From: CBDFMG01 sp965221205 [NCBI: bacterium]
GTDB taxonomy: Bacteria; SM23-31
Length of the DNA: 64,000 nt
Assembly (NCBI GenBank): GCA_965221205.1
Contig: OZ244870.1
Location: 3,038,001 to 3,102,000, forward strand
Direction: 5' to 3'
Shown: piece by piece, positions 1 through 64,000 of the stretch
How positions within the stretch are numbered: the first letter of the stretch is position 1
Layout: every line of letters begins with the position of its first letter
The notes under the pieces: model-generated
Told to the model about the DNA's origin: nothing
Database searches by the model: none
What the model saw: the letters and a program-made list of their open reading frames with translations, nothing else
Program-made: the position numbers and the translations under genes

Positions 1-3000
1 CCAGCGGTTGCGGACATCTGCGAGGGCCTGGGCGTCGATATTCGCTTGCTCCATCGCCGCCTCGATCTGCTCTGGTGTCGGATTTTCCTGATCAGCGAGC
101 TCTCTCAGTACGACTTTAAGAGTCATGAGGAGGTTTTGTCGGTCCAGCATCGCTTGGGCCGCGGGCGCGAGGCTCATATATGACAGCCCCGTGTCGTGTC
201 GTATGGCCAGCACATCGCCTGGCAGCCACTGTGCCTCTGGCTCGCTTGAGGCAACAATGCAGTCATCGTCGACCAGTTGAACAGTGATAGCCTCGCATTT
301 CAGGACATGGACGCGCCGAAGTCTGTTAGCTGCTTCTCGCCAAGGCTTTGTCTCCGCGCCGGTTTTGGCGCCTCCGTGCGCGGCAACAGTGAGAAGGACC
401 ACTGGCAGCCATGCGTATCCGGTCTCGTCGAGCGGTGGGATTCCGTCAACCACGCCGGTCCAGTGGGCGCCGTCGATGAGAAATTGCTCTTTGAGTGTCG
501 ATGCCCGTCTGATGTTCGTGGCAGTAAGAAGTGCCTTGGTCATGCTGATAGCCTCGGCCTGATGCATCGCCAGGATATGTTTTCCATATTCCAGAAGCGA
601 CCGAGTCCGGTCCTCGTTGTCGGGAAGGTAGACATTCGCCAGTTCGTCTCGTCCGCGCGTCGAGAACTCACGCTGTCCCGTCCTGACGAGGAGCATCTCG
701 GGAAATCCCTTGTCCGGGTCAAGACGCCGCCATGCCTCGCGTACCTGCCCGAGGAATACGTCGAATCGTTCGGTGGGCACTCTGTTGGCGGTCCAAGCAG
801 TCGCCAAGGCTTCGAGCAACTCCGGCCCAGTCGAGGGGTAGATCTTCAGGCCGAGCATTGTAAGTGCCGCCTTCAACTCAGGTTCAGTTTCCAGCCTGCG
901 TGAGAGATCTAGAGATAGCGGGTCGAGGTGCTCGAAGCGGCCGCGCTGGTCCTGAAGGGAGGACGCCGGCACCAGAAAACGGTCCGAAAGCGGTCGCTCG
1001 TCGACAGCAGTCCCATCACTGAGCCACGGTAGCGTTGCCAACCAGTAATGTAGCGGTGACTTAACGTGGCGCGACCAAGCATCCCCGCTAAGTTTCTTGA
1101 TCGTGGCGGACTTCCAACCGGCTGGCCAAGATCCAAGCGAGGCGAGTACAAGGCGAGACAGAACATTTCTCCCCGATTGACTCAACGTCGTCAGACAGTG
1201 GATTTCGGGTAGCAGTTGGATGCCGGACAGGGAGTACTCGAACCGACTGGTGTAGCAGGGCTTGACCTCTTCGCGCACGGCCTCACACCAATCGTCCCAG
1301 GCTGTCTGCGGAGTGCCGGTGGGCGCCGTGGATGGAAGCTTGTAGGCGTATTCCCGCATGTGAAAGCGAACTTCGGGAGCCTTCTGCAGCCGAAATCCAT
1401 CGACGACGCTCACACGGGCGAACAGCTCATTCCGATCTTCCACAGTGACTCCCCAACATGGGTCATTCGGTGGAAGAAGGGCTACCTTGCACAGCCGCAT
1501 TGCCATATCTTCAGGCAGATCCTTGGCGAGTAACCAAACATCGTCACCAAGCCGGCCCGGCCAACCGGGTCCGAACACCGCGTCGCTCATCACGAGCCAG
1601 CCCCCATGGCAAGCCACGGGCAGGCGCTTGAGCAAGGGCAGCAGCATGTCCGGTTCGTCCTCCTTGCTCAAGAGTTTCAGCGTCCAGGCAAAGAGTTCTG
1701 AGCAGATATCGGCTTCGGGACTGCCGTGAGGAGCCGGCAGCGGAGGCAGCGCAGCAAGAACGACGTCTCGGAGGAGTTCCTTCAGTCGAAAGCCCCGTAC
1801 GAACCGGCCGTCCAGGAACTTCTTGACCGCGGTGCTGCGGTTCCGTTGCCCCTCCTCCTGTTCCTGTGTTTGGACATCCTGATGGAGGAACGCGATACGC
1901 TGCTTGAGGGAGTTGGGAACCTCCCCAACGAAGTCCGCGGCGTCGTCAGCGCCCTGCACGGGCTGGAAGAACAGCTTGGTGGTGTCGGAGGCGCTGAGCA
2001 AACGCCCGTCTTGACCAGGAAGGAATTTCGTGGCGGCGAGTGGGTCCGGGTCACTGCCCTTTGGTTCGTGTTTCAGGTCTACCGGCAACACCGCGATCAG
2101 GCTGTTCAAAAACGCATCCCATGTGACGTCGATCACGTTCGCCTGAACCTTCGTCGCCACCTGCTCGATCATTCGTTGCCATTCGCAGTGCGTCGGAGTC
2201 GGTGAACCATCGAGTTTGGCGAGCAGTGTTTCGACGGCGTCTTTCCGTTCGTCGAGCACGGTCGAAACGACCGCGAACTTGGCGTGTTCGCGCCATCGTT
2301 CGGCGCAGATCGGGCTGTCCTCAGTGATGTACGGCATCATCCTTGCCTTGCCCGGAACACACCAGCCGCTGTCGCAGAGAATCAGAGCCTGATCGTCGAG
2401 AGCGCTGTCTCGTTCCGATGCGCGCTTATGCAGGCGGTCCATGAAGCACCAATCCTTACCGCCCACAAGCGCAGTAGATGACAAGATGTCGATCACTGCC
2501 TGTGCCCGCCAGTCTTCGGGCTGTCCCGAGACCAATCCGATGACCACATCGAGGCACAGATCCAATACGCTCTCGAGGAGCAACTCGTTGTAGTGGTTGT
2601 TGTTGAAGTCGATCTGGCGGCGGTCAAGAGAACCGTAGAAAGGGGCATTGATGTGCGCCCCCGTCCCTGTCGTCATTTCCGTCGGCAAGAAAATCACAAA
2701 GACGCCCTGTTGGGGCTCGGACGCTTCTTCGACGGCGATGCCCACGGCTACTTGTCGGACCTCCGGCCATCGGTTCGGCAGGTGCTTCACGACGGCGTAG
2801 ATTCGCTTCGCTTGCTCCGGGTCGTCGTCCCCCCCGACGATGCGAGTCCATACTTGGAACTGGCGGGTCGTGTTGTCGTCGGGTGCCGGTCCCGAACACC
2901 CAACCAACAGCAACTGATGCCGGATCCGCTGGCAGTTGGAGAACTCGACGTCCGAGTCGACTACTCGTTCCACGATACGCCGCTCGCCATCAATGTCGAT

Positions 3001-3852
3001 GACGAGCGTTGCAACGTGAGGCAGGAAGACCGTTGACTGTGCATCCAGCTCTTGAAGCTGGTCCTTCACGGACTGAACTGCTTCCTCGCAGGTGCCAGCC
3101 CGCCCGCCGTCCAGGCGCAGCCGGACAACGGTCACATGTCCCTCCCTCAGCAGCTCCTCAACTTCGGGCACAACGCTTTCGATTGGAAGCGGGAGCAGGT
3201 ACGGCGACAGGAATCTCCGAGCCTCGCAGGCACCGTCGATCTCCTGTTCGCGATATTGCTCCATCTGTTCCTGCGACCAGTCGACGAGCCGGCGTCCTGG
3301 ATCGAATGGTGACTGCGCATCGCACCCCTGCCGTTTGATCTCCTGCGCTGCCTCCGCCACCCGATCAGAAACGGAAGGGTCGAAGCGGAAGATGAAGAAA
3401 GAGTCGCTTCCGGCGGGAGCAGTGGACCATATCTCCGGGCAGGTGGACACTTCCAGGACACTCCTGAAGCCCAGACCTTTGTTGCCAACGCTCTTGTTGG
3501 GATCCTTCGGGCTTTGCCCGAGTTGGCAGATCCCCTTGAAGTCCTCAGTGCGGAAAGGACGGCCGCTGTTCCCGACCAGGAGCACAGGTTCAGGAGAGGT
3601 GCTCAAAACGAATGAGATCCGCTGCGGATCATCGGGCTCTGCGTTCGCCAGAGCGTCGTGGGCGTTCTGCAACAGCTCCAGAATGCACCGACCCCGGTAC
3701 GCCTGCGCGATCTGCCCGTCGAGGCTGGCGATGGTCCGGTAGTTCCGCGTGTTGTTCTTGAGTTCATCGAAGAACGTCTGCACCTGATGCTGGGCCTGGT
3801 CCACGATGAGCCTGTCTTCGGTCTTCCTCGATGTTGAACGGTCAACACTCAT
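1..3852 (-). CDS. Giant sacsin/HSP90-like GHKL ATPase (5' part, runs off left edge)
   Basis: The minus-strand frame is open without a stop from the ATG at 3850-3852 to base 1, at least 1284 codons; the 3' end is outside the window. The first ~150 residues carry a GHKL (HSP90/sacsin N-terminal) ATP-binding fold: ELLQNAHDA (N box), LLVGNSGRPF (G1-like) and KSVGNKGLGFRSVLEV (G2 lid). The remainder is a long low-similarity region, as in bacterial 'sacsin N-terminal ATP-binding-like' proteins. I infer an ATP-driven conformational machine; such large GHKL proteins often sit in defence islands, but no function can be assigned here. The ATG overlaps the stop of the lon remnant by 11 bp. Codons are strongly GC-rich, unlike the housekeeping genes next door, which suggests recent acquisition or a chimeric join. 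Confidence 0.85.
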   Translation of the reverse strand, partial: MSVDRSTSRKTEDRLIVDQAQHQVQTFFDELKNNTRNYRTIASLDGQIAQAYRGRCILELLQNAHDALANAEPDDPQRISFVLSTSPEPVLLVGNSGRPFRTEDFKGICQLGQSPKDPNKSVGNKGLGFRSVLEVSTCPEIWSTAPAGSDSFFIFRFDPSVSDRVAEAAQEIKRQGCDAQSPFDPGRRLVDWSQEQMEQYREQEIDGACEARRFLSPYLLPLPIESVVPEVEELLREGHVTVVRLRLDGGRAGTCEEAVQSVKDQLQELDAQSTVFLPHVATLVIDIDGERRIVERVVDSDVEFSNCQRIRHQLLLVGCSGPAPDDNTTRQFQVWTRIVGGDDDPEQAKRIYAVVKHLPNRWPEVRQVAVGIAVEEASEPQQGVFVIFLPTEMTTGTGAHINAPFYGSLDRRQIDFNNNHYNELLLESVLDLCLDVVIGLVSGQPEDWRAQAVIDILSSTALVGGKDWCFMDRLHKRASERDSALDDQALILCDSGWCVPGKARMMPYITEDSPICAERWREHAKFAVVSTVLDERKDAVETLLAKLDGSPTPTHCEWQRMIEQVATKVQANVIDVTWDAFLNSLIAVLPVDLKHEPKGSDPDPLAATKFLPGQDGRLLSASDTTKLFFQPVQGADDAADFVGEVPNSLKQRIAFLHQDVQTQEQEEGQRNRSTAVKKFLDGRFVRGFRLKELLRDVVLAALPPLPAPHGSPEADICSELFAWTLKLLSKEDEPDMLLPLLKRLPVACHGGWLVMSDAVFGPGWPGRLGDDVWLLAKDLPEDMAMRLCKVALLPPNDPCWGVTVEDRNELFARVSVVDGFRLQKAPEVRFHMREYAYKLPSTAPTGTPQTAWDDWCEAVREEVKPCYTSRFEYSLSGIQLLPEIHCLTTLSQSGRNVLSRLVLASLGSWPAGWKSATIKKLSGDAWSRHVKSPLHYWLATLPWLSDGTAVDERPLSDRFLVPASSLQDQRGRFEHLDPLSLDLSRRLETEPELKAALTMLGLKIYPSTGPELLEALATAWTANRVPTERFDVFLGQVREAWRRLDPDKGFPEMLLVRTGQREFSTRGRDELANVYLPDNEDRTRSLLEYGKHILAMHQAEAISMTKALLTATNIRRASTLKEQFLIDGAHWTGVVDGIPPLDETGYAWLPVVLLTVAAHGGAKTGAETKPWREAANRLRRVHVLKCEAITVQLVDDDCIVASSEPEAQWLPGDVLAIRHDTGLSYMSLAPAAQAMLDRQNLLMTLKVVLRELADQENPTPEQIEAAMEQANIDAQALADVRNRW

Positions 3853-4611
3853 TCTTGTAAATCAGCCTCGGAAGTAGCCCGCGCGCGCCGTTTTCAACGC
3901 GTCCCAGCATCGGCGCAAACGCAACTCCAGCAGTTGCTCCATCGAGTTCATTTTCAGCAACCGTGTGTGCCTCTTTGGGCATTTGAGCTTTTTTAATTTT
4001 TTCTGCATATTCAGCTACTTCAGAAGGTATATCCTCATTTTCATCTAAGATCTTTCTTCGGTCTTCGAGCTTCATCTCCATATTGGATGCTATAAAATCA
4101 GCCAATACCGATGGCTCGTTAATATTCATTGCTGCTGTTAAAATTTCTTCAGGAATTTCTTTAGACAATTTGACAATCGACCTGAATCCTTCAAGGATAT
4201 TTCGCTGCAGCGCCTCCACTTTAATAGTCTGGCGATAGACGGCCTTGACCTTATGAATTCTTGCCCGTAGGTACGGCTCATTTTGAGTTATATCATCCAT
4301 CTGAATTCGCTGAAACCCTTGCAAAATAATCCGAATACCGCCATCGGGAATTTTAAAAAGCTTTAGTACAACAGTTCCAACGCCGTATTCAAATATATCA
4401 TTGTTGCTACTTTTCTTTTGATCAGATTTTATTCCTGAGAAGGCGCCAACCAGTTTTGTTTCGATGAGCGCATTCTTAATCATTTCAATATTATGCTCAT
4501 CATATACAGAATAGGGCATTATGATATTCGGAAAAAGAATTTCATTCTCAAGAACTAAGATGGACAATTCATCGGAATAGAGACGTGTACTGTTGCGCCT
4601 ATTTCACCCAT
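3842..4611 (-). pseudogene. lon: Truncated lon protease (N-terminal domain only)
   Basis: The conceptual product matches the Lon substrate-binding domain (ENEILFPNIIMPYSV near the start, then a segment ending KKAQMPKEAHTVAENELD that normally precedes the AAA+ module). Everything after is absent: the reading frame passes into about 30 unrelated residues in GC-rich sequence and stops at 3842-3844. The coiled-coil stretch before KKAQMP also appears shortened compared with normal Lon. A likely original start is the ATG at 4609-4611 (MGEIGATVHVSIP); a one-base indel near 4570 shifts it out of frame with the main open frame, which can otherwise start only at TTG 4565-4567. There are no ATPase or protease motifs, so this is not a working protease. 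The break coincides with the start of the GC-rich block. Confidence 0.8.
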
Positions 4612-4841
4612 TACACGGAAGTTCTCTACGAGGTTTTAGATTTGCTCACAATGTGACTACTCAGACTGTTCATCTGAAAGTATATACACTCAATTACTTT
4701 GTAAACTATACTTTGCTTATGAATGCTTTACTTACTTTAACAATTAATTTACTAAAAATGTAAGCTCATTAATACATCTATTAGGAGTATATTTTTTGGG
4801 TGGTATTCTAAAATAGCTGTATCTAATTCCTTGAAAAGTTT

Positions 4842-5603
4842 TTAGACACTTTTCATATCGACTATTAAAGAGGCCGCAAATCCGGCGCCGAAACCGTTGT
4901 CAATATTGACGACTGTTACACCTGAAGCACAACTGTTGAGCATAGACAACAATGCTGCAAGTCCGCCGAAACTTGTTCCATATCCGACTGATGTGGGTAC
5001 CGCAATGACCGGTCTGTTGGTTAAACCGCCTACAACACTGGCGAGCGCACCTTCCATGCCTGCAACAACAATAATTACACCTGCTTTATCAAATTCATCC
5101 GTATATTTAAGCATCCGATGAATTCCGGCAATGCCGATATCATAAATTGTTTTTACATTGTTGCCCATTACCCGTGCAGTTACAGCAGCCTCCTCGGCAA
5201 CCGGGATATCGGCAGTACCAGCAGACACAATGAGCATTAACTTCTTTTTGGACACTTTATCATCCGGTTCAATCGGAGTAGAAATTATCCGTGCATCAGG
5301 ATAGAATACAAGTTCGGGAAGGTATGTCTTAAGGTATTCATAATTTTCAGATGTCGCACGGGTGGCTAATACTATTCCGTTATTTTTCAATATTGATTCG
5401 GCAATTTTTTTTATTTGATCATTTCTTTTCCCCTCACAATAAATCACTTCAGGAAATCCTTTACGAAGTGCCCGGTGATGGTCAATTCTTGCAAACTCAA
5501 GATTCTCTGTGGACAACTTCTTTACATGTCCAATGATATCATCTTCAGAAATATTCCCATTTTTGTATTGTTCAAGGTATTTTTTAAAATTTGATTCGTT
5601 CAT
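4842..5603 (-). CDS. larB: LarB, nickel-pincer cofactor biosynthesis (PurE-like)
   Basis: 253 residues, full length for LarB. The C-terminal half is the PurE-like fold (LMLIVSAGTADIPVAEEAAVTA, with the conserved SAGTAD and PVAEEA, then VVAGMEGALASVVGGL and PTSVGYGTSFGG). LarB carboxylates and hydrolyses nicotinic acid adenine dinucleotide to pyridinium-3,5-dicarboxylate mononucleotide, the first step to the nickel-pincer nucleotide of lactate racemase-type enzymes. It is cytosolic. The partners LarC and LarE are not in this window. A 230-nt intergenic gap separates it from the lon remnant, and 103 nt lie between it and dusB upstream. Confidence 0.93.
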   Translation of the reverse strand: MNESNFKKYLEQYKNGNISEDDIIGHVKKLSTENLEFARIDHHRALRKGFPEVIYCEGKRNDQIKKIAESILKNNGIVLATRATSENYEYLKTYLPELVFYPDARIISTPIEPDDKVSKKKLMLIVSAGTADIPVAEEAAVTARVMGNNVKTIYDIGIAGIHRMLKYTDEFDKAGVIIVVAGMEGALASVVGGLTNRPVIAVPTSVGYGTSFGGLAALLSMLNSCASGVTVVNIDNGFGAGFAASLIVDMKSV

Positions 5604-5706
5604 AGGTTAAGAGCACTATCATTAGTTATGTTTCGTTGAAAGAGCAGAAAACAAATCTAAGAATAACATAAATGCGAAAAAGTGTTATCGTACACACTAA
5701 AAAGAA

Positions 5707-6726
5707 TTACCCGGCTTTTCGTTTGTTATAAGCTCTCGATGTTTCGCCCGAATTATCTATCATTATTTGATAGATATATTCTTTCAGAATACTCTGCATC
5801 ATTTGATAATCAAGAGCTCCAAAAATTTTCGATTTCAATAACGAGCCGTTTGGAAGACCTTTAACATACCAGGCAATGTGTTTTTTCATTATATTCTTTG
5901 TATACGCAGGACCATAAAATTCGTACGACAGTCGCATTTGTCGGAGACACAACTCGATTCTTTCAGCATCCGAAGGCTGTCCAAGCATATTCCCTTCTTT
6001 GAGATAGTGGTTTATTTGCTTAAATATCCACGGATTTCCCATTGCGCCACGGCCTATCATAATCATGTCACATCCTGTTTCGGCAAACATGCGCCGGGCA
6101 TCCTCAGGATTTCGTACATCTCCATTACCAATGATGGGAATTGACACAGCGTCTTTGAGCTTTCGTATTTGATCCCAGAGTGCTTTTCCCTCGAACTGCA
6201 TTTGTCTTGTACGTGCATGGATTGCAATGGCGGCGACACCATTATCTTCAAGGATTTTTCCTATTTCCGAAACAGGCATCGAATTTTCATCCCACCCACA
6301 GCGGATTTTTGCAGTTACTGGAACAGGAACAGACTTTACCATCGCATTAACGATTTTCCCCATTTTCGGAGGATCTTTCAGCAATGCTGATCCAGCTTTG
6401 TTTCGTACAACTTTTTTCACAGGACAACCAAAATTTATATCAATTATATCAGGCTTTCTCTCTGCCACAATTGCAGAAGCATGCCCCATAACTTCCGGAT
6501 TTCCCCCGAAAAGCTGAAGTGCTATCGGTCGTTCGCTTTCAAGGAAATTCAGGTATTTATTTGTTTTTTCCGAACCCCTCACAAGCCCTTCTGAACTGAC
6601 CATTTCGGAAAACACGACATCCGCACCTTGTTCTTTGCATATAATCCTGAATGGAATGTCTGTTACACCGGCCAGCGGGGCAAGCGCGACTTTTCCTTTT
6701 ATTTTCACATTACCGATTTTCATCAC
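5707..6726 (-). CDS. dusB: tRNA-dihydrouridine synthase (DusB type)
   Basis: 339 residues, normal for the family. The N-terminal FMN TIM barrel opens with KVALAPLAGVTDIPFR, followed by the active-site segment DINFGCPVKKVV with the catalytic cysteine, the KIRCGWD strand, and IIGNGDV and MIGRGAMGNPW for FMN phosphate binding. The enzyme reduces specific uridines in the tRNA D-loop using NADPH and FMN. The second Met (MKIGNVKIKG) is an equally good start. Gene order dusB then larB on the minus strand may reflect cotranscription. No lesions seen. Confidence 0.95.
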   Translation of the reverse strand: MMKIGNVKIKGKVALAPLAGVTDIPFRIICKEQGADVVFSEMVSSEGLVRGSEKTNKYLNFLESERPIALQLFGGNPEVMGHASAIVAERKPDIIDINFGCPVKKVVRNKAGSALLKDPPKMGKIVNAMVKSVPVPVTAKIRCGWDENSMPVSEIGKILEDNGVAAIAIHARTRQMQFEGKALWDQIRKLKDAVSIPIIGNGDVRNPEDARRMFAETGCDMIMIGRGAMGNPWIFKQINHYLKEGNMLGQPSDAERIELCLRQMRLSYEFYGPAYTKNIMKKHIAWYVKGLPNGSLLKSKIFGALDYQMMQSILKEYIYQIMIDNSGETSRAYNKRKAG

Positions 6727-6928
6727 ATTGACTCAATGTACACTATATAAACTTATTGATAACCAACTGTTTAATTACCGTTCCCATCAATATGAAATAT
6801 ACGACAATGGCTGAAAAATAACAAGCCCTTTGATGACGAGGAATTTTGCTTTTTTCCATTGATTTTTTGAAGAATTTTTCTTAAACTTGAGCACTTGAGC
6901 ATAAGATACAATAGAATCGAGGTGTACA

Positions 6929-7132
6929 GTGGCCAAACGTTGTGAAATATGCGGTAAAGGTCCGATTGTCGGCAATAATGTCAGTCATGCCCATAATTTA
7001 ACAAAACGCAGATGGCTTCCGAATTTGCAAAAGATTAAAGTAGAGACTAATGACGGGACAGTTACGAGAATGCGTGTATGTACTAGCTGCATACGGTCGC
7101 GTAAAGTGAAAAAACCTGCTATAGCTTCTTAG
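6929..7132 (+). CDS. rpmB: 50S ribosomal protein L28
   Basis: 67 residues. It begins with GTG, preceded by GAGG at 6919-6922 (6-nt spacing), and gives [12 protein letters not shown]. Two CxxC pairs (CEIC near the N-terminus and CTSC near residue 52) form the zinc ribbon of the C+ type L28. The basic central segment ([15 protein letters not shown]) is typical. It is a structural protein of the large subunit. It is a single-gene unit, divergent from dusB and convergent with the M23 gene, closed by the hairpin terminator at 7154-7187. Confidence 0.96.
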
Positions 7133-7153
7133 GAAATGAATTATAAAAATAAA

Positions 7154-7187
7154 AAAACCACCTGAAAAATTCAGGTGGTTTTTTTAT
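7154..7187. terminator. Bidirectional intrinsic terminator between rpmB and M23 gene
   Basis: Perfect 13-bp stem: AAAACCACCTGAA at 7154-7166, a 3-nt loop, and TTCAGGTGGTTTT at 7170-7182, flanked by an A-run on one side and a T-run on the other. It can terminate rpmB on the plus strand and the convergent M23 peptidase gene on the minus strand. Confidence 0.9.
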
Positions 7188-7199
7188 TCATTCAAAATT

Positions 7200-8168
7200 T
7201 TAATACCCGTAAGCTTTTGGATTCCAATGCTCAAGTCGTGGATCAAGATATCGCTCAGCGCCTGAATTCGGATCAATATATTTTATCGCATAATGGAGAT
7301 GCGGACCGGTTGACCTTCCGCTACTACCAACTTCCCCGATCTTCTGACCTCTTTTAACAAACATCCCTTTTTCCAGACCAGGCTCAAATTTTAACATATG
7401 ACCGTACTGGGTAATCCAACCATATTTCTCAACCATATGACTAATCACCATATACCGGCCAAGCCCCGTTCTAAGATCTTTGCCGGACATTATATCGATT
7501 ACCCCATCAGCTGCTGCATAGATATTGCTTCCACGCGGCTTCGATATATCAACACCATCGTGATATTCCTGTCCTGAGCCATAAGGATTTTTACGGTAGC
7601 CGTACCAAGAAGTTACACGACCGCCTTCCAAAGGATTGCCAGACGGATAGAATCGTAGCCACTCTTTATGCTCCTCAAGTCCACTTAAAATTGAAGCATA
7701 GCTTTTCTCCTGAAGATTAACAAGGTTACTCAGCTTTATCAATTTTTGAGTAAACATATCAGAAATTAATTCCGTTTCGGTAAAGAAAAATTCACTTTGA
7801 CTGGCGGGAATGTCATTGCCGCCGCCTATGCCGACTTCGCGAAGCGCGGGGTCAAATTCATCAAGATCAATCAACAATCGCAGTTCTTGATCCATCTCAT
7901 AAAGTTTTTCCAATCTGTTTTCAAGTTGTGTAAAATCCTGCCTCATTCCCTGAAGAGATCCTCTAATCTGATTTCTCTCCTGTTGCAACAAACCTATTTT
8001 AAAACTATATAAATAGTCCGACAAAATACTTACACCGACACCTGTAACAGATGAAAATATAAAAAGGACAAACAAAGAAAAAAGCACTATTTGAAACTTA
8101 GATACGTTTACTTCTTTCGCCGAAGATGAGGTATTAGAAAACAGAACCAAACGGAATCTCTTCTTCAT
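7200..8168 (-). CDS. M23 family metallopeptidase, membrane-anchored (cell-wall endopeptidase)
   Basis: 322 residues. A short cytoplasmic lead is followed by one membrane segment (FQIVLFSLFVLFIFSSVTGVG, about residues 25-45), then a periplasmic coiled coil (about 60-110), then a LytM/M23 domain. Zinc ligands are visible in EYHDGVDIS (HxxxD) and HLHYAI (HxH), with GRYMVISH between. Proteins of this build cut peptidoglycan cross-links or act as adaptors for them. It lies 91 nt downstream of rpoD on the same strand and ends at the shared terminator. Confidence 0.9.
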   Translation of the reverse strand: MKKRFRLVLFSNTSSSAKEVNVSKFQIVLFSLFVLFIFSSVTGVGVSILSDYLYSFKIGLLQQERNQIRGSLQGMRQDFTQLENRLEKLYEMDQELRLLIDLDEFDPALREVGIGGGNDIPASQSEFFFTETELISDMFTQKLIKLSNLVNLQEKSYASILSGLEEHKEWLRFYPSGNPLEGGRVTSWYGYRKNPYGSGQEYHDGVDISKPRGSNIYAAADGVIDIMSGKDLRTGLGRYMVISHMVEKYGWITQYGHMLKFEPGLEKGMFVKRGQKIGEVGSSGRSTGPHLHYAIKYIDPNSGAERYLDPRLEHWNPKAYGY

Positions 8169-8259
8169 ATATTTCCTGAAATATTATACAATAATTACAG
8201 TGAATTAACATTCGGAGTAAAAATTAAGAAATTATTTTTCTTATGTCAAGATAATTTTA

Positions 8260-9117
8260 CTATCCGAGGTACGTGCGGAGCAATCGGCTTCTTGATGCGT
8301 GTCTGAGCCGTTTGATCGCTTTTTCTTTAATTTGACGAACCCGTTCGCGCGTTAGGTTGAATTGTTCACCGATTTCTTCAAGCGTTAATGGATGTTCCTG
8401 ATCAAGTCCGAAATACAGTCTTACAACCTCTGCTTCTCTACTGGTTAATGTTGAGAGTGCCCTTTCAACCTCATTTTTCAGTGATTCTCGCATGAGGTCA
8501 TTATCCGGTGAAGGCTGTCGGTCATTCTGTATAACATCTAGAAGCCGGTTATCCTCACCCTGGTTGAAAGGTGCATCCATTGAGAGATGGCGCCCTGAGA
8601 TTTTTAGCGTATCCGAAACCTCGAACGGTGTCATTTCCAGCTCTTCTGCAATTTCAGAGGCGCTTGGTTCCCGTTCAAACTCCTGTTCAAGGTTGCTGAA
8701 CGCTTTTCCTATTTTATTCAATGCGCCAACACGGTTTAATGGAAGTCGTACAACGCGGGACTGTTCTGCAAGTGCCTGGAGAATCGACTGCCGAATCCAC
8801 CACACTGCATAGGATATGAATTTAAATCCACGCGTTTCGTCAAACCGCTTTGCGGCTTTTATAAGACCAAGATTCCCTTCGTTTATTAAGTCTCCTAAGG
8901 TAAGCCCCTGATTTTGATACTGTTTTGCAACACTTACAACAAACCTGAGGTTTGCTTTTGTCAATTTTTCAAGTGCTCCCTGATCATTTTGCTTAATAAG
9001 TCGTGCTAAATCAATCTCTTCAGCAGGAGCTAACAACGGCACTTCTCCAATTTCCTGAAGGTATTTATCTAATGACTGGTTCCCACGATTGTTCTGCTTT
9101 TGACTCAATTTGATCAT
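8260..9117 (-). CDS. rpoD: RNA polymerase sigma factor RpoD/SigA
   Basis: 285 residues. Region 1.2 ([20 protein letters not shown]), region 2 ([18 protein letters not shown], then [16 protein letters not shown]), region 3, and region 4 with a helix-turn-helix ([20 protein letters not shown]). The short N-terminus without region 1.1 and the overall sequence match the primary sigma factor of the Bacteroidota/Chlorobi group, which supports placing the host in the FCB group. It directs most housekeeping transcription. The strongest argument that local frameshifts elsewhere are real decay is that this gene is intact. Confidence 0.95.
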
Positions 9118-9232
9118 ATGCTCTCTACCGTTGTTTAGAATTTCTAACGAACATTATAACAATAGTTTTGTCTGTTGATGCAACTCCCTATTGAAAAACT
9201 GGTAATGTTTATTTTCCAAACAACAATTCTTA

Positions 9233-9583
9233 TTATTCGGCATCAGCAGTTTTTTCTACTCCGGCGTTTTCACTGATCTGCTCAAGTTCCGTATGTTTCT
9301 TCTGCAGGTCTCCCTCAAGAGTTTTGATAGTTTTCAGTAAAGTCTTTATGTCGGTATTATTCGATATTTCTTTGACATTTTCTTCCTGGATTAAATGATA
9401 TGTTTTCCCACCAAGCTCTATAAAATTTTTCTCTATTTTCCGCTTAATATTGTTGATATCAAGCATGACTTTACCCTTTCTCCCGAGCTCTTCTGCTTTT
9501 TCGGCGGCAATATACGCGCTTTCCTTAGCCATTTTTGCTCCATCAATGAGTCCTTTTCTGATGGAGTCCCATAAGGTTGTCAT
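9233..9583 (-). CDS. Small alanine/lysine-rich helical protein, function unknown
   Basis: 116 residues, almost wholly helical: amphipathic N-terminus (WDSIRKGLIDGAKMAKESAY), a central segment with EKNFIELGGKTYHLI, and a C-terminal coiled coil. Proteins of this outline often accompany yggT and sigma-factor genes, but I do not recognise a named family. It starts 25 nt after the yggT-like gene ends and lies upstream of rpoD on the same strand, so cotranscription is likely. A plausible ribosome site (GAGGAAGC) precedes the ATG. Confidence 0.65.
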   Translation of the reverse strand: MTTLWDSIRKGLIDGAKMAKESAYIAAEKAEELGRKGKVMLDINNIKRKIEKNFIELGGKTYHLIQEENVKEISNNTDIKTLLKTIKTLEGDLQKKHTELEQISENAGVEKTADAE

Positions 9584-9608
9584 TGCAGCTTCCTCTTCTC
9601 AAACTTTT

Positions 9609-9851
9609 CTATAAACCTATAATAAACGGTTTCAACAATAAATTGTATACAAAAAACACAACTAGCGGTGACAAGTCAATTCCACCCATATTCGGGAGTA
9701 TTCGACGTATAGGTTCTAATACAGGTTCTGTCAAGGTATAAATCATACCAATAACAGGATTTGAATGACTTACCTTTACCCATGAGAGTACTACCCGGAT
9801 AATGATGACAAACATATAGATATCTAAAATCTGAATCAGCAATGATTTCAT
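9609..9851 (-). CDS. YggT family integral membrane protein
   Basis: 80 residues with two membrane helices (ILDIYMFVIIIRVVLSW and a C-terminal LVVFFVYNLLLKPFIIG). The YggT signature is present between them (NPVIGMIYTLTEPVLEPIRRILP). YggT proteins are implicated in cell-shape or osmotic functions and are often found near division or sigma genes; the molecular role is not settled. First gene of an apparent minus-strand run yggT-like, 116-aa protein, rpoD, M23. Confidence 0.88.
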   Translation of the reverse strand: MKSLLIQILDIYMFVIIIRVVLSWVKVSHSNPVIGMIYTLTEPVLEPIRRILPNMGGIDLSPLVVFFVYNLLLKPFIIGL

Positions 9852-9959
9852 ACGATTACTCCACTTACTTCCTTTGAAAATCTGCTATAGTCACTGTCTC
9901 ATTTAATACACCCAAAGCAGATCAACAATAAAAAATGACTTTTTTCTACTGTTAGCTGC

Positions 9960-11022
9960 CTAGCCTAATGTGTTTATCGAATCCCACATCGGCAAAAAGA
10001 TACTCAGCGCTAAAAAAGCACCATTGCACCAATAGTTATTGTAAGAATCGGTTCGATCATTGACACGAGATTTTAATCATATACTTAACTTCAGTATCAT
10101 AGTGCTCTGAAACATTTTTGAGCATTTCATCCAGCGAATCTGATGATAAGGGGGCGGAAATAGCCCACTCTTCTTGAGTGGTCCTGATATACCTCTCCCT
10201 TTCTCAATACCCTGTCCCACTTTATCAAGTCCCTCACTGATTACTTTGTTTCCAATTGTTGTCGACACAATATCCATTGTCTGAAAAATCGGCAAACCAC
10301 TTTTGTTCAACGTTTCAAACATATAGACAAACCGGGACATCGAAGATTTTAAAAATAAATTTCCGAACACAGGCGCCTTCAATTTGATCATATCAAAATT
10401 GCACCTGTCCTTGGGAGTCACAATGTAGAAAAACGAACCGATTGCTCCATCTATTCCCACTATAATGATAAACCACCAGTAATTCTGCATTAAATTACTC
10501 ATGCCGATCATGATCCTCGTCGGAAGCGGCAGCACTGTTCCGCTCCGAGAAAACATTTCAACAAAATTAGGAACAACCAGTGCCACCAATAAAACAAAAG
10601 CTACACCGGTCATTGTAATAACAAACATCGGATAACGGATTGCGCTCTTTACTTTTTGTTTGATATCCGACTCGCAAGTCATTGACACTCCGATCCGCTA
10701 TAGGATCTGATCGAGAACACCGCCAGCCTCACCCGCCTTCACACCACTTACATAAAGTTCATTGAAGATAGTCGGGTGCTTTTTTAGTGCATCTGAAAAA
10801 CTAATTCCCTCTTCTACATTACTATGTATCTGCTTCAGCACATTTTTGAAATCTTGATTATCATTTTGGTCAGAATAGAGCATCTAAACAAGATGAGATC
10901 GGTACACCAGCCTTCAACAGCGTTACAAGCTGTTTCGTGAACTGGACAAACTCAACATCTTTTATTTTTGCTTTTTTCTTGAACAAAAGGACATAGCTTT
11001 TCTTTTTCCTGTTTAGCAACAT
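9960..11022 (-). pseudogene. pilC: Decayed pilC/gspF (type IV pilus / type II secretion inner-membrane protein)
   Basis: Pieces of a PilC/GspF protein occur in order in different frames. From the ATG at 11020-11022: a segment containing VEFVQFTKQLVTLLKAGVPI, then a shift near 10885 into a segment with HSNVEEGISFSDALKKHPTI and AGEAGGVLDQIL, an in-frame TAG, KSAIRYPMFVITMTGVAFVL with two or three membrane helices, and a further shift near 10150 before IEPILTITIGAMVLF and the final stop at 9960-9962. At least three lesions (one nonsense, two or more indels) rule out function. No other pilus genes are present, so this is a relic of a lost secretion or pilus locus. Confidence 0.85.
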
Positions 11023-11169
11023 GAGTTACATAATTACTTTGACAATTTTGTAAATCAAAGCATATGGAAATTATACAACATATAAGTGTATTTAACCACA
11101 AAATCTTCGAGAAGTTTCATTTTTTTTTGTGGGATGAGGAAAAAATGTGAAAAATCACGCAATCAGGCA

Positions 11170-12222
11170 TTAATTATCATTTGCACAAGCGGAATAACGG
11201 CTCACTATCTTTTGTGCGCGTTTAAATAGGGAATCACTTTTTTTCTGTTCGGATGGTATTGCCAACATGGTGCTCATTTCAGCACAAAGCAGTACAGCTT
11301 CCTTAAATTTTTTTATTTGCACATACGATTCAGCCTGCTTTACTCTTACTTTCAATGCCATATACCGATTTGCAAATCCGTCTTTCACAAGAGAGTCATA
11401 GACACTCGCAAAAAAACCGGCGGCTTTTTCCCACTCCTCTTTTTTCTCTGCGAGATTGGCAGCCGGATACAGAAAGAACCTGCTTTCCGGATAGAGCTCA
11501 AGACCTTTCAGAACAACTGCTTCCGCTTCATCAAATTGTTTTCTGTCCATATAAATCCAGAACAGTTGATTGAGGCTCATTGCGTACGAAATCGATTGAG
11601 GATTAACATACGCAACAATTTTTTCAATTCCCTTTTTTCTGTTATCGGGAACAAAAGGGACAAAGCGCAAAATGTTTACCTTACTTATCCAGTAGGTATA
11701 TGAACCGAGAAGCAGATGAGGTGCGGTGAACTCCGGGCTGAGTCGAAGACACTGTTCAAGGAGTTTTTTGCCGGCACGAACATCAGAAAAGGCTTTCCAG
11801 ACATTTCCGTTTGTTCTGTGTATCACGGACCGATAACAGAGAGCCGATCCATAATAAAATAACGTTGCAAGATCATTAGAGTTGTGATTCAGCCGATTTT
11901 TGGCAATGTTTTCAATAATATCTATTGCATTGAAAAACTCATGCTGACCTTCGGACGTTTCCAGTTCACCGAGGCGGGCATATGAAGCCGAAATCAAGAT
12001 GAACCGGACAGCAAGAGAGTCTTTCACATTGCTTTCGGCAAACGCTGCGGCATGGTCATACTTTCCCTGAATAATAAGATCGATTGCAGCTTTGAGTTTT
12101 TCCCTGGGAAGTTTGCTGTCCTCTCCTTGGTCGAAACCGGTGATTTCTTGTGAAAGTGCAGTTTGTAACACAGAAACAATAAGACTAATAATGAATAAGG
12201 TAATAATAATATTTTTTCTCAT
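11170..12222 (-). CDS. Exported TPR-like protein, function unknown
   Basis: 350 residues from the ATG at 12220-12222, chosen because MRKNIIITLFIISLIVSVLQ is a clean signal peptide ending at ALSQ; the frame also stays open to an upstream start at 12273. The mature part is helical with tetratricopeptide-like pairs (LFYYGSALCYRSVIHR, HLLLGSYTYWISK, QLFWIYMDRKQFDEAEAVV). TPR proteins act as scaffolds; this one is probably periplasmic. It stands alone, with the pilC relic downstream. Confidence 0.75.
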   Translation of the reverse strand: MRKNIIITLFIISLIVSVLQTALSQEITGFDQGEDSKLPREKLKAAIDLIIQGKYDHAAAFAESNVKDSLAVRFILISASYARLGELETSEGQHEFFNAIDIIENIAKNRLNHNSNDLATLFYYGSALCYRSVIHRTNGNVWKAFSDVRAGKKLLEQCLRLSPEFTAPHLLLGSYTYWISKVNILRFVPFVPDNRKKGIEKIVAYVNPQSISYAMSLNQLFWIYMDRKQFDEAEAVVLKGLELYPESRFFLYPAANLAEKKEEWEKAAGFFASVYDSLVKDGFANRYMALKVRVKQAESYVQIKKFKEAVLLCAEMSTMLAIPSEQKKSDSLFKRAQKIVSRYSACANDN

Positions 12223-12437
12223 ACCTATTTTTCTATTGATCAGCAGCAATACTAGTATGATGATGAAGGACAATAAAAAACAATGTTGCTATTATAGCAA
12301 ATTCTGTGCTGTAAAAGTATCATCAATATTGAGATTTTATTTTATTCTCTCAATGATTCATATTATTTTTCACGTTTGGAATACCGGTCATTTTATCAAG
12401 GTTATCACCTTCAAATGTTTCTATTGTTCTCAAAAAT

Positions 12438-12803
12438 TCAATGGGGACAGAAGACATTGATGAGGTTAGAATAGCCATATGCTACCAAAACACCATCATT
12501 ATCTCTCTCTATCAAATATTGGAACTGAAAACTGCTTTTTTTGATATATGAAATTCGCATATTAATTGCAATAACATCGTCAAATTGGGCAGGTTTTCTA
12601 TATGAGCAGTAATTTTCAACAACTGCTACTTCGATATTTTTAGATCCCTGTTCCTTATCCGGAATAAGTCAGACATGGCGAAGGTATTCTATACGACCCC
12701 TTTCGAAAAAGCGGAAATAAGTACTGTTGTGAACAACTTTAAAAGCATCAAGATCATCGAACTCAATTCTATGAGTAGTTTTATATTGAAAGAGCGAATT
12801 CAT
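12438..12803 (-). pseudogene. Acyl-CoA thioesterase (4HBT, hotdog fold) with internal stop
   Basis: From an ATG at 12801-12803 (preceded by GAGG) the frame gives HRIEFDDLDAFKVVHNSTYF, the 4-hydroxybenzoyl-CoA thioesterase/YbgC active-site strand with the catalytic Asp, then YFRFFERGRIEYLRHV and a TGA at 12669-12671. The same frame continues with a hotdog-fold C-terminal half (FDDVIAINMRISYIKKSSF, FQFQYLIERDND) and ends early at 12438-12440. One nonsense codon plus a short tail indicate inactivation. UGA recoding is unlikely since no cofactor or SECIS-like context is seen. Confidence 0.8.
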
Positions 12804-13191
12804 ATTTACCTCTATTTTGCATTTGATTTATTTTAATCCTATTACAACACTTCATCAAATAGGGTTGATGAGTATGAAAATATTTTATACTTTATAACTA
12901 TTCGCAATCAACCTTGTTAATAACAACGTAAAGACAATATAACCTTTAAAAAACATTTCAACATTACTTCAATCAAACTGACATAAAAAAGACATCTCAC
13001 ACCATCATCACTACGGCATAATTATGCAAAAACCTGATACAAAACAACAATGACCTTAAAAGTATACAGAATACCCTCCGATATAAAACCTTTGAGAGCT
13101 TGGTAGTTTAATTGGAATATTTTGGCACACTTCAGCGTGACCACCCGTAAGCGACAGGTTAACGAGATCGGCAATTACCAATTCGGGATTG
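12804..13191. other. Intergenic stretch without recognisable gene
   Basis: 388 AT-rich bases. A short minus-strand frame runs 13056-13283 but overlaps the DUF2892 gene in another frame and has no recognisable motif. No hairpin or repeat stands out. Confidence 0.5.
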
Positions 13192-13383
13192 TTAGACACT
13201 ATCAGATTTCTGCGTATTGATTTTAAACGGTAGATATGTCGGGCACCATCCTGATATTGCCGTTCCAAGCGGTACAAGCGCAATCAAACCTAACCAGGAC
13301 TGGTAATATATCCCAGCGCCTGCAATAACTACCCCGGCTATTATTCGTATTTTTCTGTCGGCCTTTCCTACATTGCATGTCAT
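13192..13383 (-). CDS. DUF2892 (YgaP-like) small membrane protein
   Basis: 63 residues with the DUF2892 pattern: MTCNVGKADRKIRIIAG at the N-terminus, a hydrophobic hairpin (VVIAGAGIYYQSWLGLIALVPLG split by YQSW) and the terminal GWCPTYLPFKINT. The family are two-helix inner-membrane proteins, sometimes fused to rhodanese domains and linked to sulfur metabolism; this one stands alone. AT-rich and native-looking. Confidence 0.88.
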   Translation of the reverse strand: MTCNVGKADRKIRIIAGVVIAGAGIYYQSWLGLIALVPLGTAISGWCPTYLPFKINTQKSDSV

Positions 13384-13494
13384 GAGATATCCTTTCCATT
13401 TCTATAGGTTATAAAACATCCCGCAATGACAATACGTTACTATAAATTAAGGTCATTAGGTCAAAAACGGATTAGCATGAATTTTGGCTTCTGT

Positions 13495-14174
13495 AATTGT
13501 ATCTCCATTCCATTTTCTTGCGTTATACCAGGCAATGACTTTTGCTGACACCAAGGTACTGTAAGCGTCTTTTCTTGTGCACATGACCAGAACCCCTCAA
13601 GGCCGTTACTATGACGACGTCCCGTAATGCACTACTGTGTTATGATCGACCGACCGTACGCTGTCTACCAAAAAGCTTCAGCGATGTATACGAATGGAAC
13701 AGCCGTGTAGAAGACACTCTCTTGCTCAGCGGTGTCTCTGATCTCGTTCATCAAGCGGCAGTCACATCGTAGTAAATAGCTCCTTGTGACGTCCCACAGT
13801 GCCGAAAACCTTTATTGTACCGGCACTCCCGCGACCGCTGGTTCCCGTACGTTTCCCACCAAAGCAGCGTGCATCACATCCTATCTTGCCGGAAAGTCTT
13901 CTCACTTCCTGAAATCATAAATCTCCTGTCGATAAAGCATCTAGTTTCCTCGCACCATCATGGAGCCAAAACCAAGACCTCTGGCAGCTTTATTGGCAGG
14001 TATCTTCAAAGAGACATAATGCAGTAGAACGAGATCGTCCTTGAACTGCTTCAGGCTCTCTTTACAAGAACATCGAGTACATGTAAAACGATTATCACGC
14101 AAACGGTACAGACGGTCCCCAGAACAAAAGAAACATGATGTACAAACAATCAATATAGTGACTTTTTCTTCCAT
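13495..14174 (-). pseudogene. IS1595-family transposase relic
   Basis: The first 77 codons carry a zinc ribbon (CTSCFFCSGD and FTCTRCSCK) and the following helix. Further down, in shifted frames, lie FGGKRTGTSGRGSAGTIKVFG (the DESYFGGK-type catalytic strand, here with the Asp-Glu changed to CDARC) and GLEGFWSCAQEK (the NGIESFWAYVK strand). Several stops and shifts break it. It is not a copy of the intact element at 63.2 kb, which lacks the ribbon. Confidence 0.75.
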
Positions 14175-14216
14175 TCCAAGTATACTGTAACACCTGATCC
14201 GAAAATAACCTATTGA

Positions 14217-14987
14217 TTAAAGGAAAAATGGAATATTTCCTTCGCTATCTATTGAAATATTGTTTTGTTTCAAAACATCATAGAACGACTTCAATACTTT
14301 CCGGACAGTTTCAAGGAACAATATCATGGAAGAATTTAAAATATTAAAAAGTTCGTCATCGGTGTACTGAGGTTTGTCACCACCACCGAAACCCAATTGA
14401 AAACCTTTTTCTGCTTCTTTCCATCTTTTTTTCCTATCATAACTGATTCCAAGACCATCGATCATTGGCGGTTTATTATGCACCCAATCATCGCGAATCT
14501 TACGGAGCTTTTTCCAATCGCGATCATTAGTCAGATTTTCAACCGCTTCTGTAATCATATCATCTGGCTTGCTTTTCTTCAAACATTTACAAACTCTCCA
14601 TAATCTACTTGAACTTTTTTCCTTAAGAGTAATCTCAAGAGCAAAAGTTATTGCTTGTGCCAAATGTTCAGCAGCAGAATAAAGACGAAGAATTCCATCT
14701 ATGGCATAATATTGAGAAAACCATATAGCAGTTTCTTTGTTTGGAGGATTTTTTTCAAGATACCACTTTTTATGAGCTAATAATTCGTGCATTGCATATC
14801 GTATTTCCGCCATCATCTCAACAACATCATTGAGACAAACAGCAGTTATTGGGATTTCGCTTTCAGGATGAAGCTTTATAGAAAGCAATCCGGGATTAAG
14901 TTTTATAATTCGAGATTGGAGATTTTCAATTGAAGGTAATTGTTTACCTATTTCATCGAGCGTTTCTTGATTTAATTCACCTCTCAT
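14217..14987 (-). CDS. HEPN-domain protein (Cthe_2314-like)
   Basis: 256 residues, mostly helical. The central and C-terminal part resembles the Cthe_2314 HEPN group: YYAIDGILRLYSAAEHLAQA for the paired helices and KLRKIRDDWVHNK, where RDDWVH is an R-x4-H motif of HEPN ribonucleases. HEPN proteins typically act as RNases in toxin-antitoxin or abortive-infection systems, but non-catalytic members exist. No nucleotidyltransferase (MNT) partner is adjacent; neighbours are the IS1595 relic and the mosaic at 15 kb. Family assignment is from motif memory and should be treated as tentative. Confidence 0.6.
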   Translation of the reverse strand: MRGELNQETLDEIGKQLPSIENLQSRIIKLNPGLLSIKLHPESEIPITAVCLNDVVEMMAEIRYAMHELLAHKKWYLEKNPPNKETAIWFSQYYAIDGILRLYSAAEHLAQAITFALEITLKEKSSSRLWRVCKCLKKSKPDDMITEAVENLTNDRDWKKLRKIRDDWVHNKPPMIDGLGISYDRKKRWKEAEKGFQLGFGGGDKPQYTDDELFNILNSSMILFLETVRKVLKSFYDVLKQNNISIDSEGNIPFFL

Positions 14988-15197
14988 CTTAATTATCCAA
15001 AAACCATAATTTCGAAGGCTCTAATCTCGTCGGATTGTCCTGCGCAGGAAAATATACATGTCCAATCGGCCACTCGAGTTGAGTGCACACTTCGTTAACA
15101 CATTGGTACAGCGCTGGCGCTCTGTCTGGACTTTTCTCCTTATTTACCGCAGCGACAACTTGTTCGAGAATTCGAGAAGATGGCTAACTTTATTAGG

Positions 15198-15254
15198 GCT
15201 GAAAAGGGATTTAAGCAATGGAAAGCAGAACCACCGAAACAGCCGCCCAACGAG
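15198..15254 (+). pseudogene. Small fragment of an mrr-like gene (linker region)
   Basis: In one plus-strand frame this gives AEKGFKQWKAEPPKQPPNE, matching the proline-rich linker of the Mrr protein at 31.2-32.1 kb (EAYKQWKAKQPKQPPNEAE). The nucleotide match to that gene is near-perfect over about 40 bases, so it is a displaced scrap of a paralogue, in opposite orientation. Confidence 0.6.
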
Positions 15255-15707
15255 AGTGTTCTTTTTCATAATGAGCGAATTTCCTTGGTATAGATTCATT
15301 GTCAAGAGTAATGGTGAGAGCCTTTTCCTCTTCTTCTCCTGGGTTATAATCAGCAGAAATCAGTTGCAACTCGTTCCTCGAGCGCGCGTTGGAAGCGATC
15401 ACGGAGACGGTTGTCGCTTCTATGACAGACCGAAAATCGCCGCAGCGAGAAGCGCCAAAAGAGGCAGCAGCACGTGGAGACACCCGAGGTCCATGAGCGC
15501 ATTCACCGCCCATCCCGAATACCGGGTTTGTGGCTAAACGACCCGCACGGTATCGTGGATGGCCGGGCACTCAATATCACGCATCTCCCATAACACCTTT
15601 CGGAGACGGTTAGTCGTCTTGTCTTCAAAAGAAACGCGTTCTGCTCTGTGATCGATTCCAGTAGATCTCTGATTTCCCACGGGAGCTTGTTGTTCTCTCT
15701 TTGCCGA

Positions 15708-16640
15708 CTAAAAGAAATACTTGATGCTCAAGCTGACGCCCAAGAGCCCGGTGTCGTCCGTCCGCATTTGATAGGTTACCGGTTCGCTGCCGTCCAGACG
15801 AAGGTCGGACGAGTGACTCCGCAAACGGTCCCATCCGCCGCCATCGGCGGAAAAACTTCCAAACCTGACCCAGCGGCCCTGAGCGCCAAGCGACACCTGC
15901 TCGGTGAGTGCAAAATCTCCTCCGAAGAGCACTTGATACCCAACGAGCGTGTCGCGGAGCTTTTCTCGCTCACTCGTCGTTGTTGCAGCGAGATTTTGTT
16001 GAATCTCCGCCTCATTGGGGAGCCCGGATGCCGTCGTGATCGCACTCGGATCAGTCGTCCGAGCCCAGAGTGTTCCGTAATCAACATTAGTAAATCCGAA
16101 ACCAAAGCCAACCCCAATGTACGGCGTAAAGCGGCTCGCATCATTGGTGAAGTCGAAGTACACGTTGCTGAAAAGCGCGTGCGATGTAACGCTGCTGATG
16201 CTTTCGCTCGCTACCTCGATTTCGCCCCCCAGCTTGGCGAACGACGCCCCATCCGCACCGGTGACCGCTACGTTCTGATCGTAAGCCGATTCCCGGTAAG
16301 AGTACCGCTCTTCAACGCGGATGCGGTCTGTAAACCGATAACCGACCGCTACACCACTGAGAATCCCCCGAGCACGCTTGTATACAGTGCTCCAGTCGTC
16401 GCCTGCCCCACGATCGGGGCTCGTGCATCCATTGATAGCCGCGTACCGCGGGTTGATGAACTCATCGCACACACTGGCACGGTCGGAAGAAGTTCCGGTG
16501 AGAACCACTTTCGGCGCCACGTTGAAACCCATATCGTGGCTCAGATAGAACCCTGTCCTCTCCTGTGCCCAAACCGAACCAACGCTGATGCAGACCAGGA
16601 ACAGCAGTCCGCTGGAATGAATGCCACCTCTTTTGATCAT
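15708..16640 (-). CDS. Outer-membrane beta-barrel protein
   Basis: 310 residues. Signal peptide IHSSGLLFLVCISVGSVWAQ with cleavage after WAQ, then alternating beta-strands (GFYLSHDMGFNVAPKVVL, ARGILSGVAVGYRFTDRIRV, RFTPYIGVGFGFGF, QVSLGAQGRWVRFGSF) and a C-terminal strand GVSLSIKYFF ending in Phe, as required for outer-membrane assembly. It resembles OmpA-barrel/P44-Msp2-type surface antigens. The start follows a purine-rich AAAGGAGC. GC content is clearly higher than in flanking genes, so it is probably an import. The long plus-strand frame covering it is an antisense shadow. Confidence 0.82.
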   Translation of the reverse strand: MIKRGGIHSSGLLFLVCISVGSVWAQERTGFYLSHDMGFNVAPKVVLTGTSSDRASVCDEFINPRYAAINGCTSPDRGAGDDWSTVYKRARGILSGVAVGYRFTDRIRVEERYSYRESAYDQNVAVTGADGASFAKLGGEIEVASESISSVTSHALFSNVYFDFTNDASRFTPYIGVGFGFGFTNVDYGTLWARTTDPSAITTASGLPNEAEIQQNLAATTTSEREKLRDTLVGYQVLFGGDFALTEQVSLGAQGRWVRFGSFSADGGGWDRLRSHSSDLRLDGSEPVTYQMRTDDTGLLGVSLSIKYFF

Positions 16641-16961
16641 GGATCAAAGCTCCTTTCAGGATTATTGCACATTCCCGTTCAATATGTCAGAAACTAACAA
16701 TACATGCGGCATGAATGGCTGTGCTCATACTTTGTTTGAACGTCTCGAACAACAACCATGTTTATATAGTTCAGCAGTCGCCCGGAAACGTATATTCGAC
16801 TTGGCAATCAACCCTGTCATGCACACTAATGTGCTCATATAGAACTGATATTCAGGAACAAATACCGGACACGCCGCAAAAAATACACCGTATAAAAATT
16901 AAAAAATTTCACGAAAAGTGCAAGAATGTTTTTGAAATGGTGCGGCGTAATGTATAATCAT

Positions 16962-17063
16962 ATGGCACAATGCAGCAAACTTCAAGACAATGCTGAATGC
17001 TGCAGCGAGTGTGAGCACAGCTCTATGTGCTTTGTTCAGCCGGTCGACAAGCACGCCCGGTGA
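16962..17063 (+). CDS. Possible tiny cysteine-rich peptide
   Basis: A 33-codon frame begins MAQCSKLQDNAECC and continues to CSECEHSSMCFVQP, with the spacing C-x9-CC-x2-C-x5-C. It lies in an otherwise empty interval and could be a metal- or Fe-S-binding peptide or the N-terminal remnant of a Crp/Fnr-type regulator. No convincing ribosome site. Might be chance. Confidence 0.2.
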   Translation: MAQCSKLQDNAECCSECEHSSMCFVQPVDKHAR

Positions 17064-17149
17064 CAGTCCGGAATAGCATATAACCTGTCGTATCGTCTGG
17101 TTGACACAGTTTTTCGAAATTCGCCTTGCTGGTTATCCTGAAAGCCTTT

Positions 17150-17432
17150 GAATAAGGACATTTCCTTTACGAACGCTCGGTCGAACACGATACAGCGCCA
17201 TTTTTGAACCTGAAATAGTATTGTCCATTGTAACGCACTGCTGATTGCAAAACGAATAGTGGTCTTTATAGAAGCCTTATTTTAGACTTCAATGAATCCA
17301 TATAGATAAATCAGTAAATTTTCCCGGTTGCCACTTAATATTAGCATGACCTATTGCAATACCAACACTTGTTAAGTGTAAGTGACTCATTAACGAATTC
17401 ATCCAGACATCAAATATTTTAGACATATATGG
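17150..17432. repeat. Segmental repeat, copy 1 (mate at 42661-42937)
   Basis: About 283 nt align collinearly, roughly 85 percent by eye, with 42661-42937. It covers the 3' end of the LPO_1073-like gene and the sequence behind it. On the minus strand both copies share a short reading RVR-x(4)-KGNVLIQ; in the second copy this continues into a cNMP-binding-like strand (GDSIIKDEEIGDVMYILLNG). Confidence 0.8.
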
Positions 17433-18100
17433 CTGAAATTTAATAAGCATAGCCTTTATCCCATTATTTTTCATCAAAACTGTGCTTCTTAGGTTAACTA
17501 ACTTGTTAATTTCTTGCTCATTGATTCTTAGCTGCAGCGCCTTATCTCGAAGATCACTTTTATTTAACGCGTCAATTTGCAGCATTCTTGAGTCATAATG
17601 GCATTGATTAAAAATTGGTGACTTTTCAGAGACTAAAATACCTTTATTTTTCAAAAATCCTTTTGTAAAGCCCTTCGAAAAACAATACCATAGTTCTCCC
17701 TAAACAATTGCACCAATGCTTTTCTCCCTATACCAATAGAGCAGCATCCAGTATACTCTAAATGCTGGTAACATGAAACATTCTTTGTAAGGAAACCAGA
17801 AAATGGTTTAATGTATAGATCGAGATATTGTCCTAGCGAATCATAGCTATTAATGCCGCGTTGAATCGTAGAAAAGATCAAGAAATAAACACTTAAGGCA
17901 GCCAATTGATCATTTGTTATTTTTTCTGCCCTTGCTTGAGCAACTTCTGCAGCTTCCTTTGAAAGTTCTAGAAAATTTGAACGGTATACGTCGCAGGCTA
18001 TTTTATGTGCTTCGGAATATGTAATACCTTGAGATATATTTATGTTTTCAACTTGTATATTAGTAGAATTCTCACCACTTTTTTGCACTTTCTTACTCAT
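17289..18100 (-). pseudogene. LPO_1073/Vpar_1526-like protein, frameshifted
   Basis: The first part starts at ATG 18098-18100 (MSKKVQKSGENSTNIQVE) and has the family hallmarks: the SGENSTNIQ motif, ITYSEAHKIACDVYRSNFLE, and a segment ending FRENYGIVF. At about 17670 a one-base loss shifts the frame; the second part (FLKNKGILVSEKSPIFNQ to the stop at 17289) continues the same protein. By comparison with what I recall of the family, about 70 residues are also missing after ARAEKITN. The function of the family is unknown. The start overlaps the stop of the upstream membrane gene (ATGAGTAA), implying translational coupling. Confidence 0.7.
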
Positions 18101-18290
18101 CCTTATCCTCACGGCCTTTATTGATATTTATATCTCTTCCCGCTTGGATGTTTGTTGAACTTTTTCCTCCCTTTTGTATTTGCTTCCGTATCTTTATCTT
18201 TCTTGATATAAACCAATCAAAGATAGTTAGTGGTACGACTACAAGTAATCCACTAAGCAACCACTCTTTATTCTGTACAATCCAATCCAT
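18093..18290 (-). CDS. Small single-pass membrane protein with STNIQAGRDIN motif
   Basis: 65 residues from the ATG at 18288-18290, chosen for the GGAG seven bases upstream. One membrane helix (EWLLSGLLVVVPLTIFDWF) is followed by a basic stretch (SRKIKIRKQIQK) and GGKSSTNIQAGRDININKG. The same S-TNIQ motif opens the next protein, whose start codon overlaps this stop. I infer a two-gene module in which this is the membrane anchor. The G-x-STNIQAGRDI motif recurs at the N-termini of many uncharacterised bacterial proteins; its role is unknown. Confidence 0.65.
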   Translation of the reverse strand: MDWIVQNKEWLLSGLLVVVPLTIFDWFISRKIKIRKQIQKGGKSSTNIQAGRDININKGREDKDE

Positions 18291-18596
18291 ATTTACTCCA
18301 TTTAATTTAATGCAAAATTGCACAATATCATATTAACGAATGACCATTATTCCCGGAGCGTGTGTGACGTTCTGCGAACCTTTGCAGTAGAGATAAATTA
18401 GTGTACTTTTTAGCAAGTAATGTGTGCGAGAATTTTTAAATATTTACCGAAATTTTTACTTACTCTTTTGGATACTTTCTTGGGAATGATCTGCATAAAT
18501 GTTCTCCTCTTCTAAAAGTGGCATGGCATGGTGAGCTTGCGAATAGGCAGCCATCGCTGTATTCGATCATTGATGCGGGCATGTTTCTCCGCTTTT

Positions 18597-18722
18597 TTTA
18601 TGGGTTTAATTAATCATTTAATTACATCTTCAAAGCGTCAACCAAACCGAACCCTCTCATAGACCAAGGTTCTTTCACCCAACTCTTTAAATATCTAATA
18701 TTTATTCACTTAGCACACCGTT
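18597..18722. repeat. Interspersed repeat, copy 1 (mates at 41878-42015 and 32165-32215)
   Basis: Shares TCAACCAAACCG, ACCCTCTCATAG and CTTAGCACAC/GAGCACAC blocks in the same order as 41878-42015; the 3' block recurs next to the mrr gene at 32165-32215. It sits in the 620-nt gap between the membrane-protein gene and the DUF5655 gene, which otherwise holds nothing recognisable. Confidence 0.6.
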
Positions 18723-18914
18723 ATTAAGGCATGTCAACTCAGTCCCATTTCACTTTAAGTTTCATGGGGCTTTTTAAATGAAAACGGATGCCATCCAAAA
18801 CCTCCAATCCATTTGTTATATACGCCCATATTGCTGCCCCGTTTATGACGATACTCAACAAGAAGGACAATGAAGACAAGAAATTCTTCAAATTCATTTT
18901 ATTGATAATCTTTC

Positions 18915-19805
18915 TTAACTTAAATCATAACTCTTTTTTAACAATTCCTCTGCTCGCTCAAAGTCGTCATGTGATTTCAGAGTAATTTCCAAATTTCCTG
19001 TACCGGAGTGCCCGATTTTCTGCACATCTCTTGTGAAGCCAGAATTGAGTTTAACTTCATCGATATTAGCCTTCACGTATACAAGGATAGCATTTTTTTG
19101 AGTTACTACACAGGCAAAATTTTTGATGCGCTTGAATGCAATGTAGTTTTTGAGGGTTTTCATTTGGATGTCATCACCGAGGCTAAGCAGGAAATATTTT
19201 AAACTCTCAAGCCTGTCTCTTAAATCATCGTTAAGTTCACCCAGAGTCTTGGAGATTGTCTTTTGTGTGGCTTTATGACCAGCAGAGATAGAATCTTCCA
19301 ATTCAAATAGTAAGAGCTCCTTCCCGAATCGTTTGTATCTAATCAATTCAATCAATTCATTATTTTTATTGATCTGATTGATCTGTTTGACAGCATGTTT
19401 GACATATTTTGTGAAATCTCCAGCAATACATAATACTCGTGGCGATGACCATTCGATCCCATCTTTAGTTTTCTTATCATATTTACCCTGCACTAACTGT
19501 TCAAAATTTGCTTTGTGACCAAGAAGCCAGTCAAGATAAAATAATCCTTGATTCATTACATCGCCGCTATTAGCTCGCTTGTATTCGATAATTACTGGAC
19601 ATCCATTTTCGTCAATACCCAAAGTGTCAATTATGCCGTTGTGTGGCGGTCCCGTATGATGCTCAGTTACAATAAATCTGACTCCAAGAAATGTTTCTAA
19701 ATGCTTTTCTATTAATTTCTGAAGAGGCTTTTCTAATTCAACTGACTTTCCCGAAATCTCTGAAACATCGTCGTCTAATGTTTTGAACAGTTTCACGTCA
19801 CTCAT
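18915..19805 (-). CDS. NucS-like PD-(D/E)XK nuclease with DUF5655 domain
   Basis: 296 residues. Residues about 25-110 form a DUF91/NucS-like restriction-endonuclease fold: NGIIDTLGIDENGCPVIIEYKR gives the D and the ExK of the active site. The C-terminal ~100 residues match DUF5655 (RLESLKYFLLSLGDDIQM, FKRIKNFACVV, and the terminal HSGTGNLEITLKSHDDFERA). Such proteins probably bind or cut DNA; they occur as single accessory genes in many bacteria. ATG preceded by GGAGGGAAT. Flanked by unrelated genes, no operon. Confidence 0.8.
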   Translation of the reverse strand: MSDVKLFKTLDDDVSEISGKSVELEKPLQKLIEKHLETFLGVRFIVTEHHTGPPHNGIIDTLGIDENGCPVIIEYKRANSGDVMNQGLFYLDWLLGHKANFEQLVQGKYDKKTKDGIEWSSPRVLCIAGDFTKYVKHAVKQINQINKNNELIELIRYKRFGKELLLFELEDSISAGHKATQKTISKTLGELNDDLRDRLESLKYFLLSLGDDIQMKTLKNYIAFKRIKNFACVVTQKNAILVYVKANIDEVKLNSGFTRDVQKIGHSGTGNLEITLKSHDDFERAEELLKKSYDLS

Positions 19806-20083
19806 ATTCCCTCCGTTAATTCATGGTTAATCCTGCCCATAATGTTTGGGGCATTATTCAAGTTAGTCAATTCATCGATATTTTTATTGTCGTATTTTCC
19901 ATTGGCCTTGTTGCCGTACCGGATGGCAAAATGACCTCGGTGACGGACAGCTGTTATCCGAGAGGGCACTATGCGGAATTCATGCCCCGTATGATGTCCA
20001 GATTGTCACCAGTCCACATAGTAGTGACAACCAAATTGAATTATTAAGGTTATAAACTGCGAGATGGCAATTATATTGAGCAT
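19806..20083. other. Gap without recognisable gene
   Basis: 278 nt. A plus-strand frame from 19823 carries no known motif and changes base composition half way; I see no repeat or hairpin. Confidence 0.4.
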
Positions 20084-20482
20084 CTATCTCTTTTCATCGT
20101 CAAGTGAAGGAACGTAAATTGCCATCGCCCGAGGTTGTCCGATCGAACTCCCAGTTTCCATCCTCCTGTTGGTTAAGATGGACAAGAGTTCGAATAAGCC
20201 TGGATCCGCTATATCTTCAAGAATAATTGCGTTTGCTCCTAATTTTCCTGCCTCTTCCTTAAATTTTTCTATAAAATCGCTTTCGTCTGCAAAATCATTA
20301 CCTTTTCCCGCTAAAAACGCCACTCGCGTGTATTCGGGAATTTCGTCTGATTCAAAATAAACTCGAACTTCACTCTGTATAAAAAGTTTATCTGTGGGGC
20401 TCGGATTTAATAACGTCTTGTCTACTGTAACACAACCAATCAGGATAAGCATAAGAATCAACATTGTACATTTGATCTTCAC
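20084..20482 (-). CDS. Small lipoprotein
   Basis: 132 residues from a GTG at 20480-20482, preferred over the further upstream start because AAGGAG lies seven bases before it and because it yields a proper lipoprotein signal: KIKCTMLILMLILIGC with lipobox LIGC. The mature part has SEVRVYFESDEIPEYTRVAFL and FIEKFKEEAGKLGANAIILE; this AxxLGANA pattern is common in small lipoproteins. Function unknown; anchored to the inner or outer membrane. Confidence 0.75.
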   Translation of the reverse strand: MKIKCTMLILMLILIGCVTVDKTLLNPSPTDKLFIQSEVRVYFESDEIPEYTRVAFLAGKGNDFADESDFIEKFKEEAGKLGANAIILEDIADPGLFELLSILTNRRMETGSSIGQPRAMAIYVPSLDDEKR

Positions 20483-20689
20483 GGTATTCTCCTTTACGAC
20501 AATTGTAAGATTAACCAAAGAAGTTTGTTTTATTCCTCACATTTAGGCTTTCCGCCTCTTCCTTCAGGTCGGTTTTCAGACTCGATGTTGTTTCCGGTAT
20601 TGTATTCAGTATCGTTATGGTGCATGTCCCTTTTGATGGAATGCCATGGGATTCATCTTCATAGAATACTCCTATTCTTCTCAATAATC

Positions 20690-21265
20690 ACTCAGTGGTA
20701 TAATCCTGTCTTCCTCCTTCGACAATCGGCAGCATTTTCATACGTCCCGAAGCAGTATCTGCCAGATCATCATGCCTCCCCTTATCACATGCAATAAACT
20801 CTTCAATAAAACCCTCGTTCCATGGGCCTTTCACAAAGAAAAGGCACCCTGCTGCCACACAAGTTTTCACAGAAATTGATCTGGTCACCTTTATTAGCAG
20901 TTACCCCGCACCCTCATAATACCTATTTCTCCTAGTTTCGGATTCAGCAATAATATCTGCATCCATGCATCCTCGCATCCTCGATGCCAACTAACACATC
21001 GGATTCCTGTATAGCTGTATCCTATTGATTGTATGCCGGGCATCGGACCATTCCCATCTGCCCCGTTTTTCAGCATCAAATATCACATTGCCTTCTTTAT
21101 CTACCGGTAGCTTTTAACCAAACTGTATAGTCTCTGGATTGCCCCGACGTACAGCTAAACCCCAGAACCTAACCAATTTTAAAGTTTCCGGCGGCGTATC
21201 CATTATTTTAAAATAGCACCGTTTGAATTTTAAACCCTCTTTTGGCTTAGAAAATCCTTAATATA
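20690..21265 (-). pseudogene. Phage terminase large subunit (nuclease half), decayed
   Basis: Minus-strand frames give, in order, IMDTPPETLKLVRFWGLAV, LPVDKEGNVIFDAEKRGRWE, the scrambled equivalent of an IEDA strand, then FFVKGPWNEGFIEEFIACDK and GRHDDLADTASG. These are the strands of a large-terminase RNase H-like nuclease domain, whose job is to cut packaged phage DNA; GRHDDLAD holds a metal-binding Asp pair. Stop codons and shifts separate the pieces, and the ATPase half is missing. It marks a former prophage or satellite. Confidence 0.75.
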
Positions 21266-21270
21266 ACGAA

Positions 21271-21671
21271 CTAAAGAGGTAATCCCTCATCATTCTTTTC
21301 GAGAAGATTTTTCTTGCTAAATTTCTTTTCCCTGATCTGCGCTGTTTGTTCTATCTCTTCAAATGTGTCAGCCTCGTTGGACGGCTGTTTCGGTTGTTCC
21401 GCTTCCCACTGCTTATATGCTTTTTGAGCTGCTTCAAGCAATCCTGCAGGCCCCAATTTTGTAGCGTCTTCTCCTTTTTGTTTGGTGAGATACCATACAC
21501 CTTTTTGCTTCATTAAAAAACCAGCTCTTACACAGTCTGTACTAAAAAGCTCAAAATAGACTGCCATCGTATAGCTCCTGTTGTTTCATATTTCACTATT
21601 TCCCAGTCTGTTAACGCAACATCGTGCCCTACTTTTTCCATTAAATCGCGCAGTGGCATCTCACCACATAT
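21271..21671 (-). pseudogene. Truncated mrr-like gene, second copy
   Basis: The segment GEMPLRDLMEKVGHDVALTD, a frameshift near 21565, then RAGFLMKQKGVWYLTKQKGE and AYKQWEAEQPKQPSNEAD are about 80 percent identical to the N-terminal winged-helix domain of the Mrr at 31.2 kb. The catalytic domain is absent, and the frame ends in unrelated residues at 21271. It follows the terminase relic directly. Confidence 0.8.
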
Positions 21672-22021
21672 TGTTGGGACTGAAGCTGGCCTGCTCGATG
21701 ATAGGCGGCGTTGAAGCCAACAGCGGATACTCGCTTCACGTGCGGAACCAGGATTTCCCAAACCACTATACGTTCACGGGCCTGCGTTACTGGACGCTGA
21801 CGTTTACAGTTAAACTCCTGTTCAGAAACTTACATCCTGTGTAAATTATAGCTATCAAGGGGCGCTTAAATCGAAATAAAGAACCGTACTATTTTCACAA
21901 TGAAAGGAGACAGAACACAACAATATTTATTGACGATTAAAGGGGGCCGCTGATGAAGTTGTCAGCGCCGAAAGGTCGTGAATAAAGATTAAATAATGAG
22001 CATCAATAAGAAAGTACTAGC
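21672..22021. other. Gap between mrr relic and parA relic
   Basis: 350 nt. The first 170 nt are open on the plus strand (SLHVRNQDFPNHYTFTGLRY) but I cannot place the product; the rest is AT-rich with no motif. Confidence 0.35.
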
Positions 22022-22650
22022 GTGCGCATAATCGCTATCATCAACGCCAAGGATGGGAGCGGCAAAACCACCTGCTGTGTGAATCTGGCTGCGGGCCTGC
22101 CGTTTCGGGAAGCGGGTCCTGTGTATCGACATGGACAGCCAGAGCCATATGACGGAAGATTTCGGCTATAAATACAACTCGATTGAACGGTCAGTATACG
22201 ATGTCCTGATGGAACAGTCTTCAGTTGCCGATGTGCTACTCAACCGTGCCGATTGGATCCACGTGGTTCCCGCAACTCCCGGACTTATAAAAGCGTGAAC
22301 AGACTTAGTACAGGCAAACGGAAAACTTTTTAAGCTCCGTAACGCACTGACAGCCTTCCATCCAGACTACGACTATGTACTAATTGATTGTTCTCCGGGC
22401 CTCGGTGTTTTAACTGCCAATACCTTGATTACTGCCAGGGAGGCATTCATTTCCTTTACAGGTTGAGTACCGGGCTTTACTGGGACTGAGCGACATCGCT
22501 CGGTTCATTAAGCAGATGCAAAAGAAACAGAACCAGGACTTGGAAATTACGGGCGTTATCCCTTTGTATGTATGACCAAAGACTAAAGCTGTCCGGGCGA
22601 ACGAATAGCTGGATGAGGAAACAGCACTGTAAGAAGGTCTTTAAAATGCA
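22022..22650 (+). pseudogene. ParA/Soj-type partition ATPase, decayed
   Basis: Opens with a GTG and VRIIAIINAKDGSGKTTCCV, the deviant Walker A of ParA. After a shift near 22105 comes LCIDMDSQSHMTEDFGYKYN (Walker A'), then DYDYVLIDCSPGLGVLTANT (Walker B). Another shift leads to YRALLGLSDIARFIKQMQKK and EITGVIPLYV. At least two indels and three stops. ParA moves plasmid or chromosomal DNA; together with the following two genes it points to a former plasmid or integrative element. Confidence 0.85.
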
Positions 22651-22835
22651 GAGAACTGACACAGCAAGCGAATAAAGAAAACCAGACAAGCTCACAAAAA
22701 GGCCTGCCGTCAGAGTGGACGAGATTTGCCTATATAGCCAGGGCAGACCATATTGAGAAGGTGAAAGTGCTGGTCTACTGGGACCAAAAAGATATCAAAG
22801 AGGTTATGGGATCATATCTTAAGGGGAAAAAGTAA
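22650..22835 (+). pseudogene. Small partition-associated protein, remnant
   Basis: The frame SQKGLPSEWTRFAYIARADH to KDIKEVMGSYLKGKK then TAA resembles the short protein often found behind parA in plasmid-like loci (GLPEGWTRxTFIVRxDYLEK type), probably a DNA-binding partner. No start codon remains; the frame merges upstream into the parA wreck. Confidence 0.55.
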
Positions 22836-22868
22836 AACCTATACCGACAAAAAAAGGTTCAAAAAACC

Positions 22869-23061
22869 ATGCCTACAAAAATAGGGGGTATAAAAATCTT
22901 CGCTCTCAAAGAGATTAACGAGCAATTGGGGGTTACCTACTACTACCCTCAGACAATATATTAAGCAAGGCAAGCTCAGGGGACAAAAGTGGTATGTTTC
23001 TGAGAAAAGCCTCAGGGATTTTTTTGAGGGAAACAGCGCTACGGGCAAGGAGCAAACCTAA
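22869..23061 (+). pseudogene. Excisionase-like helix-turn-helix (MerR/HTH_17), frameshifted
   Basis: ATG at 22869: PTKIGGIKIFALKEINEQLG gives the first helices; after one extra base in TACTACTAC near 22935 the frame continues TLRQYIKQGKLRGQKWYVSE, the recognition helix and wing of excisionase-type domains, and stops at 23059. Such proteins recognise attachment or partition sites. One indel from intact. Confidence 0.75.
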
Positions 23062-23203
23062 ATATGCAGAAAATTCCAAGCAAAGCAGGGAGCTGGCTTG
23101 TAGGAATCTAATCAATTGCGGAATCGAAACATTTCCTGGATAAATCTCTACAGATTTTCATAAATATGCAGCAAGATGCTTACATAAAACCGGAAAGGAA
23201 TAC

Positions 23204-23315
23204 ATTTCGCAAATCGTACAGTCTGGCGGGCAGAAAAGACTCTGAAAAACTAAAAGCATCTCTAAATTATTAACAAATACTGTCCAACTTGTTCTGACGA
23301 CGTACACTCTCACTT
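23204..23315 (+). promoter_or_regulatory. Degenerate copy of the repeated promoter element
   Basis: TTCGCAAATCGTACAG at 23205-23220 matches the upstream box of the island promoters at 46-63 kb; the -35 position (23241-23246) now reads TCTGAA, and CTTGTTCTGACGACGTACAC further on matches the leader of copies 6 and 7. It lies just upstream of a decayed membrane-protein gene, so promoter and gene have decayed together. Confidence 0.5.
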
Positions 23316-23345
23316 AGTCAATCAAATAACTAATGAGGAGGCCGC

Positions 23346-23748
23346 ATAAATACAGGACAATTTATCACTGCCTTTGTCGTTATTTGGATTATTAGTTACA
23401 TACTTTCTTTATATTCTCAATGGGATTATTATAAATTGGGAAGGTATTCCGGGTACGAAAACCGAAATGGGTATCGATTCGTGGATAATGGGTATTATTT
23501 GTTCTCCTGCCTTTGCCACTATGTTCTGCTTTCTGTTTGTCAAAGGTCGTGAAGGAAAAGGCATCAATGAAGGCATTCGTTATGGGACTTATATTGGTTT
23601 ACTGATGTATCTTCCACTGTTATTTACACATTACGCGTACTATGTACTATCCTGCAGGTCTTATCTGGAATTTTTCAATCGGCAATTTTGTTAATACTAT
23701 TATTTTAGGTATAGTTGTCGCTCTGATATACAAACCAAAAGCGACATA
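23346..23748 (+). pseudogene. Small multi-pass membrane protein, frameshifted
   Basis: Three frames read in order give one protein: NTGQFITAFVVIWIISY (ATA where ATG is expected, after AGGAGG), then SWIMGIICSPAFATMFCFLF, KGREGKGINEGIRYGTYIGL and LLMYLPLLFTHYAYY, then AGLIWNFSIGNFVNTIILGI and VALIYKPKAT. It has four membrane segments and the layout of a widespread family of small membrane proteins of unknown role. A lost start and two indels make it a pseudogene. Confidence 0.7.
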
Positions 23749-23845
23749 AAGAATATGTAAAGATTCCTCCTGAATGTATTCAGTTCTAACGCTAAATTGA
23801 GTAAAAAACCTGCGAATAAAAAATTCTATGACATCATAATGTCTG

Positions 23846-24784
23846 TTATTCTGCTGGTTTTCCTTTGTCGTTTGTCGCATTGAAGACAGATGTGGCTGAA
23901 GCAATTATGCTTGATATATCGGCTAAATTTGACGGAATGATCATTGTATTATTTTTATCAGCCAGCTTACCGAATTTATCAAGATACTGCTCCGCGATCC
24001 TGAGATTGACAGCATTTAATCCGCCTTTTTCTTCAATAGATGAGGCAATTTCCCGTATTCCCGTAGCTGTAGCCGTGGCTACTCTCTCGATTTCAGCCGC
24101 AGTACCCTCAGCTTCATTTATCCTTTTCATCTTTTCACCTTCTGATTTAGCTATCAATTCCTGCTTATCTCCTTCTGCTCTATTGATTTTCGCCTGTTTG
24201 TCACCCTCTGATTCTGCAATCAGGGCTCTTTTTTCACGCACTGCCCTCATTTGCTTTTCCATAGCGTCTTTTATACTTGCAGGTGGTTCTATATTTTTAA
24301 CCTCGTATCTGGTTACCTTAACTCCCCACGGATCGGATGCTTTATCAACTGCAGTGACTATTTGAGTATTAATTGTTTCCCTTTCTTCAAAAGTTTTATC
24401 AAGCTCCAGTTTGCCTATTATGCTTCTCATGGTGGTCTGGGCAAGTTGAGCAGATGCAAATTGATAATTATTGATGCCATAAGAAGCTTTTCTGGGATCA
24501 ACAACCTGCAGGTAGAGGATACCGTCTACTTCCACGGAAATATTATCCCGTGTTATACATGTCTGAGATGGAACATCGAGTGCCTGCTCCTTTAAGGTAT
24601 GCCTGTAAGCAACTTTGTCGATGAATGGAATGAGAATATGAAATCCAGCTTCAAGCGTAGAATTATACTTGCCAAGACGTTCCACAATAGATGCGGTTTT
24701 TTGTGGAACTATTCTAATAGTTTTAAAAAATGTAATTAATATGAAAAAAATTATAATGATAAGGAAAAAGGTGCCAATATTCAT
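23846..24784 (-). CDS. SPFH/band-7 membrane scaffold (stomatin/QmcA-like)
   Basis: 312 residues. N-terminal membrane anchor (FFLIIIIFFILITFFKTI), then the SPFH domain (RIVPQKTASIVERLGKYNST, DVPSQTCITRDNISVEVDGI, FASAQLAQTTMRSIIGKLEL) and a long coiled coil rich in Glu/Lys repeats (AEGDKQELIAKSEGEKMKRI). Band-7 proteins oligomerise on the membrane and organise proteases or microdomains. It starts three bases after the stop of the NfeD gene; this pair is a conserved operon in which NfeD proteins work with stomatin homologues. Confidence 0.93.
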   Translation of the reverse strand: MNIGTFFLIIIIFFILITFFKTIRIVPQKTASIVERLGKYNSTLEAGFHILIPFIDKVAYRHTLKEQALDVPSQTCITRDNISVEVDGILYLQVVDPRKASYGINNYQFASAQLAQTTMRSIIGKLELDKTFEERETINTQIVTAVDKASDPWGVKVTRYEVKNIEPPASIKDAMEKQMRAVREKRALIAESEGDKQAKINRAEGDKQELIAKSEGEKMKRINEAEGTAAEIERVATATATGIREIASSIEEKGGLNAVNLRIAEQYLDKFGKLADKNNTMIIPSNLADISSIIASATSVFNATNDKGKPAE

Positions 24785-24787
24785 GGT

Positions 24788-25942
24788 TTATCTCCTATTT
24801 AAAGATTTTACTTTAAGTGTGATGGTGTCTTTTCCTATTATTTCAACTGGAGACCCCTCCAGAATGCTTTCATCCGATTCTGCATCCCAAGTGCTACCTC
24901 GAAACTCAACCCTTCCTTTTAAATTAGGAATTATTTGTTCAGATACGATCGCTTTCTCACCTACGAACTCTTCAGGCATTTCATCCTTAATCTGTTTCGA
25001 AGTAATATGACCTACAAATATGCTTTTTATCCATTTTCGAAGAGATACGATGAGTACGAGTGAAGCAATAATGAATATAACCAATTGTATGTTTATTGAA
25101 ATATCAGTTACAAAGGTAACAATTGCGACAATCCACGCTCCGATTCCAAAGAAGAAAGTAATAAAACCTGGATTGGCAAATTCTAAGACAAACAGTACCA
25201 ATCCTATTAATAGCCATATCAACGAAGGCTGCATAAATAGGCTGACACTACTTGTAGGAGTTGATACAACCCGAGCTTCAACTAAGTCAAAAGATTCCAA
25301 TATATCATCGATGCTTTCCAACTCAAAATCAGCTATTTTGTGATTCAATGCTTCTCTGGTAGTTAAAGTTAATACTTTCTCTTTTTCGATCAGTCCAGAA
25401 ATCTCGACTTCTTCATCGACCATTGCTTCAGCAATCTTTGGCAGGCGATTGTTCACTTCAGCGGTTGACTTCATTTCATTTCGCCAGTATGATATTATCT
25501 TCTCGGATGCTTTTTCACCTAAAAAGTTCACAGGCGTGGCAGCACCAATTGTTGCTCCGGGAGACACTACGATTTTCTCAGATGCCAGTGAGATAAGCGC
25601 ACCGGCTGATATTGCTCTTTTATTTATGAAGGCAATAGTTAATATATTGGTATCGAGTATATAATCTCTGATCCGAGTTGCGGCTTCCAGTTCGCCGCCG
25701 AATGTATTGATCTCAAGTATTATTGCATTCGCATTTGCATGCTCTGCATCCCTAATACTGCGACCAACATTTGAAGAAACCCTTGGATTTATTGTTCCGT
25801 TAATTGGAATATGATATACAATTTTATCTTGTGCAAAAAGTGACGCATACATTTCCAAAACGATAACCAAGGCCAAGAAGGCAAAGCAAGTCTTTTTTAT
25901 AAAAATCCTCCTCGTTAATATCAATTCCTTTAAACTATCCAC
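24788..25942 (-). CDS. NfeD-family membrane serine protease (ClpP-like, long form)
   Basis: 384 residues. A signal/anchor segment near residue 20-38 (FAFLALVIVLEMYASLFAQ) is followed by a ClpP-fold domain: NGTINPRVSSNVGRSIRDAE, INTFGGELEAATRIRDYI and AFINKRAISAGALISLASEK, whose SAGA serine is the nucleophile. Next come three to four membrane helices (PSLIWLLIGLVLFVLEFANP onward) and a C-terminal OB-fold (GEKAIVSEQIIPNLKGRVEF). Long NfeD homologues cleave the hydrophobic C-terminus of partner stomatins; the partner gene follows after three bases. Confidence 0.92.
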   Translation of the reverse strand: MDSLKELILTRRIFIKKTCFAFLALVIVLEMYASLFAQDKIVYHIPINGTINPRVSSNVGRSIRDAEHANANAIILEINTFGGELEAATRIRDYILDTNILTIAFINKRAISAGALISLASEKIVVSPGATIGAATPVNFLGEKASEKIISYWRNEMKSTAEVNNRLPKIAEAMVDEEVEISGLIEKEKVLTLTTREALNHKIADFELESIDDILESFDLVEARVVSTPTSSVSLFMQPSLIWLLIGLVLFVLEFANPGFITFFFGIGAWIVAIVTFVTDISINIQLVIFIIASLVLIVSLRKWIKSIFVGHITSKQIKDEMPEEFVGEKAIVSEQIIPNLKGRVEFRGSTWDAESDESILEGSPVEIIGKDTITLKVKSLNRR

Positions 25943-26163
25943 ACCGGTCGCCTTCTATATTCCTTTAATTTATTTAACATTTTTAATTTTATTATACAAG
26001 TGAATAAAGACTATTTAAGTAATATATCCTTCATTTCTGTTCAATCGACTTTCCTCTTAAGAGTTGCAATATTCCGCGAAATGTTAATCCAATACGATAT
26101 AGTAATACCCAACCACTGTTCGCAATACCATTACTCCATCCCGTGGTTCCTATCTGTATTGGA

Positions 26164-26349
26164 TTAAGTATAAAGCCATAAGACAACTAATGAAAACATG
26201 AAACAAATAATTGTCATCCAAACACCTTGAACGCGTTTTTTCGCAAACTTTTCCCTTCTTTGAATCTGACAATAATTACATTCACCCAAGTGATCTTCAA
26301 ATATTGTAATTCTCTCAGGAGAACTTTTAGAGAATGAATAACCAAACAA
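26164..26349 (-). CDS. Possible small membrane protein with HxxxCxxC motif
   Basis: 61 residues. DHLGECNYCQIQRREKFAKK resembles the zinc-binding HxxxCxxC of anti-sigma (zf-HC2) proteins, followed by one membrane helix (TIICFMFSLVVLWLYT). No sigma gene is adjacent. The short length suggests a remnant or a stand-alone regulator. The flanking gaps (25943-26163, 26350-26589) hold nothing I recognise. Confidence 0.35.
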   Translation of the reverse strand: MFGYSFSKSSPERITIFEDHLGECNYCQIQRREKFAKKRVQGVWMTIICFMFSLVVLWLYT

Positions 26350-26589
26350 TATTAAAGTCTTGCCAACATCATTATCCGTACAAGTTAAATTATTTGCAGT
26401 ATTCTTATCTCTATGGCGGTCTTGAAGAGATTTTTGAGAGGTGGCGACTCTTCATTGAACGTTTTTAGAGATATTTCTGTTATTTTGAAATATTTCTGAC
26501 TCATTTCTGTCCCAAAAACAATATGCCAAAGAAAAAGCAAGGATACAAGTTATTATAAATAAATACCTTATTACTCCTTGTCTTTTTTG

Positions 26590-26661
26590 CGTCCCCTAGG
26601 GGAGTCGAACCCCTGTTGCAGGGTCGAAAACCCTGAGTCCTAACCACTAGACGAAGGGGAC
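26590..26661 (-). tRNA. tRNA-Glu (anticodon TTC)
   Basis: On the minus strand: 7-bp acceptor GTCCCCT/AGGGGAC, D-arm, anticodon stem CAGGG/CCCTG with loop TTTTCGA (anticodon TTC), and T-arm AGGGG-TTCGACT-CCCCT. All helices pair. No encoded CCA. Confidence 0.95.
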
Positions 26662-26704
26662 ATGTAAGCTATGTATACAAGGCAGGGCATGATGACTCGT
26701 TGTT

Positions 26705-26780
26705 GGGGTGGAAGACGGGAGTCGAACCCGCGACCCCTGGAACCACAATCAAATGCGCTAACCGGACTGCGCTACACCCC
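26705..26780 (-). tRNA. tRNA-His (anticodon GTG), imperfect helices
   Basis: The minus strand gives a cloverleaf with T-arm GCGGG-TTCGACT-CCCGT, D-arm GCGC/GCGC and anticodon loop TTGTGGT (anticodon GTG, His). The acceptor begins with an extra G as in tRNA-His. One acceptor pair and one anticodon-stem pair are mismatched and the T-stem ends in G-T, so it may be a divergent or decaying copy. It lies 43 nt from tRNA-Glu on the same strand. Confidence 0.75.
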
Positions 26781-27068
26781 GAAGCGATAAGGCACATTTT
26801 AAGAGACTAAGAGACAGAGAATATAAATATTTCTTTCTAAAAAGACAATCAAAAAAGTTGCGAAAAACTACAAGATATTGTGTAAACCAGAACAGAAATA
26901 ATTACTTCATAACGAATATTCGCAGGATAACCTGCAGAATGTCGGCGGTGGATCCAAGTAAAACTGACCGGCAGCTTTCTTATATACAGTTCCTAACCAC
27001 CGTTTAGGCCCATACCTTATTATTTTTCGGGATGGAGTGTGAATCCGTTTCCTTTTCCGTACCGTCCA

Positions 27069-27270
27069 TCAAGCTGTGATTTTCCACTTTTCCAAAAACC
27101 GCGCTTCAAGTGGTGCTTGCCGGTATCCATCCGGTGTCAGAATGGGAATACCTCCGATGACCGGATAATAACGTGAGCATTCAGGACACTCGAGAAGCGC
27201 TTCAATTATCTCTTTGTAATCCGTGGAAAAACAGTGAGCTTCAGAGGTGCTGATTTATCGAGTGGGCATG
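27069..27270 (-). pseudogene. Trm112-like zinc-binding remnant
   Basis: The frame contains LLECPECSRYYPVIGGIPIL and TPDGYR, the CPxC and GIPxLxPD pattern of Trm112/UPF0434 proteins, which activate methyltransferases. The second zinc-ligand pair is missing, and there is no start codon before an upstream stop. Probably the tail of a decayed gene. Confidence 0.5.
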
Positions 27271-27903
27271 CAAGCCGTTTGTATAGGTTATTTCAATTGT
27301 GTCGACTCAGAACATTTTGGACTGATTTGTATCTAATGACAAGAGACAGGTGATGCCGGTTTAAGTCGAGGCTTAAAAAAACCTCTTGTAAAAGCAATAT
27401 TCATATTGTATAATTTAAAAATCCGTGTCCATTATACTCCAGCTAAACACTTAACATCATAAACAAACATCATATTGTAATAGAATCCTATTGATTATCT
27501 TATCAAAGATCACTGCTAGTGAATATCCGGCCATCAACATAAGCACCAATCGACGTCCGGTTTTCTTAAAGAGAAGTATACTATAGGACTATTATAGACG
27601 TTTCTGCCATCAATCTTTTCGTCAATCCTTGCAATGGAATATAATCTATAACTGATTCAGCATCGTTTTTCCAATTGGCACCATGTTGACAAATTGGAAA
27701 ACGTTGCTCAAAAAGACTACAAAAGATAATTATGCATAACAATTAGAGAGTAAATCGGTGACACATTCCATGAGGAAGAACGATACAAATCGTCAACAAA
27801 TCTCTTCAAATCAAATAACAGTGCTGCTGTTGCCGCGTTTTAATTTCATTATTTAAAGGATTGATGGAGAATATTTTAAACAATACAATAAGGAGGATGT
27901 ATC
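27271..27903. other. Long leader region before the 27.9 kb lipoprotein gene
   Basis: 633 nt without a gene. It contains a strong promoter at 27386-27414 and ends with ATTGATGGAGAATATTTTA, similar to the 3' end of the repeated leader elements, then AAGGAGGATGTATC before the ATG. Confidence 0.5.
27386..27414 (+). promoter_or_regulatory. Sigma-70-type promoter
   Basis: TTGTAA (27386-27391), 17-nt spacer, TATAAT (27409-27414). The -35 and spacer start (TTGTAAAAGCAA) match those of the repeated island promoters, but the upstream GGTTCGCAAATCG box is not evident. It would give a leader of about 480 nt to the lipoprotein gene. Confidence 0.5.
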
Positions 27904-28815
27904 ATGTCTACCCGGCAAGTTTGTTTTATGTTTATCTCTTTGGTACTGTTGCTGACCTACTGTAGTTCGGAGAGGGTGGATACAGCCCAATCGGTGGAGA
28001 ACGATTCGGTAGAGAACGATATGGAAAAAACCCATTATGGGGGATGTATATTGCTTGAAAAGAGTAGTGCTGCCCCCGACGATCTTTACATGAATACGGG
28101 TGTTGTTCAAGCAAACGAGTACCCGCCGTTTACGAAAAAAATCTCTGTTTACGGTTATACCCTTGTTGGCAGGAATGATATCACCGATGATTTTATGCAG
28201 AGAGTCGCCCAGACCATCACAGAAACACTGCCACGAGGTGACGCCATCGACGAAATGCTTCAGAAAGAGTTTATCAGGAACATGTACGAATATAACGCTT
28301 TGATCCCTTTCTACAAGGGAACAGACCGGATTACCGATCCTCAAGAACTGGCAGTATGGAACATCACAAGAAGCCAGAACAGTGTATGTGATGTTATTAT
28401 GGAAGCACCTGAACCCGGACAAGTGAATGAGGTCTTTGAACACATTTTGCACTATGCAAACGACGTAGGACTTCACTACACATTTCCCGAAGAATGGGCC
28501 GTTACAACCGATTCGCAGCTCTATCAGTTTATGCGAGAAGCAATAGATAAAGGCTATTACAACATTAGATCGGATATCGATAGCGAAAATGGGGACCGAA
28601 GAGTGCGGGGATTACTGCAGGAATTCGGTTATTGGGTTATCTCAACCGCCTGGAACCTCCAGGAACCCTATGGCCCGGGTATTGAAGAATGGACGATCAG
28701 GAACAGGGCAGATTTGCAGGCAAAAATGCCTGAATTATATGCAATGTACGAACAGACCGTTGGGAAAATCATGGCATCGCCCAGTTTAGCTACACTCGAC
28801 ACATTTAACCCGTAG
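27904..28815 (+). CDS. Lipoprotein of unknown function
   Basis: 303 residues. Signal MSTRQVCFMFISLVLLLTYC with lipobox LTYC; the strong ribosome site AAGGAGG fixes the start. The mature protein is acidic, with DDFMQRVAQTITETLPRGDA, NEVFEHILHYANDVGLHYTF and QEFGYWVISTAWNLQEPYGP. I recognise no catalytic motif. The first 22 residues closely resemble those of the M24-like protein at 61.5 kb (MSTRQVFCAIFSLTFFLSFC), which suggests a shared 5' cassette. It stands alone. Confidence 0.75.
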   Translation: MSTRQVCFMFISLVLLLTYCSSERVDTAQSVENDSVENDMEKTHYGGCILLEKSSAAPDDLYMNTGVVQANEYPPFTKKISVYGYTLVGRNDITDDFMQRVAQTITETLPRGDAIDEMLQKEFIRNMYEYNALIPFYKGTDRITDPQELAVWNITRSQNSVCDVIMEAPEPGQVNEVFEHILHYANDVGLHYTFPEEWAVTTDSQLYQFMREAIDKGYYNIRSDIDSENGDRRVRGLLQEFGYWVISTAWNLQEPYGPGIEEWTIRNRADLQAKMPELYAMYEQTVGKIMASPSLATLDTFNP

Positions 28816-29130
28816 CATTCAATACATCTGATATACTGCAGAGTACATAATTCCTCTCGGGAAGGCACGAACCATACAGAAAGCAAATCCCGATTTTACT
28901 GAAAATGGAGATTCACTTACCTGTATCACTTACGGTATGGGGGTACACTGATCTCTTAATACTTCAAAGAATTTTGAAAGCCTGGTGAGGAATTTCGGAG
29001 TACACGACATTCTTGCAATCCCCATCAATATGGTAATGATGCAGAAGATCGTTACCATCGGCGATTCTATACACGGTCTTTTGCAATATTGAGACTATTA
29101 CCAATAAAATATTACAATGCATACAATGAA

Positions 29131-29160
29131 AAAGACGTGCACGGAAACACACACGTCTTA
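29131..29160 (-). terminator. Intrinsic terminator, minus strand
   Basis: Stem AAGACGTG (29132-29139) with CACGTCTT (29152-29159) around a 12-nt loop; read on the minus strand it is followed by TTTTTC. It would end the minus-strand transcription unit carrying the plug-domain genes at 29.3-30.0 kb. Confidence 0.6.
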
Positions 29161-29256
29161 TATTTAAAAAAATTTAAATACAGAAATCTGCAACTCCGGA
29201 TATCAATTCCGAAGTTATAGTATCATTGCCCAAACAACCGAGTGTTAATGGATATA

Positions 29257-29560
29257 TTACCGCATCGTTACAAGGAAAACTCCACCTGCAGCATCATAAC
29301 CATAACGGGACGGTGCTGAAAAGCCATCAATATATTCAATGCGTATTACATTGAGCGGAAAAATTTCCTAAAGAATGTACTTGTATCCTATTCAGGACCC
29401 GTTCATGTACAAGTGCGTCGACTCCCTGAGAAATTGCAACAACTCTTCTTTTGTCACGTGTTAAAAGTGTCGGTCTCAGGATTTCAATCAGTTTCCAGAG
29501 CGTATCAGCATTCCTCATCGATTCGATTTCTTCCTGTTCAATGATATACCGCGAAAGCAC
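29257..29560 (-). pseudogene. Decayed paralogue of the plug-domain lipoprotein
   Basis: IESMRNADTLWKLIEILRPT and LLTRDKRRVV parallel TVNAATAYEILQRIRPGLLS of the intact gene upstream; after a shift near 29410 the frame gives VIRIEYIDGFSAPSRYGYDA and AAGGVFLVTMR, parallel to IQEIHYYPPDEAIMKFGALA. Stops and the frameshift break it. Tandem duplication followed by decay. Confidence 0.7.
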
Positions 29561-29627
29561 ACCTGCTCACGTAAGGTTTAATAATTCTGTGAGAGAAATT
29601 TTTCGATGTAATTAAGAATGTGTAAAG

Positions 29628-30026
29628 CTATTGAACAGTAACATCAAATACGCCGCCCCGTGCTAAAGCTCCAAATTTCATGATCGCCTCATCAGGCGGA
29701 TAATAATGAATTTCCTGTATGGTACTGGCATCTATATTCTGTAATGATGCCTTATCACCAAATCTCGTTCCGTTAACATATGTTTGAGCCGGCTGCCGAA
29801 GGTCGGTAACTGCTCCTTCATCAAGCCTGCCCACTCTTTGCATGTCTCTGCTCAAGAGCCCCGGTCTTATTCGCTGAAGAATTTCATAAGCAGTCGCTGC
29901 ATTGACAGTCTGTATCTCTTCCAAAGTAACAATATAACTGCTTCCCGATCCCTCTCCCCCTGTTGTTGCACAGGCAATGAACAGAAACATCATACAACAC
30001 ATTGTGCCGATAACAAAATTACGCAT
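29628..30026 (-). CDS. Lipoprotein with TonB-receptor plug-like domain
   Basis: 132 residues from the ATG at 30024-30026 (GGAGG four bases upstream). Signal MRNFVIGTMCCMMFLFIACA with lipobox FIAC. The mature protein resembles a lone plug domain: TVNAATAYEILQRIRPGLLS, YVNGTRFGDKASLQNIDAST and IQEIHYYPPDEAIMKFGALA then RGGVFDVTV. Stand-alone plug-like lipoproteins of this kind are common in Gemmatimonadota and relatives; what they do is unknown. Confidence 0.8.
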   Translation of the reverse strand: MRNFVIGTMCCMMFLFIACATTGGEGSGSSYIVTLEEIQTVNAATAYEILQRIRPGLLSRDMQRVGRLDEGAVTDLRQPAQTYVNGTRFGDKASLQNIDASTIQEIHYYPPDEAIMKFGALARGGVFDVTVQ

Positions 30027-30223
30027 TTTTCCTCCACAATTTAATGAATGACATTGTGACAATCTATAATAGAATTTTTGAGTCCTGTACCGTATACTTT
30101 AAATATAGTTCTCCAATACTAAAATTGCAAACGTATTATATTTCTTTTCTTTTACTGGGAACGATATATCGTTAGTCTTCTATAAATAAAAGCTCCGCTA
30201 TAACAAACTGAGCACTTTTAATG

Positions 30224-30631
30224 CTAATTACACTTATTTATTTCTTGACATTCCTGCAAGCTTCGGATTGACGCTTGTTTCACTCTCAGGAATTCCGACA
30301 TAGTGCCATGATGACGTAGGATTTTTATGCCAAAGACCAAATCTTGTCTGGTCCAGAGGCGTGTACCCTGCATCCAAAGGGTTTTATTCAGCTCTTCAAT
30401 CAGATAACCGAGAGCACCGTCGATTTTAAAATCCGAAAAGGCAAGATTTTCCATACTGAGATCAGCACCGCCACCGACAAGGCTGACATACGTGTTGTCC
30501 AGGAAGCCTGCCGGAACATCAGAGAGACCGTGGGCATTGCAGACGTTATTGATATGTGTTGCAGTAGTTGCATAATCTTCATCACGGATTGCAACTTCAG
30601 CAATGATACCGTGCCGTAATCCTGACAGCAC
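30224..30631 (-). CDS. Unrecognised frame, possibly a gene fragment
   Basis: 135 residues with protein-like composition (NAHGLSDVPAGFLDNTYVSL, GALGYLIEELNKTLWMQGTR), no ribosome site and no known motif. The frame shifts to another open frame near its start, so it may be the tail of a decayed exported protein. Confidence 0.3.
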   Translation of the reverse strand: MLSGLRHGIIAEVAIRDEDYATTATHINNVCNAHGLSDVPAGFLDNTYVSLVGGGADLSMENLAFSDFKIDGALGYLIEELNKTLWMQGTRLWTRQDLVFGIKILRHHGTMSEFLRVKQASIRSLQECQEINKCN

Positions 30632-30769
30632 ATCAAGATACTCAATTCAGGTGCACCGATTAGAAAGAACAAAAAATAGAAAATAAATTATCATTTGTCA
30701 ATGGAATTGTTACTTTAGCCCATCTTGCACATAGAGCACCTTTCGAGGAAACGTGAGGAAACGTATCGT

Positions 30770-31084
30770 ATGTCGACATCAGCCCTCTTTTCATTAGTCG
30801 CACGTTTCTTCATCGTTTTTCTTCTTGCCGGAATCATCTTTTTTAAAGTACGCATCGGAAAACGAAACAGGGATGATGAATCGTTCCATGCTGCACGCCG
30901 CAACTCAATTGTTGCTGCTGCGATCGTTTTCGCTTTTCTGATTTACTGGTTTAACACGTTTGTATCCGGAAGACTTATTGAAGAAGGGATAGTCGTTTGG
31001 AAAATATATGCTGCTGGATTTGCAGTGCTTACAGGTATTGCATCAATTGATTCATTGTGGACAGAGAGACAGTATTTTACATGA
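30770..31084 (+). CDS. Three-helix membrane protein, function unknown
   Basis: 104 residues from the ATG at 30770, which follows GAGGAAACG and gives MSTSALFSLVARFFIVFLLA as first membrane helix; an upstream start at 30725 is possible. Two more helices follow (SIVAAAIVFAFLIYWFNTFV and KIYAAGFAVLTGIASIDSLW). No family recognised. Convergent with mrr. Confidence 0.6.
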   Translation: MSTSALFSLVARFFIVFLLAGIIFFKVRIGKRNRDDESFHAARRNSIVAAAIVFAFLIYWFNTFVSGRLIEEGIVVWKIYAAGFAVLTGIASIDSLWTERQYFT

Positions 31085-31200
31085 TCTTCTAATCACAAAA
31101 ACCATCTCCACAGACTACCTCATACTGCGCTGTTCCGCCGACACTCTATCTGGTTATTTTCCCCTCTTTGACTCATTTCCACACGTTACCATCGAGAACT

Positions 31201-32109
31201 TTACCGCTCATAATCTGCTAAAAAGAATATTGTTGTGAGAGGTAGTAAGCTTTTGTCCTCATCAGTGAGTTTATGATAAAAATCTTGCCAAAGGCTTATA
31301 AAGCGAGGTAAGTCAACTAATTCAACATGAACTGGGGCATGACGCGCTTCGCCTTTTGCAGCAGACGTGAAACCTCCCGTTGAAACAAAAATACCGACAT
31401 TATCCCCTTTTTGGAGAAGACCCATTAATTGCCTTACCTCTTGGACAGTGGCGGGGGAAGTTTTTCGATGCTTTACTTGGACTCGTATTCGTGGAGATTC
31501 AGTGCCAATAGGATCACGATACGCTAAAACATCAACACCGCCATCCTTACCTTTGGGAGCAATAAAAGGAGTGTAATAACCCATACCTCTTAATAACGCA
31601 GCGACACAATCCTGAAATTCGTAAGGATTCTTCTTGGCAATGTAGTTTTCAATAATAGTCAGCGCTGTTTCTTCTGTCTTGTCAAATTCAAATGTAATTG
31701 AGACTGCGTCTGTCTCTTCTGTCTCTTCAGCCTCGTTGGGCGGCTGTTTCGGTTGTTTTGCTTTCCATTGCTTATATGCTTCTTGAGCTGCTTCAAACAA
31801 TCCTGCACGCCCCAGTTTTATAGCGTCTTCTCCTTCTTCGGTGAGATACCATACACCTTTTTTCTTAATTAAAAAACAAGCTTTTACACATTCTATACTA
31901 TAAAAGCTAAAAATAGACTGCCATCGTATAGCTCCTGTTGTTTCAAGTTTCGCTATTTCCCAGTCTGTCAACTCAACATCGTGCCTTACTTTTTCCATTA
32001 AATCGCGCAGTGGCATCTCACCACCATTTTTACTGAGGATTGTGAGTGCGGAGAAAAGTACCTTTGTTCCGCACTTTTTTGACCTGGACAGCTCTTTTTC
32101 ATCGTTCAT
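31201..32109 (-). CDS. mrr: Mrr-type restriction endonuclease
   Basis: 302 residues from the ATG at 32107-32109 (AGGA nine bases upstream; a further 22 codons upstream are open but lack a ribosome site). The N-terminal winged-helix Mrr_N domain (GGEMPLRDLMEKVRHDVELT, GVWYLTEEGEDAIKLGRAGL) is joined by a proline-rich linker to the Mrr catalytic domain: FQDCVAALLRGMGYYTPFIA, GKDGGVDVLAYRDPI (metal Asp), IRVQVKHRK (QxK). It cleaves modified DNA. Two truncated copies of this gene lie at 21.3 and 15.2 kb, so it has been duplicated within the locus. Confidence 0.93.
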   Translation of the reverse strand: MNDEKELSRSKKCGTKVLFSALTILSKNGGEMPLRDLMEKVRHDVELTDWEIAKLETTGAIRWQSIFSFYSIECVKACFLIKKKGVWYLTEEGEDAIKLGRAGLFEAAQEAYKQWKAKQPKQPPNEAEETEETDAVSITFEFDKTEETALTIIENYIAKKNPYEFQDCVAALLRGMGYYTPFIAPKGKDGGVDVLAYRDPIGTESPRIRVQVKHRKTSPATVQEVRQLMGLLQKGDNVGIFVSTGGFTSAAKGEARHAPVHVELVDLPRFISLWQDFYHKLTDEDKSLLPLTTIFFLADYER

Positions 32110-32164
32110 GATGTGTTTTCCTAAAATATTTATGAAATGTATTAAGGCATAGAAGACTAATATT

Positions 32165-32215
32165 CCTTTACCCACCCGTTAACTATCTCATATCTGTACA
32201 CTGAGCACACTATGT
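32165..32215. repeat. Interspersed repeat, partial copy
   Basis: TTTACCCACCCGTTAACTAT and CTGTACACTGAGCACACTAT match the 3' half of the repeat at 41878-42015 (GTTCACTATCTCATACCTAT, ACACTGAGCACACTA). Confidence 0.6.
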
Positions 32216-32392
32216 ATCTCTTGACATTATCAGTGTCAACAATTCACTCAAGCGTCTGCGATAAGTTTCATAATCCTTAAGCTGAGAGAATTCCTTATTT
32301 GTTGCTTTTGTCAGAATATAAATCTCATCATTCAGTTCCTGAAGCTCTACCAACATTGCATCAAAAGTCTTTTTTATTGAACCGGCAGTCAT
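32210..32392 (-). CDS. Small coiled-coil protein upstream of mrr
   Basis: 60 residues, one amphipathic helix pair (FDAMLVELQELNDEIYILTK, YETYRRRLSELLTLIMSRDT). Same strand as mrr, about 100 nt upstream. No family recognised; could be a small regulatory protein or a chance frame. Confidence 0.4.
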   Translation of the reverse strand: MTAGSIKKTFDAMLVELQELNDEIYILTKATNKEFSQLKDYETYRRRLSELLTLIMSRDT

Positions 32393-32615
32393 CCCTGAGT
32401 CTGGTATTGAAGGATTCTTTGCTTTAGCTCAAGCGTGGAATAGTGGGAATTTACCATTTTGTCAGCGAAAACCATTTGGATATGTATTGAAAAAAGGTTA
32501 CTTTTCGTTACAATATTAAAGAAAATTAAAGAAAAAAACCAGAAGAAAATAGATTTAATTGGCCATAAAGTGGGGAAGGGGGCATAATGATGGAACCACG
32601 GAAATGGGGGTCCAA

Positions 32616-32906
32616 ATGGACATGAGAGAAGCCGTGCAAAAGGCGAAGAAATACATCAACACAATCTTTGCTGACGAAGATATCGAGCACGTAGGTGTCG
32701 AAGAGGTAGTATTCGATAACGATAACAAGGAAGAAACCTGGAAAATAACCATTGGATTCTTTCGACCATGGGATCAAACAGAGGGCATCGCGGCCTCCTT
32801 GTTGCAGTCAAGATGGAATAAGCGTGACTTTAAAGTCATTAAAATTGATGACCGTACCGGTGATGTCATATCCATGACCCATCGCACTCTGACCACCTCG
32901 GATTAA
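32616..32906 (+). CDS. Small protein paired with PIN gene (possible antitoxin)
   Basis: 96 residues from the ATG at 32616, preceded by GGGGG at 32606-32610; longer in-frame starts lack a ribosome site. Features: DMREAVQKAKKYINTIFADE, then a strand-rich part with WKITIGFFRPWD and FKVIKIDDRTGDVIS. The fold resembles PepSY-like/small beta-alpha proteins. It ends four bases before the PIN gene, so the two are co-translated; position and size fit an antitoxin or partner, which is an inference. Confidence 0.6.
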   Translation: MDMREAVQKAKKYINTIFADEDIEHVGVEEVVFDNDNKEETWKITIGFFRPWDQTEGIAASLLQSRWNKRDFKVIKIDDRTGDVISMTHRTLTTSD

Positions 32907-32910
32907 GCCG

Positions 32911-33360
32911 ATGCGCTGCGACGGAGCATTCATCGACACGAATCTGCTTGTGCTGCTTGTCGTCGGCTCAGTAGATCGCGAGTTAATTGCCACTCATCGC
33001 CGGACGCGGACATTTACAGCGGAAAATTACGACAGTCTGCTCTCGGTGACCGGGAAGCTCCAAGTATTTGTTACGCCGAATACGCTTACCGAAGCGTCCA
33101 ACCTGCTCGCGAACCGCCGAGACACCCGATTTCTCGACAAGCTCCAAATCCTCATCGAAAAGAGCAAGGAGATTGTCGTTGCCAGTGTGACCGCCGCGCA
33201 TAACAGGGCGTTCGCGCGGCTTGGGCTGACTGACGCCGCACTCCTTGAGGTCGTCTCGGCGGAAAAGCCATTGATCACCGTGGATCTCGAGCTTTACAGC
33301 GCGGCTTTGGCGAAGGGAGAGGAAGCCGCTGTCAACTTCACACATTTCCAGAACTTGTAG
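32911..33360 (+). CDS. PIN-domain protein (putative RNase toxin)
   Basis: 149 residues. The PIN acidic residues are in place: FIDTNLLVLLVV (first Asp), TPNTLTEASNLLA (Glu), LGLTDAALLEVVS (Asp) and PLITVDLELYSAALA (Asp). PIN proteins are Mg-dependent RNases, often VapC-like toxins. Four bases separate it from the upstream small gene. GC content (about 55 percent) is above that of neighbouring genes, indicating acquisition. Confidence 0.8.
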   Translation: MRCDGAFIDTNLLVLLVVGSVDRELIATHRRTRTFTAENYDSLLSVTGKLQVFVTPNTLTEASNLLANRRDTRFLDKLQILIEKSKEIVVASVTAAHNRAFARLGLTDAALLEVVSAEKPLITVDLELYSAALAKGEEAAVNFTHFQNL

Positions 33361-33439
33361 CCGAGCGACGAAAGCGGTGGGCAATGGCTGCGAAGTGCCT
33401 AGAGAACTCAAGAGCTTGGAGGAAGTTAAAACTCCACAC

Positions 33440-34152
33440 GGAGGAGGACACCATGCGCGTTTTCAGGCAGCTCCTGAGTTCTTCGCTTTCCGATGTTCAT
33501 GCGCGCAAGAACTAGGCATGGCGCCCGTCAGGGCAAGAGAGTGTGCCGAGCTGCTTGATGCTCCGATTGTGTTCACCAAAACACTCCATGCAAAAATGGG
33601 CAGGCCTTTAATGCTCAATGGAGAGGAATTAGATGCGTTAATCAGGGAAACGCTTGCCATAAAGTTTGTCGCAACGAACGAAATAAGCACCCTCGGCAAG
33701 AAGGTCATCAAATCAAGATTCGACCGTCAATGCCCTGTTGAGAGAAAAGGAGCTACAAAAAGGTCTGGAGCGTTTCACGGAGTTCGCAAACATCCTGCTT
33801 TCTCAAGGGACTGAGCGAAATCAAGGAAGGCAAAGAGGAACGGGGAGAACTATCCATAATAGACCGGGACCACTTCCGAAACAAGAAGAGTAAGGAATTA
33901 CTTAGCTACGTCAGCGACACTGTTCTTAAATGGTTTTCGCGGGAATACAAGGACGACTATATATTCCAGCCACTGCAGATCAAGCACTCTGACAATCTCG
34001 GACAGATCATAGGACTCCTCGACTGGCTCCAGCTAACGGACATCAATGCCGACATAAAAGGGGATGCTTTCGAGTGCTTCATCTGCTCCTATAGTGCCGG
34101 CAATCCCATCGTCGGTATTAGTATTGTTACGTGTGTAATTGCCAAGATTTAA
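33440..34152 (+). pseudogene. N-6 DNA methylase (HsdM-like) N-terminal fragment, decayed
   Basis: Three frames in order: LIRETLAIKFVATNEISTLG (33.6 kb), LLREKELQKGLERFTEFANI (33.74 kb), then LKGLSEIKEGKEERGELSII, FSREYKDDYIFQPLQIKHSD and LTDINADIKGDAFECFICSY (to 34.1 kb). The last precedes the EYFTPRHI motif of type I methylases, but the catalytic domain is missing and the frame runs out at 34150. The identity of the first 200 nt is unsure. Relic of a second restriction-modification locus. Confidence 0.6.
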
Positions 34153-34200
34153 TACAACGTGAGTGCAATTTTAGGATTGCATGCTTTCATGGGAGTTTTT

Positions 34201-34654
34201 TTGAAAGGATACTTATTAGACACAAATGTATTCAATCATATTGTTGAAGGCAAAGTCCTGCTAAGTAATTTGCCTTCTGATCAACCCTTATTATGTCACA
34301 CATTTGCAATATGACGAAATTGCAGCGTGTTCTGATAATGAAAAGAAAAGGGAACTTGAAAAATGCCTGACAACTATCTCTAGCCAACAAATTTGTACAG
34401 AAACTGGTGTTTGGGGCGTCTCAAAGTGGGGCGGTTCTAAGTGGGGCGGGGAGGGTAGTCTATATAGAGATATCCTTTCCGAGTTAGATTCTAAAAATCG
34501 TAGAAGGCATGATGCTAACTTAAAGGATGCACTGATTGGAGCGACGGCAATTAAGAATGGCTGCACATTGATTACTCATGATCAACAACTTGGAAAAATA
34601 GTTAAGTCGCTCGGAGGTAAAGCTTATGACCATCGCTCTCAAAAATATTTTTAA
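34201..34654 (+). pseudogene. PIN-domain gene with one frameshift
   Basis: From TTG at 34201: LKGYLLDTNVFNHIVEGKVL with the first PIN Asp, then a one-base shift near 34304 and QYDEIAACSDNEKKRELEKC, CTETGVWGVSKWGGSKWGGE, DANLKDALIGATAIKNGCTL and ITHDQQLGKIVKSLGG, the remaining PIN strands with both Asp residues. One indel from a complete 150-residue RNase. No antitoxin gene is seen upstream. Confidence 0.75.
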
Positions 34655-34884
34655 CTGAACTATAATTTCCCATAAAGGACGATATTCAACGTATAAAATA
34701 GGAGTGAGGAGTCAAAAATACTTGGCATAACCAAAGTGGAGATCGAAAAGCATTCCAGGTCGGATTGACGCTGTTTGTCGAGTAAAAATATTTACATAAT
34801 GAAATTTGGAGTGGTTGTCAGTTTGATTTTTGAGTGTTCTGTAAGTGATTATATAAATATCAAAGCATATTGAATGGCTATTCT

Positions 34885-36069
34885 TTATTTTTGCCAAGCT
34901 GGAGGATCACTTTGACCTAGACAATGAAAAAGCTGAACATGACCGCAATTGTTGCATGTACAGATGATTAAATCACGAGTTGCTCCAGAATGATATCCAA
35001 AAAACGCTTTAATTCTAACGTTGTCTTTATCAATAATTTTTGAATACATGCCATTGTTACATACTTTACACGGCCTCTCTCTATTATCTCCCAAAAGACC
35101 CGTACCGTTTTCAAAATATAAGATCAATCTATCACATTCTTTTAGTAATGCTTCTGCGTTAGGTAGACAGTCCTCTTCGAATTCTACGATACACTTTTTA
35201 AGCAACGCGTTAACCATTATCATAGATGAGTCATCGGAAAATAGTTTTTCAAGGTTATATTCATCATGTTTAAAGTAGATGTGATGTAAATATTTCCTTC
35301 CGGATATCATTGACCATATTACCTTTCCAATTGAAAAAACATCAAATGCTTCTGAGACATCCTCAACCCGTTTTCCGTGTGCCCATGGAGGCATCCAATC
35401 CCTGGATCCTACTTTCTCAAAGGTGTGTGATATCCTTGATTGTTGATCGTCTTTTAAATATATCAATCCGAAATCGCCTAAAATCAATTTTTTTTCCGTG
35501 GAGATGAATATGTTATCGGGTTTTATATCTCGATGAACCCATTTTTTCTTATGTAACAACGCTACACCCTCAATAAGTGGTCTGATAGCTTTAAGTGATT
35601 CATAACCATTACCATTGAAAGTACTTATGTTATCGTTATCACTAAGCTTCCCATTCGGATGGTATTCTGAGACATACCAATAATCATCGAGACTATAATC
35701 TAGAATACGTAAAAGATTTGAGTGACGTATTTCGGCCATTGCTTTGATTTCATTTCCTATACGTTTTTTTGCACGAATAGCATCTTCATCATTATCTAAT
35801 GTATGAAGTACTTTTAGTGCTGCTTGATTTTTTTGGTCCTCATCACAGTTGATTTGTTTGATCGCTTTGCGAAAAACAGAGTACTGCTCATCTCTTGCTT
35901 TTGGGTCAATAACTCCTCTACTCAAGGTTATGAAAACTTTCTTCAAAACTTCAGCGAAACTTACATCATCGCCAAACTCCGATTTTTTTCTTACAAGCAA
36001 GACTTTCCCTTGACCACCTTCCCCCAATTCTCTGTCAGGGATTTCTATCCAACCTGATGAGTGATCCAT
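34885..36069 (-). CDS. Serine/threonine protein kinase with C-terminal zinc-ribbon-like tail
   Basis: 394 residues. Gly-rich loop ELGEGGQGKVLLVRKKS, then an unusual ~70-residue insertion before AALKVLHTL (ATP-binding Lys) and GNEIKAMAEIRHSNLLRILD (helix C Glu). The catalytic loop KKWVHRDIKPDNIFI and DFG-equivalent LILGDFGLIYL are intact, so it should be active. The C-terminal ~60 residues contain CKVC and CTCNNCGHVQLFHC, a likely zinc ribbon. No membrane segment or PASTA repeats. It lies 250 nt downstream of the type I restriction operon on the same strand; a defence or phage-sensing role is an inference from position. Confidence 0.85.
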   Translation of the reverse strand: MDHSSGWIEIPDRELGEGGQGKVLLVRKKSEFGDDVSFAEVLKKVFITLSRGVIDPKARDEQYSVFRKAIKQINCDEDQKNQAALKVLHTLDNDEDAIRAKKRIGNEIKAMAEIRHSNLLRILDYSLDDYWYVSEYHPNGKLSDNDNISTFNGNGYESLKAIRPLIEGVALLHKKKWVHRDIKPDNIFISTEKKLILGDFGLIYLKDDQQSRISHTFEKVGSRDWMPPWAHGKRVEDVSEAFDVFSIGKVIWSMISGRKYLHHIYFKHDEYNLEKLFSDDSSMIMVNALLKKCIVEFEEDCLPNAEALLKECDRLILYFENGTGLLGDNRERPCKVCNNGMYSKIIDKDNVRIKAFFGYHSGATRDLIICTCNNCGHVQLFHCLGQSDPPAWQK

Positions 36070-36318
36070 CTTCTTTTCCTTTTATTTATATATCCAAATT
36101 CTTCATTATTTTTTCTCCTAATATAACTTGGAGAATATATTGTAAAGTATTTGTGCGAGTTTTAATTATGATAAATCATTTATTCTATAAATCTGGGCAA
36201 AATCGAATAGCAGATCTGAAGGAATCCGTTTCTGTTGAGTGCTGAGAGTCGAGTCAAAATATTTACATAATGAAATTTTGAGTTTAAGTCGTTTTTGAGA
36301 TAGAAAAATTATTAAAAT

Positions 36319-36948
36319 TTAATTATTTTTTGATTTTTCAATTGCTTCCTTCCTTAATTCTACAGCCTTCTCGATTTTTTTCTTACGAACATATAACTGA
36401 TAAATTACATCTTTCATAAGCTCTAATAAGACAGCCCCCCTCTCAGCAGATAATTTTGGCAAATGTGGGTGAGTTCCGTCATGTCCAGCAATTATAATCT
36501 GCTCTAAAGTATTAAATGTTTCATCATCTATATCAATCATTCCTTTTAAATCGTTTATCTGTTTTATTACTTTATCTTTCCCTTTAGCACCAAGATTTTC
36601 TGCAATAGATTGGACTGTACGTCTACACATGGAAGCAAATGCATTAAAGCAGTTAAATGAATAACATTTTAAGGCTTCTTCAAAATCATCTTTTACATCT
36701 CCTGTCAAGTGCTCAAACTCAAAAGTTTCCATCTGGCTACTTGGATGATATTCAGTGATGATATCCCCAGTATTTGGAGCTGTCGCAACAAGAAGACCAC
36801 CACAATTTTGACATTTATATATCTTCCACGATCTTAGATTTTTATCAGAGTGATTAGTTGTTCGACTGTCCCATTGTGCCACCATTAATGGTTTATCTAC
36901 TCCACAATAGGGACACCTCTTGATATTAAGGTTGTGTTCTAATTTCAT
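36319..36948 (-). CDS. DUF4145 protein with N-terminal zinc ribbon
   Basis: 209 residues. CPYCGVDKPLMVAQWDS and YKCQNCGGLLVATAP form a CxxC-CxxC zinc ribbon; the following DUF4145 region is helical (ALKCYSFNCFNAFASMCRRT, AHDGTHPHLPKLSAERGAVL-type end segment with IIAGHDGTHPHLP). DUF4145 proteins are frequent companions of type I restriction systems and belong to the wider HEPN-like helical group; their exact role is unknown. It begins three bases after the methylase gene ends, so it is the third gene of the hsd operon. Confidence 0.8.
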   Translation of the reverse strand: MKLEHNLNIKRCPYCGVDKPLMVAQWDSRTTNHSDKNLRSWKIYKCQNCGGLLVATAPNTGDIITEYHPSSQMETFEFEHLTGDVKDDFEEALKCYSFNCFNAFASMCRRTVQSIAENLGAKGKDKVIKQINDLKGMIDIDDETFNTLEQIIIAGHDGTHPHLPKLSAERGAVLLELMKDVIYQLYVRKKKIEKAVELRKEAIEKSKNN

Positions 36949-36951
36949 TTC

Positions 36952-38892
36952 TCACTTTCCCCATACTTCATCTATTCTTTCTTTAATTTTCCGCTCATAT
37001 ATAGCAATGAGTTTTTTATTTGCTTCGATGATTTCCTGCTCGGATTCGATTTTTGAGACTATATGATTCTGTTCGTCAATGGTGGGGAGGGGAATTTTGA
37101 AGGATAATACTTCTGATGGAGAAATATTTCCTTGTGCGCCTCCGCCAGCAGTTCGTTGACAGAAATCATAAAACTTCTCACTTAATAAAAGGTTGCTCAA
37201 ATAATTTGGAATAATGAAATTTGATTTGGCTCTTACGAGTCCAACACGTTGATTTAGAAGTAATTTATCACTGTGAGAAATAGCTGTTTTTCCAACTGTA
37301 GCTCCAGTTAGCGCTATTAATAAATCTCCTACTTCTATTAAGTATTTCTGTAGAGAATCTTTATATGTAAAAAATTGAATATTTGTTGTATCTACTTTTC
37401 CGTTTTTATTTAAATTTCCAATTTTAATTACAGGAAGATCATTTTCAGAAATTTTAACATCATTTAACTCTTTACTTTTAAAAGCATACCCTCCTATAAA
37501 ATCACACACCTCCCCCACCTCCACCATTGGCCATGCAGTAAGTCTTGTTTTAATTTCTTTATACCTGTCACCGGAAAGAGTATACTCACCATTGTCGGCT
37601 ATTTTAGATTTCAATACGGAATGGGCATGTTTCTTCTTTTCATATTCTTTCCCACTAAGCATACAATTTTTATAGTTCGTAATTTCTTCCAACGCTCTCG
37701 GCAAATCATTGTTATCAATCGGTTTTCTCCGGGCGCCGAGGTCATACCCATCATGTGCAATCTTCACAAACAGTATCGAGTCTATCTTTTTTGAGAGATT
37801 TTTATCCATCAACAATATTGATGTCTTGACACCCGAATAGGGATTAAAAACACCCGCAGGCAGTGAAACCACCGCATACAGATAAGTATCGACAAGCATT
37901 TTACGCAGTTGTTTATAGGCATTCTGTGACTGGAAGATTATCCCCTCGGGGACAATCACGCCTGCCCTGCCGTTTGGGTTAAGATGCTCGGCAATATAAT
38001 CTACGAACAACACTTCGGATCGTTGTGCCTGTACGGAAAATCGCTTATGTGGCCGAATCCCGCCTTTCGGAGTCATAAACGGCGGATTGGCAAGGATAGC
38101 ATCAAAGGTTTCGTTCCATTTATCTTCACTCGTGAGCGTATCGTATTCATGAATCCTGGGATTGGAAAACCCGTGAAGATACATATTAACAAGAGATAAC
38201 CGGACCATATCGGATGCAATATCGTAGCCAACAAAATTATTGATCAACCGCTTTTTTTCATCCGGTGTTAAGGTATCTCCCGGTCTATCTTTTGTGTTGT
38301 GTTTGAGGATATATTTATACGACGAAATCAAAAATCCTGCAGTACCGCACGCAGGGTCACACACTGTTTCATTCTTTTTAGGATCAACAATGTGTACAAT
38401 GAAATCTATAATATGTCTCGGTGTGCGGAATTGTCCCGCATCGCCCTGTGAACTCATAACGGACAAGAGATATTCAAACGCATCGCCAAGCCGCTCGCTA
38501 TGATCATAGTGAAATTCGTTAATCTGTTTAAGAAACAGTTTCAATGTCTGAGGATCTCGATATGGCAGGAATGCATTTTTAAAGATGTCTCTGAAAAGTT
38601 GTGGAATGTTGGGATTCTGGTTCATTTTTATGATAGCTTCACTGTATAACGTGAGCATATCGAATCCGCCGAGCCGGGGATCGAATATCTTCGACCAACC
38701 GTATTGTTCAAAATCGCCGGTAAAAAACGTCGGGCTGCCGCCCATTTCCACAGACTCTTTATCCATATCATCCATAAACTTGTAAATAAGAGAAATCGTA
38801 ATCTGTTCAACCTGTGATTTAGGATCGGGTATTTTCCCAACAAGAATATCGCGTGCGCTGTCAATTTTACGTTTCGTTTCCCGGTCGAGCAT
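36952..38892 (-). CDS. Type I restriction-modification HsdM fused to a half HsdS
   Basis: 646 residues. Methylase part (about 1-450): HsdM N-terminal helices, FRTPRHIIDFIVHIVDPKKN, ETVCDPACGTAGFLISSYK (motif I), FDAILANPPFMTPKGG (motif IV, NPPF) and GRAGVIVPEGIIF. The last ~190 residues form a single target-recognition domain (WPMVEVGEVCDFIGGYAFKS, KYLIEVGDLLIALTGATVGK) plus one helical spacer (PTIDEQNHIVSKIESEQEII). It methylates adenine and supplies one half of DNA recognition, so the complex presumably dimerises to read a palindromic or symmetric bipartite site. It starts ten bases after hsdR ends. Confidence 0.92.
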   Translation of the reverse strand: MLDRETKRKIDSARDILVGKIPDPKSQVEQITISLIYKFMDDMDKESVEMGGSPTFFTGDFEQYGWSKIFDPRLGGFDMLTLYSEAIIKMNQNPNIPQLFRDIFKNAFLPYRDPQTLKLFLKQINEFHYDHSERLGDAFEYLLSVMSSQGDAGQFRTPRHIIDFIVHIVDPKKNETVCDPACGTAGFLISSYKYILKHNTKDRPGDTLTPDEKKRLINNFVGYDIASDMVRLSLVNMYLHGFSNPRIHEYDTLTSEDKWNETFDAILANPPFMTPKGGIRPHKRFSVQAQRSEVLFVDYIAEHLNPNGRAGVIVPEGIIFQSQNAYKQLRKMLVDTYLYAVVSLPAGVFNPYSGVKTSILLMDKNLSKKIDSILFVKIAHDGYDLGARRKPIDNNDLPRALEEITNYKNCMLSGKEYEKKKHAHSVLKSKIADNGEYTLSGDRYKEIKTRLTAWPMVEVGEVCDFIGGYAFKSKELNDVKISENDLPVIKIGNLNKNGKVDTTNIQFFTYKDSLQKYLIEVGDLLIALTGATVGKTAISHSDKLLLNQRVGLVRAKSNFIIPNYLSNLLLSEKFYDFCQRTAGGGAQGNISPSEVLSFKIPLPTIDEQNHIVSKIESEQEIIEANKKLIAIYERKIKERIDEVWGK

Positions 38893-38902
38893 CCAAACCC
38901 CT

Positions 38903-41428
38903 TTAAGACATATACGTGTTGAGTGGAATATAATCCTTAATGTATTCTGGTATTATTGTACGCCATTCATTACGCAAAACTCGAAAATCTTCTTTGATCG
39001 GATGAATAGCAAGCTTGGCAAATTCCTGCGAATCAATGATGTCTCGAACTTCTGTATCGGTGATATACGCCTTGAGAAAGTTCTTAATCGGAAGCACACT
39101 GTCACTTTCGGGTTTATGGATGGAAATGAATTTTTGAAACTCATCTTCAAGCAGTTCATTTTTTGACTTAAAATGGGGTATATACCCGAAAATTTTCTGC
39201 ACAATTTCACGCAAAGTGAGCCTTCTGTCAACCTGTGCGGCCTGGCGTAGTTTGTCTATGTTGAAATAATCTTCGGGTTTGTTAAATATATTATTTCTTA
39301 TGTAATTCTCCGCGGCTTCAAAATCACCCTGTTCAATTCTTTGAGAGATATACGCATCCTTTTTAACGGTCTCTTCAAATCGTTCGAAGAACATACGGTC
39401 AATCTTCATCCCTTCTCGACCAATTTGCTGCGTAACCAGGGTCTTAAGAGGATCTGGCGCTCTATTTTCAAAATCTGCAATAACCTCGTGAACCTCGTGA
39501 ATTTCGCCTCCTGAACCGTCTCTGTTGATATAGGGCAGTTGTATTATTTCATCATAATTAAATTTTTCTTCAAAATATTCGCAGTTTGCAAAAAAATCAA
39601 AGAGCTTGAATGTTTCTTTTGCTGCTTTCATCTCTTCCATATCACCCATAGCGTTTCTCTCTTTAATAATAAAATCAAATTTACGGGTACCCCTTCCTTT
39701 TATCTGTATAAAATCCGTTGGCGAAAAAATCGGCCGCATAAAACAGAGGTTTATAACATCTGGACAGTCGTATCCGGTGGTCATCATTCCAACAGTCACA
39801 CAAACGCGCGTTTTACTGGACTTGTATCCATCTTTAAACTTTGTTGTACCGCTGAGATTGTTATTCGAAAAATTGATTGTCATCTTTTGAGATTCCATCA
39901 CACTGGAAGTCACTTGGATAGCAAAATCTGAGTCATATTTTCCCGGCCACAGTTTATGGGCTATTTTGTTTAAAATGTGAGTAATGCTTGAAGCATGGTT
40001 TTGACTGACACAGAATACAATACTTTTGCCAATTTCACCTGTAAAAGGATCTTGTAAAGCATTTTCAAAAAATGTTGTACAAAACACGTTGTTCGTTTCC
40101 TCTGAGAAGAAGCTTCGCTCAAAGTCTCTTTGTTTAAAGAGCTTTTCTACTTCATTACCCTCTTCATCGTGAACTAATACAGCATACCCTTCATCCGATA
40201 AAAGCTCTGTGGTAATTTTTGTGCGAGCATCCACTACCACAGGATTTACGAGGTAACCGTCACGAACAGCATCAATAAGTGAGTAGCGGAATGTTGGCGT
40301 GCCGCTCTCACAGCCAAACGTTGTATACGTATCGAGCAGATTTCTGCGCTCTAGTTCCCGAGGATCTCTCCGGTTGATTTTATCGGGGTCGATTTTTTTC
40401 AAATAATCTTTCGGCGTAGCTGTGAGGCCGAGTTTATAGCCAACAAAATATTCAAAAATCGCTCGTGCATTCCCTCCTATCGATCGGTGAGCCTCATCGG
40501 AGATTACCAGGTCAAAATCAACGGGAGAAAACAAACGCCTGAATTTATTATTAAAGAGAAGGGACTGGACGGTGGTAACAACGATTTCTGCTTTGTTCCA
40601 GTCAGCTCTGTTCTCTTTATATATGACTGTTTGATAATCATTTTTCAAGAGGCGAACAAAACTTTTCCAAGCCTGGTCTTCGAGTTCAAGCCTGTCAACA
40701 AGAAATAACACCCGCCGGGCGTTCCCCGTTCTTAAAAACAGTTTAATGACCGCCGCAGATATGAGCGTTTTACCCGTTCCCGTCGCCATTTCAAACAAGA
40801 ACCTGTTATTTCCATTTTTTACAGCTTCCTGCAGCGTATGTACAGCTTTGATTTGATATTCTCTTAAGAATTTGAGGCCATTATCTCTCATAAATGTGTC
40901 GCGGGTTGATGCATCTGTCCACTGCGGATCGGTAGCATAATCTGGCTTCTGTGTAAGCACAACGTAATCATTTTCAATAACTTCCCTTACAAGTGTATCT
41001 GGATTCGGCTCGAAAGAAATGTGATTTGTGATAGAATCCGGAGTTGGAAAAGAAGTTATTATGTGAGGATTGCCCGTCTTTATATCCCAAAAGTAGTGAA
41101 GATTCCCGTTTGAAAGGATTACAAACCGCACGTTTACCGCCTGGGCATACTTTCGAGCCTGTTCTTTGCCGTCCAAAGGATTTTTATCCTCCCGCTTGGC
41201 CTCGAGGACGGCGATAGGAAATTTGCTCGCATCAAGAAGCAAATAATCAATAAAACCATGTGTTGTTTTTTCAAAGTCGTCTCCTAGAGCGTCAATATCA
41301 TTATGTGTGATCGTGACACCTGATTCCAGTTGAACATTCGCCTGCCCGTTTTCGCCATCAAGCAAACGCCATCCTGCTTCTTCAAGAAGTTTGTTGATTT
41401 TTATGCGTGCATGGGGTTCGTTCGGCAT
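38903..41428 (-). CDS. hsdR: Type I restriction enzyme HsdR (EcoEI-type)
   Basis: 841 residues. N-terminal nuclease: GFIDYLLLDASKFPIAVLEA then KRED (PD-(D/E)XK). SF2 translocase: FLFEMATGTGKTLISAAVIK (Walker A), DLVISDEAHRSIGG (DEAH box), LGLTATPKDY, VTVGMMTTGYDCPDVINLCF and FIQIKGRGTRK (motifs V-VI). The C-terminal helical part matches EcoEI_R_C. It cuts unmodified DNA after ATP-driven translocation. It is first in the operon hsdR, hsdMS, DUF4145 on the minus strand. No lesions, so the system appears functional. Confidence 0.95.
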   Translation of the reverse strand: MPNEPHARIKINKLLEEAGWRLLDGENGQANVQLESGVTITHNDIDALGDDFEKTTHGFIDYLLLDASKFPIAVLEAKREDKNPLDGKEQARKYAQAVNVRFVILSNGNLHYFWDIKTGNPHIITSFPTPDSITNHISFEPNPDTLVREVIENDYVVLTQKPDYATDPQWTDASTRDTFMRDNGLKFLREYQIKAVHTLQEAVKNGNNRFLFEMATGTGKTLISAAVIKLFLRTGNARRVLFLVDRLELEDQAWKSFVRLLKNDYQTVIYKENRADWNKAEIVVTTVQSLLFNNKFRRLFSPVDFDLVISDEAHRSIGGNARAIFEYFVGYKLGLTATPKDYLKKIDPDKINRRDPRELERRNLLDTYTTFGCESGTPTFRYSLIDAVRDGYLVNPVVVDARTKITTELLSDEGYAVLVHDEEGNEVEKLFKQRDFERSFFSEETNNVFCTTFFENALQDPFTGEIGKSIVFCVSQNHASSITHILNKIAHKLWPGKYDSDFAIQVTSSVMESQKMTINFSNNNLSGTTKFKDGYKSSKTRVCVTVGMMTTGYDCPDVINLCFMRPIFSPTDFIQIKGRGTRKFDFIIKERNAMGDMEEMKAAKETFKLFDFFANCEYFEEKFNYDEIIQLPYINRDGSGGEIHEVHEVIADFENRAPDPLKTLVTQQIGREGMKIDRMFFERFEETVKKDAYISQRIEQGDFEAAENYIRNNIFNKPEDYFNIDKLRQAAQVDRRLTLREIVQKIFGYIPHFKSKNELLEDEFQKFISIHKPESDSVLPIKNFLKAYITDTEVRDIIDSQEFAKLAIHPIKEDFRVLRNEWRTIIPEYIKDYIPLNTYMS

Positions 41429-41501
41429 TTCATTTTTTCCTTGATGAATCCGGTCTTAAATATAGTATGGTAACAGCGGCACTTTTCTGTAAATTTAATC
41501 T

Positions 41502-41529
41502 TTTATTTGAAAAAAACTATTCAAATAAA
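41502..41529. promoter_or_regulatory. Inverted repeat upstream of hsdR (possible operator)
   Basis: Perfect 10-bp inverted repeat TTTATTTGAA (41502-41511) and TTCAAATAAA (41520-41529), with an 8-nt centre, 74 nt upstream of the hsdR start. Size and position suit a repressor site or a hairpin; function unproven. Confidence 0.35.
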
Positions 41530-41877
41530 CAAATTATTAAACGTGATTGTATACTTGGTTAAACAAGGGGGAATGAATCGTTATCTAATATATTTCATTG
41601 TGCGTCTGTTTTGTGGAATCGTTTTGCTCTACGATAAGGCGTATCTATGATTGAACTAATCTTACTCGTATCTCCTCAATCATCGAATATCTTTTTAACT
41701 ATGTCATAATTCTTCTGTACACGTTCTCAACATAGGATAATCAGCTTTTAAGGTTTGCATACTATCCCACATGCTATTTGCGTTGTGTAATATCGCTCCA
41801 ATACTCATTACGATTTTATACTGCTCAACAGTATGTGAAATCATCGCTATAAGATTATCTCTATTTGATTCTTTATT
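41530..41877. other. AT-rich gap without recognisable gene
   Basis: About 350 nt upstream of the hsd operon; no open frame with protein-like character and no clear promoter. Confidence 0.4.
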
Positions 41878-42015
41878 TTATGGGCTCAATTAACTCAACA
41901 AACTACATCTTCATTGTAAGAGAAAAAGTGTCAACCAAACCGGGAACCCTCTCATAGGCGAATATTCTTTTATCCACGCTGTTCACTATCTCATACCTAT
42001 ACACTGAGCACACTA
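41878..42015. repeat. Interspersed repeat, fullest copy
   Basis: Contains GTGTCAACCAAACCG, GAACCCTCTCATAGGCG and ACACTGAGCACACTACT in the same order as 18597-18722; the 3' half is also at 32165-32215. All three copies lie beside accessory or defence genes. Confidence 0.65.
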
Positions 42016-42255
42016 CTATTTCTGTGTTAATTTTAAATTTGATAATTAATATTCTCAAGCGATCCTACACAATGGCAGCCATTATGCGGAAGACATCAAG
42101 TGGTAAAGAAAAACTTCTGGAATCATGAAACGGGTTGGCTTAATGTATACGCTATTGTTCAAACTCCATCTGAGAAAGAAAAAAGAGAAATATTTTAATT
42201 TTTAAAAAAGTACTTTGGTGATAGTAAGGGATTATAAGAATTGATTTGAGAAAAT

Positions 42256-42289
42256 AAAAGCAGAACAATTTGGCATCATTCTGCTTTTT
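42256..42289. terminator. Hairpin terminator
   Basis: AAAAGCAGAA (42256-42265) pairs with TTCTGCTTTT (42279-42288), 10 bp, with an A-run before and a T-run after. On the minus strand it lies 73 nt beyond the small acidic gene. Confidence 0.7.
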
Positions 42290-42361
42290 CAAAATACAAA
42301 AATACTGAAGGTTGACTATCAAGGCAACTGCTATACCTGTTGATGTGACCCACAACTCATT

Positions 42362-42478
42362 TTAATTTTCAGATTCATCACCTTCTGTTTCAGATCCTCC
42401 CTCACCTCCGTCACCTTCATCTGGTTCATTCGGTTCTGTTTGACCTGATTTGTCATGACTCATTGATTCTTCTAGCAT
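42362..42478 (-). CDS. Small acidic protein
   Basis: 38 residues starting MLEESMSHDKSGQTEPNEPD, followed by a Gly/Glu/Asp-rich tail. ATG at 42476-42478 with GGAG seven bases upstream and a hairpin terminator behind it, so it has the marks of a real transcription unit. Highly acidic, likely disordered. No family recognised; a DNA-mimic or partner role is speculation. Confidence 0.45.
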   Translation of the reverse strand: MLEESMSHDKSGQTEPNEPDEGDGGEGGSETEGDESEN

Positions 42479-42519
42479 GATTTACTCCAATTAAAATTCT
42501 AAATAATATGGCAAAATTC

Positions 42520-42660
42520 AACAAAGAATTCTCTTTTCGATACCTTTCATGTCAGACGCTTGGTAGCCAGCTTCACCGTTTAACAGAATATACATGACGT
42601 CGCCTATTTCTTCATCTTTTATAATAGAATCACCGGCTTTTACCGGCTTTTATGGCAATT
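42520..42660 (-). pseudogene. Fragment of a cyclic-nucleotide-binding (CRP-like) domain
   Basis: On the minus strand GDSIIKDEEIGDVMYILLNG EAG-type sequence gives one strand-turn-strand of the cNMP-binding fold, preceded across a stop by KGNVLIQ. Only about 40 residues remain. Confidence 0.45.
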
Positions 42661-42937
42661 GAATAAGGACATTTCCTTTAAGAGCTCTTTGTCGAACACG
42701 ATACGGCACCATTCTTGAAATAGTATTGTCTATTGTAACGCACTGCTGATTGTAAAACGAATAATGGTCTTTATAGAAGCCTTATGTTAGACTTTCATTT
42801 ATCCATAGGGATAAATCCGTAAATTCCCCCATTTGCCGCTTAATATTAGCATGACCTATTACAATACCAACACTTGTTAAGTGTAATTGACTCATTGACG
42901 AATTCACCCAGACATGAAATATTTTAGACATATATGG
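42661..42937. repeat. Segmental repeat, copy 2 (mate at 17150-17432)
   Basis: Collinear copy of the 3' end of the LPO_1073-like gene plus following sequence; breaks off at TATATGG, after which unrelated sequence begins. It shows that a second LPO_1073-like gene once lay here. Confidence 0.8.
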
Positions 42938-43079
42938 TCGCGGTTTTAAATGGCATATTTACAACCGCTTCAAATAAACAGGAATCAAGGGCCTGAAATT
43001 CAGAATACAAAAAATCGTCCCCACGAATTTTATCCCAGTATTTCTTTTCGGAATTTCCTATTTTAGGGTTTTGACATTA

Positions 43080-43380
43080 CTTGATAGATCATCATACTGC
43101 ACACCTTCAGCGATCTCAAGCGATCTCAGAAGAGAAAGAAGTAATTTCAATTTTAACCATATCATTTAAGATTGCCGAGTTCTCCAGTACGTTTTTTGTT
43201 TTTAAGTATATGAGCAATGCCTGAATGCTTGCCGACGCCAATTGCAGTACCTGCCATTGGCAATTGATTGCGGAGCTTATAACCCATTTCCTCAAGCATA
43301 TTCCTGAGAATTCTGGCAATGTTTCTTCGAGGGCAATCATTGTACATTGGTAATGATGATGTTCTGATTTTACAGGTCAT
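43080..43380 (-). pseudogene. PD-(D/E)XK exonuclease (RecB/Cas4-like) N-terminal fragment
   Basis: RTSSLPMYNDCPRRNIARIL and RNMLEEMGYKLRNQLPMAGT, then AIGVGKHSGIAHILKNKKRT, match the SxLxxYxxCPRR..R and AxGTAVHAGxAxxL start of phage-type PD-(D/E)XK exonucleases. A shift near 43170 and loss of the catalytic D-ExK part make it a remnant, likely of phage origin. Confidence 0.6.
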
Positions 43381-43572
43381 AATATCCTTGAAAATATCTT
43401 TACAGATTGCTATATTTGCTCGTGGTTATTAGGAGGGGTATCAACAGGTGTACTAACATGCTCAGCACATCCGTACATAATACTACCTAAATGTGTACTC
43501 GTATGGATTATTATGATTTGTAGATTATAAAGGTTTGTAAATAGAAGATTTATATATACTTACGTAGAGTTT

Positions 43573-43645
43573 GCGCCATTAGCTCAACTGGTAGAGCAGC
43601 GGACTCTTAATCCGAAGGTTCGGGGTTCGATCCCCTGATGGCGCA
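43573..43645 (+). tRNA. tRNA-Lys (anticodon CTT)
   Basis: 7-bp acceptor GCGCCAT/ATGGCGC, D-arm AGCTCAACTGGTAGAGC, anticodon loop CTCTTAA (CTT) on stem CGGA/TCCG, T-arm CGGGG-TTCGATC-CCCTG. All helices pair; no encoded CCA. Confidence 0.95.
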
Positions 43646-44384
43646 CACTGTTGAACTGGATTAATAACAAGTAATTTACATATTGTTCATTGAATACTTG
43701 TTATGCTTGATCACCACTTTCCCCACCGGCTATTCCCGCCATTGACCCAACCCCATCATACAACGGCTCGGAGTCTCATATTGCGATCATGTATCTACCG
43801 ACAAGTACATTCTTGGGCCAGATAATAATAATGAGAAGTATATACAATGCTTTGGGTAGTATGCTGCTATGCTTCATTGATAGAGTCTCACCTGAAAAAA
43901 ATAATTCAGACATTACAAAAATTAGTCTGACCGAACTCAATTATATACGTAGTATATCGTGCGGATATGAGTATTATAAGAGGTTCGAGTCATACACGCT
44001 CCACTATTAGTCATCTCCATAAATAGTTAAAGGCTGTTTCAGAATTTCTCTCCTAAATCCCTTTTCACTATATAAAATCTAAAAGCCATTTTTCTTTTGC
44101 AGATGATAAGATTATATGTTAGTATGCTATCATAATTTAAAAAATCCGTATATGTTATGGAAAAATTAATTGGGTGGGGAGCATATGAGGTCAGCAACCA
44201 GACTGCTTTTGCAAAGTGTATATATTTTTTCGAAGAAAATCACCCATTGAGCCCGGTAAAGTTGTAGTTCATATATATAATGGTTACGAAGAGAATTATG
44301 TAATGACAAATATAGTAAAATCCAGGAACGAATTGGATCCGATGAAGCGCATGATTATTAGCAGCCCGTGGGGGATATCGGATT
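43646..44384. other. Gap between tRNA-Lys and the symporter gene
   Basis: 739 nt. It holds the 80-nt repeat at 43830-43909 and, just before the symporter ATG, GGGGGATATCGGATT, the same bases that close the repeated leader elements (compare GGGGGTATCGGAT at 46993-47005). No upstream promoter box of that family is visible here. Confidence 0.5.
43830..43909. repeat. 80-nt repeat, copy 1 (mate 48782-48861)
   Basis: AATGAGAAGTATATACAATG to CCTGAAAAAAATAATTCAG, nearly identical to 48782-48861 (three or so differences). The second copy ends in a working terminator; this one has lost the T-run. Confidence 0.85.
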
Positions 44385-46073
44385 ATGTTTATTGATTGGC
44401 TTGTTACATTTCTGTACCTGATCGGTATAACACTGGCAGGCGTCTGGGCTGCCAAAAAAGTAAAGACAGCATCGAATTTTTTTATCAGTGATCGCAAGTT
44501 CGGAAAGATCATGATGGTGCTCTTTACATTCGGAACAGGAACAAGTACTGATCAGGCAGTCAGTGTAGCAGCAAAGACATACCAGTCAGGCGCTTCAGGA
44601 ATCTGGTATCAGTGGTTATCGTTGTTTTCAACACCGTTTTACTGGTTACTGGCTCCGTTATTCAGGCGTATGAGAGCGGTAACAACGGCAGATTATTTAT
44701 TCAAGCGCTATGGTCGGAGTGTAGCCGTCCTTTTTGCCCTAGTTGGTATGGCACAATTGTCAGTCAGTATAGGTGTTATTCTCAAAGCATCCAGTGCAGT
44801 GTTTACAGCAGTAACAGGGAGTGCGGTCAGCCCTGCTCTCGCCATAATCGCAATGACAGTTCTGTTTGTAATTTATGGTGTGGCCGGAGGGTTGAATGCA
44901 GCAATTATAACAGATTTCTTTCAGGGAATTTTAACAATTATCTTTTCTTTCCTGATATTACCTTTTGCCTTAAAAGCAGTGGGAGGCCTTGGAGGATTAA
45001 AATCGAACGTCAGCGACCCGTCAATTTTCGAGATCGTAAGTCCCGGCGAGATCACAACACTTTATGTCGTTATACTTGCCCTCAATGCAATTATTGGCTG
45101 GGTTACATCTCCTTATTCTATGGCAATGTGCGGTGCTGGAAAAACTGAACTGGAAGCAAGAGTAGGGCTTGTCGGAGGGATGCTTCTAAAACGTGTATGC
45201 ACGATCGCATGGGTTCTGACAGGTCTGTGCGGCATTGGTTTATATGCAGGTGAAGCTATTCATATAGATTATGTGTATGGTTTGCTGGCACGTGATTTAC
45301 TGCCAACGATAGCGCCGGGCCTTATCGGGCTTTTTATTACATCCATGCTGGCAGTCGTAATGAGTTCATGTGATTGTTTCATGGTTTCATCCGCAGCATT
45401 GTTCACGGAAAACATTTATAAACCTTTGATCAAGCCGGACCGGGATGATAAGCATTACCTCCTTATAGGGAGATTTACGTCTGTTGTTGTTGTTATTGGT
45501 GGAGTTATTTTTGCATTCAGTTTAACGGGTGTTGTTCAGGGTATAGAGATTTTCTGGGAAGTACAGGCCATGATGGGAATTGCTATGTGGGCAAGTTTTT
45601 TCTGGAGAAAAGCGACAGCCGCTGGTGCCTGGGCCTCAACGATGAGTAGTTTTGCGGCCTGGTTTTTCACCAGCAGGATCGATCTCATCGGCTGGGACTT
45701 TAATGCACATTTTGCCCGTTTTCTTCCCGATTTCATGTTGTATGAAGGCACCTTTTCTCTGCCGTGGCAGATGATTATCTACCTGACAGTAGGGCTGGTT
45801 ACCATGGTAGGTGTGAGTCTGTTCACAAAGCCGCCGGCCAAAGAAAAGCTGGACCGCGTTTATGCATGTCTTCGTACTCCGGTTCTGCCGAATGAACCGG
45901 ACGTTGAACCACTTACTCTTCCTGAAGGTACGAAGCCGGCACCTCGCTCGGTCTTGATTGATCATCCCGATTTTGAGATCATGAAACCGGGACGTGTCAG
46001 TGTGCTGGGCTTTCTTGCGTCATGGCTGGCAGTGGGATTGTTGATTGGCGTATTTATCTGGATTCTACAATGA
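44385..46073 (+). CDS. Sodium:solute symporter (SSS family)
   Basis: 562 residues, 13-14 membrane helices. SSS hallmarks: VTFLYLIGITLAGVWAAKKV, ASNFFISDRKFGKIMMVLFT, TADYLFKRYGRSVAVLFALV, the long helix with GVAGGLNAAIITDFFQGILT, and IAPGLIGLFITSMLAVVMSS. It imports a solute (sugar, amino acid or carboxylate) with sodium across the inner membrane. It opens the catabolic island; the substrate may be a product of the exported hydrolases downstream. The start follows GGGGGATATCGGATT. Confidence 0.92.
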   Translation: MFIDWLVTFLYLIGITLAGVWAAKKVKTASNFFISDRKFGKIMMVLFTFGTGTSTDQAVSVAAKTYQSGASGIWYQWLSLFSTPFYWLLAPLFRRMRAVTTADYLFKRYGRSVAVLFALVGMAQLSVSIGVILKASSAVFTAVTGSAVSPALAIIAMTVLFVIYGVAGGLNAAIITDFFQGILTIIFSFLILPFALKAVGGLGGLKSNVSDPSIFEIVSPGEITTLYVVILALNAIIGWVTSPYSMAMCGAGKTELEARVGLVGGMLLKRVCTIAWVLTGLCGIGLYAGEAIHIDYVYGLLARDLLPTIAPGLIGLFITSMLAVVMSSCDCFMVSSAALFTENIYKPLIKPDRDDKHYLLIGRFTSVVVVIGGVIFAFSLTGVVQGIEIFWEVQAMMGIAMWASFFWRKATAAGAWASTMSSFAAWFFTSRIDLIGWDFNAHFARFLPDFMLYEGTFSLPWQMIIYLTVGLVTMVGVSLFTKPPAKEKLDRVYACLRTPVLPNEPDVEPLTLPEGTKPAPRSVLIDHPDFEIMKPGRVSVLGFLASWLAVGLLIGVFIWILQ

Positions 46074-46097
46074 AATCAGCAGCACAGTTCTCCATGA

Positions 46098-46163
46098 CCG
46101 TGGCACTAATCACTGAACGGGGAATCGAGTTTCTCTATCTGCCGTGCAAACGAATCAATATCA
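46098..46163 (+). pseudogene. C-terminal scrap of an M24-like gene
   Basis: ALITERGIEFLYLP in frame corresponds to AIATERGVEYLSPP at the end of the 59.9 kb gene, and like it runs straight into AAAGGTTCGC. A third copy of that gene once ended here. Confidence 0.6.
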
Positions 46164-46169
46164 CTTGAA

Positions 46170-46220
46170 AAAGGTTCGCAAATGGTACAGCACGGAGAGT
46201 AGAAAACGCTTGTAAAAGCC
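46170..46220 (+). promoter_or_regulatory. Repeated promoter element, copy 1 (truncated)
   Basis: GGTTCGCAAATGGTACAG, then CACGGAGAG and TTGTAA at 46210-46215, 19 nt after the box. Right after GTAAAAGCC the sequence switches to the DUF885 tail, so the -10 is lost: a recombination joint. Confidence 0.7.
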
Positions 46221-46221
46221 A

Positions 46222-46689
46222 TCGGAAGGATGGGCATGCAGTCTTGAAGAGCTGTTTATGGTGGCGGGAGTACTTGATAATCGACCGCGAAGGGGAAGAG
46301 AAGTGCAACATCTGATGAATGCTTCACATATGGCCCTTGCACTTCCTGATCTAAAAATGCACAGCAACGAGATAACCTTTACTGAAGCACGGCGGTTGAA
46401 TGCCGAGTTAATGCCGAACAACTGGACACACGAAGATGATAGAAATGTGTGGTATGAACAGCAATCAAACTTGCGTATTCCAGGTTGGCATACTGCAGGT
46501 TCTGTTGTCGGCACAGCCCAATTCATGAAACTCTTCAGAGAGCGGGCAATGCAGTTGGGAAACGAATTTAACATTCGTGAGTTTATGGATGAATTTTTCG
46601 CATCCGGAATGATCCCTATGTCTCTTACGAGGTGGGAGATGACAGGAAATGATGACGAAATCAAGGAATTATATTCCGTCATAAAATAG
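46222..46689 (+). pseudogene. C-terminal fragment of a DUF885 gene
   Basis: 468 nt collinear with 59059-59526, about 95 percent identical by eye and without indels: ELFMVAGVLDNRPRRGREVQ through ELMPNNWTHEDDRNVWYEQQ to the C-terminus. Homology continues through the 3' region into the next promoter copy. It lacks the HExxGH helix, so it cannot be active. Confidence 0.9.
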
Positions 46690-46820
46690 TTTATACATTA
46701 TTCACTTGTATTGATTTACTGTGCTCATCGTTTCACCGATGTGCCATCAATCATAATTTTACGATATTGGTTTATCGGCGACACCCCTCACTTTCAGAAA
46801 AATTTCAATCTAAAACATAT

Positions 46821-47006
46821 AAGGTTCTCAAATTGTACAGCACGAAGAGTAAAATAATACTTGTAAAAGCCACATGTATTTCTTAGAATTCATATTATAA
46901 TTTCCAATACATTCTGACGAAGTATATCACATCTTATAAGAGCGTCATGTTTCAACACAATCCCCGTTGATTTCTTTCAATGAATCGATATGGGGGGTAT
47001 CGGATA
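46821..47006 (+). promoter_or_regulatory. Repeated promoter/leader element, copy 2
   Basis: Box GGTTCTCAAATTGTACAG; TTGTAA at 46861-46866; 17-nt spacer; TAGAAT at 46884-46889. The leader TCTGACGAAGTATATCACAT, CATGTTTCAACACAATCCC and GATATGGGGGGTATCGGAT matches copies 4, 8 and 9. The amidohydrolase ATG follows at 47033. Confidence 0.8.
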
Positions 47007-47032
47007 AATTCTAACATATTATTGTAACTAAA

Positions 47033-47962
47033 ATGGCACATGAGATAATAGACGCACATACACACTTCTTTTCATATCAATTTTTCTCTGCACTTATACA
47101 ACAGAAAGACAAGAATGCCGATATTGAAGAATCTTTGCATCTAATTCAGAGCAGCCAGGGAGTAGAGATCCCCGATAGTAACGTTCAAGAACATACAAAA
47201 AAATGGCATGCGGAAATGGATACATTCGGAGTCAGCCGGATGGTAACCTTTGCCAGTCTTCCCGAGGAATCCGATGCCGTTGCAGAAGCAGTACAGTTAA
47301 GTTCAGGCAGATTGACCGGCTTTACGCTTTTAAATCCTTGTGCTAAAAATGCTGTTGCTTCTGTTCATGCCGTTCATAAAAAAGGTTTCAAGGGATTACT
47401 CTTTTTTCCGGTCATGCATAGTTACAGTATATCAGATGAATCCATAATCCCTGTATTGAAAACCGCTGCGCTCTACGGCATGGTCATTCTTGTACATTTC
47501 GGGCTGCTTTCGATACCACTTCGTGATGTGATCGGGCTGCCGCGTCCGTTTGATATACGCTATGGAAATCCACTTGATCTCCAGGTGACTGCCAACAGGT
47601 TTCCTGAAACAATTTTTGTCATTCCGCATTTCGGCTGTGGTTTTTTTCGTGAAACACTCATGCTTGGCTCACTCTGCGAAAATGTTTATGTTGACACATC
47701 AAGTTCGAACAGGTGGCTACGGACACAGCCTGAAAGTATAACGCTGACCGATGTTTTCAAAAAGGCGTTTGAGATATTTGGAAGCAGCCGGATCATATTC
47801 GGGACTGATTCATCGGTCTTTCCCCGCGGCTGGAGAAACGATCTTTTCCGGGAGCAGTTGGATATTTTAAATTCTATTGGTTTAAATCAGGATGACCAAC
47901 ATAATGTTTTCGCAGGCAATGTCAAACGTATTCTTAAACTCAAAAGATTATGCATCGAATGA
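47033..47962 (+). CDS. Amidohydrolase-2 family metal-dependent hydrolase
   Basis: 309 residues, cytosolic. TIM-barrel amidohydrolase: EIIDAHTHFF (HxH metal ligands on strand 1), TFASLPEESDAVAEA, GFKGLLFFPVMHSYSISDES, MVILVHFGLL (His), FVIPHFGCGFFRE (His) and IIFGTDSSVFPRGW (Asp on strand 8). Members decarboxylate or hydrolyse aromatic and lactone substrates. It is driven by promoter copy 2. Confidence 0.88.
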   Translation: MAHEIIDAHTHFFSYQFFSALIQQKDKNADIEESLHLIQSSQGVEIPDSNVQEHTKKWHAEMDTFGVSRMVTFASLPEESDAVAEAVQLSSGRLTGFTLLNPCAKNAVASVHAVHKKGFKGLLFFPVMHSYSISDESIIPVLKTAALYGMVILVHFGLLSIPLRDVIGLPRPFDIRYGNPLDLQVTANRFPETIFVIPHFGCGFFRETLMLGSLCENVYVDTSSSNRWLRTQPESITLTDVFKKAFEIFGSSRIIFGTDSSVFPRGWRNDLFREQLDILNSIGLNQDDQHNVFAGNVKRILKLKRLCIE

Positions 47963-48100
47963 AATAGTTAATATATGTTGCAGTATTATTCATTTTATCC
48001 CCAAATTTAGTGGAAATGGTCCTTGAGGAGAGATAGCAATGGCTTATTGTATATTTAAAGAAGGTGATGTTCATAGAGTAGCAACCCGGAGGGGGAGACG

Positions 48101-48811
48101 GTGGAATACGGGAGGCGGAAGTCGAGTTGGCGGCGGTGCAGCCGGCATCTCGCCTGCTGCGGGTTTCTGTTCCTTGTTCTATGCCAAGCCTCGGGTTGCG
48201 GAGACAATGCGTCGCCCCCGGCCCCGACTCCATCTCCGGTCGCCGCCAACCACTCTCCGGTGGCCTCCGCTGCAGTGATTCCTGATCAGGCACTGCCGGT
48301 CGGCAGAAACGCAGCGACCGTTGACATGGCACCGTACTTTACCGATCTGGATGGGGACATGCTGACGTATACAGCTGTTTCCAGTGATGCTGGCGTCGTG
48401 ATCGCCAGCGTGTCGGGAAGCACCGTGACGCTCACCCCGGTGAGTGCCGGGGCCACGACCGTGGCTGTCACGGCCATGGACCCCGGCGGGGCGACCGCAA
48501 CACAGTCGATTGCTGTGACGGTCCAGGAGTCGGAGCCCCCGCCGCCGAGCACTCCGTATCTGGTCGTGGCGTTGCCGTCGGTGAGTGACAGCAACCCGGT
48601 CGCCAACGCGGAGTTCACGTTCTCGGCGACAGTACGGAACGTCGGGGATGGAGACGCAGCAGCCACGACGCTGCGCTATTACCGGTCCACAGACGCGACG
48701 GTCACCACATCGGACACGGAGATTGGTACGGACGCGGTGACAGCGCCCTCGACCCCAGGCACGTACTACTACGGCGCGTGTAATGAGAAGTATATACAAT
48801 GCTTTGGGTAG
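48101..48811 (+). CDS. Truncated lipoprotein with cadherin/Ig-like and CARDB domains
   Basis: GTG start gives a signal with lipobox LCQASGC, a proline-rich spacer, then an Ig/cadherin-like domain (VDMAPYFTDLDGDMLTYTAV, VTAMDPGGATATQSIAVTV) and a CARDB domain (TFSATVRNVGDGDAAATTLR, APSTPGTYYYGAC). The coding sequence is GC-rich up to 48781 and then breaks mid-domain into the AT-rich 80-nt repeat, which supplies the last nine residues. Surface adhesin-type protein, almost certainly non-functional or a chimeric join. Confidence 0.7.
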   Translation: MEYGRRKSSWRRCSRHLACCGFLFLVLCQASGCGDNASPPAPTPSPVAANHSPVASAAVIPDQALPVGRNAATVDMAPYFTDLDGDMLTYTAVSSDAGVVIASVSGSTVTLTPVSAGATTVAVTAMDPGGATATQSIAVTVQESEPPPPSTPYLVVALPSVSDSNPVANAEFTFSATVRNVGDGDAAATTLRYYRSTDATVTTSDTEIGTDAVTAPSTPGTYYYGACNEKYIQCFG

Positions 48812-48867
48812 TATGCTGCTCTGCTTCATTGATAGAGTCTCGCCTGAAAAAAATAATTCAGGTTTTT
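48782..48867 (+). repeat. 80-nt repeat, copy 2, ending in a terminator
   Basis: Mate of 43830-43909. It ends with CCTGAA (48843-48848) and TTCAGG (48857-48862) followed by TTTTT, an intrinsic terminator. It abuts the GC-rich block exactly. Confidence 0.8.
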
Positions 48868-49037
48868 CAATTCTTAGATGTGACTGATTCGATTGTTATC
48901 TGAAAAGAAATAACTATTGTAATTAAATTAAATGTTTATTAGTATTAACGTAATTAGTCCGAAATGGTCCGGCGATACACAATGTATAGTAGTCCAACCC
49001 GTTAATCTTTTTAACAAATTAAGAGGAGTGTTATAGT

Positions 49038-49979
49038 ATGAATATCAGGTACAATTACTCTATTCTCTATATTGTCTCCGTATGCGGATTCTTAGTCGGT
49101 TGTGGTTTGGATAAACCGCAAATAGAAGAAGGAAATAATTGGATAACACTTCTTGACAAGGATTTAAGCAAATGGAATGTTTTCATGGGTGTTCCTCATA
49201 CAAGTGTTGATCTCCCCGGGTATCCTAAGGGAGACGGTATCCAAGGAACACCGATCGGCTTGAATAATGACCCTTTAAATGTCTTTACGGTTGAGGAATT
49301 GGATGGAACACCTGTACTTCGTATTTCAGGCGAGATTTATAGCGGGTTAAGCACAAAAGAGGAATTTGAAAATTACCATTTGAAAATGGAACATAAATGG
49401 GGTGAAAAAAGGTATGAACCACGATTAGAAAGACAAAGAAAGAATGGCGGGATACTTTATCACGCTCAGGAACCATACGGCCAATTCTGGAATGCCTGGA
49501 TGAAGGTACTAGAAATGCAGGTTCAGGAGGGTGATATTGGGGATTTTGATCCTCTGGGTGGAACTAGTATGGAAATCAGGGCTTCAGAAACAAAAGAAAA
49601 TCGTCCGGGTGATTATTATTTTGGGGATACCCTATGGATCTATGATCCCGCTTCAGAACCAAGGGAGTTTCGAAGCGAATTTGAGCCGGCCAGAGTCCGC
49701 AAAATCCGCGACTATGAAAATCCCACCGGAGAATGGAATACCTTAGAGTTGATTTGTCTGGGAGACAAGAGTCTTCATATCGTCAATGGTCATGTGGTTA
49801 TGGTTTTGGAGAATGCAAAAAACTGGCTGGATGATGAAAATTATCTGCCTCTAACGCGTGGGAAGATTGAATTACAAGCGGAAGGCGCCGAAATCTTCTA
49901 CCGCAACATTAAAATACGTGAGATAGAATCAATACCGGATACGTATTTGAAACAAACTATATTGCCTCAGACAAAGTGA
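49038..49979 (+). CDS. DUF1080 (3-keto-disaccharide hydrolase-like) lipoprotein
   Basis: 313 residues. Lipoprotein signal IVSVCGFLVGC (lipobox LVGC), then a concanavalin-like DUF1080 domain: WITLLDKDLSKWNVFMG, VLRISGEIYSGLSTKEEFEN, YHLKMEHKWGEKRY, NGGILYHAQEPYGQFW, EWNTLELICLGDKSLHIVNG and the terminal GKIELQAEGAEIFYRNIKI. The family cleaves 3-keto-glycosides or binds glycans, usually beside oxidoreductases; here the PQQ dehydrogenase gene follows after 100 nt. The ribosome site AGGAGTG fixes the start. Confidence 0.9.
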   Translation: MNIRYNYSILYIVSVCGFLVGCGLDKPQIEEGNNWITLLDKDLSKWNVFMGVPHTSVDLPGYPKGDGIQGTPIGLNNDPLNVFTVEELDGTPVLRISGEIYSGLSTKEEFENYHLKMEHKWGEKRYEPRLERQRKNGGILYHAQEPYGQFWNAWMKVLEMQVQEGDIGDFDPLGGTSMEIRASETKENRPGDYYFGDTLWIYDPASEPREFRSEFEPARVRKIRDYENPTGEWNTLELICLGDKSLHIVNGHVVMVLENAKNWLDDENYLPLTRGKIELQAEGAEIFYRNIKIREIESIPDTYLKQTILPQTK

Positions 49980-50079
49980 TTTGGTGATAAATTGCCATTC
50001 AAGGTTTACCGGGGAGATCTCTCAATCCACAGTTAAATATAAAGCAATAAGGAATTTAAATGACTTATTGTAAATTTTA

Positions 50080-52281
50080 ATGAAATCGATATACCACACT
50101 TCTGAAAATAGGCTTGATAGGGTGGCACTTCTCAGACGAATGAGTTTTATACTTATCCCGCTGTTTATCCTTTTGAGCTGCGGAGGTCAGGAACGTGAGG
50201 TACCTGAAACAGGGTACGAGACCTGGAACGTCTACGGCGGAGATGCCGGTTTCAGTCACTATTCCCGGCTCGACCAGATAAACCGCAGCAACGTCCATCG
50301 CCTTGAAGTGGCCTGGACTTTTGATTCCGGCGATGCATTCCCGGAATCCGAATTACAATCCAATCCCATTATTATCGGGAACATGCTCTACTCCGTCACT
50401 CCCCAACGAAAAACATTCGCGCTAAACGCAGCTACTGGTGAACTGGTGTGGAGTTTCGATCCTTCATATGGCGCCGGGGCACGCGGACTCATTATGTTCA
50501 GGAGTGTCAGTTATTGGACTGACGATACGGACAAACGAATTTTCACCGTTTTTAAGAATTATCTTTACGCGCTTGATGCCATGACGGGTGAACCGGTTGC
50601 CGGCTTCGGTAACGGTGGACGCGTGGACATGCGTGAAAACCTGGGACGCCCCGTAGAAGAAGTCTCCATTACCGCTTCCAGCCCGGGAGTCATCTATAAA
50701 GATTTAATTATTATGGGAAGCAAGGTTAGCGAACGGCTCCCCGCACCGCCAGGCGATATACGTGCGTACGATGTCCGTACAGGGGAACTTCGCTGGACGT
50801 TCCATACTATTCCCCGTCCTGGCGAACCGGGATATGAGACCTGGCCTGAAGATGCCTGGCTCTACACAGGCGGTGCCAACAGCTGGGGCGGAATGAGCCT
50901 GGATGAGGAACGCGGCATTGTATTTGTTCCCACAGGGTCCGCATCATTCGATTTTTACGGTGCCAACCGCCTCGGTGACAACCTCTATGCCAACTGTCTC
51001 CTCGCACTCAAAGCTGATACCGGCGAACTCGTCTGGTATTTTCAACTGGTGAAACACGATGTCTGGGACCGTGATCTGCCGACACCACCCGCTCTTGTCA
51101 CCGTGGAACGTGACGGTCAACTGATCGACGCAGTTGCACAGCCGTCTAAATACGGGAGTGTTCTTGTATTCGACCGCGAGACAGGCGAGTCTCTTTTTCC
51201 ATTGGAAGAAATAAACGTACCTCCTTCGGATGTGGAAGGCGAAGTCCTCTCAGAGACGCAAATTATGCCGCTGGAACCACCACCGTTCGCCAGGCAGATC
51301 TTTACAGAAGACATGGTTACCGACCGTACCCCTGCAGCCCATGATGATGTATTAAAACGGCTTCGGTCAATGGTGAGCGGCCCTCAATTCACGCCACCTT
51401 CAACAAGAGGGACTATTGTCTTTCCCGGCTTGGACGGCGGCCCCGAATGGGGCGGCCCTGCATTCGATCCGGAAACAGGACTGCTTTACGTTAATTCCAA
51501 TGAAATGGCCTGGATAACTAAACTTGTGGAAAACAGTGTATGGAATAAAATGACGAACAGCCGGGAATTGTATGAAACCAATTGCGCAAGCTGCCATAAA
51601 ACCGATATGAGCGGATCACCGCCGAATTTCCCGTCACTTCTTGATTTATCCGAATTGTATGACCAGGAGGATTTCATCGAGTTCACTGTCAATGGTGCGG
51701 GGCGAATGCCCGCTTATTCCTATCTGACGGAAACGGAACTCGAAGCGATCGCCCGTTTTGTTCTCTACGGTGAAGAAAAGGAAGTGGACCGCGGCAGGAA
51801 TATTCGTTCTCCTTATGAGTTGAAGTACCTCTTGGCCGGCTATAACAAGTTTCTCGATCCCGAGGGTTACCCCGCTATGAAACCTCCGTGGGGAACGCTT
51901 AATGCTCTTGACCTCGACACGGGAGATTACCGGTGGCAGATCCCTTTTGGGGAGTATCCGGAGTTGGCTGCACAGGGGATGACAAATACCGGCTCGGAAA
52001 ATTATGGCGGCCCAGTTGTCACCGCAGGGGGATTACTCTTTATTGGTGCTACCGTATATGATAATAAGTTTCATGCCTTCGATAAATTGACCGGAGAATT
52101 ACTGTGGGAAACCACGCTGCCCTACGCGGCAATCGCTACACCGGCAATTTACGAGGTCGGTGGCCGGCAATTCATTGTAGTTGCCGCAGGTGGCGGCAAA
52201 GGGCAGATCTCAGGCTACTCAGAATTTTCAAAGCCTCAACCTTCCGGCGCACTATACGTCGCTTTTGCCCTTCCGGAGTAA
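50080..52281 (+). CDS. PQQ-dependent dehydrogenase with inserted c-type haem domain
   Basis: 733 residues. A lipoprotein-type signal lies near residue 25-40 (LIPLFILLSCGGQ), so translation may start at a later Met or Val. The eight-bladed quinoprotein propeller includes SHYSRLDQINRSNVHRLEVA and WTFDSG, ASSPGVIYKDLIIMGSKVSE, GGANSWGGMSLDEERGIVFV, and QLVKHDVWDRDLPTPP (catalytic Asp region). Near residue 500 a cytochrome c domain (YETNCASCHKTDM, CxxCH haem site) interrupts the propeller, which resumes at GTLNALDLDTGDYRWQIPFG. It oxidises a sugar or alcohol in the periplasm and passes electrons to the haem. Confidence 0.92.
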   Translation: MKSIYHTSENRLDRVALLRRMSFILIPLFILLSCGGQEREVPETGYETWNVYGGDAGFSHYSRLDQINRSNVHRLEVAWTFDSGDAFPESELQSNPIIIGNMLYSVTPQRKTFALNAATGELVWSFDPSYGAGARGLIMFRSVSYWTDDTDKRIFTVFKNYLYALDAMTGEPVAGFGNGGRVDMRENLGRPVEEVSITASSPGVIYKDLIIMGSKVSERLPAPPGDIRAYDVRTGELRWTFHTIPRPGEPGYETWPEDAWLYTGGANSWGGMSLDEERGIVFVPTGSASFDFYGANRLGDNLYANCLLALKADTGELVWYFQLVKHDVWDRDLPTPPALVTVERDGQLIDAVAQPSKYGSVLVFDRETGESLFPLEEINVPPSDVEGEVLSETQIMPLEPPPFARQIFTEDMVTDRTPAAHDDVLKRLRSMVSGPQFTPPSTRGTIVFPGLDGGPEWGGPAFDPETGLLYVNSNEMAWITKLVENSVWNKMTNSRELYETNCASCHKTDMSGSPPNFPSLLDLSELYDQEDFIEFTVNGAGRMPAYSYLTETELEAIARFVLYGEEKEVDRGRNIRSPYELKYLLAGYNKFLDPEGYPAMKPPWGTLNALDLDTGDYRWQIPFGEYPELAAQGMTNTGSENYGGPVVTAGGLLFIGATVYDNKFHAFDKLTGELLWETTLPYAAIATPAIYEVGGRQFIVVAAGGGKGQISGYSEFSKPQPSGALYVAFALPE

Positions 52282-52350
52282 AATCAGAATCGATGATCCC
52301 CACATCAACTAATCTCTTATCGTTATATAGTTCTCATCCTATCTGAATAT

Positions 52351-52450
52351 AGTTCTTATCCTATTCTGAGGAGCAGAAATCACTTGTATAAGCCACATCT
52401 ATATAATAATATTCATTACACGCTGACAAAGTACATTTCATCGATAAAAA
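52351..52450 (+). promoter_or_regulatory. Repeated promoter element, copy 3 (partial box)
   Basis: The box is degraded (AGTTCTTATCCTATTC) but CTGAGGAGCAGAAATCAC, TTGTAT (52384-52389), a 17-nt spacer and TAATAT (52407-52412) are kept; leader CGCTGACAAAGTACATTTCA matches the family. It precedes the DoxX gene. Confidence 0.6.
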
Positions 52451-52467
52451 ATAAGAAATGGGGAGAT

Positions 52468-52910
52468 ATGAAAATTAAAGCCATTCGACATACGACAAAT
52501 AACAAGATTGCTGGAGGTGTTCGTCTGATGCTTGCTGTTGTTTTCCTTATGACTGGTCCCATGAAGTTACTGGTGCCTCAGCTTTCAGATGCGTGGTCCG
52601 GGCAACTGCTAACTGCCCAGATCCCTCTTTATGAGATTTCGAGGTGGACAGTTCCCCTTATTTAGAGCTACTGTTGGGTTTAGTACTGGCTTTAGGGCTT
52701 TTCTCCCGCCCAAGTGCTGTTGTTGTCATTGGTATCATGATTGTAGCAACATATGTGCATATTGTCGTAGATGATCCATCACTCTTTCCACTTCAACCTC
52801 AAGAACCAATCATTCCAATTATGATCATTATAATGAGCATCTTGATTTTATGGCAAGGAGCAGGCGCATGGAGTATGGATTGGAGAGCAAGTAAAAATAC
52901 TTCTATTTAA
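52468..52910 (+). pseudogene. DoxX-family membrane protein, one frameshift
   Basis: ATG at 52468 after GGGGAGAT. First frame: GGVRLMLAVVFLMTGPMKLL and YEISRWTVPLI, then a stop; second frame: ELLLGLVLALGLFSRPSAVV, MIVATYVHIVVDD and a last helix ending at 52910. Joined, they form a normal four-helix DoxX protein of about 145 residues; a single base is lost near 52660. DoxX proteins are quinone- or thiol-linked membrane components. It could also be a sequencing error. Confidence 0.8.
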
Positions 52911-52919
52911 TACCTCCTC

Positions 52920-53100
52920 AAAGGTTCGCACAACGTACAGCCCGAGGAGCAGTAATTGCTTGTAATTGCCATATACATACCTTACCATTAATACCAAAGT
53001 ACCAGTACACTTTGACGAAGTATATCACATCCTGAAAAAGCATCATATTTCACACAAAACCCAATTAATCTCTTTCAGAGAATTGATATGAGAAATATCC
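52920..53100 (+). promoter_or_regulatory. Repeated promoter/leader element, copy 4
   Basis: Box GGTTCGCACAACGTACAG, CCCGAGGAGC; TTGTAA at 52960-52965, 17-nt spacer, TACCAT at 52983-52988. Leader TTTGACGAAGTATATCACAT, CATCATATTTCACACAAAAC and GAATTGATATGAGAAATATC. The next gene starts at 53471. Confidence 0.8.
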
Positions 53101-53470
53101 GTATATAGCTGTCAGAAAAAAATGTTGCTATTCGAAAACAGGAAAGTACCTTTATTGATAAGACTAATCATACTATCATTTATTCTGAACTGATTTCTTG
53201 TGAACACATCAGCACTCGTTCATACGTTGATCTTGTGATTAAAAATGGTGCGAAATCGAAGTAATATAATATCTTAAAATGGCTTTAGCATCCACATATT
53301 TACGGAAAATAATAATTTCCAATTATGTACTCATACTTTCTTTAGTATAAGTAAACAGCCTGCTTTCAGCTGGGGAATAAACTGCAATACATTTTTTAAC
53401 TGTCTTTTTACCGAATCATTATTCATAAATATCCATCAATTACTACTGGTGTTGTGTCAAAATCCGGGAG
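53101..53470. other. Long leader before the 53.5 kb amidohydrolase gene
   Basis: 370 AT-rich nt without a gene. It ends with CCGGGAGGTGTTT before the ATG, a good ribosome site. The stretch looks like an insertion between leader element and gene compared with other copies. Confidence 0.45.
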
Positions 53471-54877
53471 GTGTTTATGCGAATTACAAAATATTTTTTC
53501 AATACGTGCTGTATACTAATAGTGCTCATGGTTTGTGTGCCACAGTGGACGCGAGCTCAATCTATAAAGGACACTGACGTATATCGCCGTTTACAACACG
53601 CAATTGACCGCATATGGATTGTAGATACACACGAGCATTTGGGAAGCGAGGAGGACTATTTAAAAAAGCCTGTCGATTTCCTGGCGAGAATGCTTCATTA
53701 TGTTGAATCAGATCTGGTCTCGGCAGGTATGGAGCGTCCACGGGGACTTGACTGGGGTGTTAAATTTGACATCCAGGATACATCCAAACCCCTGAGTGAA
53801 CGATGGCCTGTATTTATGAAATTCTGGAACGAAATGCGATTCACAGGCTATGGCAAAGCCATGCAAACCGTTGTGAACGATTTGTACGGACTTGACATTA
53901 ATACACTTACTCCCGCTTCAGCAAAAGAATTGAACAAAAGAATTGAAGCAGCCAATACACCCGGTCTTTATCGCCGGATATTAAAAGACAAAGCCAGAAT
54001 AGATCTCTCAATGGTCGATATCGAAAGAACGGACGTTGATAGGGAGTTTTTTGTCCCGGTGATGTGCTTTGATTATTTCATGGAAGCTCAAAGTAAAGTA
54101 CAATTGGAAGCCATTAGCGGCAATACGGGTGTACCAATCCGCAGCCTCCAAGACATGGTTACGGCTCTTGAAAAAGCATTCGACGATGCTGTCAACGAGG
54201 GTATTGTCGGCATCAAATCGCGCCTTGCTTATGACCGTAGGATTTATTATCCAAGACCAACAGAAGCTGAAGCGGAAGCAGCGTTCAACAAAATCTTGGG
54301 AACATACATCGGTTATGCCCGGACAAAAAAGGTTCCATCATGGGAAGAAATTGAACTCTATCAGAATTACATAATGCACCAGATATGCCGGCTTGCTGCA
54401 GAATATAAGATCACTTTTCAGATTCACACGGGCATTCAGACCGGAGCAGGAAATATCGTTACGAATGCAAAACCTACAGACCTGCTCAATTTAATCATGG
54501 AATATCCGGACGTCAAATTTGACCTTTTCCATGGCGGTTATCCGTACGGCCGGGAACTTGGCGCCATGGCAAAAAACTTTCAAAATGTATATATTGACAT
54601 GGTCTGGACGACAATAATATCACCGAAACTTTCGAGAGAATTCCTGTCTGAATGGATCGAGATTGTTCCTGCTAATAAAATCATAGCTTTCGGCGGTGAT
54701 TACTCCTATGTGGAAGGTGCCTATGCACATGCCAAAATGGTAAGGGAAATGGTAACGGAGACGCTAGCTGAAAAAGTCATTTCAGGGTACCTCACGGAAG
54801 AAGAAGCAAATGAGCTCGCAATAAAATTTCTAAGAACAAATCCGATTGAATTGTTCAATCTGCCGCTTCAGAAATAG
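53471..54877 (+). CDS. Exported amidohydrolase-family hydrolase
   Basis: 468 residues. Signal peptide ITKYFFNTCCILIVLMVCVP, cleaved near WTRAQ. Amidohydrolase barrel: RIWIVDTHEHLGSEEDYLKK (HxH), EYKITFQIHTGIQTGAGNIV (His), VKFDLFHGGYPYGRELGAMA (His), KIIAFGGDYSYVEGAYAHAK (Asp). It resembles the uronate isomerase/amidohydrolase-2 group. Exported, with unknown substrate; it belongs to the promoter-copy 4 unit. Confidence 0.85.
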   Translation: MFMRITKYFFNTCCILIVLMVCVPQWTRAQSIKDTDVYRRLQHAIDRIWIVDTHEHLGSEEDYLKKPVDFLARMLHYVESDLVSAGMERPRGLDWGVKFDIQDTSKPLSERWPVFMKFWNEMRFTGYGKAMQTVVNDLYGLDINTLTPASAKELNKRIEAANTPGLYRRILKDKARIDLSMVDIERTDVDREFFVPVMCFDYFMEAQSKVQLEAISGNTGVPIRSLQDMVTALEKAFDDAVNEGIVGIKSRLAYDRRIYYPRPTEAEAEAAFNKILGTYIGYARTKKVPSWEEIELYQNYIMHQICRLAAEYKITFQIHTGIQTGAGNIVTNAKPTDLLNLIMEYPDVKFDLFHGGYPYGRELGAMAKNFQNVYIDMVWTTIISPKLSREFLSEWIEIVPANKIIAFGGDYSYVEGAYAHAKMVREMVTETLAEKVISGYLTEEEANELAIKFLRTNPIELFNLPLQK

Positions 54878-54910
54878 ATTTGCCAGGCAACTCTGATTTT
54901 GAGCAGACCG

Positions 54911-55909
54911 TTAGTGCTCCTTGCTAATGGACGCCGCCCAGGTTTCGTATTCCTTGAGGCAATCCTCCGGACTGACGAACTTCTTCCAGACCAAGCGTGC
55001 CCGGAATCCATACTGTTTGCCTTCTTCGATCTTGTGAATGACGTACTGGAAGTCCCAGGCAGGCCGGGGAACTTCGGGCAATTTGAACTTGAAGAGGCTG
55101 AAGCGAACCTCATCCTCCGCGCTGTACATTTTGTTGAACATCAACATGAAGACCATGCCCTTGGCCGCTCGACCGTAGTAGAAGGGCTTGGTGAACCGGG
55201 GATAATCGTAGCTCCACGAGTTCAGCTTCCAGTTGTGGTCGGGGTCGTACTCTTGATCGGCCGCAGGGAGACTTCGGTAGGTGCCGCCTTGGTTCCAGTC
55301 AGCATGGCCTTTTGGTGCATCTGCTTTGATCCACTTCACTTTCTGCTCCGGTCCCTCGACACCCCGGAAGTTGAGCGCCACCTCCTCGACATCGTTCATG
55401 TAGTTGGCGAAGAAGAGGATGGCGTAGCCCCGCGTGCCGAATAGTGCCTTGTCATGAGGGGTGGTGCGGAAGTCCACGTCGATGTAATGCGGCGTGGTGA
55501 CGGCGTAATTTAACGTGCTGGACATGGCCCACGGGGAGTCCTCCTTGTTTCGCACAAGCTGGGCCGATTTCCCATCCGGCAACGGGACTAGGGCGAATTT
55601 GTCCTGTCGGGGCGTGAAGGAGTTGTTCGGATTCTTGTGGCCGGACGTGATGTGTTCAAAGTTCAATCCAGTGCCTGCATCGGTGTTGGCCGAGTCGAAG
55701 GCATGGAACTCTGGGGCATCCTTCTGGTGGAATAATGAAGCCAGTCCGCTCAGGACCTCCGGGGATTGGGCATTGTCTCGAATGGAAACCTTCAAATCGC
55801 CCTCCGTGATAGTTAGAATATTGCTGACTGGCTTGTCATCCGCCGCCGGCTCATTACTCCTACACGCCAACACAAAAACAAGTAGACACAAACTAATGAA
55901 GAGTCTCAT
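54911..55909 (-). CDS. Lipoprotein of unknown function (GC-rich import)
   Basis: 332 residues from the ATG at 55907-55909, chosen for AAGGAG six bases upstream. Signal MRLFISLCLLVFVLACRSN with lipobox VLAC. Body: ASLFHQKDAPEFHAFDSANT, NYAVTTPHYIDVDFRTTPHD, GYAILFFANYMNDVEEVALN, RFTKPFYYGRAAKGMVFMLM and RPAWDFQYVIHKIEEGKQYG. Similar lipoproteins occur in Planctomycetota and Verrucomicrobiota; no activity is known to me. It is the only minus-strand gene in this island and clearly richer in GC, so it was inserted between promoter units. Confidence 0.78.
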   Translation of the reverse strand: MRLFISLCLLVFVLACRSNEPAADDKPVSNILTITEGDLKVSIRDNAQSPEVLSGLASLFHQKDAPEFHAFDSANTDAGTGLNFEHITSGHKNPNNSFTPRQDKFALVPLPDGKSAQLVRNKEDSPWAMSSTLNYAVTTPHYIDVDFRTTPHDKALFGTRGYAILFFANYMNDVEEVALNFRGVEGPEQKVKWIKADAPKGHADWNQGGTYRSLPAADQEYDPDHNWKLNSWSYDYPRFTKPFYYGRAAKGMVFMLMFNKMYSAEDEVRFSLFKFKLPEVPRPAWDFQYVIHKIEEGKQYGFRARLVWKKFVSPEDCLKEYETWAASISKEH

Positions 55910-56004
55910 GGATTTCTCCTTAGGCATAACACGTTATTCTATAGTTTTCCATATACTATACCATATTAAATACATTTATCTCAAGTCACAAGAACAAAAA
56001 GCAT

Positions 56005-56073
56005 AAAGGTTCGCAAATCGTACAGCCCGGGGAGCAAAATTTACTTGTAAAAGTAGTATGTACTACTTAGTAT
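56005..56073 (+). promoter_or_regulatory. Repeated promoter element, copy 5
   Basis: Box GGTTCGCAAATCGTACAG, CCCGGGGAGCA; TTGTAA at 56045-56050; 17-nt spacer; TAGTAT at 56068-56073. There is almost no leader: the first Met of the sugar dehydrogenase is about 20 nt beyond the -10, so translation may be nearly leaderless. Confidence 0.8.
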
Positions 56074-56083
56074 TTAACTCAAT

Positions 56084-57574
56084 GTGTTAGACATGTTTTT
56101 ACGGTGTACAATATTGACAGACGTGATAATTAAATTAATCGTATCATTATTCTTTCTATTCCCGTGCGCAATCAGTTTGTATGCACAGTTTGATCTCGAG
56201 CAGGCATTTCCAAATCTGACTTTTGTCCGGCCGGTCGATCTTCAACACCCGGGTGACGGAAGCAACAAACTTTTTGTCATCGAGCAGCGGGGTATCGTTC
56301 TGGGTTTTGAAAATTCCATGAATGCTTCCGCATCCTTTAATTTTCTCGACATCAGTAACAGAGTAAACGATTCCGGCAATGAAGAAGGGCTTCTGGGACT
56401 GGCATTTCACCCGAACTACGCAGCAAATGGGTTTTTTTATGTTAACTATACCGCGTCAAATCCGAACAGTACGGTTATAGCGCGGTACAGTGTCAATCCG
56501 GATGACGGGACTGCCGCCTTAAACGATTCCGAGTTTATTATACTTGAGGTATCGCAGCCATTCCCGAATCACAACGGTGGACAGCTTGCATTCGGCCCCG
56601 ATGGTTACCTGTATATTGGGCTCGGAGACGGGGGATCTGGCGGAGATCCGCTCGGCAACGGTCAGAATAAAAGTACACTACTCGGGGCAATGCTGCGGAT
56701 TGATGTGGACAGTCAATCACCGGACAACAATTACCGAATACCGCCTGATAATCCTTTTGCCGGGAATACGAGCGGTTTTAAAGAAGAAATATATGCGTAC
56801 GGTTTACGCAATCCGTGGAGGTTCAGTTTTGATTCTGTAACCGGTAATCTCTGGGTTGCCGATGTGGGTCAAAATTCTATCGAGGAAATAGACATCGTTG
56901 AAAGTGGCGTCAACTACGGTTGGAATATCACCGAAGGTTCTTCCTGCTTTAATCCCCCGTCCGGATGCTCGATCACTGGATTACAAACACCCGTCTGGGA
57001 ATATGACCACAGCCTGGGAGCATCGGTAACCGGAGGATATGTATATAGAGGAACGCTCGTTCCTGAACTGAAGGGCAAGTATATATATACTGATTTTGTA
57101 AGCGGGAGGATATGGTCTTTGGAGTATGACGGTGTGAATCCTCCGGTTAACACACAACTCATAGACTCTGATCTTTCCATAGCTTCACTCGGTGTAGATA
57201 GAGATAATGAATTGTACTTTCTGGCGTTCGACGGGAAAATTTACCGTATTCAACCGACAATTTTAACCTCCGTGAATAACAACCCAGTCATTATAAGGGA
57301 ATACTTCATTGGACAGAATTATCCAAATCCGTTCAACCCGGAGACGACCATCCAGTTTAGTCCGCCCAAGACCATTCATGTCTCCTTGAGGATTTATAAT
57401 ACTCGCGGTCAGGAAATAATAAATCTCATTGATACTGTCATTCCCGCAGGAAGGAATGAAGCTGTTTGGGATGGGAAGAACAATGAAGGACAAATGGTGT
57501 CTTCAGGTATTTATTTTATGAGGCTTCAAGCTGGTAGATTTACCGACTTTAAGCGAATGACGTTCATCAAATAA
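56084..57574 (+). CDS. PQQ-dependent sugar dehydrogenase with type IX sorting domain
   Basis: 496 residues from GTG at 56084; ATG at 56093 is an alternative. Signal peptide IVSLFFLFPCAISLYAQ. Six-bladed soluble aldose dehydrogenase propeller: PVDLQHPGDGSNKLFVIEQR, EEGLLGLAFHPNYAANGFFY, PFPNHNGGQLAFGPDGYLYI (catalytic His region), GLRNPWRFSFDSVTGNLWVA, YGWNITEG, TGGYVYRG. The last ~80 residues are a Por/type IX C-terminal domain (NYPNPFNPETTIQFSP, WDGKNNEGQMVSSGIYFMRL), so it is exported across the outer membrane. It oxidises aldose sugars. Confidence 0.93.
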   Translation: MLDMFLRCTILTDVIIKLIVSLFFLFPCAISLYAQFDLEQAFPNLTFVRPVDLQHPGDGSNKLFVIEQRGIVLGFENSMNASASFNFLDISNRVNDSGNEEGLLGLAFHPNYAANGFFYVNYTASNPNSTVIARYSVNPDDGTAALNDSEFIILEVSQPFPNHNGGQLAFGPDGYLYIGLGDGGSGGDPLGNGQNKSTLLGAMLRIDVDSQSPDNNYRIPPDNPFAGNTSGFKEEIYAYGLRNPWRFSFDSVTGNLWVADVGQNSIEEIDIVESGVNYGWNITEGSSCFNPPSGCSITGLQTPVWEYDHSLGASVTGGYVYRGTLVPELKGKYIYTDFVSGRIWSLEYDGVNPPVNTQLIDSDLSIASLGVDRDNELYFLAFDGKIYRIQPTILTSVNNNPVIIREYFIGQNYPNPFNPETTIQFSPPKTIHVSLRIYNTRGQEIINLIDTVIPAGRNEAVWDGKNNEGQMVSSGIYFMRLQAGRFTDFKRMTFIK

Positions 57575-57602
57575 TTAATACCTGTTATCGTAGACAATTA
57601 AT

Positions 57603-57631
57603 GGGCTGATTCGAAAGAGTCAGCTCTTTTA
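57603..57631 (+). terminator. Intrinsic terminator after sugar dehydrogenase
   Basis: GGCTGATTC (57604-57612), GAAA tetraloop, GAGTCAGCT (57617-57625) with one mismatch-like wobble, followed by CTTTT. Confidence 0.75.
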
Positions 57632-57661
57632 TGTTTTAATATTATATGCAATATCAATAAT

Positions 57662-57840
57662 AAAGGTTCGTAATTCGTACAGCCCGAGGAGCATAAAACA
57701 CTTGTAAAAGCAAATTTCATAGCTTACTATTAATAGCTCCCCCTATGTTCTGACGACTCACACCAGATGTTGTAATTGTATAGATACAAAATAGAATTCC
57801 TATATATTCTCTCTTAAAATATTGAATTGGGGAATATCAG
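57662..57840 (+). promoter_or_regulatory. Repeated promoter/leader element, copy 6
   Basis: Box GGTTCGTAATTCGTACAG, CCCGAGGAGCA; TTGTAA at 57702-57707, 17-nt spacer, TACTAT at 57725-57730. The leader CTCCCCCTATGTTCTGACGA is of a second subtype shared with copy 7. It ends ATTGGGGAATATCAG before the DUF885 gene. Confidence 0.8.
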
Positions 57841-57876
57841 TTATTTTAAAACAATTCTAAAAAAGAGGTTTGAACA

Positions 57877-59526
57877 ATGAACAACCGTAAACATTTTGCT
57901 GTCGTTTTAGCTTTTTGTGCTGGTATTACATTGTTTTATTGCACAATGGAGAATGGGGGCTATGATGTGGCCGAGAGCAGCGATTATGCTGATCTTGTCA
58001 GCCTCTTCAACGAATTTCGTGAGTTCCAAAAGCCGGTATTTATTAACGGTATTCCCGATTATACAGCAGGCGCAATAGAGGAGCAGAAACGCGGCTTGAA
58101 GGAATTTCAAAGGCGACTTGATGACATTGATCCAAATAGCTGGATTGTCTCAAAGCAGGTTGATTATATTTTAGTGTGGGCGGAAATGAACGGACTTGAT
58201 TTTTATCATCGGATTTATAGACCCTGGTCACGAGATCCCGTATTCTACCTTCCTTCACAAAGAGGAGCCGGGCCTGCCATGAGCATCGAACTTCAGTTTC
58301 CCAGTAGCCTGCCTCTCCCGGATAATAAGATTGATGCATTTAGAAAGCAGTTGAAAGCTATTCCTGATATATACGAACAGGCGAAAAAGAACCTTACGGA
58401 AGCAGCAGGCGATCTGGCAATTATAGCAATCCATTATATTGATCGTGAAGCGGGAAGATATGAATATCTTGCGAACAGCCTGACAGACCACCATCCTGAT
58501 CTGGTTCCCGATGCGGAACGAGCCGTGGATGCAGTGAGAAACTATGGGAAATGGCTCGAAGATAACAAGAGCAGTATGACAGCGCCTGCAGGTATTGGAA
58601 TTGAGAACTACAACTGGTGGTTGAAAAATGTTCAACTCTTTCCATACACATGGGAAGAGTGTCGCATCATAATGGAGCACAAATATAATCGTGTAGTGAC
58701 TTTTTTAAAATTAGAGGAAAACAGAAACCGTAATCTTCCGGAGCTTAAAGTGGCTGATACTGATGAGGAGTATTACCGTCGTCTTGATAGAGCCCTTAAT
58801 TATGTTCTTGATTTTCTTCGAGAAGAAGAAATATTAACGGTCCCTGACTGGCTCCAGGCCGCAGACTACAGTGATCCGAATGAAGTAAGAGGGCCGCGGC
58901 CATCTCCTCCTACCATTGACTCAAGAGCACGTGAGCGCGAAGTGCTTCCTGGCGAAGCACATGAGTTTATTGGCCATCTTTTCGATAGACGGAGATTAGA
59001 ACGTGATGACCGTCTGATCCGTAGTGCATCACGCCTGTATAATATGGATTGGATCCGCTCGGAGGGATGGGCATGCAGTCTTGAAGAGCTTTTTATGGTG
59101 GCGGGAGTACTTGATAATCGACCGCGAAGGGGAAGAGAAGTTCAACACCTCATGAATGCTTCACATATGGCCCTTGCACTCCCTGATCTAAAAATGCACA
59201 GCAACGAGATAACCTTTACTGAAGCACGGCGATTGAATGCCGAGTTAATGCCGAACAACTGGACACATGAAGATGATAGAAACGTGTGGTATGAGCAGCA
59301 ATCAAATCTGCGCGTTCCAGGTTGGCATACTGCGGGTTCTGTTGTCGGCACAGCCCAATTTATGAAGCTATTCAGAGAGCGGGCAATGCAGTTGGGAATC
59401 GAATTTAACATTCGCAAGTTTATGGATGAATTTTTTGCGTCCGGATTGATCCCTATGTCTCTTGCGAGGTGGGAAATGACAGGATATGATGATGAGATCA
59501 AAGAATTATGTCCCGTCATAAAATAG
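57877..59526 (+). CDS. DUF885-family metallohydrolase lipoprotein
   Basis: 549 residues. Signal KHFAVVLAFCAGITLFYC with lipobox LFYC. The DUF885 fold is helical; its catalytic helix reads GEAHEFIGHLFDRRRL (HExxGH, zinc-type) and the partner helix IRSEGWACSLEELFMVAG supplies the Glu. Members are secreted peptidase-like or amidase-like enzymes. The C-terminal 156 residues are duplicated at 46.2 kb. Ribosome site AAGAGGTTTG. It belongs to the promoter-copy 6 unit. Confidence 0.87.
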   Translation: MNNRKHFAVVLAFCAGITLFYCTMENGGYDVAESSDYADLVSLFNEFREFQKPVFINGIPDYTAGAIEEQKRGLKEFQRRLDDIDPNSWIVSKQVDYILVWAEMNGLDFYHRIYRPWSRDPVFYLPSQRGAGPAMSIELQFPSSLPLPDNKIDAFRKQLKAIPDIYEQAKKNLTEAAGDLAIIAIHYIDREAGRYEYLANSLTDHHPDLVPDAERAVDAVRNYGKWLEDNKSSMTAPAGIGIENYNWWLKNVQLFPYTWEECRIIMEHKYNRVVTFLKLEENRNRNLPELKVADTDEEYYRRLDRALNYVLDFLREEEILTVPDWLQAADYSDPNEVRGPRPSPPTIDSRAREREVLPGEAHEFIGHLFDRRRLERDDRLIRSASRLYNMDWIRSEGWACSLEELFMVAGVLDNRPRRGREVQHLMNASHMALALPDLKMHSNEITFTEARRLNAELMPNNWTHEDDRNVWYEQQSNLRVPGWHTAGSVVGTAQFMKLFRERAMQLGIEFNIRKFMDEFFASGLIPMSLARWEMTGYDDEIKELCPVIK

Positions 59527-59656
59527 CTAATACATGAGTCGATTATGTTGATTTAATTGTCCATATTTCTCCTTGTGTACCATCAAGCATAATTTTATAA
59601 CTTTGGTTTATCATCGACTCCCTTCACACTCAGATAATTTTCAATCTAAAATATAC

Positions 59657-59775
59657 TCGTTCCTAATTCGCACACTCCGGGGAGCATTAAACACTTGTAA
59701 AAGTAAATTTCATAGCTTACTATCAATGGCTCCCCTATGTTCTGACGACTCACACCCAAGTTGTATAAGGTTTGT
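59657..59775 (+). promoter_or_regulatory. Repeated promoter/leader element, copy 7
   Basis: Box GTTCCTAATTCGCACAC, TCCGGGGAGCA; TTGTAA at 59695-59700, 17-nt spacer, TACTAT at 59718-59723. Leader GGCTCCCCTATGTTCTGACG as in copy 6. Next gene at 59886. Confidence 0.8.
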
Positions 59776-59885
59776 GAACAAACTACTGCAATAATCATGA
59801 TGTCACATAGTCTGACCACATATGAAGTAATTCATAAATAAAAATTAACAAAAAAACCCACTTTTAATCAATAGAGGAGAAAGTC

Positions 59886-61301
59886 ATGATAGTTCGAGGT
59901 ATGATTTTATTATGTGCGGTACTGTTCACTGCACCTTTTGCTAATGCGCAAGCTCAGGAAATGGACGACCTGAAGGAATGGAATAATCAGATCCGCCGGG
60001 AAAAGTTTGATCTTGTTCTGCCCAAAGCCATGAGAAAGAACAATATTGACATGTGGATTCACGTAATGAGAATAGCAATACCTGATGCCTTTGGTGCAGA
60101 AGAATTTGGCAGCACCTCCGGTGTTTTTGTCTTCACAGATCGTGGCGGTGACAGAATCGAACGCGCGGTTCTCGGACGTCGCTGGGGAGCTACACATCGT
60201 GAAAGAGGAGAAATGGAGACGTTGGTTGAAGAAAGTGGGGCCTACGACATAATTCGCGATCCAATACGTGTGCAGGAACCGGTAGGAAGCCCGATGATAG
60301 AATATGATTTCCGATTTAAGGGCCTTAGAGAATTTGTTGAAGCACGTGATCCCAAACGCATTGCTGTAAATTTCAAGCATAATTTGGGACAGTGGGAGAC
60401 CTACACTGACTTTGGAGGTGCGAGAGACGGCTTATCACATACAGACTACCTCCTCTTGACTGAAGAGCTCGGTGATAAATATGCCGACAGGCTGGTTTCG
60501 TCTGAATATGTGATTATGGATTACATTATACGAAAGGTGCCAAGCGAAATTCAGCTGCTTAAAAAAATAAGTCAGGATAGAGTTGAACGTGTAAAGAAAG
60601 CTTTTGCTGCAGTCGTGCCGGGTGTAACTAGGAATCGCGATGCGGGAATAGCTCTCTTTGGTCGGAGAAGCACAGGAATATCACAAAGAGGAAATAGTCC
60701 GGGCTATGAAAACAGTGTGATCCAGAGAGGCGACATCGTTGCCGCACCAAGCCAGGGATTGTACGCCTATGTGCTCCGTGACGGAGAGACTGAGCCGCCA
60801 CCGGATATCAAAAAACTGTGGGCAGAGTATCTGAAAATCGATAAGATTCTGGCAGAAACCATCAGAGTGGTTCGAACTCCTCGTGAAATAATTCAAAACT
60901 ACACGCGGAAATTTGAGGAAGAAGGGATTATTGTTAGGGAGAACCAATTGCATATGGTTCAGCCAAAGAACAATTTTCCCGTTTATGCCCTAGGTTTTGA
61001 TTCTGAAAAAACCCAGCTTAGTGTCGACGCTCATGGCATGATGAAAGGAGCGCGTGAGAGGCCGAACGAGAATTTATTTGGTCCCAGGATTGGCTCTCTC
61101 GGTCCGGATTGGACGAAAGATATACCGCTCCCACCCATTCACCACTTTGTTTTAGAATATTTTTTCTATATGCCGTCGCCAACATCCAACGAAGACGAAG
61201 ACCAATATTTATTCTTTTGGGATCATGAGCAAGCGATTGCTACCGAACGTGGAGTCGAGTATTTATCCCCACCGCAAAAGGAGCTTATCCTTATTCGATA
61301 A
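59886..61301 (+). CDS. M24-like (aminopeptidase P) exported protein, metal site lost
   Basis: 471 residues. Signal peptide IVRGMILLCAVLFTAPFANA. Creatinase-like N-terminal domain (RREKFDLVLPKAMRKNNIDM, GVFVFTDRGGDRIERAVLGR, FVEARDPKRIAVNF). In the M24 'pita-bread' domain VIQRGDIVAAPSQGLYAYVL should hold two metal-binding Asp residues (IDxG and YTDM type); that strand-loop is missing. The later HxxG (DAHGMMKG) and Glu strands (FVLEYFFYM, TERGVEYL) remain. Probably a pseudo-peptidase. It starts after AGAGGAGAAAGTC and its TAA overlaps the next promoter box. Confidence 0.82.
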   Translation: MIVRGMILLCAVLFTAPFANAQAQEMDDLKEWNNQIRREKFDLVLPKAMRKNNIDMWIHVMRIAIPDAFGAEEFGSTSGVFVFTDRGGDRIERAVLGRRWGATHRERGEMETLVEESGAYDIIRDPIRVQEPVGSPMIEYDFRFKGLREFVEARDPKRIAVNFKHNLGQWETYTDFGGARDGLSHTDYLLLTEELGDKYADRLVSSEYVIMDYIIRKVPSEIQLLKKISQDRVERVKKAFAAVVPGVTRNRDAGIALFGRRSTGISQRGNSPGYENSVIQRGDIVAAPSQGLYAYVLRDGETEPPPDIKKLWAEYLKIDKILAETIRVVRTPREIIQNYTRKFEEEGIIVRENQLHMVQPKNNFPVYALGFDSEKTQLSVDAHGMMKGARERPNENLFGPRIGSLGPDWTKDIPLPPIHHFVLEYFFYMPSPTSNEDEDQYLFFWDHEQAIATERGVEYLSPPQKELILIR

Positions 61302-61487
61302 AGGTTCACAAATCGTTCGGCCCAAGGAGTATATAGTATTTGTAAAAGTAAATGTATATCTTATCATTTATATTATAATTTCGAAGTATTTTTTGACCAG
61401 GTAAATCACATCTTAAAAGAGCGTCATATTTCATACACAATCCCTATTTGTCTCTTTTTGAGTGTTGATGTTGGGAATATATACTAA
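61300..61487 (+). promoter_or_regulatory. Repeated promoter/leader element, copy 8
   Basis: Starts inside the stop codon of the preceding gene (TAAAGGTTCACAAATCG). TTGTAA at 61340-61345, 16-nt spacer, TATCAT at 61362-61367. Leader TTTGACCAGGTAAATCACAT, GAGCGTCATATTTCATACAC and TGTTGGGAATAT matches copies 2, 4 and 9. Next ATG at 61505. Confidence 0.8.
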
Positions 61488-61504
61488 TAAAAGGAGACAC
61501 AATT

Positions 61505-62950
61505 ATGTCTACTCGACAAGTTTTTTGTGCAATCTTTTCTTTGACCTTCTTTCTGAGCTTCTGTAGTTCGGAAACAGTTGAATCGATATCGACCGATACG
61601 GCTATGACTAATGTCCAGATTCAGGAAGAGGACGAGCTAAAAGAATTGATCAATCAGATTCGCCGGGATAAGTTTGACCTCATCCTGCCTCAAGTCATGC
61701 GGGAGAACAATATCGACATGTGGATTCAAGTGATGAGAGAAGGTAATCCTGATCCCATGAGAGATGAATTGGGCAGCAACAACGGTGTTTTCATCTTCAC
61801 AGACCGCGGCAGTGACAGGATCGAACGGGCAGTTATCGGTCATAGATGGAAAAGTTCCGATCAAAGTACAGATAGAATCCCCTATTTTGATGTGGTTCGA
61901 GAAGGTGGAGCCTACGACATAATCGCCGAAGAAGTTTCACGGATCGAAATGCCGGGAGGCCAGAAAACAGAATTTGATCACAGATTTAAGGACGTGGGAG
62001 AATTTGTTGCCGAGCGTGACCCCAAACACATTGGTGTAAATTACCTGGAAAAGCTGGGACCTCCCGAGGTGTATGAGTTCCCAAGGTTACGATCCGATGG
62101 CATTTCGTATACGGACTACAACCTATTAGTCAAAGCACTTGGTGATACCTATGCGAAGAGGATTGTTTCGGCTGAATATCTGATATATGATTACTTAACG
62201 AGACCGGTGCCGAGCGAAATTGTAATGTTTAAGAAAATACGTACGGTTATCGCAGAATCTTTAGAGAGAGATTTTGCTAAAATCGTGCCGGGCGTAACTA
62301 AATTGAGTTTTCCTGAGGGGGGTGGTTCTGTTGTGGATAAGGACGGAAATAGAAGAAGTGGTGACTCTGTGATCCGGGGAGGCGACCTGATTAGAATAGC
62401 CAAGGGTCGACAAAGCCACCATTATTTGGACTCCAAGTGGAAATTCGCGAACTTCTATGAGATCATGCATGGATATGGCTATGTGCTCCGTGAAGGAGAG
62501 ACTGAACCGCCACCAAAGATCAAAAAAATCTGGGCAGATGCACTAAAAGTCCGTAAGATTTTAGAAGACAACATCAAGCTGGGCCGCACCGCTGGTGAAA
62601 CATTTGAAATCCTCAAGCGAAAAATTGAAGAAGCAGGGTTTATTTATGTAAATAGACAACTATATAACAAAGATCTGGATCCTGAAAAAACCCAGGTTCC
62701 TCTCGACGTACATGCCGCGGGAAAAGGAGTGAATGCCCCCAGGATAAGTCCTTTAGGTCCGGATTGGCAACGGGATTTGATACTGCAACCAAATCACCAC
62801 TTCTATTTTGAATACTGGGTCTATATTCCGATGCCTGAATGGGGTGAAGAGAGATATTTATCTTTACCATTTCATGACGGTGCGATTGTCACCGAACGTG
62901 GAGTCGAGTATTTTTCTCCACCGCCTACGGAGCTTCGTCTCATTCGCTAA
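61505..62950 (+). CDS. M24-like (aminopeptidase P) lipoprotein, metal site altered
   Basis: 481 residues, paralogue of the preceding gene (about half identical by eye). Signal MSTRQVFCAIFSLTFFLSFC with lipobox LSFC. N-terminal domain RRDKFDLILPQVMRENNIDM and GVFIFTDRGSDRIERAVIGH. In the M24 domain GGDLIRIAKG replaces the usual DxG Asp and NFYEIMHGYGYVL replaces NFYTDMKR-type Asp; VHAAGKG, FYFEYWVYI and VTERGVEYF keep the His and two Glu positions. Two missing metal ligands suggest no peptidase activity. Ribosome site AAAGGAGAC. Its stop overlaps promoter copy 9. Confidence 0.83.
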   Translation: MSTRQVFCAIFSLTFFLSFCSSETVESISTDTAMTNVQIQEEDELKELINQIRRDKFDLILPQVMRENNIDMWIQVMREGNPDPMRDELGSNNGVFIFTDRGSDRIERAVIGHRWKSSDQSTDRIPYFDVVREGGAYDIIAEEVSRIEMPGGQKTEFDHRFKDVGEFVAERDPKHIGVNYLEKLGPPEVYEFPRLRSDGISYTDYNLLVKALGDTYAKRIVSAEYLIYDYLTRPVPSEIVMFKKIRTVIAESLERDFAKIVPGVTKLSFPEGGGSVVDKDGNRRSGDSVIRGGDLIRIAKGRQSHHYLDSKWKFANFYEIMHGYGYVLREGETEPPPKIKKIWADALKVRKILEDNIKLGRTAGETFEILKRKIEEAGFIYVNRQLYNKDLDPEKTQVPLDVHAAGKGVNAPRISPLGPDWQRDLILQPNHHFYFEYWVYIPMPEWGEERYLSLPFHDGAIVTERGVEYFSPPPTELRLIR

Positions 62951-63142
62951 AGGTTCGCAAATCTTACACCCCGGGGAGGAAAATAGACTTGTAAAAACCG
63001 CTTGTATTTCTTATCATTTATATCAAACATATCAAAGTATCCAATATATTCTGACCAAGTATATCACATCGTAAAAAAGCATCATATTTCAACACAATCC
63101 CAATTAATCTCTTTTAGATGATTACTAGTGGGAATATCAGAT
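62949..63142 (+). promoter_or_regulatory. Repeated promoter/leader element, copy 9
   Basis: Begins in the stop codon (TAAAGGTTCGCAAATC); CCCGGGGAGG; TTGTAA at 62989-62994, 17-nt spacer, TATCAT at 63012-63017. Leader TCTGACCAAGTATATCACAT, CATCATATTTCAACACAATC, GTGGGAATATCAGATTA. The gene it served is no longer present; an IS1595 element lies 35 nt downstream. Confidence 0.8.
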
Positions 63143-63176
63143 TATATTACATTCCTTCATCAATTGTAAAATTTTT

Positions 63177-63887
63177 AGGGTCATGACAAGATAACTTTAA
63201 GCGATTATCTTGTAAGTCAATGTCCCGTAATAAGTTATCGAAGTACTTTAAGCGAAGAATTATTTTCTATTTTTCTCACGAATTAACGGCCACCCAAACG
63301 GCTAATTTACTCAAGATCAGCCGCAATACGATCAACCGGTACTACCGCGTCATTCGTGAGTGTATAGCCGAATATGAAGACCGTCAGATACATGAATGTG
63401 CAGGTGAAGTAAAACTCGATGAAAGCTACTTTGGCGGTTGTCATAAGGGCACTATAGGTCGTAGTACAAAGAGCAAAATACCAGTATTTGGTATACTCAA
63501 ACGAAACGGTATTGTCTATACACAGATCGTTCCGGATGTCTCAGCAAGAACTCTTAAGTCAATAATAAAACAAAAAGTTAATAAGGGAAGTACGGTCTAC
63601 TCAGACTCCTGGAAAAGCTACCATGGCTTAGTGTTCTATGGGTATGAACATGTACGCGTCAATCATGACAAAGAGCTTGTTGACAGACACAGAAACCATA
63701 TCAACGGAATCGAAAGCTTCTGGGCATATGTCAAAAACAAACTGACAAAATTCTATGGCATTCGTCCGGAACATTTTTATCTTTTCCTAAAAGAATATGA
63801 GTTCAGATTTAATAACCGAAATCAGAATATTAACGAATTATTACAAAAAATTATCAATATTTAAAACCTTTTCCTTGTCTAGACCCT
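63177..63887 (+). mobile_element. IS1595-family insertion sequence, complete
   Basis: Terminal inverted repeats AGGGTCATGACAAG (63177-63190) and CTTGTCTAGACCCT (63874-63887), 12 of 14 matching, enclose one transposase gene. AATTTTT flanks both sides directly (63170-63176 and 63888-63894), a target duplication of 7 or 8 bp. Length 711 bp. Confidence 0.85.
63220..63864 (+). CDS. IS1595-family transposase
   Basis: 214 residues. N-terminal HTH (LTATQTANLLKISRNTINRY), then a DDE/N RNase H domain: GEVKLDESYFGGCHKG (first Asp), STVYSDSWKSYHGLVF (second Asp), RHRNHINGIESFWAYVKNKL (Asn/Glu) and RPEHFYLFLKEYEFRFNNRN. There is no N-terminal zinc ribbon, unlike the relic at 14 kb. Intact, so the element may still move. 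Confidence 0.95.
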   Translation: MSRNKLSKYFKRRIIFYFSHELTATQTANLLKISRNTINRYYRVIRECIAEYEDRQIHECAGEVKLDESYFGGCHKGTIGRSTKSKIPVFGILKRNGIVYTQIVPDVSARTLKSIIKQKVNKGSTVYSDSWKSYHGLVFYGYEHVRVNHDKELVDRHRNHINGIESFWAYVKNKLTKFYGIRPEHFYLFLKEYEFRFNNRNQNINELLQKIINI

Positions 63888-64000
63888 AATTTTTCAGCAA
63901 TAATTTTAGTATCCTCAATTACTTTAAAAGATTCTTTATCAGGGATGACTCTTTGTTCATGTACTGCTCCATTACGTAATTTTCTAATTTTATGGGCAGC
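63854..64000 (-). CDS. HEPN-like gene, C-terminal end, altered by IS insertion (partial)
   Basis: Minus-strand frame entering from the right edge: HKIRKLRNGAVHEQRVIPDK, then ESFKVIEDTKIIAEKL. RNGAVH is an R-x4-H motif like that of HEPN or DUF4145 proteins. After KL the frame runs into the IS end (SRQGKGFKY) and stops at 63854. With the IS removed and one target repeat kept, the gene would read IIAEKFYN and stop, so only the last few residues changed. Confidence 0.6.
   Translation of the reverse strand, partial: AAHKIRKLRNGAVHEQRVIPDKESFKVIEDTKIIAEKLGSRQGKGFKY

What the first reader, a model, noticed from the sequence alone, without database searches (positions are those of the whole stretch)
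46170..63142. A repeated promoter with a conserved upstream box drives an island of exported enzymes
Copies at 46170, 46821, 52351, 52920, 56005, 57662, 59657, 61300 and 62949, all on the plus strand, each lie just before a gene or gene remnant. They share GGTTCGCAAATCGTACAG then CCCGGGGAGC, a TTGTAA exactly 19 nt after the box in most copies, and a TANNAT hexamer after 17 nt (16 in copy 8). Hexamers and spacing are kept while spacer sequence varies (TAGAAT, TACCAT, TAGTAT, TACTAT, TATCAT), as expected for selection on a promoter. The upstream box lies where an activator would bind. The genes behind are mostly exported or catabolic enzymes, so this looks like an undescribed regulon with one dedicated regulator.
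Basis: partly seen in the sequence, partly recalled or inferred. Interest (0 to 1): 0.85.

Follow-up and report, generated by a model that had tools for sequence, protein, structure and literature searches.

The report
Repeated promoter with conserved upstream box
A stretch of DNA from an unidentified bacterium carries about nine copies of one promoter-like sequence in front of mostly unrelated, mostly secreted enzymes, which looks like a small co-regulated gene set whose regulator is not yet known.

Summary
The box occurs far above chance (8 matches with at most 3 mismatches, 0.05 expected). A profile finds the nine copies plus a tenth at 23204. All nine boxes are intergenic, where 15.7% of the island is. 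In the seven full copies the box (mean pairwise identity 0.76), the TTGTAA (1.00) and four positions of TANNAT (1.00) are kept, while the spacer (0.50), the ten bases after the -10 (0.51) and the upstream flank (0.35) drift. Selection on a promoter plus an upstream protein site would give this. The -35/-10 pair also occurs without the box before two further genes. Corrections: copy 1 has no -10 and is fused to a gene remnant. Copy 3 has a gapped box before a frameshifted gene. Copy 4 lies about 550 nt from its gene. Copy 9 is followed by an insertion sequence. Homology often runs on into the 5' leader, so much of the family spread by duplication and exchange. No regulator was recognised, the box was not found elsewhere, and the genome of the window is not held. 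"One dedicated regulator" remains untested. Probably a known kind of thing with a new sequence.

The parts
46170..46220 (+). Copy 1: box and -35 (TTGTAA at 46210); no -10; runs into a DUF885 3' remnant
46222..46819 (+). DUF885 3' remnant plus downstream spacer, 89% identical to 59059-59655 (coding part 93%, spacer 73%)
46821..47005 (+). Copy 2: box, TTGTAA-N17-TAGAAT, group A leader; before amidohydrolase 47033-47962
52351..52450 (+). Copy 3: gapped box, TTGTAT-N17-TAATAT; before a frameshifted DoxX gene (52468-52910)
52920..53107 (+). Copy 4: box, TTGTAA-N17-TACCAT, group A leader; about 550 nt before amidohydrolase 53471-54877
56005..56112 (+). Copy 5: exact consensus box, TTGTAA-N17-TAGTAT; directly before glucose/sorbosone dehydrogenase-like gene with T9SS tail (56084-57574)
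57662..57774 (+). Copy 6: box, TTGTAA-N17-TACTAT, group B leader; before DUF885 gene 57877-59526
59657..59765 (+). Copy 7: box (CGTTC...), TTGTAA-N17-TACTAT; 88% identical to copy 6; before gene 59886-61301
61300..61480 (+). Copy 8: box directly after the stop codon of 59886-61301; TTGTAA-N16-TATCAT, group A leader; before gene 61505-62950
62949..63146 (+). Copy 9: box directly after the stop codon of 61505-62950; TTGTAA-N17-TATCAT, group A leader; followed by an IS
63175..63889 (+). IS1595-type insertion sequence with imperfect 16-nt terminal inverted repeats; transposase 63220-63864
23204..23318 (+). Tenth copy: box and the TTCTGACGA leader motif kept; by eye no clear hexamers
27378..27540 (+). 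Box-less relative: TTGTAA-N17-TATAAT and group A-like leader, before ORF 27904-28815
48917..48945 (+). Box-less TTGTAA-N17-TAGTAT before the 3-keto-disaccharide hydrolase-like gene 49038-49979

Best explanation
Each copy is a sigma70-type promoter (TTGTAA, 16-17 nt, TANNAT) with a 28-nt protein-binding site directly upstream, at about -72 to -45 from the expected start. A DNA-binding regulator, most likely an activator, is inferred to bind the box and help polymerase at these weak promoters, so that a scattered set of mostly single, mostly exported hydrolases and oxidoreductases is switched together. The set grew by duplication of genes and by exchange of promoter-leader segments between genes, and several members are now decayed. 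Shown here: the copies, their positions, and the pattern of conservation. Inferred: transcription from these sites, binding, activation, and that the regulator is one protein.
For: Over chance. All nine copies intergenic and in the direction of the next gene; the intergenic share is 15.7%. Box 0.757, -35 1.00 and -10 0.754 (four columns 1.0, two about 0.25) against spacer 0.497 and discriminator 0.514 in the same seven copies; column permutation p 8e-5 for the box and 4e-5 for the hexamers. For pairs between copy groups only: box 0.76, spacer 0.50, discriminator 0.40, p 1e-4 and 2e-4; box against the 9-nt linker p 0.01 (all pairs) and 0.02 (between groups). Box to -35 is 9 nt in 7 of 8. Upstream flank 0.35, against 0.28 expected for random intergenic DNA. 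The five -10 types of the seven full copies are all non-consensus, while the box-less copy at 27386 has TATAAT, as expected if the box makes up for a weak core. Only copies 2, 8 and 9 of the nine reach the generic sigma70 score of the promoter scan. A strict TTGTA(A/T)-N16-18-TANNAT lies within 300 nt upstream of 5 of 6 boxed genes and of 1 of 19 listed genes without a box. Leaders have no unusual RNA fold (z -1.44 to +0.09, six folded), which speaks against an RNA switch.
Against: No transcript data, no regulator gene, no other genome with the box. For the one pair with a neutral yardstick, copies 8 and 9, box identity (0.71) is hardly above that of fourfold sites of the genes before them (0.67, 55 of 82). 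No dyad or direct repeat common to the box copies stands above shuffles; copies 5 and 9 alone show a weak dyad (36 and 15 of 500 shuffles reach it, for the best of two arm lengths and eight copies; also listed). The box is long for one protein site. Shared leaders show that part of the likeness is descent. Copy 10 keeps the box without clear hexamers. The promoter scan as a whole finds 53 sites against 40.9 (sd 6.6) in shuffles, and terminator-like sites, such as the one at 57603 before copy 6, are not above chance (19 against 16.8). Several of the 19 comparison genes may lie inside operons, so that contrast is soft.
Confidence: 0.6

Rival explanations
1. Mere descent: one promoter region with its leader was copied many times by gene duplication and promoter capture (a 'mobile promoter' in the sense of Matus-Garcia, Nijveen and van Passel). 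The box is simply its best-kept part and need not bind a special regulator.
For: Group A copies share about 160-200 nt and group B copies 109 nt. Copy 7's promoter region is 88% like copy 6's but only 58% like copy 2's, although the DNA upstream of copies 2 and 7 is homologous (spacer 73%, coding 93%). A promoter-leader and a signal-peptide start are shared by 27904 and 61505, whose remaining proteins show no significant match. Box of copies 8 and 9 hardly better kept than fourfold sites.
Against: Within the same copies the spacer and discriminator have drifted and the box and hexamers have not; descent alone would not spare just these columns.
Confidence: 0.2
2. The box is a crossover site: units of box, promoter and gene are exchanged or inserted at it, as cassettes are in integrons, and it has no regulatory role of its own.
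For: In 17 of the 20 box-to-box alignments listed the homology begins within 4 nt of the box; in the other three it begins 7-15 nt further up. The same DUF885 tail is followed by different promoter types at copies 2 and 7. The box directly abuts the stop codon of both paralogues.
Against: No recombinase was recognised by Pfam among the ORFs scanned other than the IS1595 transposase. No inverted repeat pairs the left end of the box with the far end of a copy in any of seven copies examined. The stretch between copies 2 and 3 holds several genes, one with its own box-less promoter. The hexamers are conserved as well.
Confidence: 0.1
3. The box is a repressor or architectural site, or part of a second, upstream promoter.
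For: Nothing here tells activation from repression; the position at about -72 to -45 allows either (inference from the spacing).
Against: The weak -10 of the boxed copies fits activation better; the right half of the box is G+C-rich, unlike an UP element (recalled).
Confidence: 0.1

Closest known systems
Ordinary bacterial regulons with a sigma70 core promoter and an upstream activator site (CRP-type, AraC-type or OmpR/PhoB-type promoters; recalled)
   Same: Conserved site at a fixed distance upstream of -35, weak core promoter, many separate genes under it
   Different: Box sequence matches no site I can name; 28 nt, no common dyad or direct repeat found; regulator unknown; nine of the ten copies in the window are clustered in one island
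Putative mobile promoters ('Promoter propagation in prokaryotes', Matus-Garcia et al. 2012; paper not held, seen only as a citation and in passages of PMC9208149 and PMC4596501 that mention the idea; the rest recalled)
   Same: Similar promoter regions before non-homologous genes of one genome
   Different: Here the copies are diverged (57-89% in the box) with conservation focused on hexamers and box; no IS or MITE ends seen
Integron cassette arrays (recalled)
   Same: Successive one-directional units with a repeated sequence between genes
   Different: No integrase recognised among the ORFs scanned, the ends of the repeat are not inverted copies of each other, and the units carry their own promoter

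Membership tests
sigma70 promoter family with a shared upstream site (regulon) | -35 and -10 hexamers at 16-18 nt spacing before genes | tested here: met
   7 of 9 copies have TTGTAA and TANNAT at 16-17 nt; copy 1 lacks -10, copy 3 has TTGTAT/TAATAT
sigma70 promoter family with a shared upstream site (regulon) | upstream site at fixed distance and more conserved than neighbouring non-site DNA | tested here: met
   gap 9 nt in 7 of 8; box 0.757 against spacer 0.497 and discriminator 0.514, p 8e-5; but box of copies 8/9 0.71 against fourfold sites 0.67
sigma70 promoter family with a shared upstream site (regulon) | a regulator that binds the site and co-occurs with it | tested here: inconclusive
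   none recognised among 59 of 76 ORFs of 100 aa or more, a primary-type sigma factor apart; the rest of the genome is not held
sigma70 promoter family with a shared upstream site (regulon) | transcription starts downstream of the -10 and responds to one signal | not testable with these tools
   needs RNA
putative mobile promoter | promoter regions alike before non-homologous genes | tested here: met
   copies 6 and 7 are 88% alike before a DUF885 gene and a gene of no Pfam family; group A copies before an amidohydrolase and 61505
putative mobile promoter | evidence of movement, such as absence in close relatives | not testable with these tools
   no relative found
MITE or transposon end | terminal inverted repeats at the edges of the copies | tested here: not met
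   none pairing the left end of the box with the far end in seven copies
structured leader RNA / riboswitch | fold better than shuffled sequence, or an Rfam match | tested here: not met
   z -1.44 to +0.09 in six leaders; Rfam at gathering scores gives only three tRNAs in the window

The most novel reading that the evidence does not exclude
The box-promoter-leader segment, in one case with the first codons of a signal peptide, is an exchange module. Recombination at its edges places one inducible, export-ready start in front of unrelated enzymes, so that the island works as a growing array of co-regulated secreted functions in an uncultured lineage.
Probability: 0.12. Interest if true: 0.6.

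Novelty: new member of a known kind. Interest (0 to 1): 0.36.

Why it matters
If right, it gives a ready search motif for a regulon of secreted hydrolases in a lineage with no close relative found here, and a case where the history of promoter copying and the selection on its parts can both be read from one island. If it is only an ordinary regulon, its value is as annotation.

Tried and rejected
RNA element: six leaders fold no better than shuffles, and Rfam shows only tRNAs. MITE or transposon end: no inverted ends in seven copies. Integron attC-like site: the same test. A likeness of the left part of the box to the XerC arm of dif sites was noted from memory and not tested further: by eye the right part of the box shows no matching second arm, and no recombinase was recognised. 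Dyad or direct repeat in the box: not above shuffles for the consensus or at a common centre in eight copies (127 and 65 of 300 column shuffles reach it); copies 5 and 9 alone show a weak dyad. Finding the box elsewhere: genome contigs 3 hits where about 1.9 are expected by chance, none followed by TTGTAA in the stretch printed; viral contigs 0 in three pattern scans and 0 for two island proteins; plasmids 0 for one protein. Literature: three box strings occur in 0 papers of the library; searches for mobile promoters and for regulons in such bacteria were seen as listings only and gave general background. A structure model of 61505 with its paralogue 59886 was too poor to use (mean pLDDT 33.6). 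The two match nothing in Pfam or NCBIfam, and 61505 matches no PDB sequence at E up to 1. That they resemble M24 aminopeptidases is my recollection only. In one search the -35 of copies 1 and 3 was entered one to three bases off, so its table is slightly wrong for those two; one search has the right register. The translate one search was one base out of frame and was not used.

Full report
Observation. GGTTCGCAAATCGTACAG with at most 3 mismatches occurs 8 times in the window (expected 0.05); seven of these are among the nine and one, at 23204, is new. A profile built from the nine finds all nine again, the tenth copy at 23206-23308 (E 3e-9) and a partial, box-less relative at 27378-27439 (E 4e-4). 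The nine were used to build the profile, so only the tenth and the partial match are independent finds. TTGTAA-N17-TANNAT occurs 9 times against 0.29 expected. Six of these are copies 2, 4, 5, 6, 7 and 9. Two are box-less sites before ORF 27904 and before the gene at 49038. One is at 17663, of unknown meaning.

Corrections. Copy 1 keeps box and -35 but is fused at about 46220 to the 3' part of a DUF885 gene whose longer relative is 57877-59526. Copy 3 has a gapped box, TTGTAT and TAATAT, before a DoxX gene split between two frames (the first piece matches DoxX only at E 0.04, the second at 3e-5). Copy 4 lies about 550 nt before the likely ATG of its amidohydrolase. Copy 9 is followed by an IS1595-type element with 16-nt inverted repeats (88% complementary) at 63175-63190 and 63874-63889. 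Copies 8 and 9 begin directly at the stop codon of the gene before them.

Is it a promoter? In the seven copies that are complete, mean pairwise identity is 0.352 in the 20 nt upstream, 0.757 in the box, 0.55 in the linker, 1.00 in the -35, 0.497 in the spacer, 0.754 in the -10 and 0.514 in the next ten bases. In the -10 four columns are invariant and two are near random. Box against spacer plus discriminator gives p 8e-5, and hexamers against the same p 4e-5, by shuffling columns; box against linker gives 0.01. Counting only pairs between copy groups gives 1e-4, 2e-4 and 0.02. The copies serve as their own control here, since all parts of a copy share one history. The test treats columns as independent and the hexamers were chosen after seeing the copies, so the p-values are rough. 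Box to -35 is 9 nt in 7 of 8 and 10 in copy 2. Against this, for copies 8 and 9, which follow paralogous genes, box identity (0.71) is hardly above that of fourfold sites of those genes (0.67, 55 of 82). Of the nine copies only 2, 8 and 9 reach the score of the generic promoter scan, which as a whole finds 53 sites against 40.9 in shuffles.

Box and core are separable. At 27386 the same TTGTAA, the same spacing and a related leader occur with a consensus TATAAT and no box. At 48917 TTGTAA-N17-TAGTAT occurs without a box. The boxed copies have TAGAAT, TACCAT, TAGTAT, TACTAT and TATCAT. A weak -10 with a box and a consensus -10 without one fits an activator, but of the two box-less sites only one has the consensus. 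Of 26 listed genes, a strict TTGTA(A/T)-N16-18-TANNAT lies within 300 nt upstream of 7: five of the six boxed genes, the gene at 49038, and the transposase behind copy 9. A looser TTGNNA/TANNNT pair lies before 4 of the 19 genes without a box. The gene 27904 and the boxed gene 53471 lie further than 300 nt from their sites. So this core does not look like the general promoter of the window, though several of the 19 may be inside operons.

How the family spread. Of 20 box-to-box alignments, 17 begin within 4 nt of the box and three begin 7-15 nt further up; they end at various points downstream. Copies 2, 4, 8 and 9 share about 160-200 nt. Copies 6 and 7 share 109 nt (88%). The DNA before copies 2 and 7 is homologous (DUF885 tail 93%, spacer 73%), yet their promoter regions are only 58% alike, and copy 7 goes with copy 6. 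So promoter segments appear to have been exchanged. ORF 27904 shares the leader and 41 N-terminal residues (39% identity) with 61505 and no other significant stretch. The two proteins 59886 and 61505 are 45% identical (BLASTP; 49% in the alignment). Six leaders have no special fold, and none of seven copies has inverted ends. No dyad common to the copies stands out.

Genes. Behind boxes: amidohydrolase (47033), split DoxX (52468), amidohydrolase (53471), glucose/sorbosone dehydrogenase-like with a T9SS tail (56084), DUF885 (57877), and two paralogues without family (59886, 61505). By eye the products of 53471, 56084, 57877, 59886 and 61505 begin with a signal-like stretch, and 47033 does not. 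The start of 53471 was read from the DNA; the translate call for it was out of frame. The two amidohydrolases are at most distantly related (26% over 85 residues, E 0.002).

What could not be done. No genome is held for the window. Scans of the viral collection (three patterns, two proteins) and one protein search of plasmids gave nothing. The pattern and peptide scans need exact matches, so diverged relatives of the box would be missed. The organism is therefore unknown. The T9SS tail suggests a Bacteroidota-like or related phylum, which is inference from recalled knowledge. Pfam recognised no DNA-binding regulator among 59 of the 76 ORFs of 100 aa or more, except a primary-type sigma factor at 8260-9117.

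Verdict. A family of weak sigma70-type promoters with a shared upstream protein site is the best reading (0.6). Pure descent, an exchange site, and repression are rivals. The kind is known; three strings of the box were in none of the papers of the library.

Noticed in passing
1-3980: The first 3.9 kb are about 60% G+C against about 35-51% for the other 2-kb windows, with an abrupt change by eye at about 3.98 kb inside an ORF that matches the LON substrate-binding domain; a foreign segment or a chimeric join.
   Followed up: partly
43829-43909 and 48781-48861: An 81-nt repeat at 97.5% identity, one copy about 180 nt after tRNA-Lys (43573-43646) and one at the end of a G+C-rich Ig/CARDB-like gene fragment (48101-48811); possible trace of an insertion.
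   Followed up: partly
17148-17432 / 42659-42937 and 21368-21667 / 31727-32024: Two pairs of 285-301 nt repeats, 88-90% identical, in a region with many short ORFs.
   Followed up: no
27904-28815: Orphan ORF of 303 aa whose first 41 residues resemble 61505-62950 while the rest does not; a lipoprotein-type start shared by unrelated proteins.
   Followed up: partly
34885-41428: Type I restriction genes (HsdR-like, HsdM-like with a specificity domain in the same protein) with a DUF4145 protein and a protein kinase domain protein.
   Followed up: no
54911-55927: A minus-strand ORF of 338 aa with no Pfam or NCBIfam match inside an island of plus-strand genes.
   Followed up: partly
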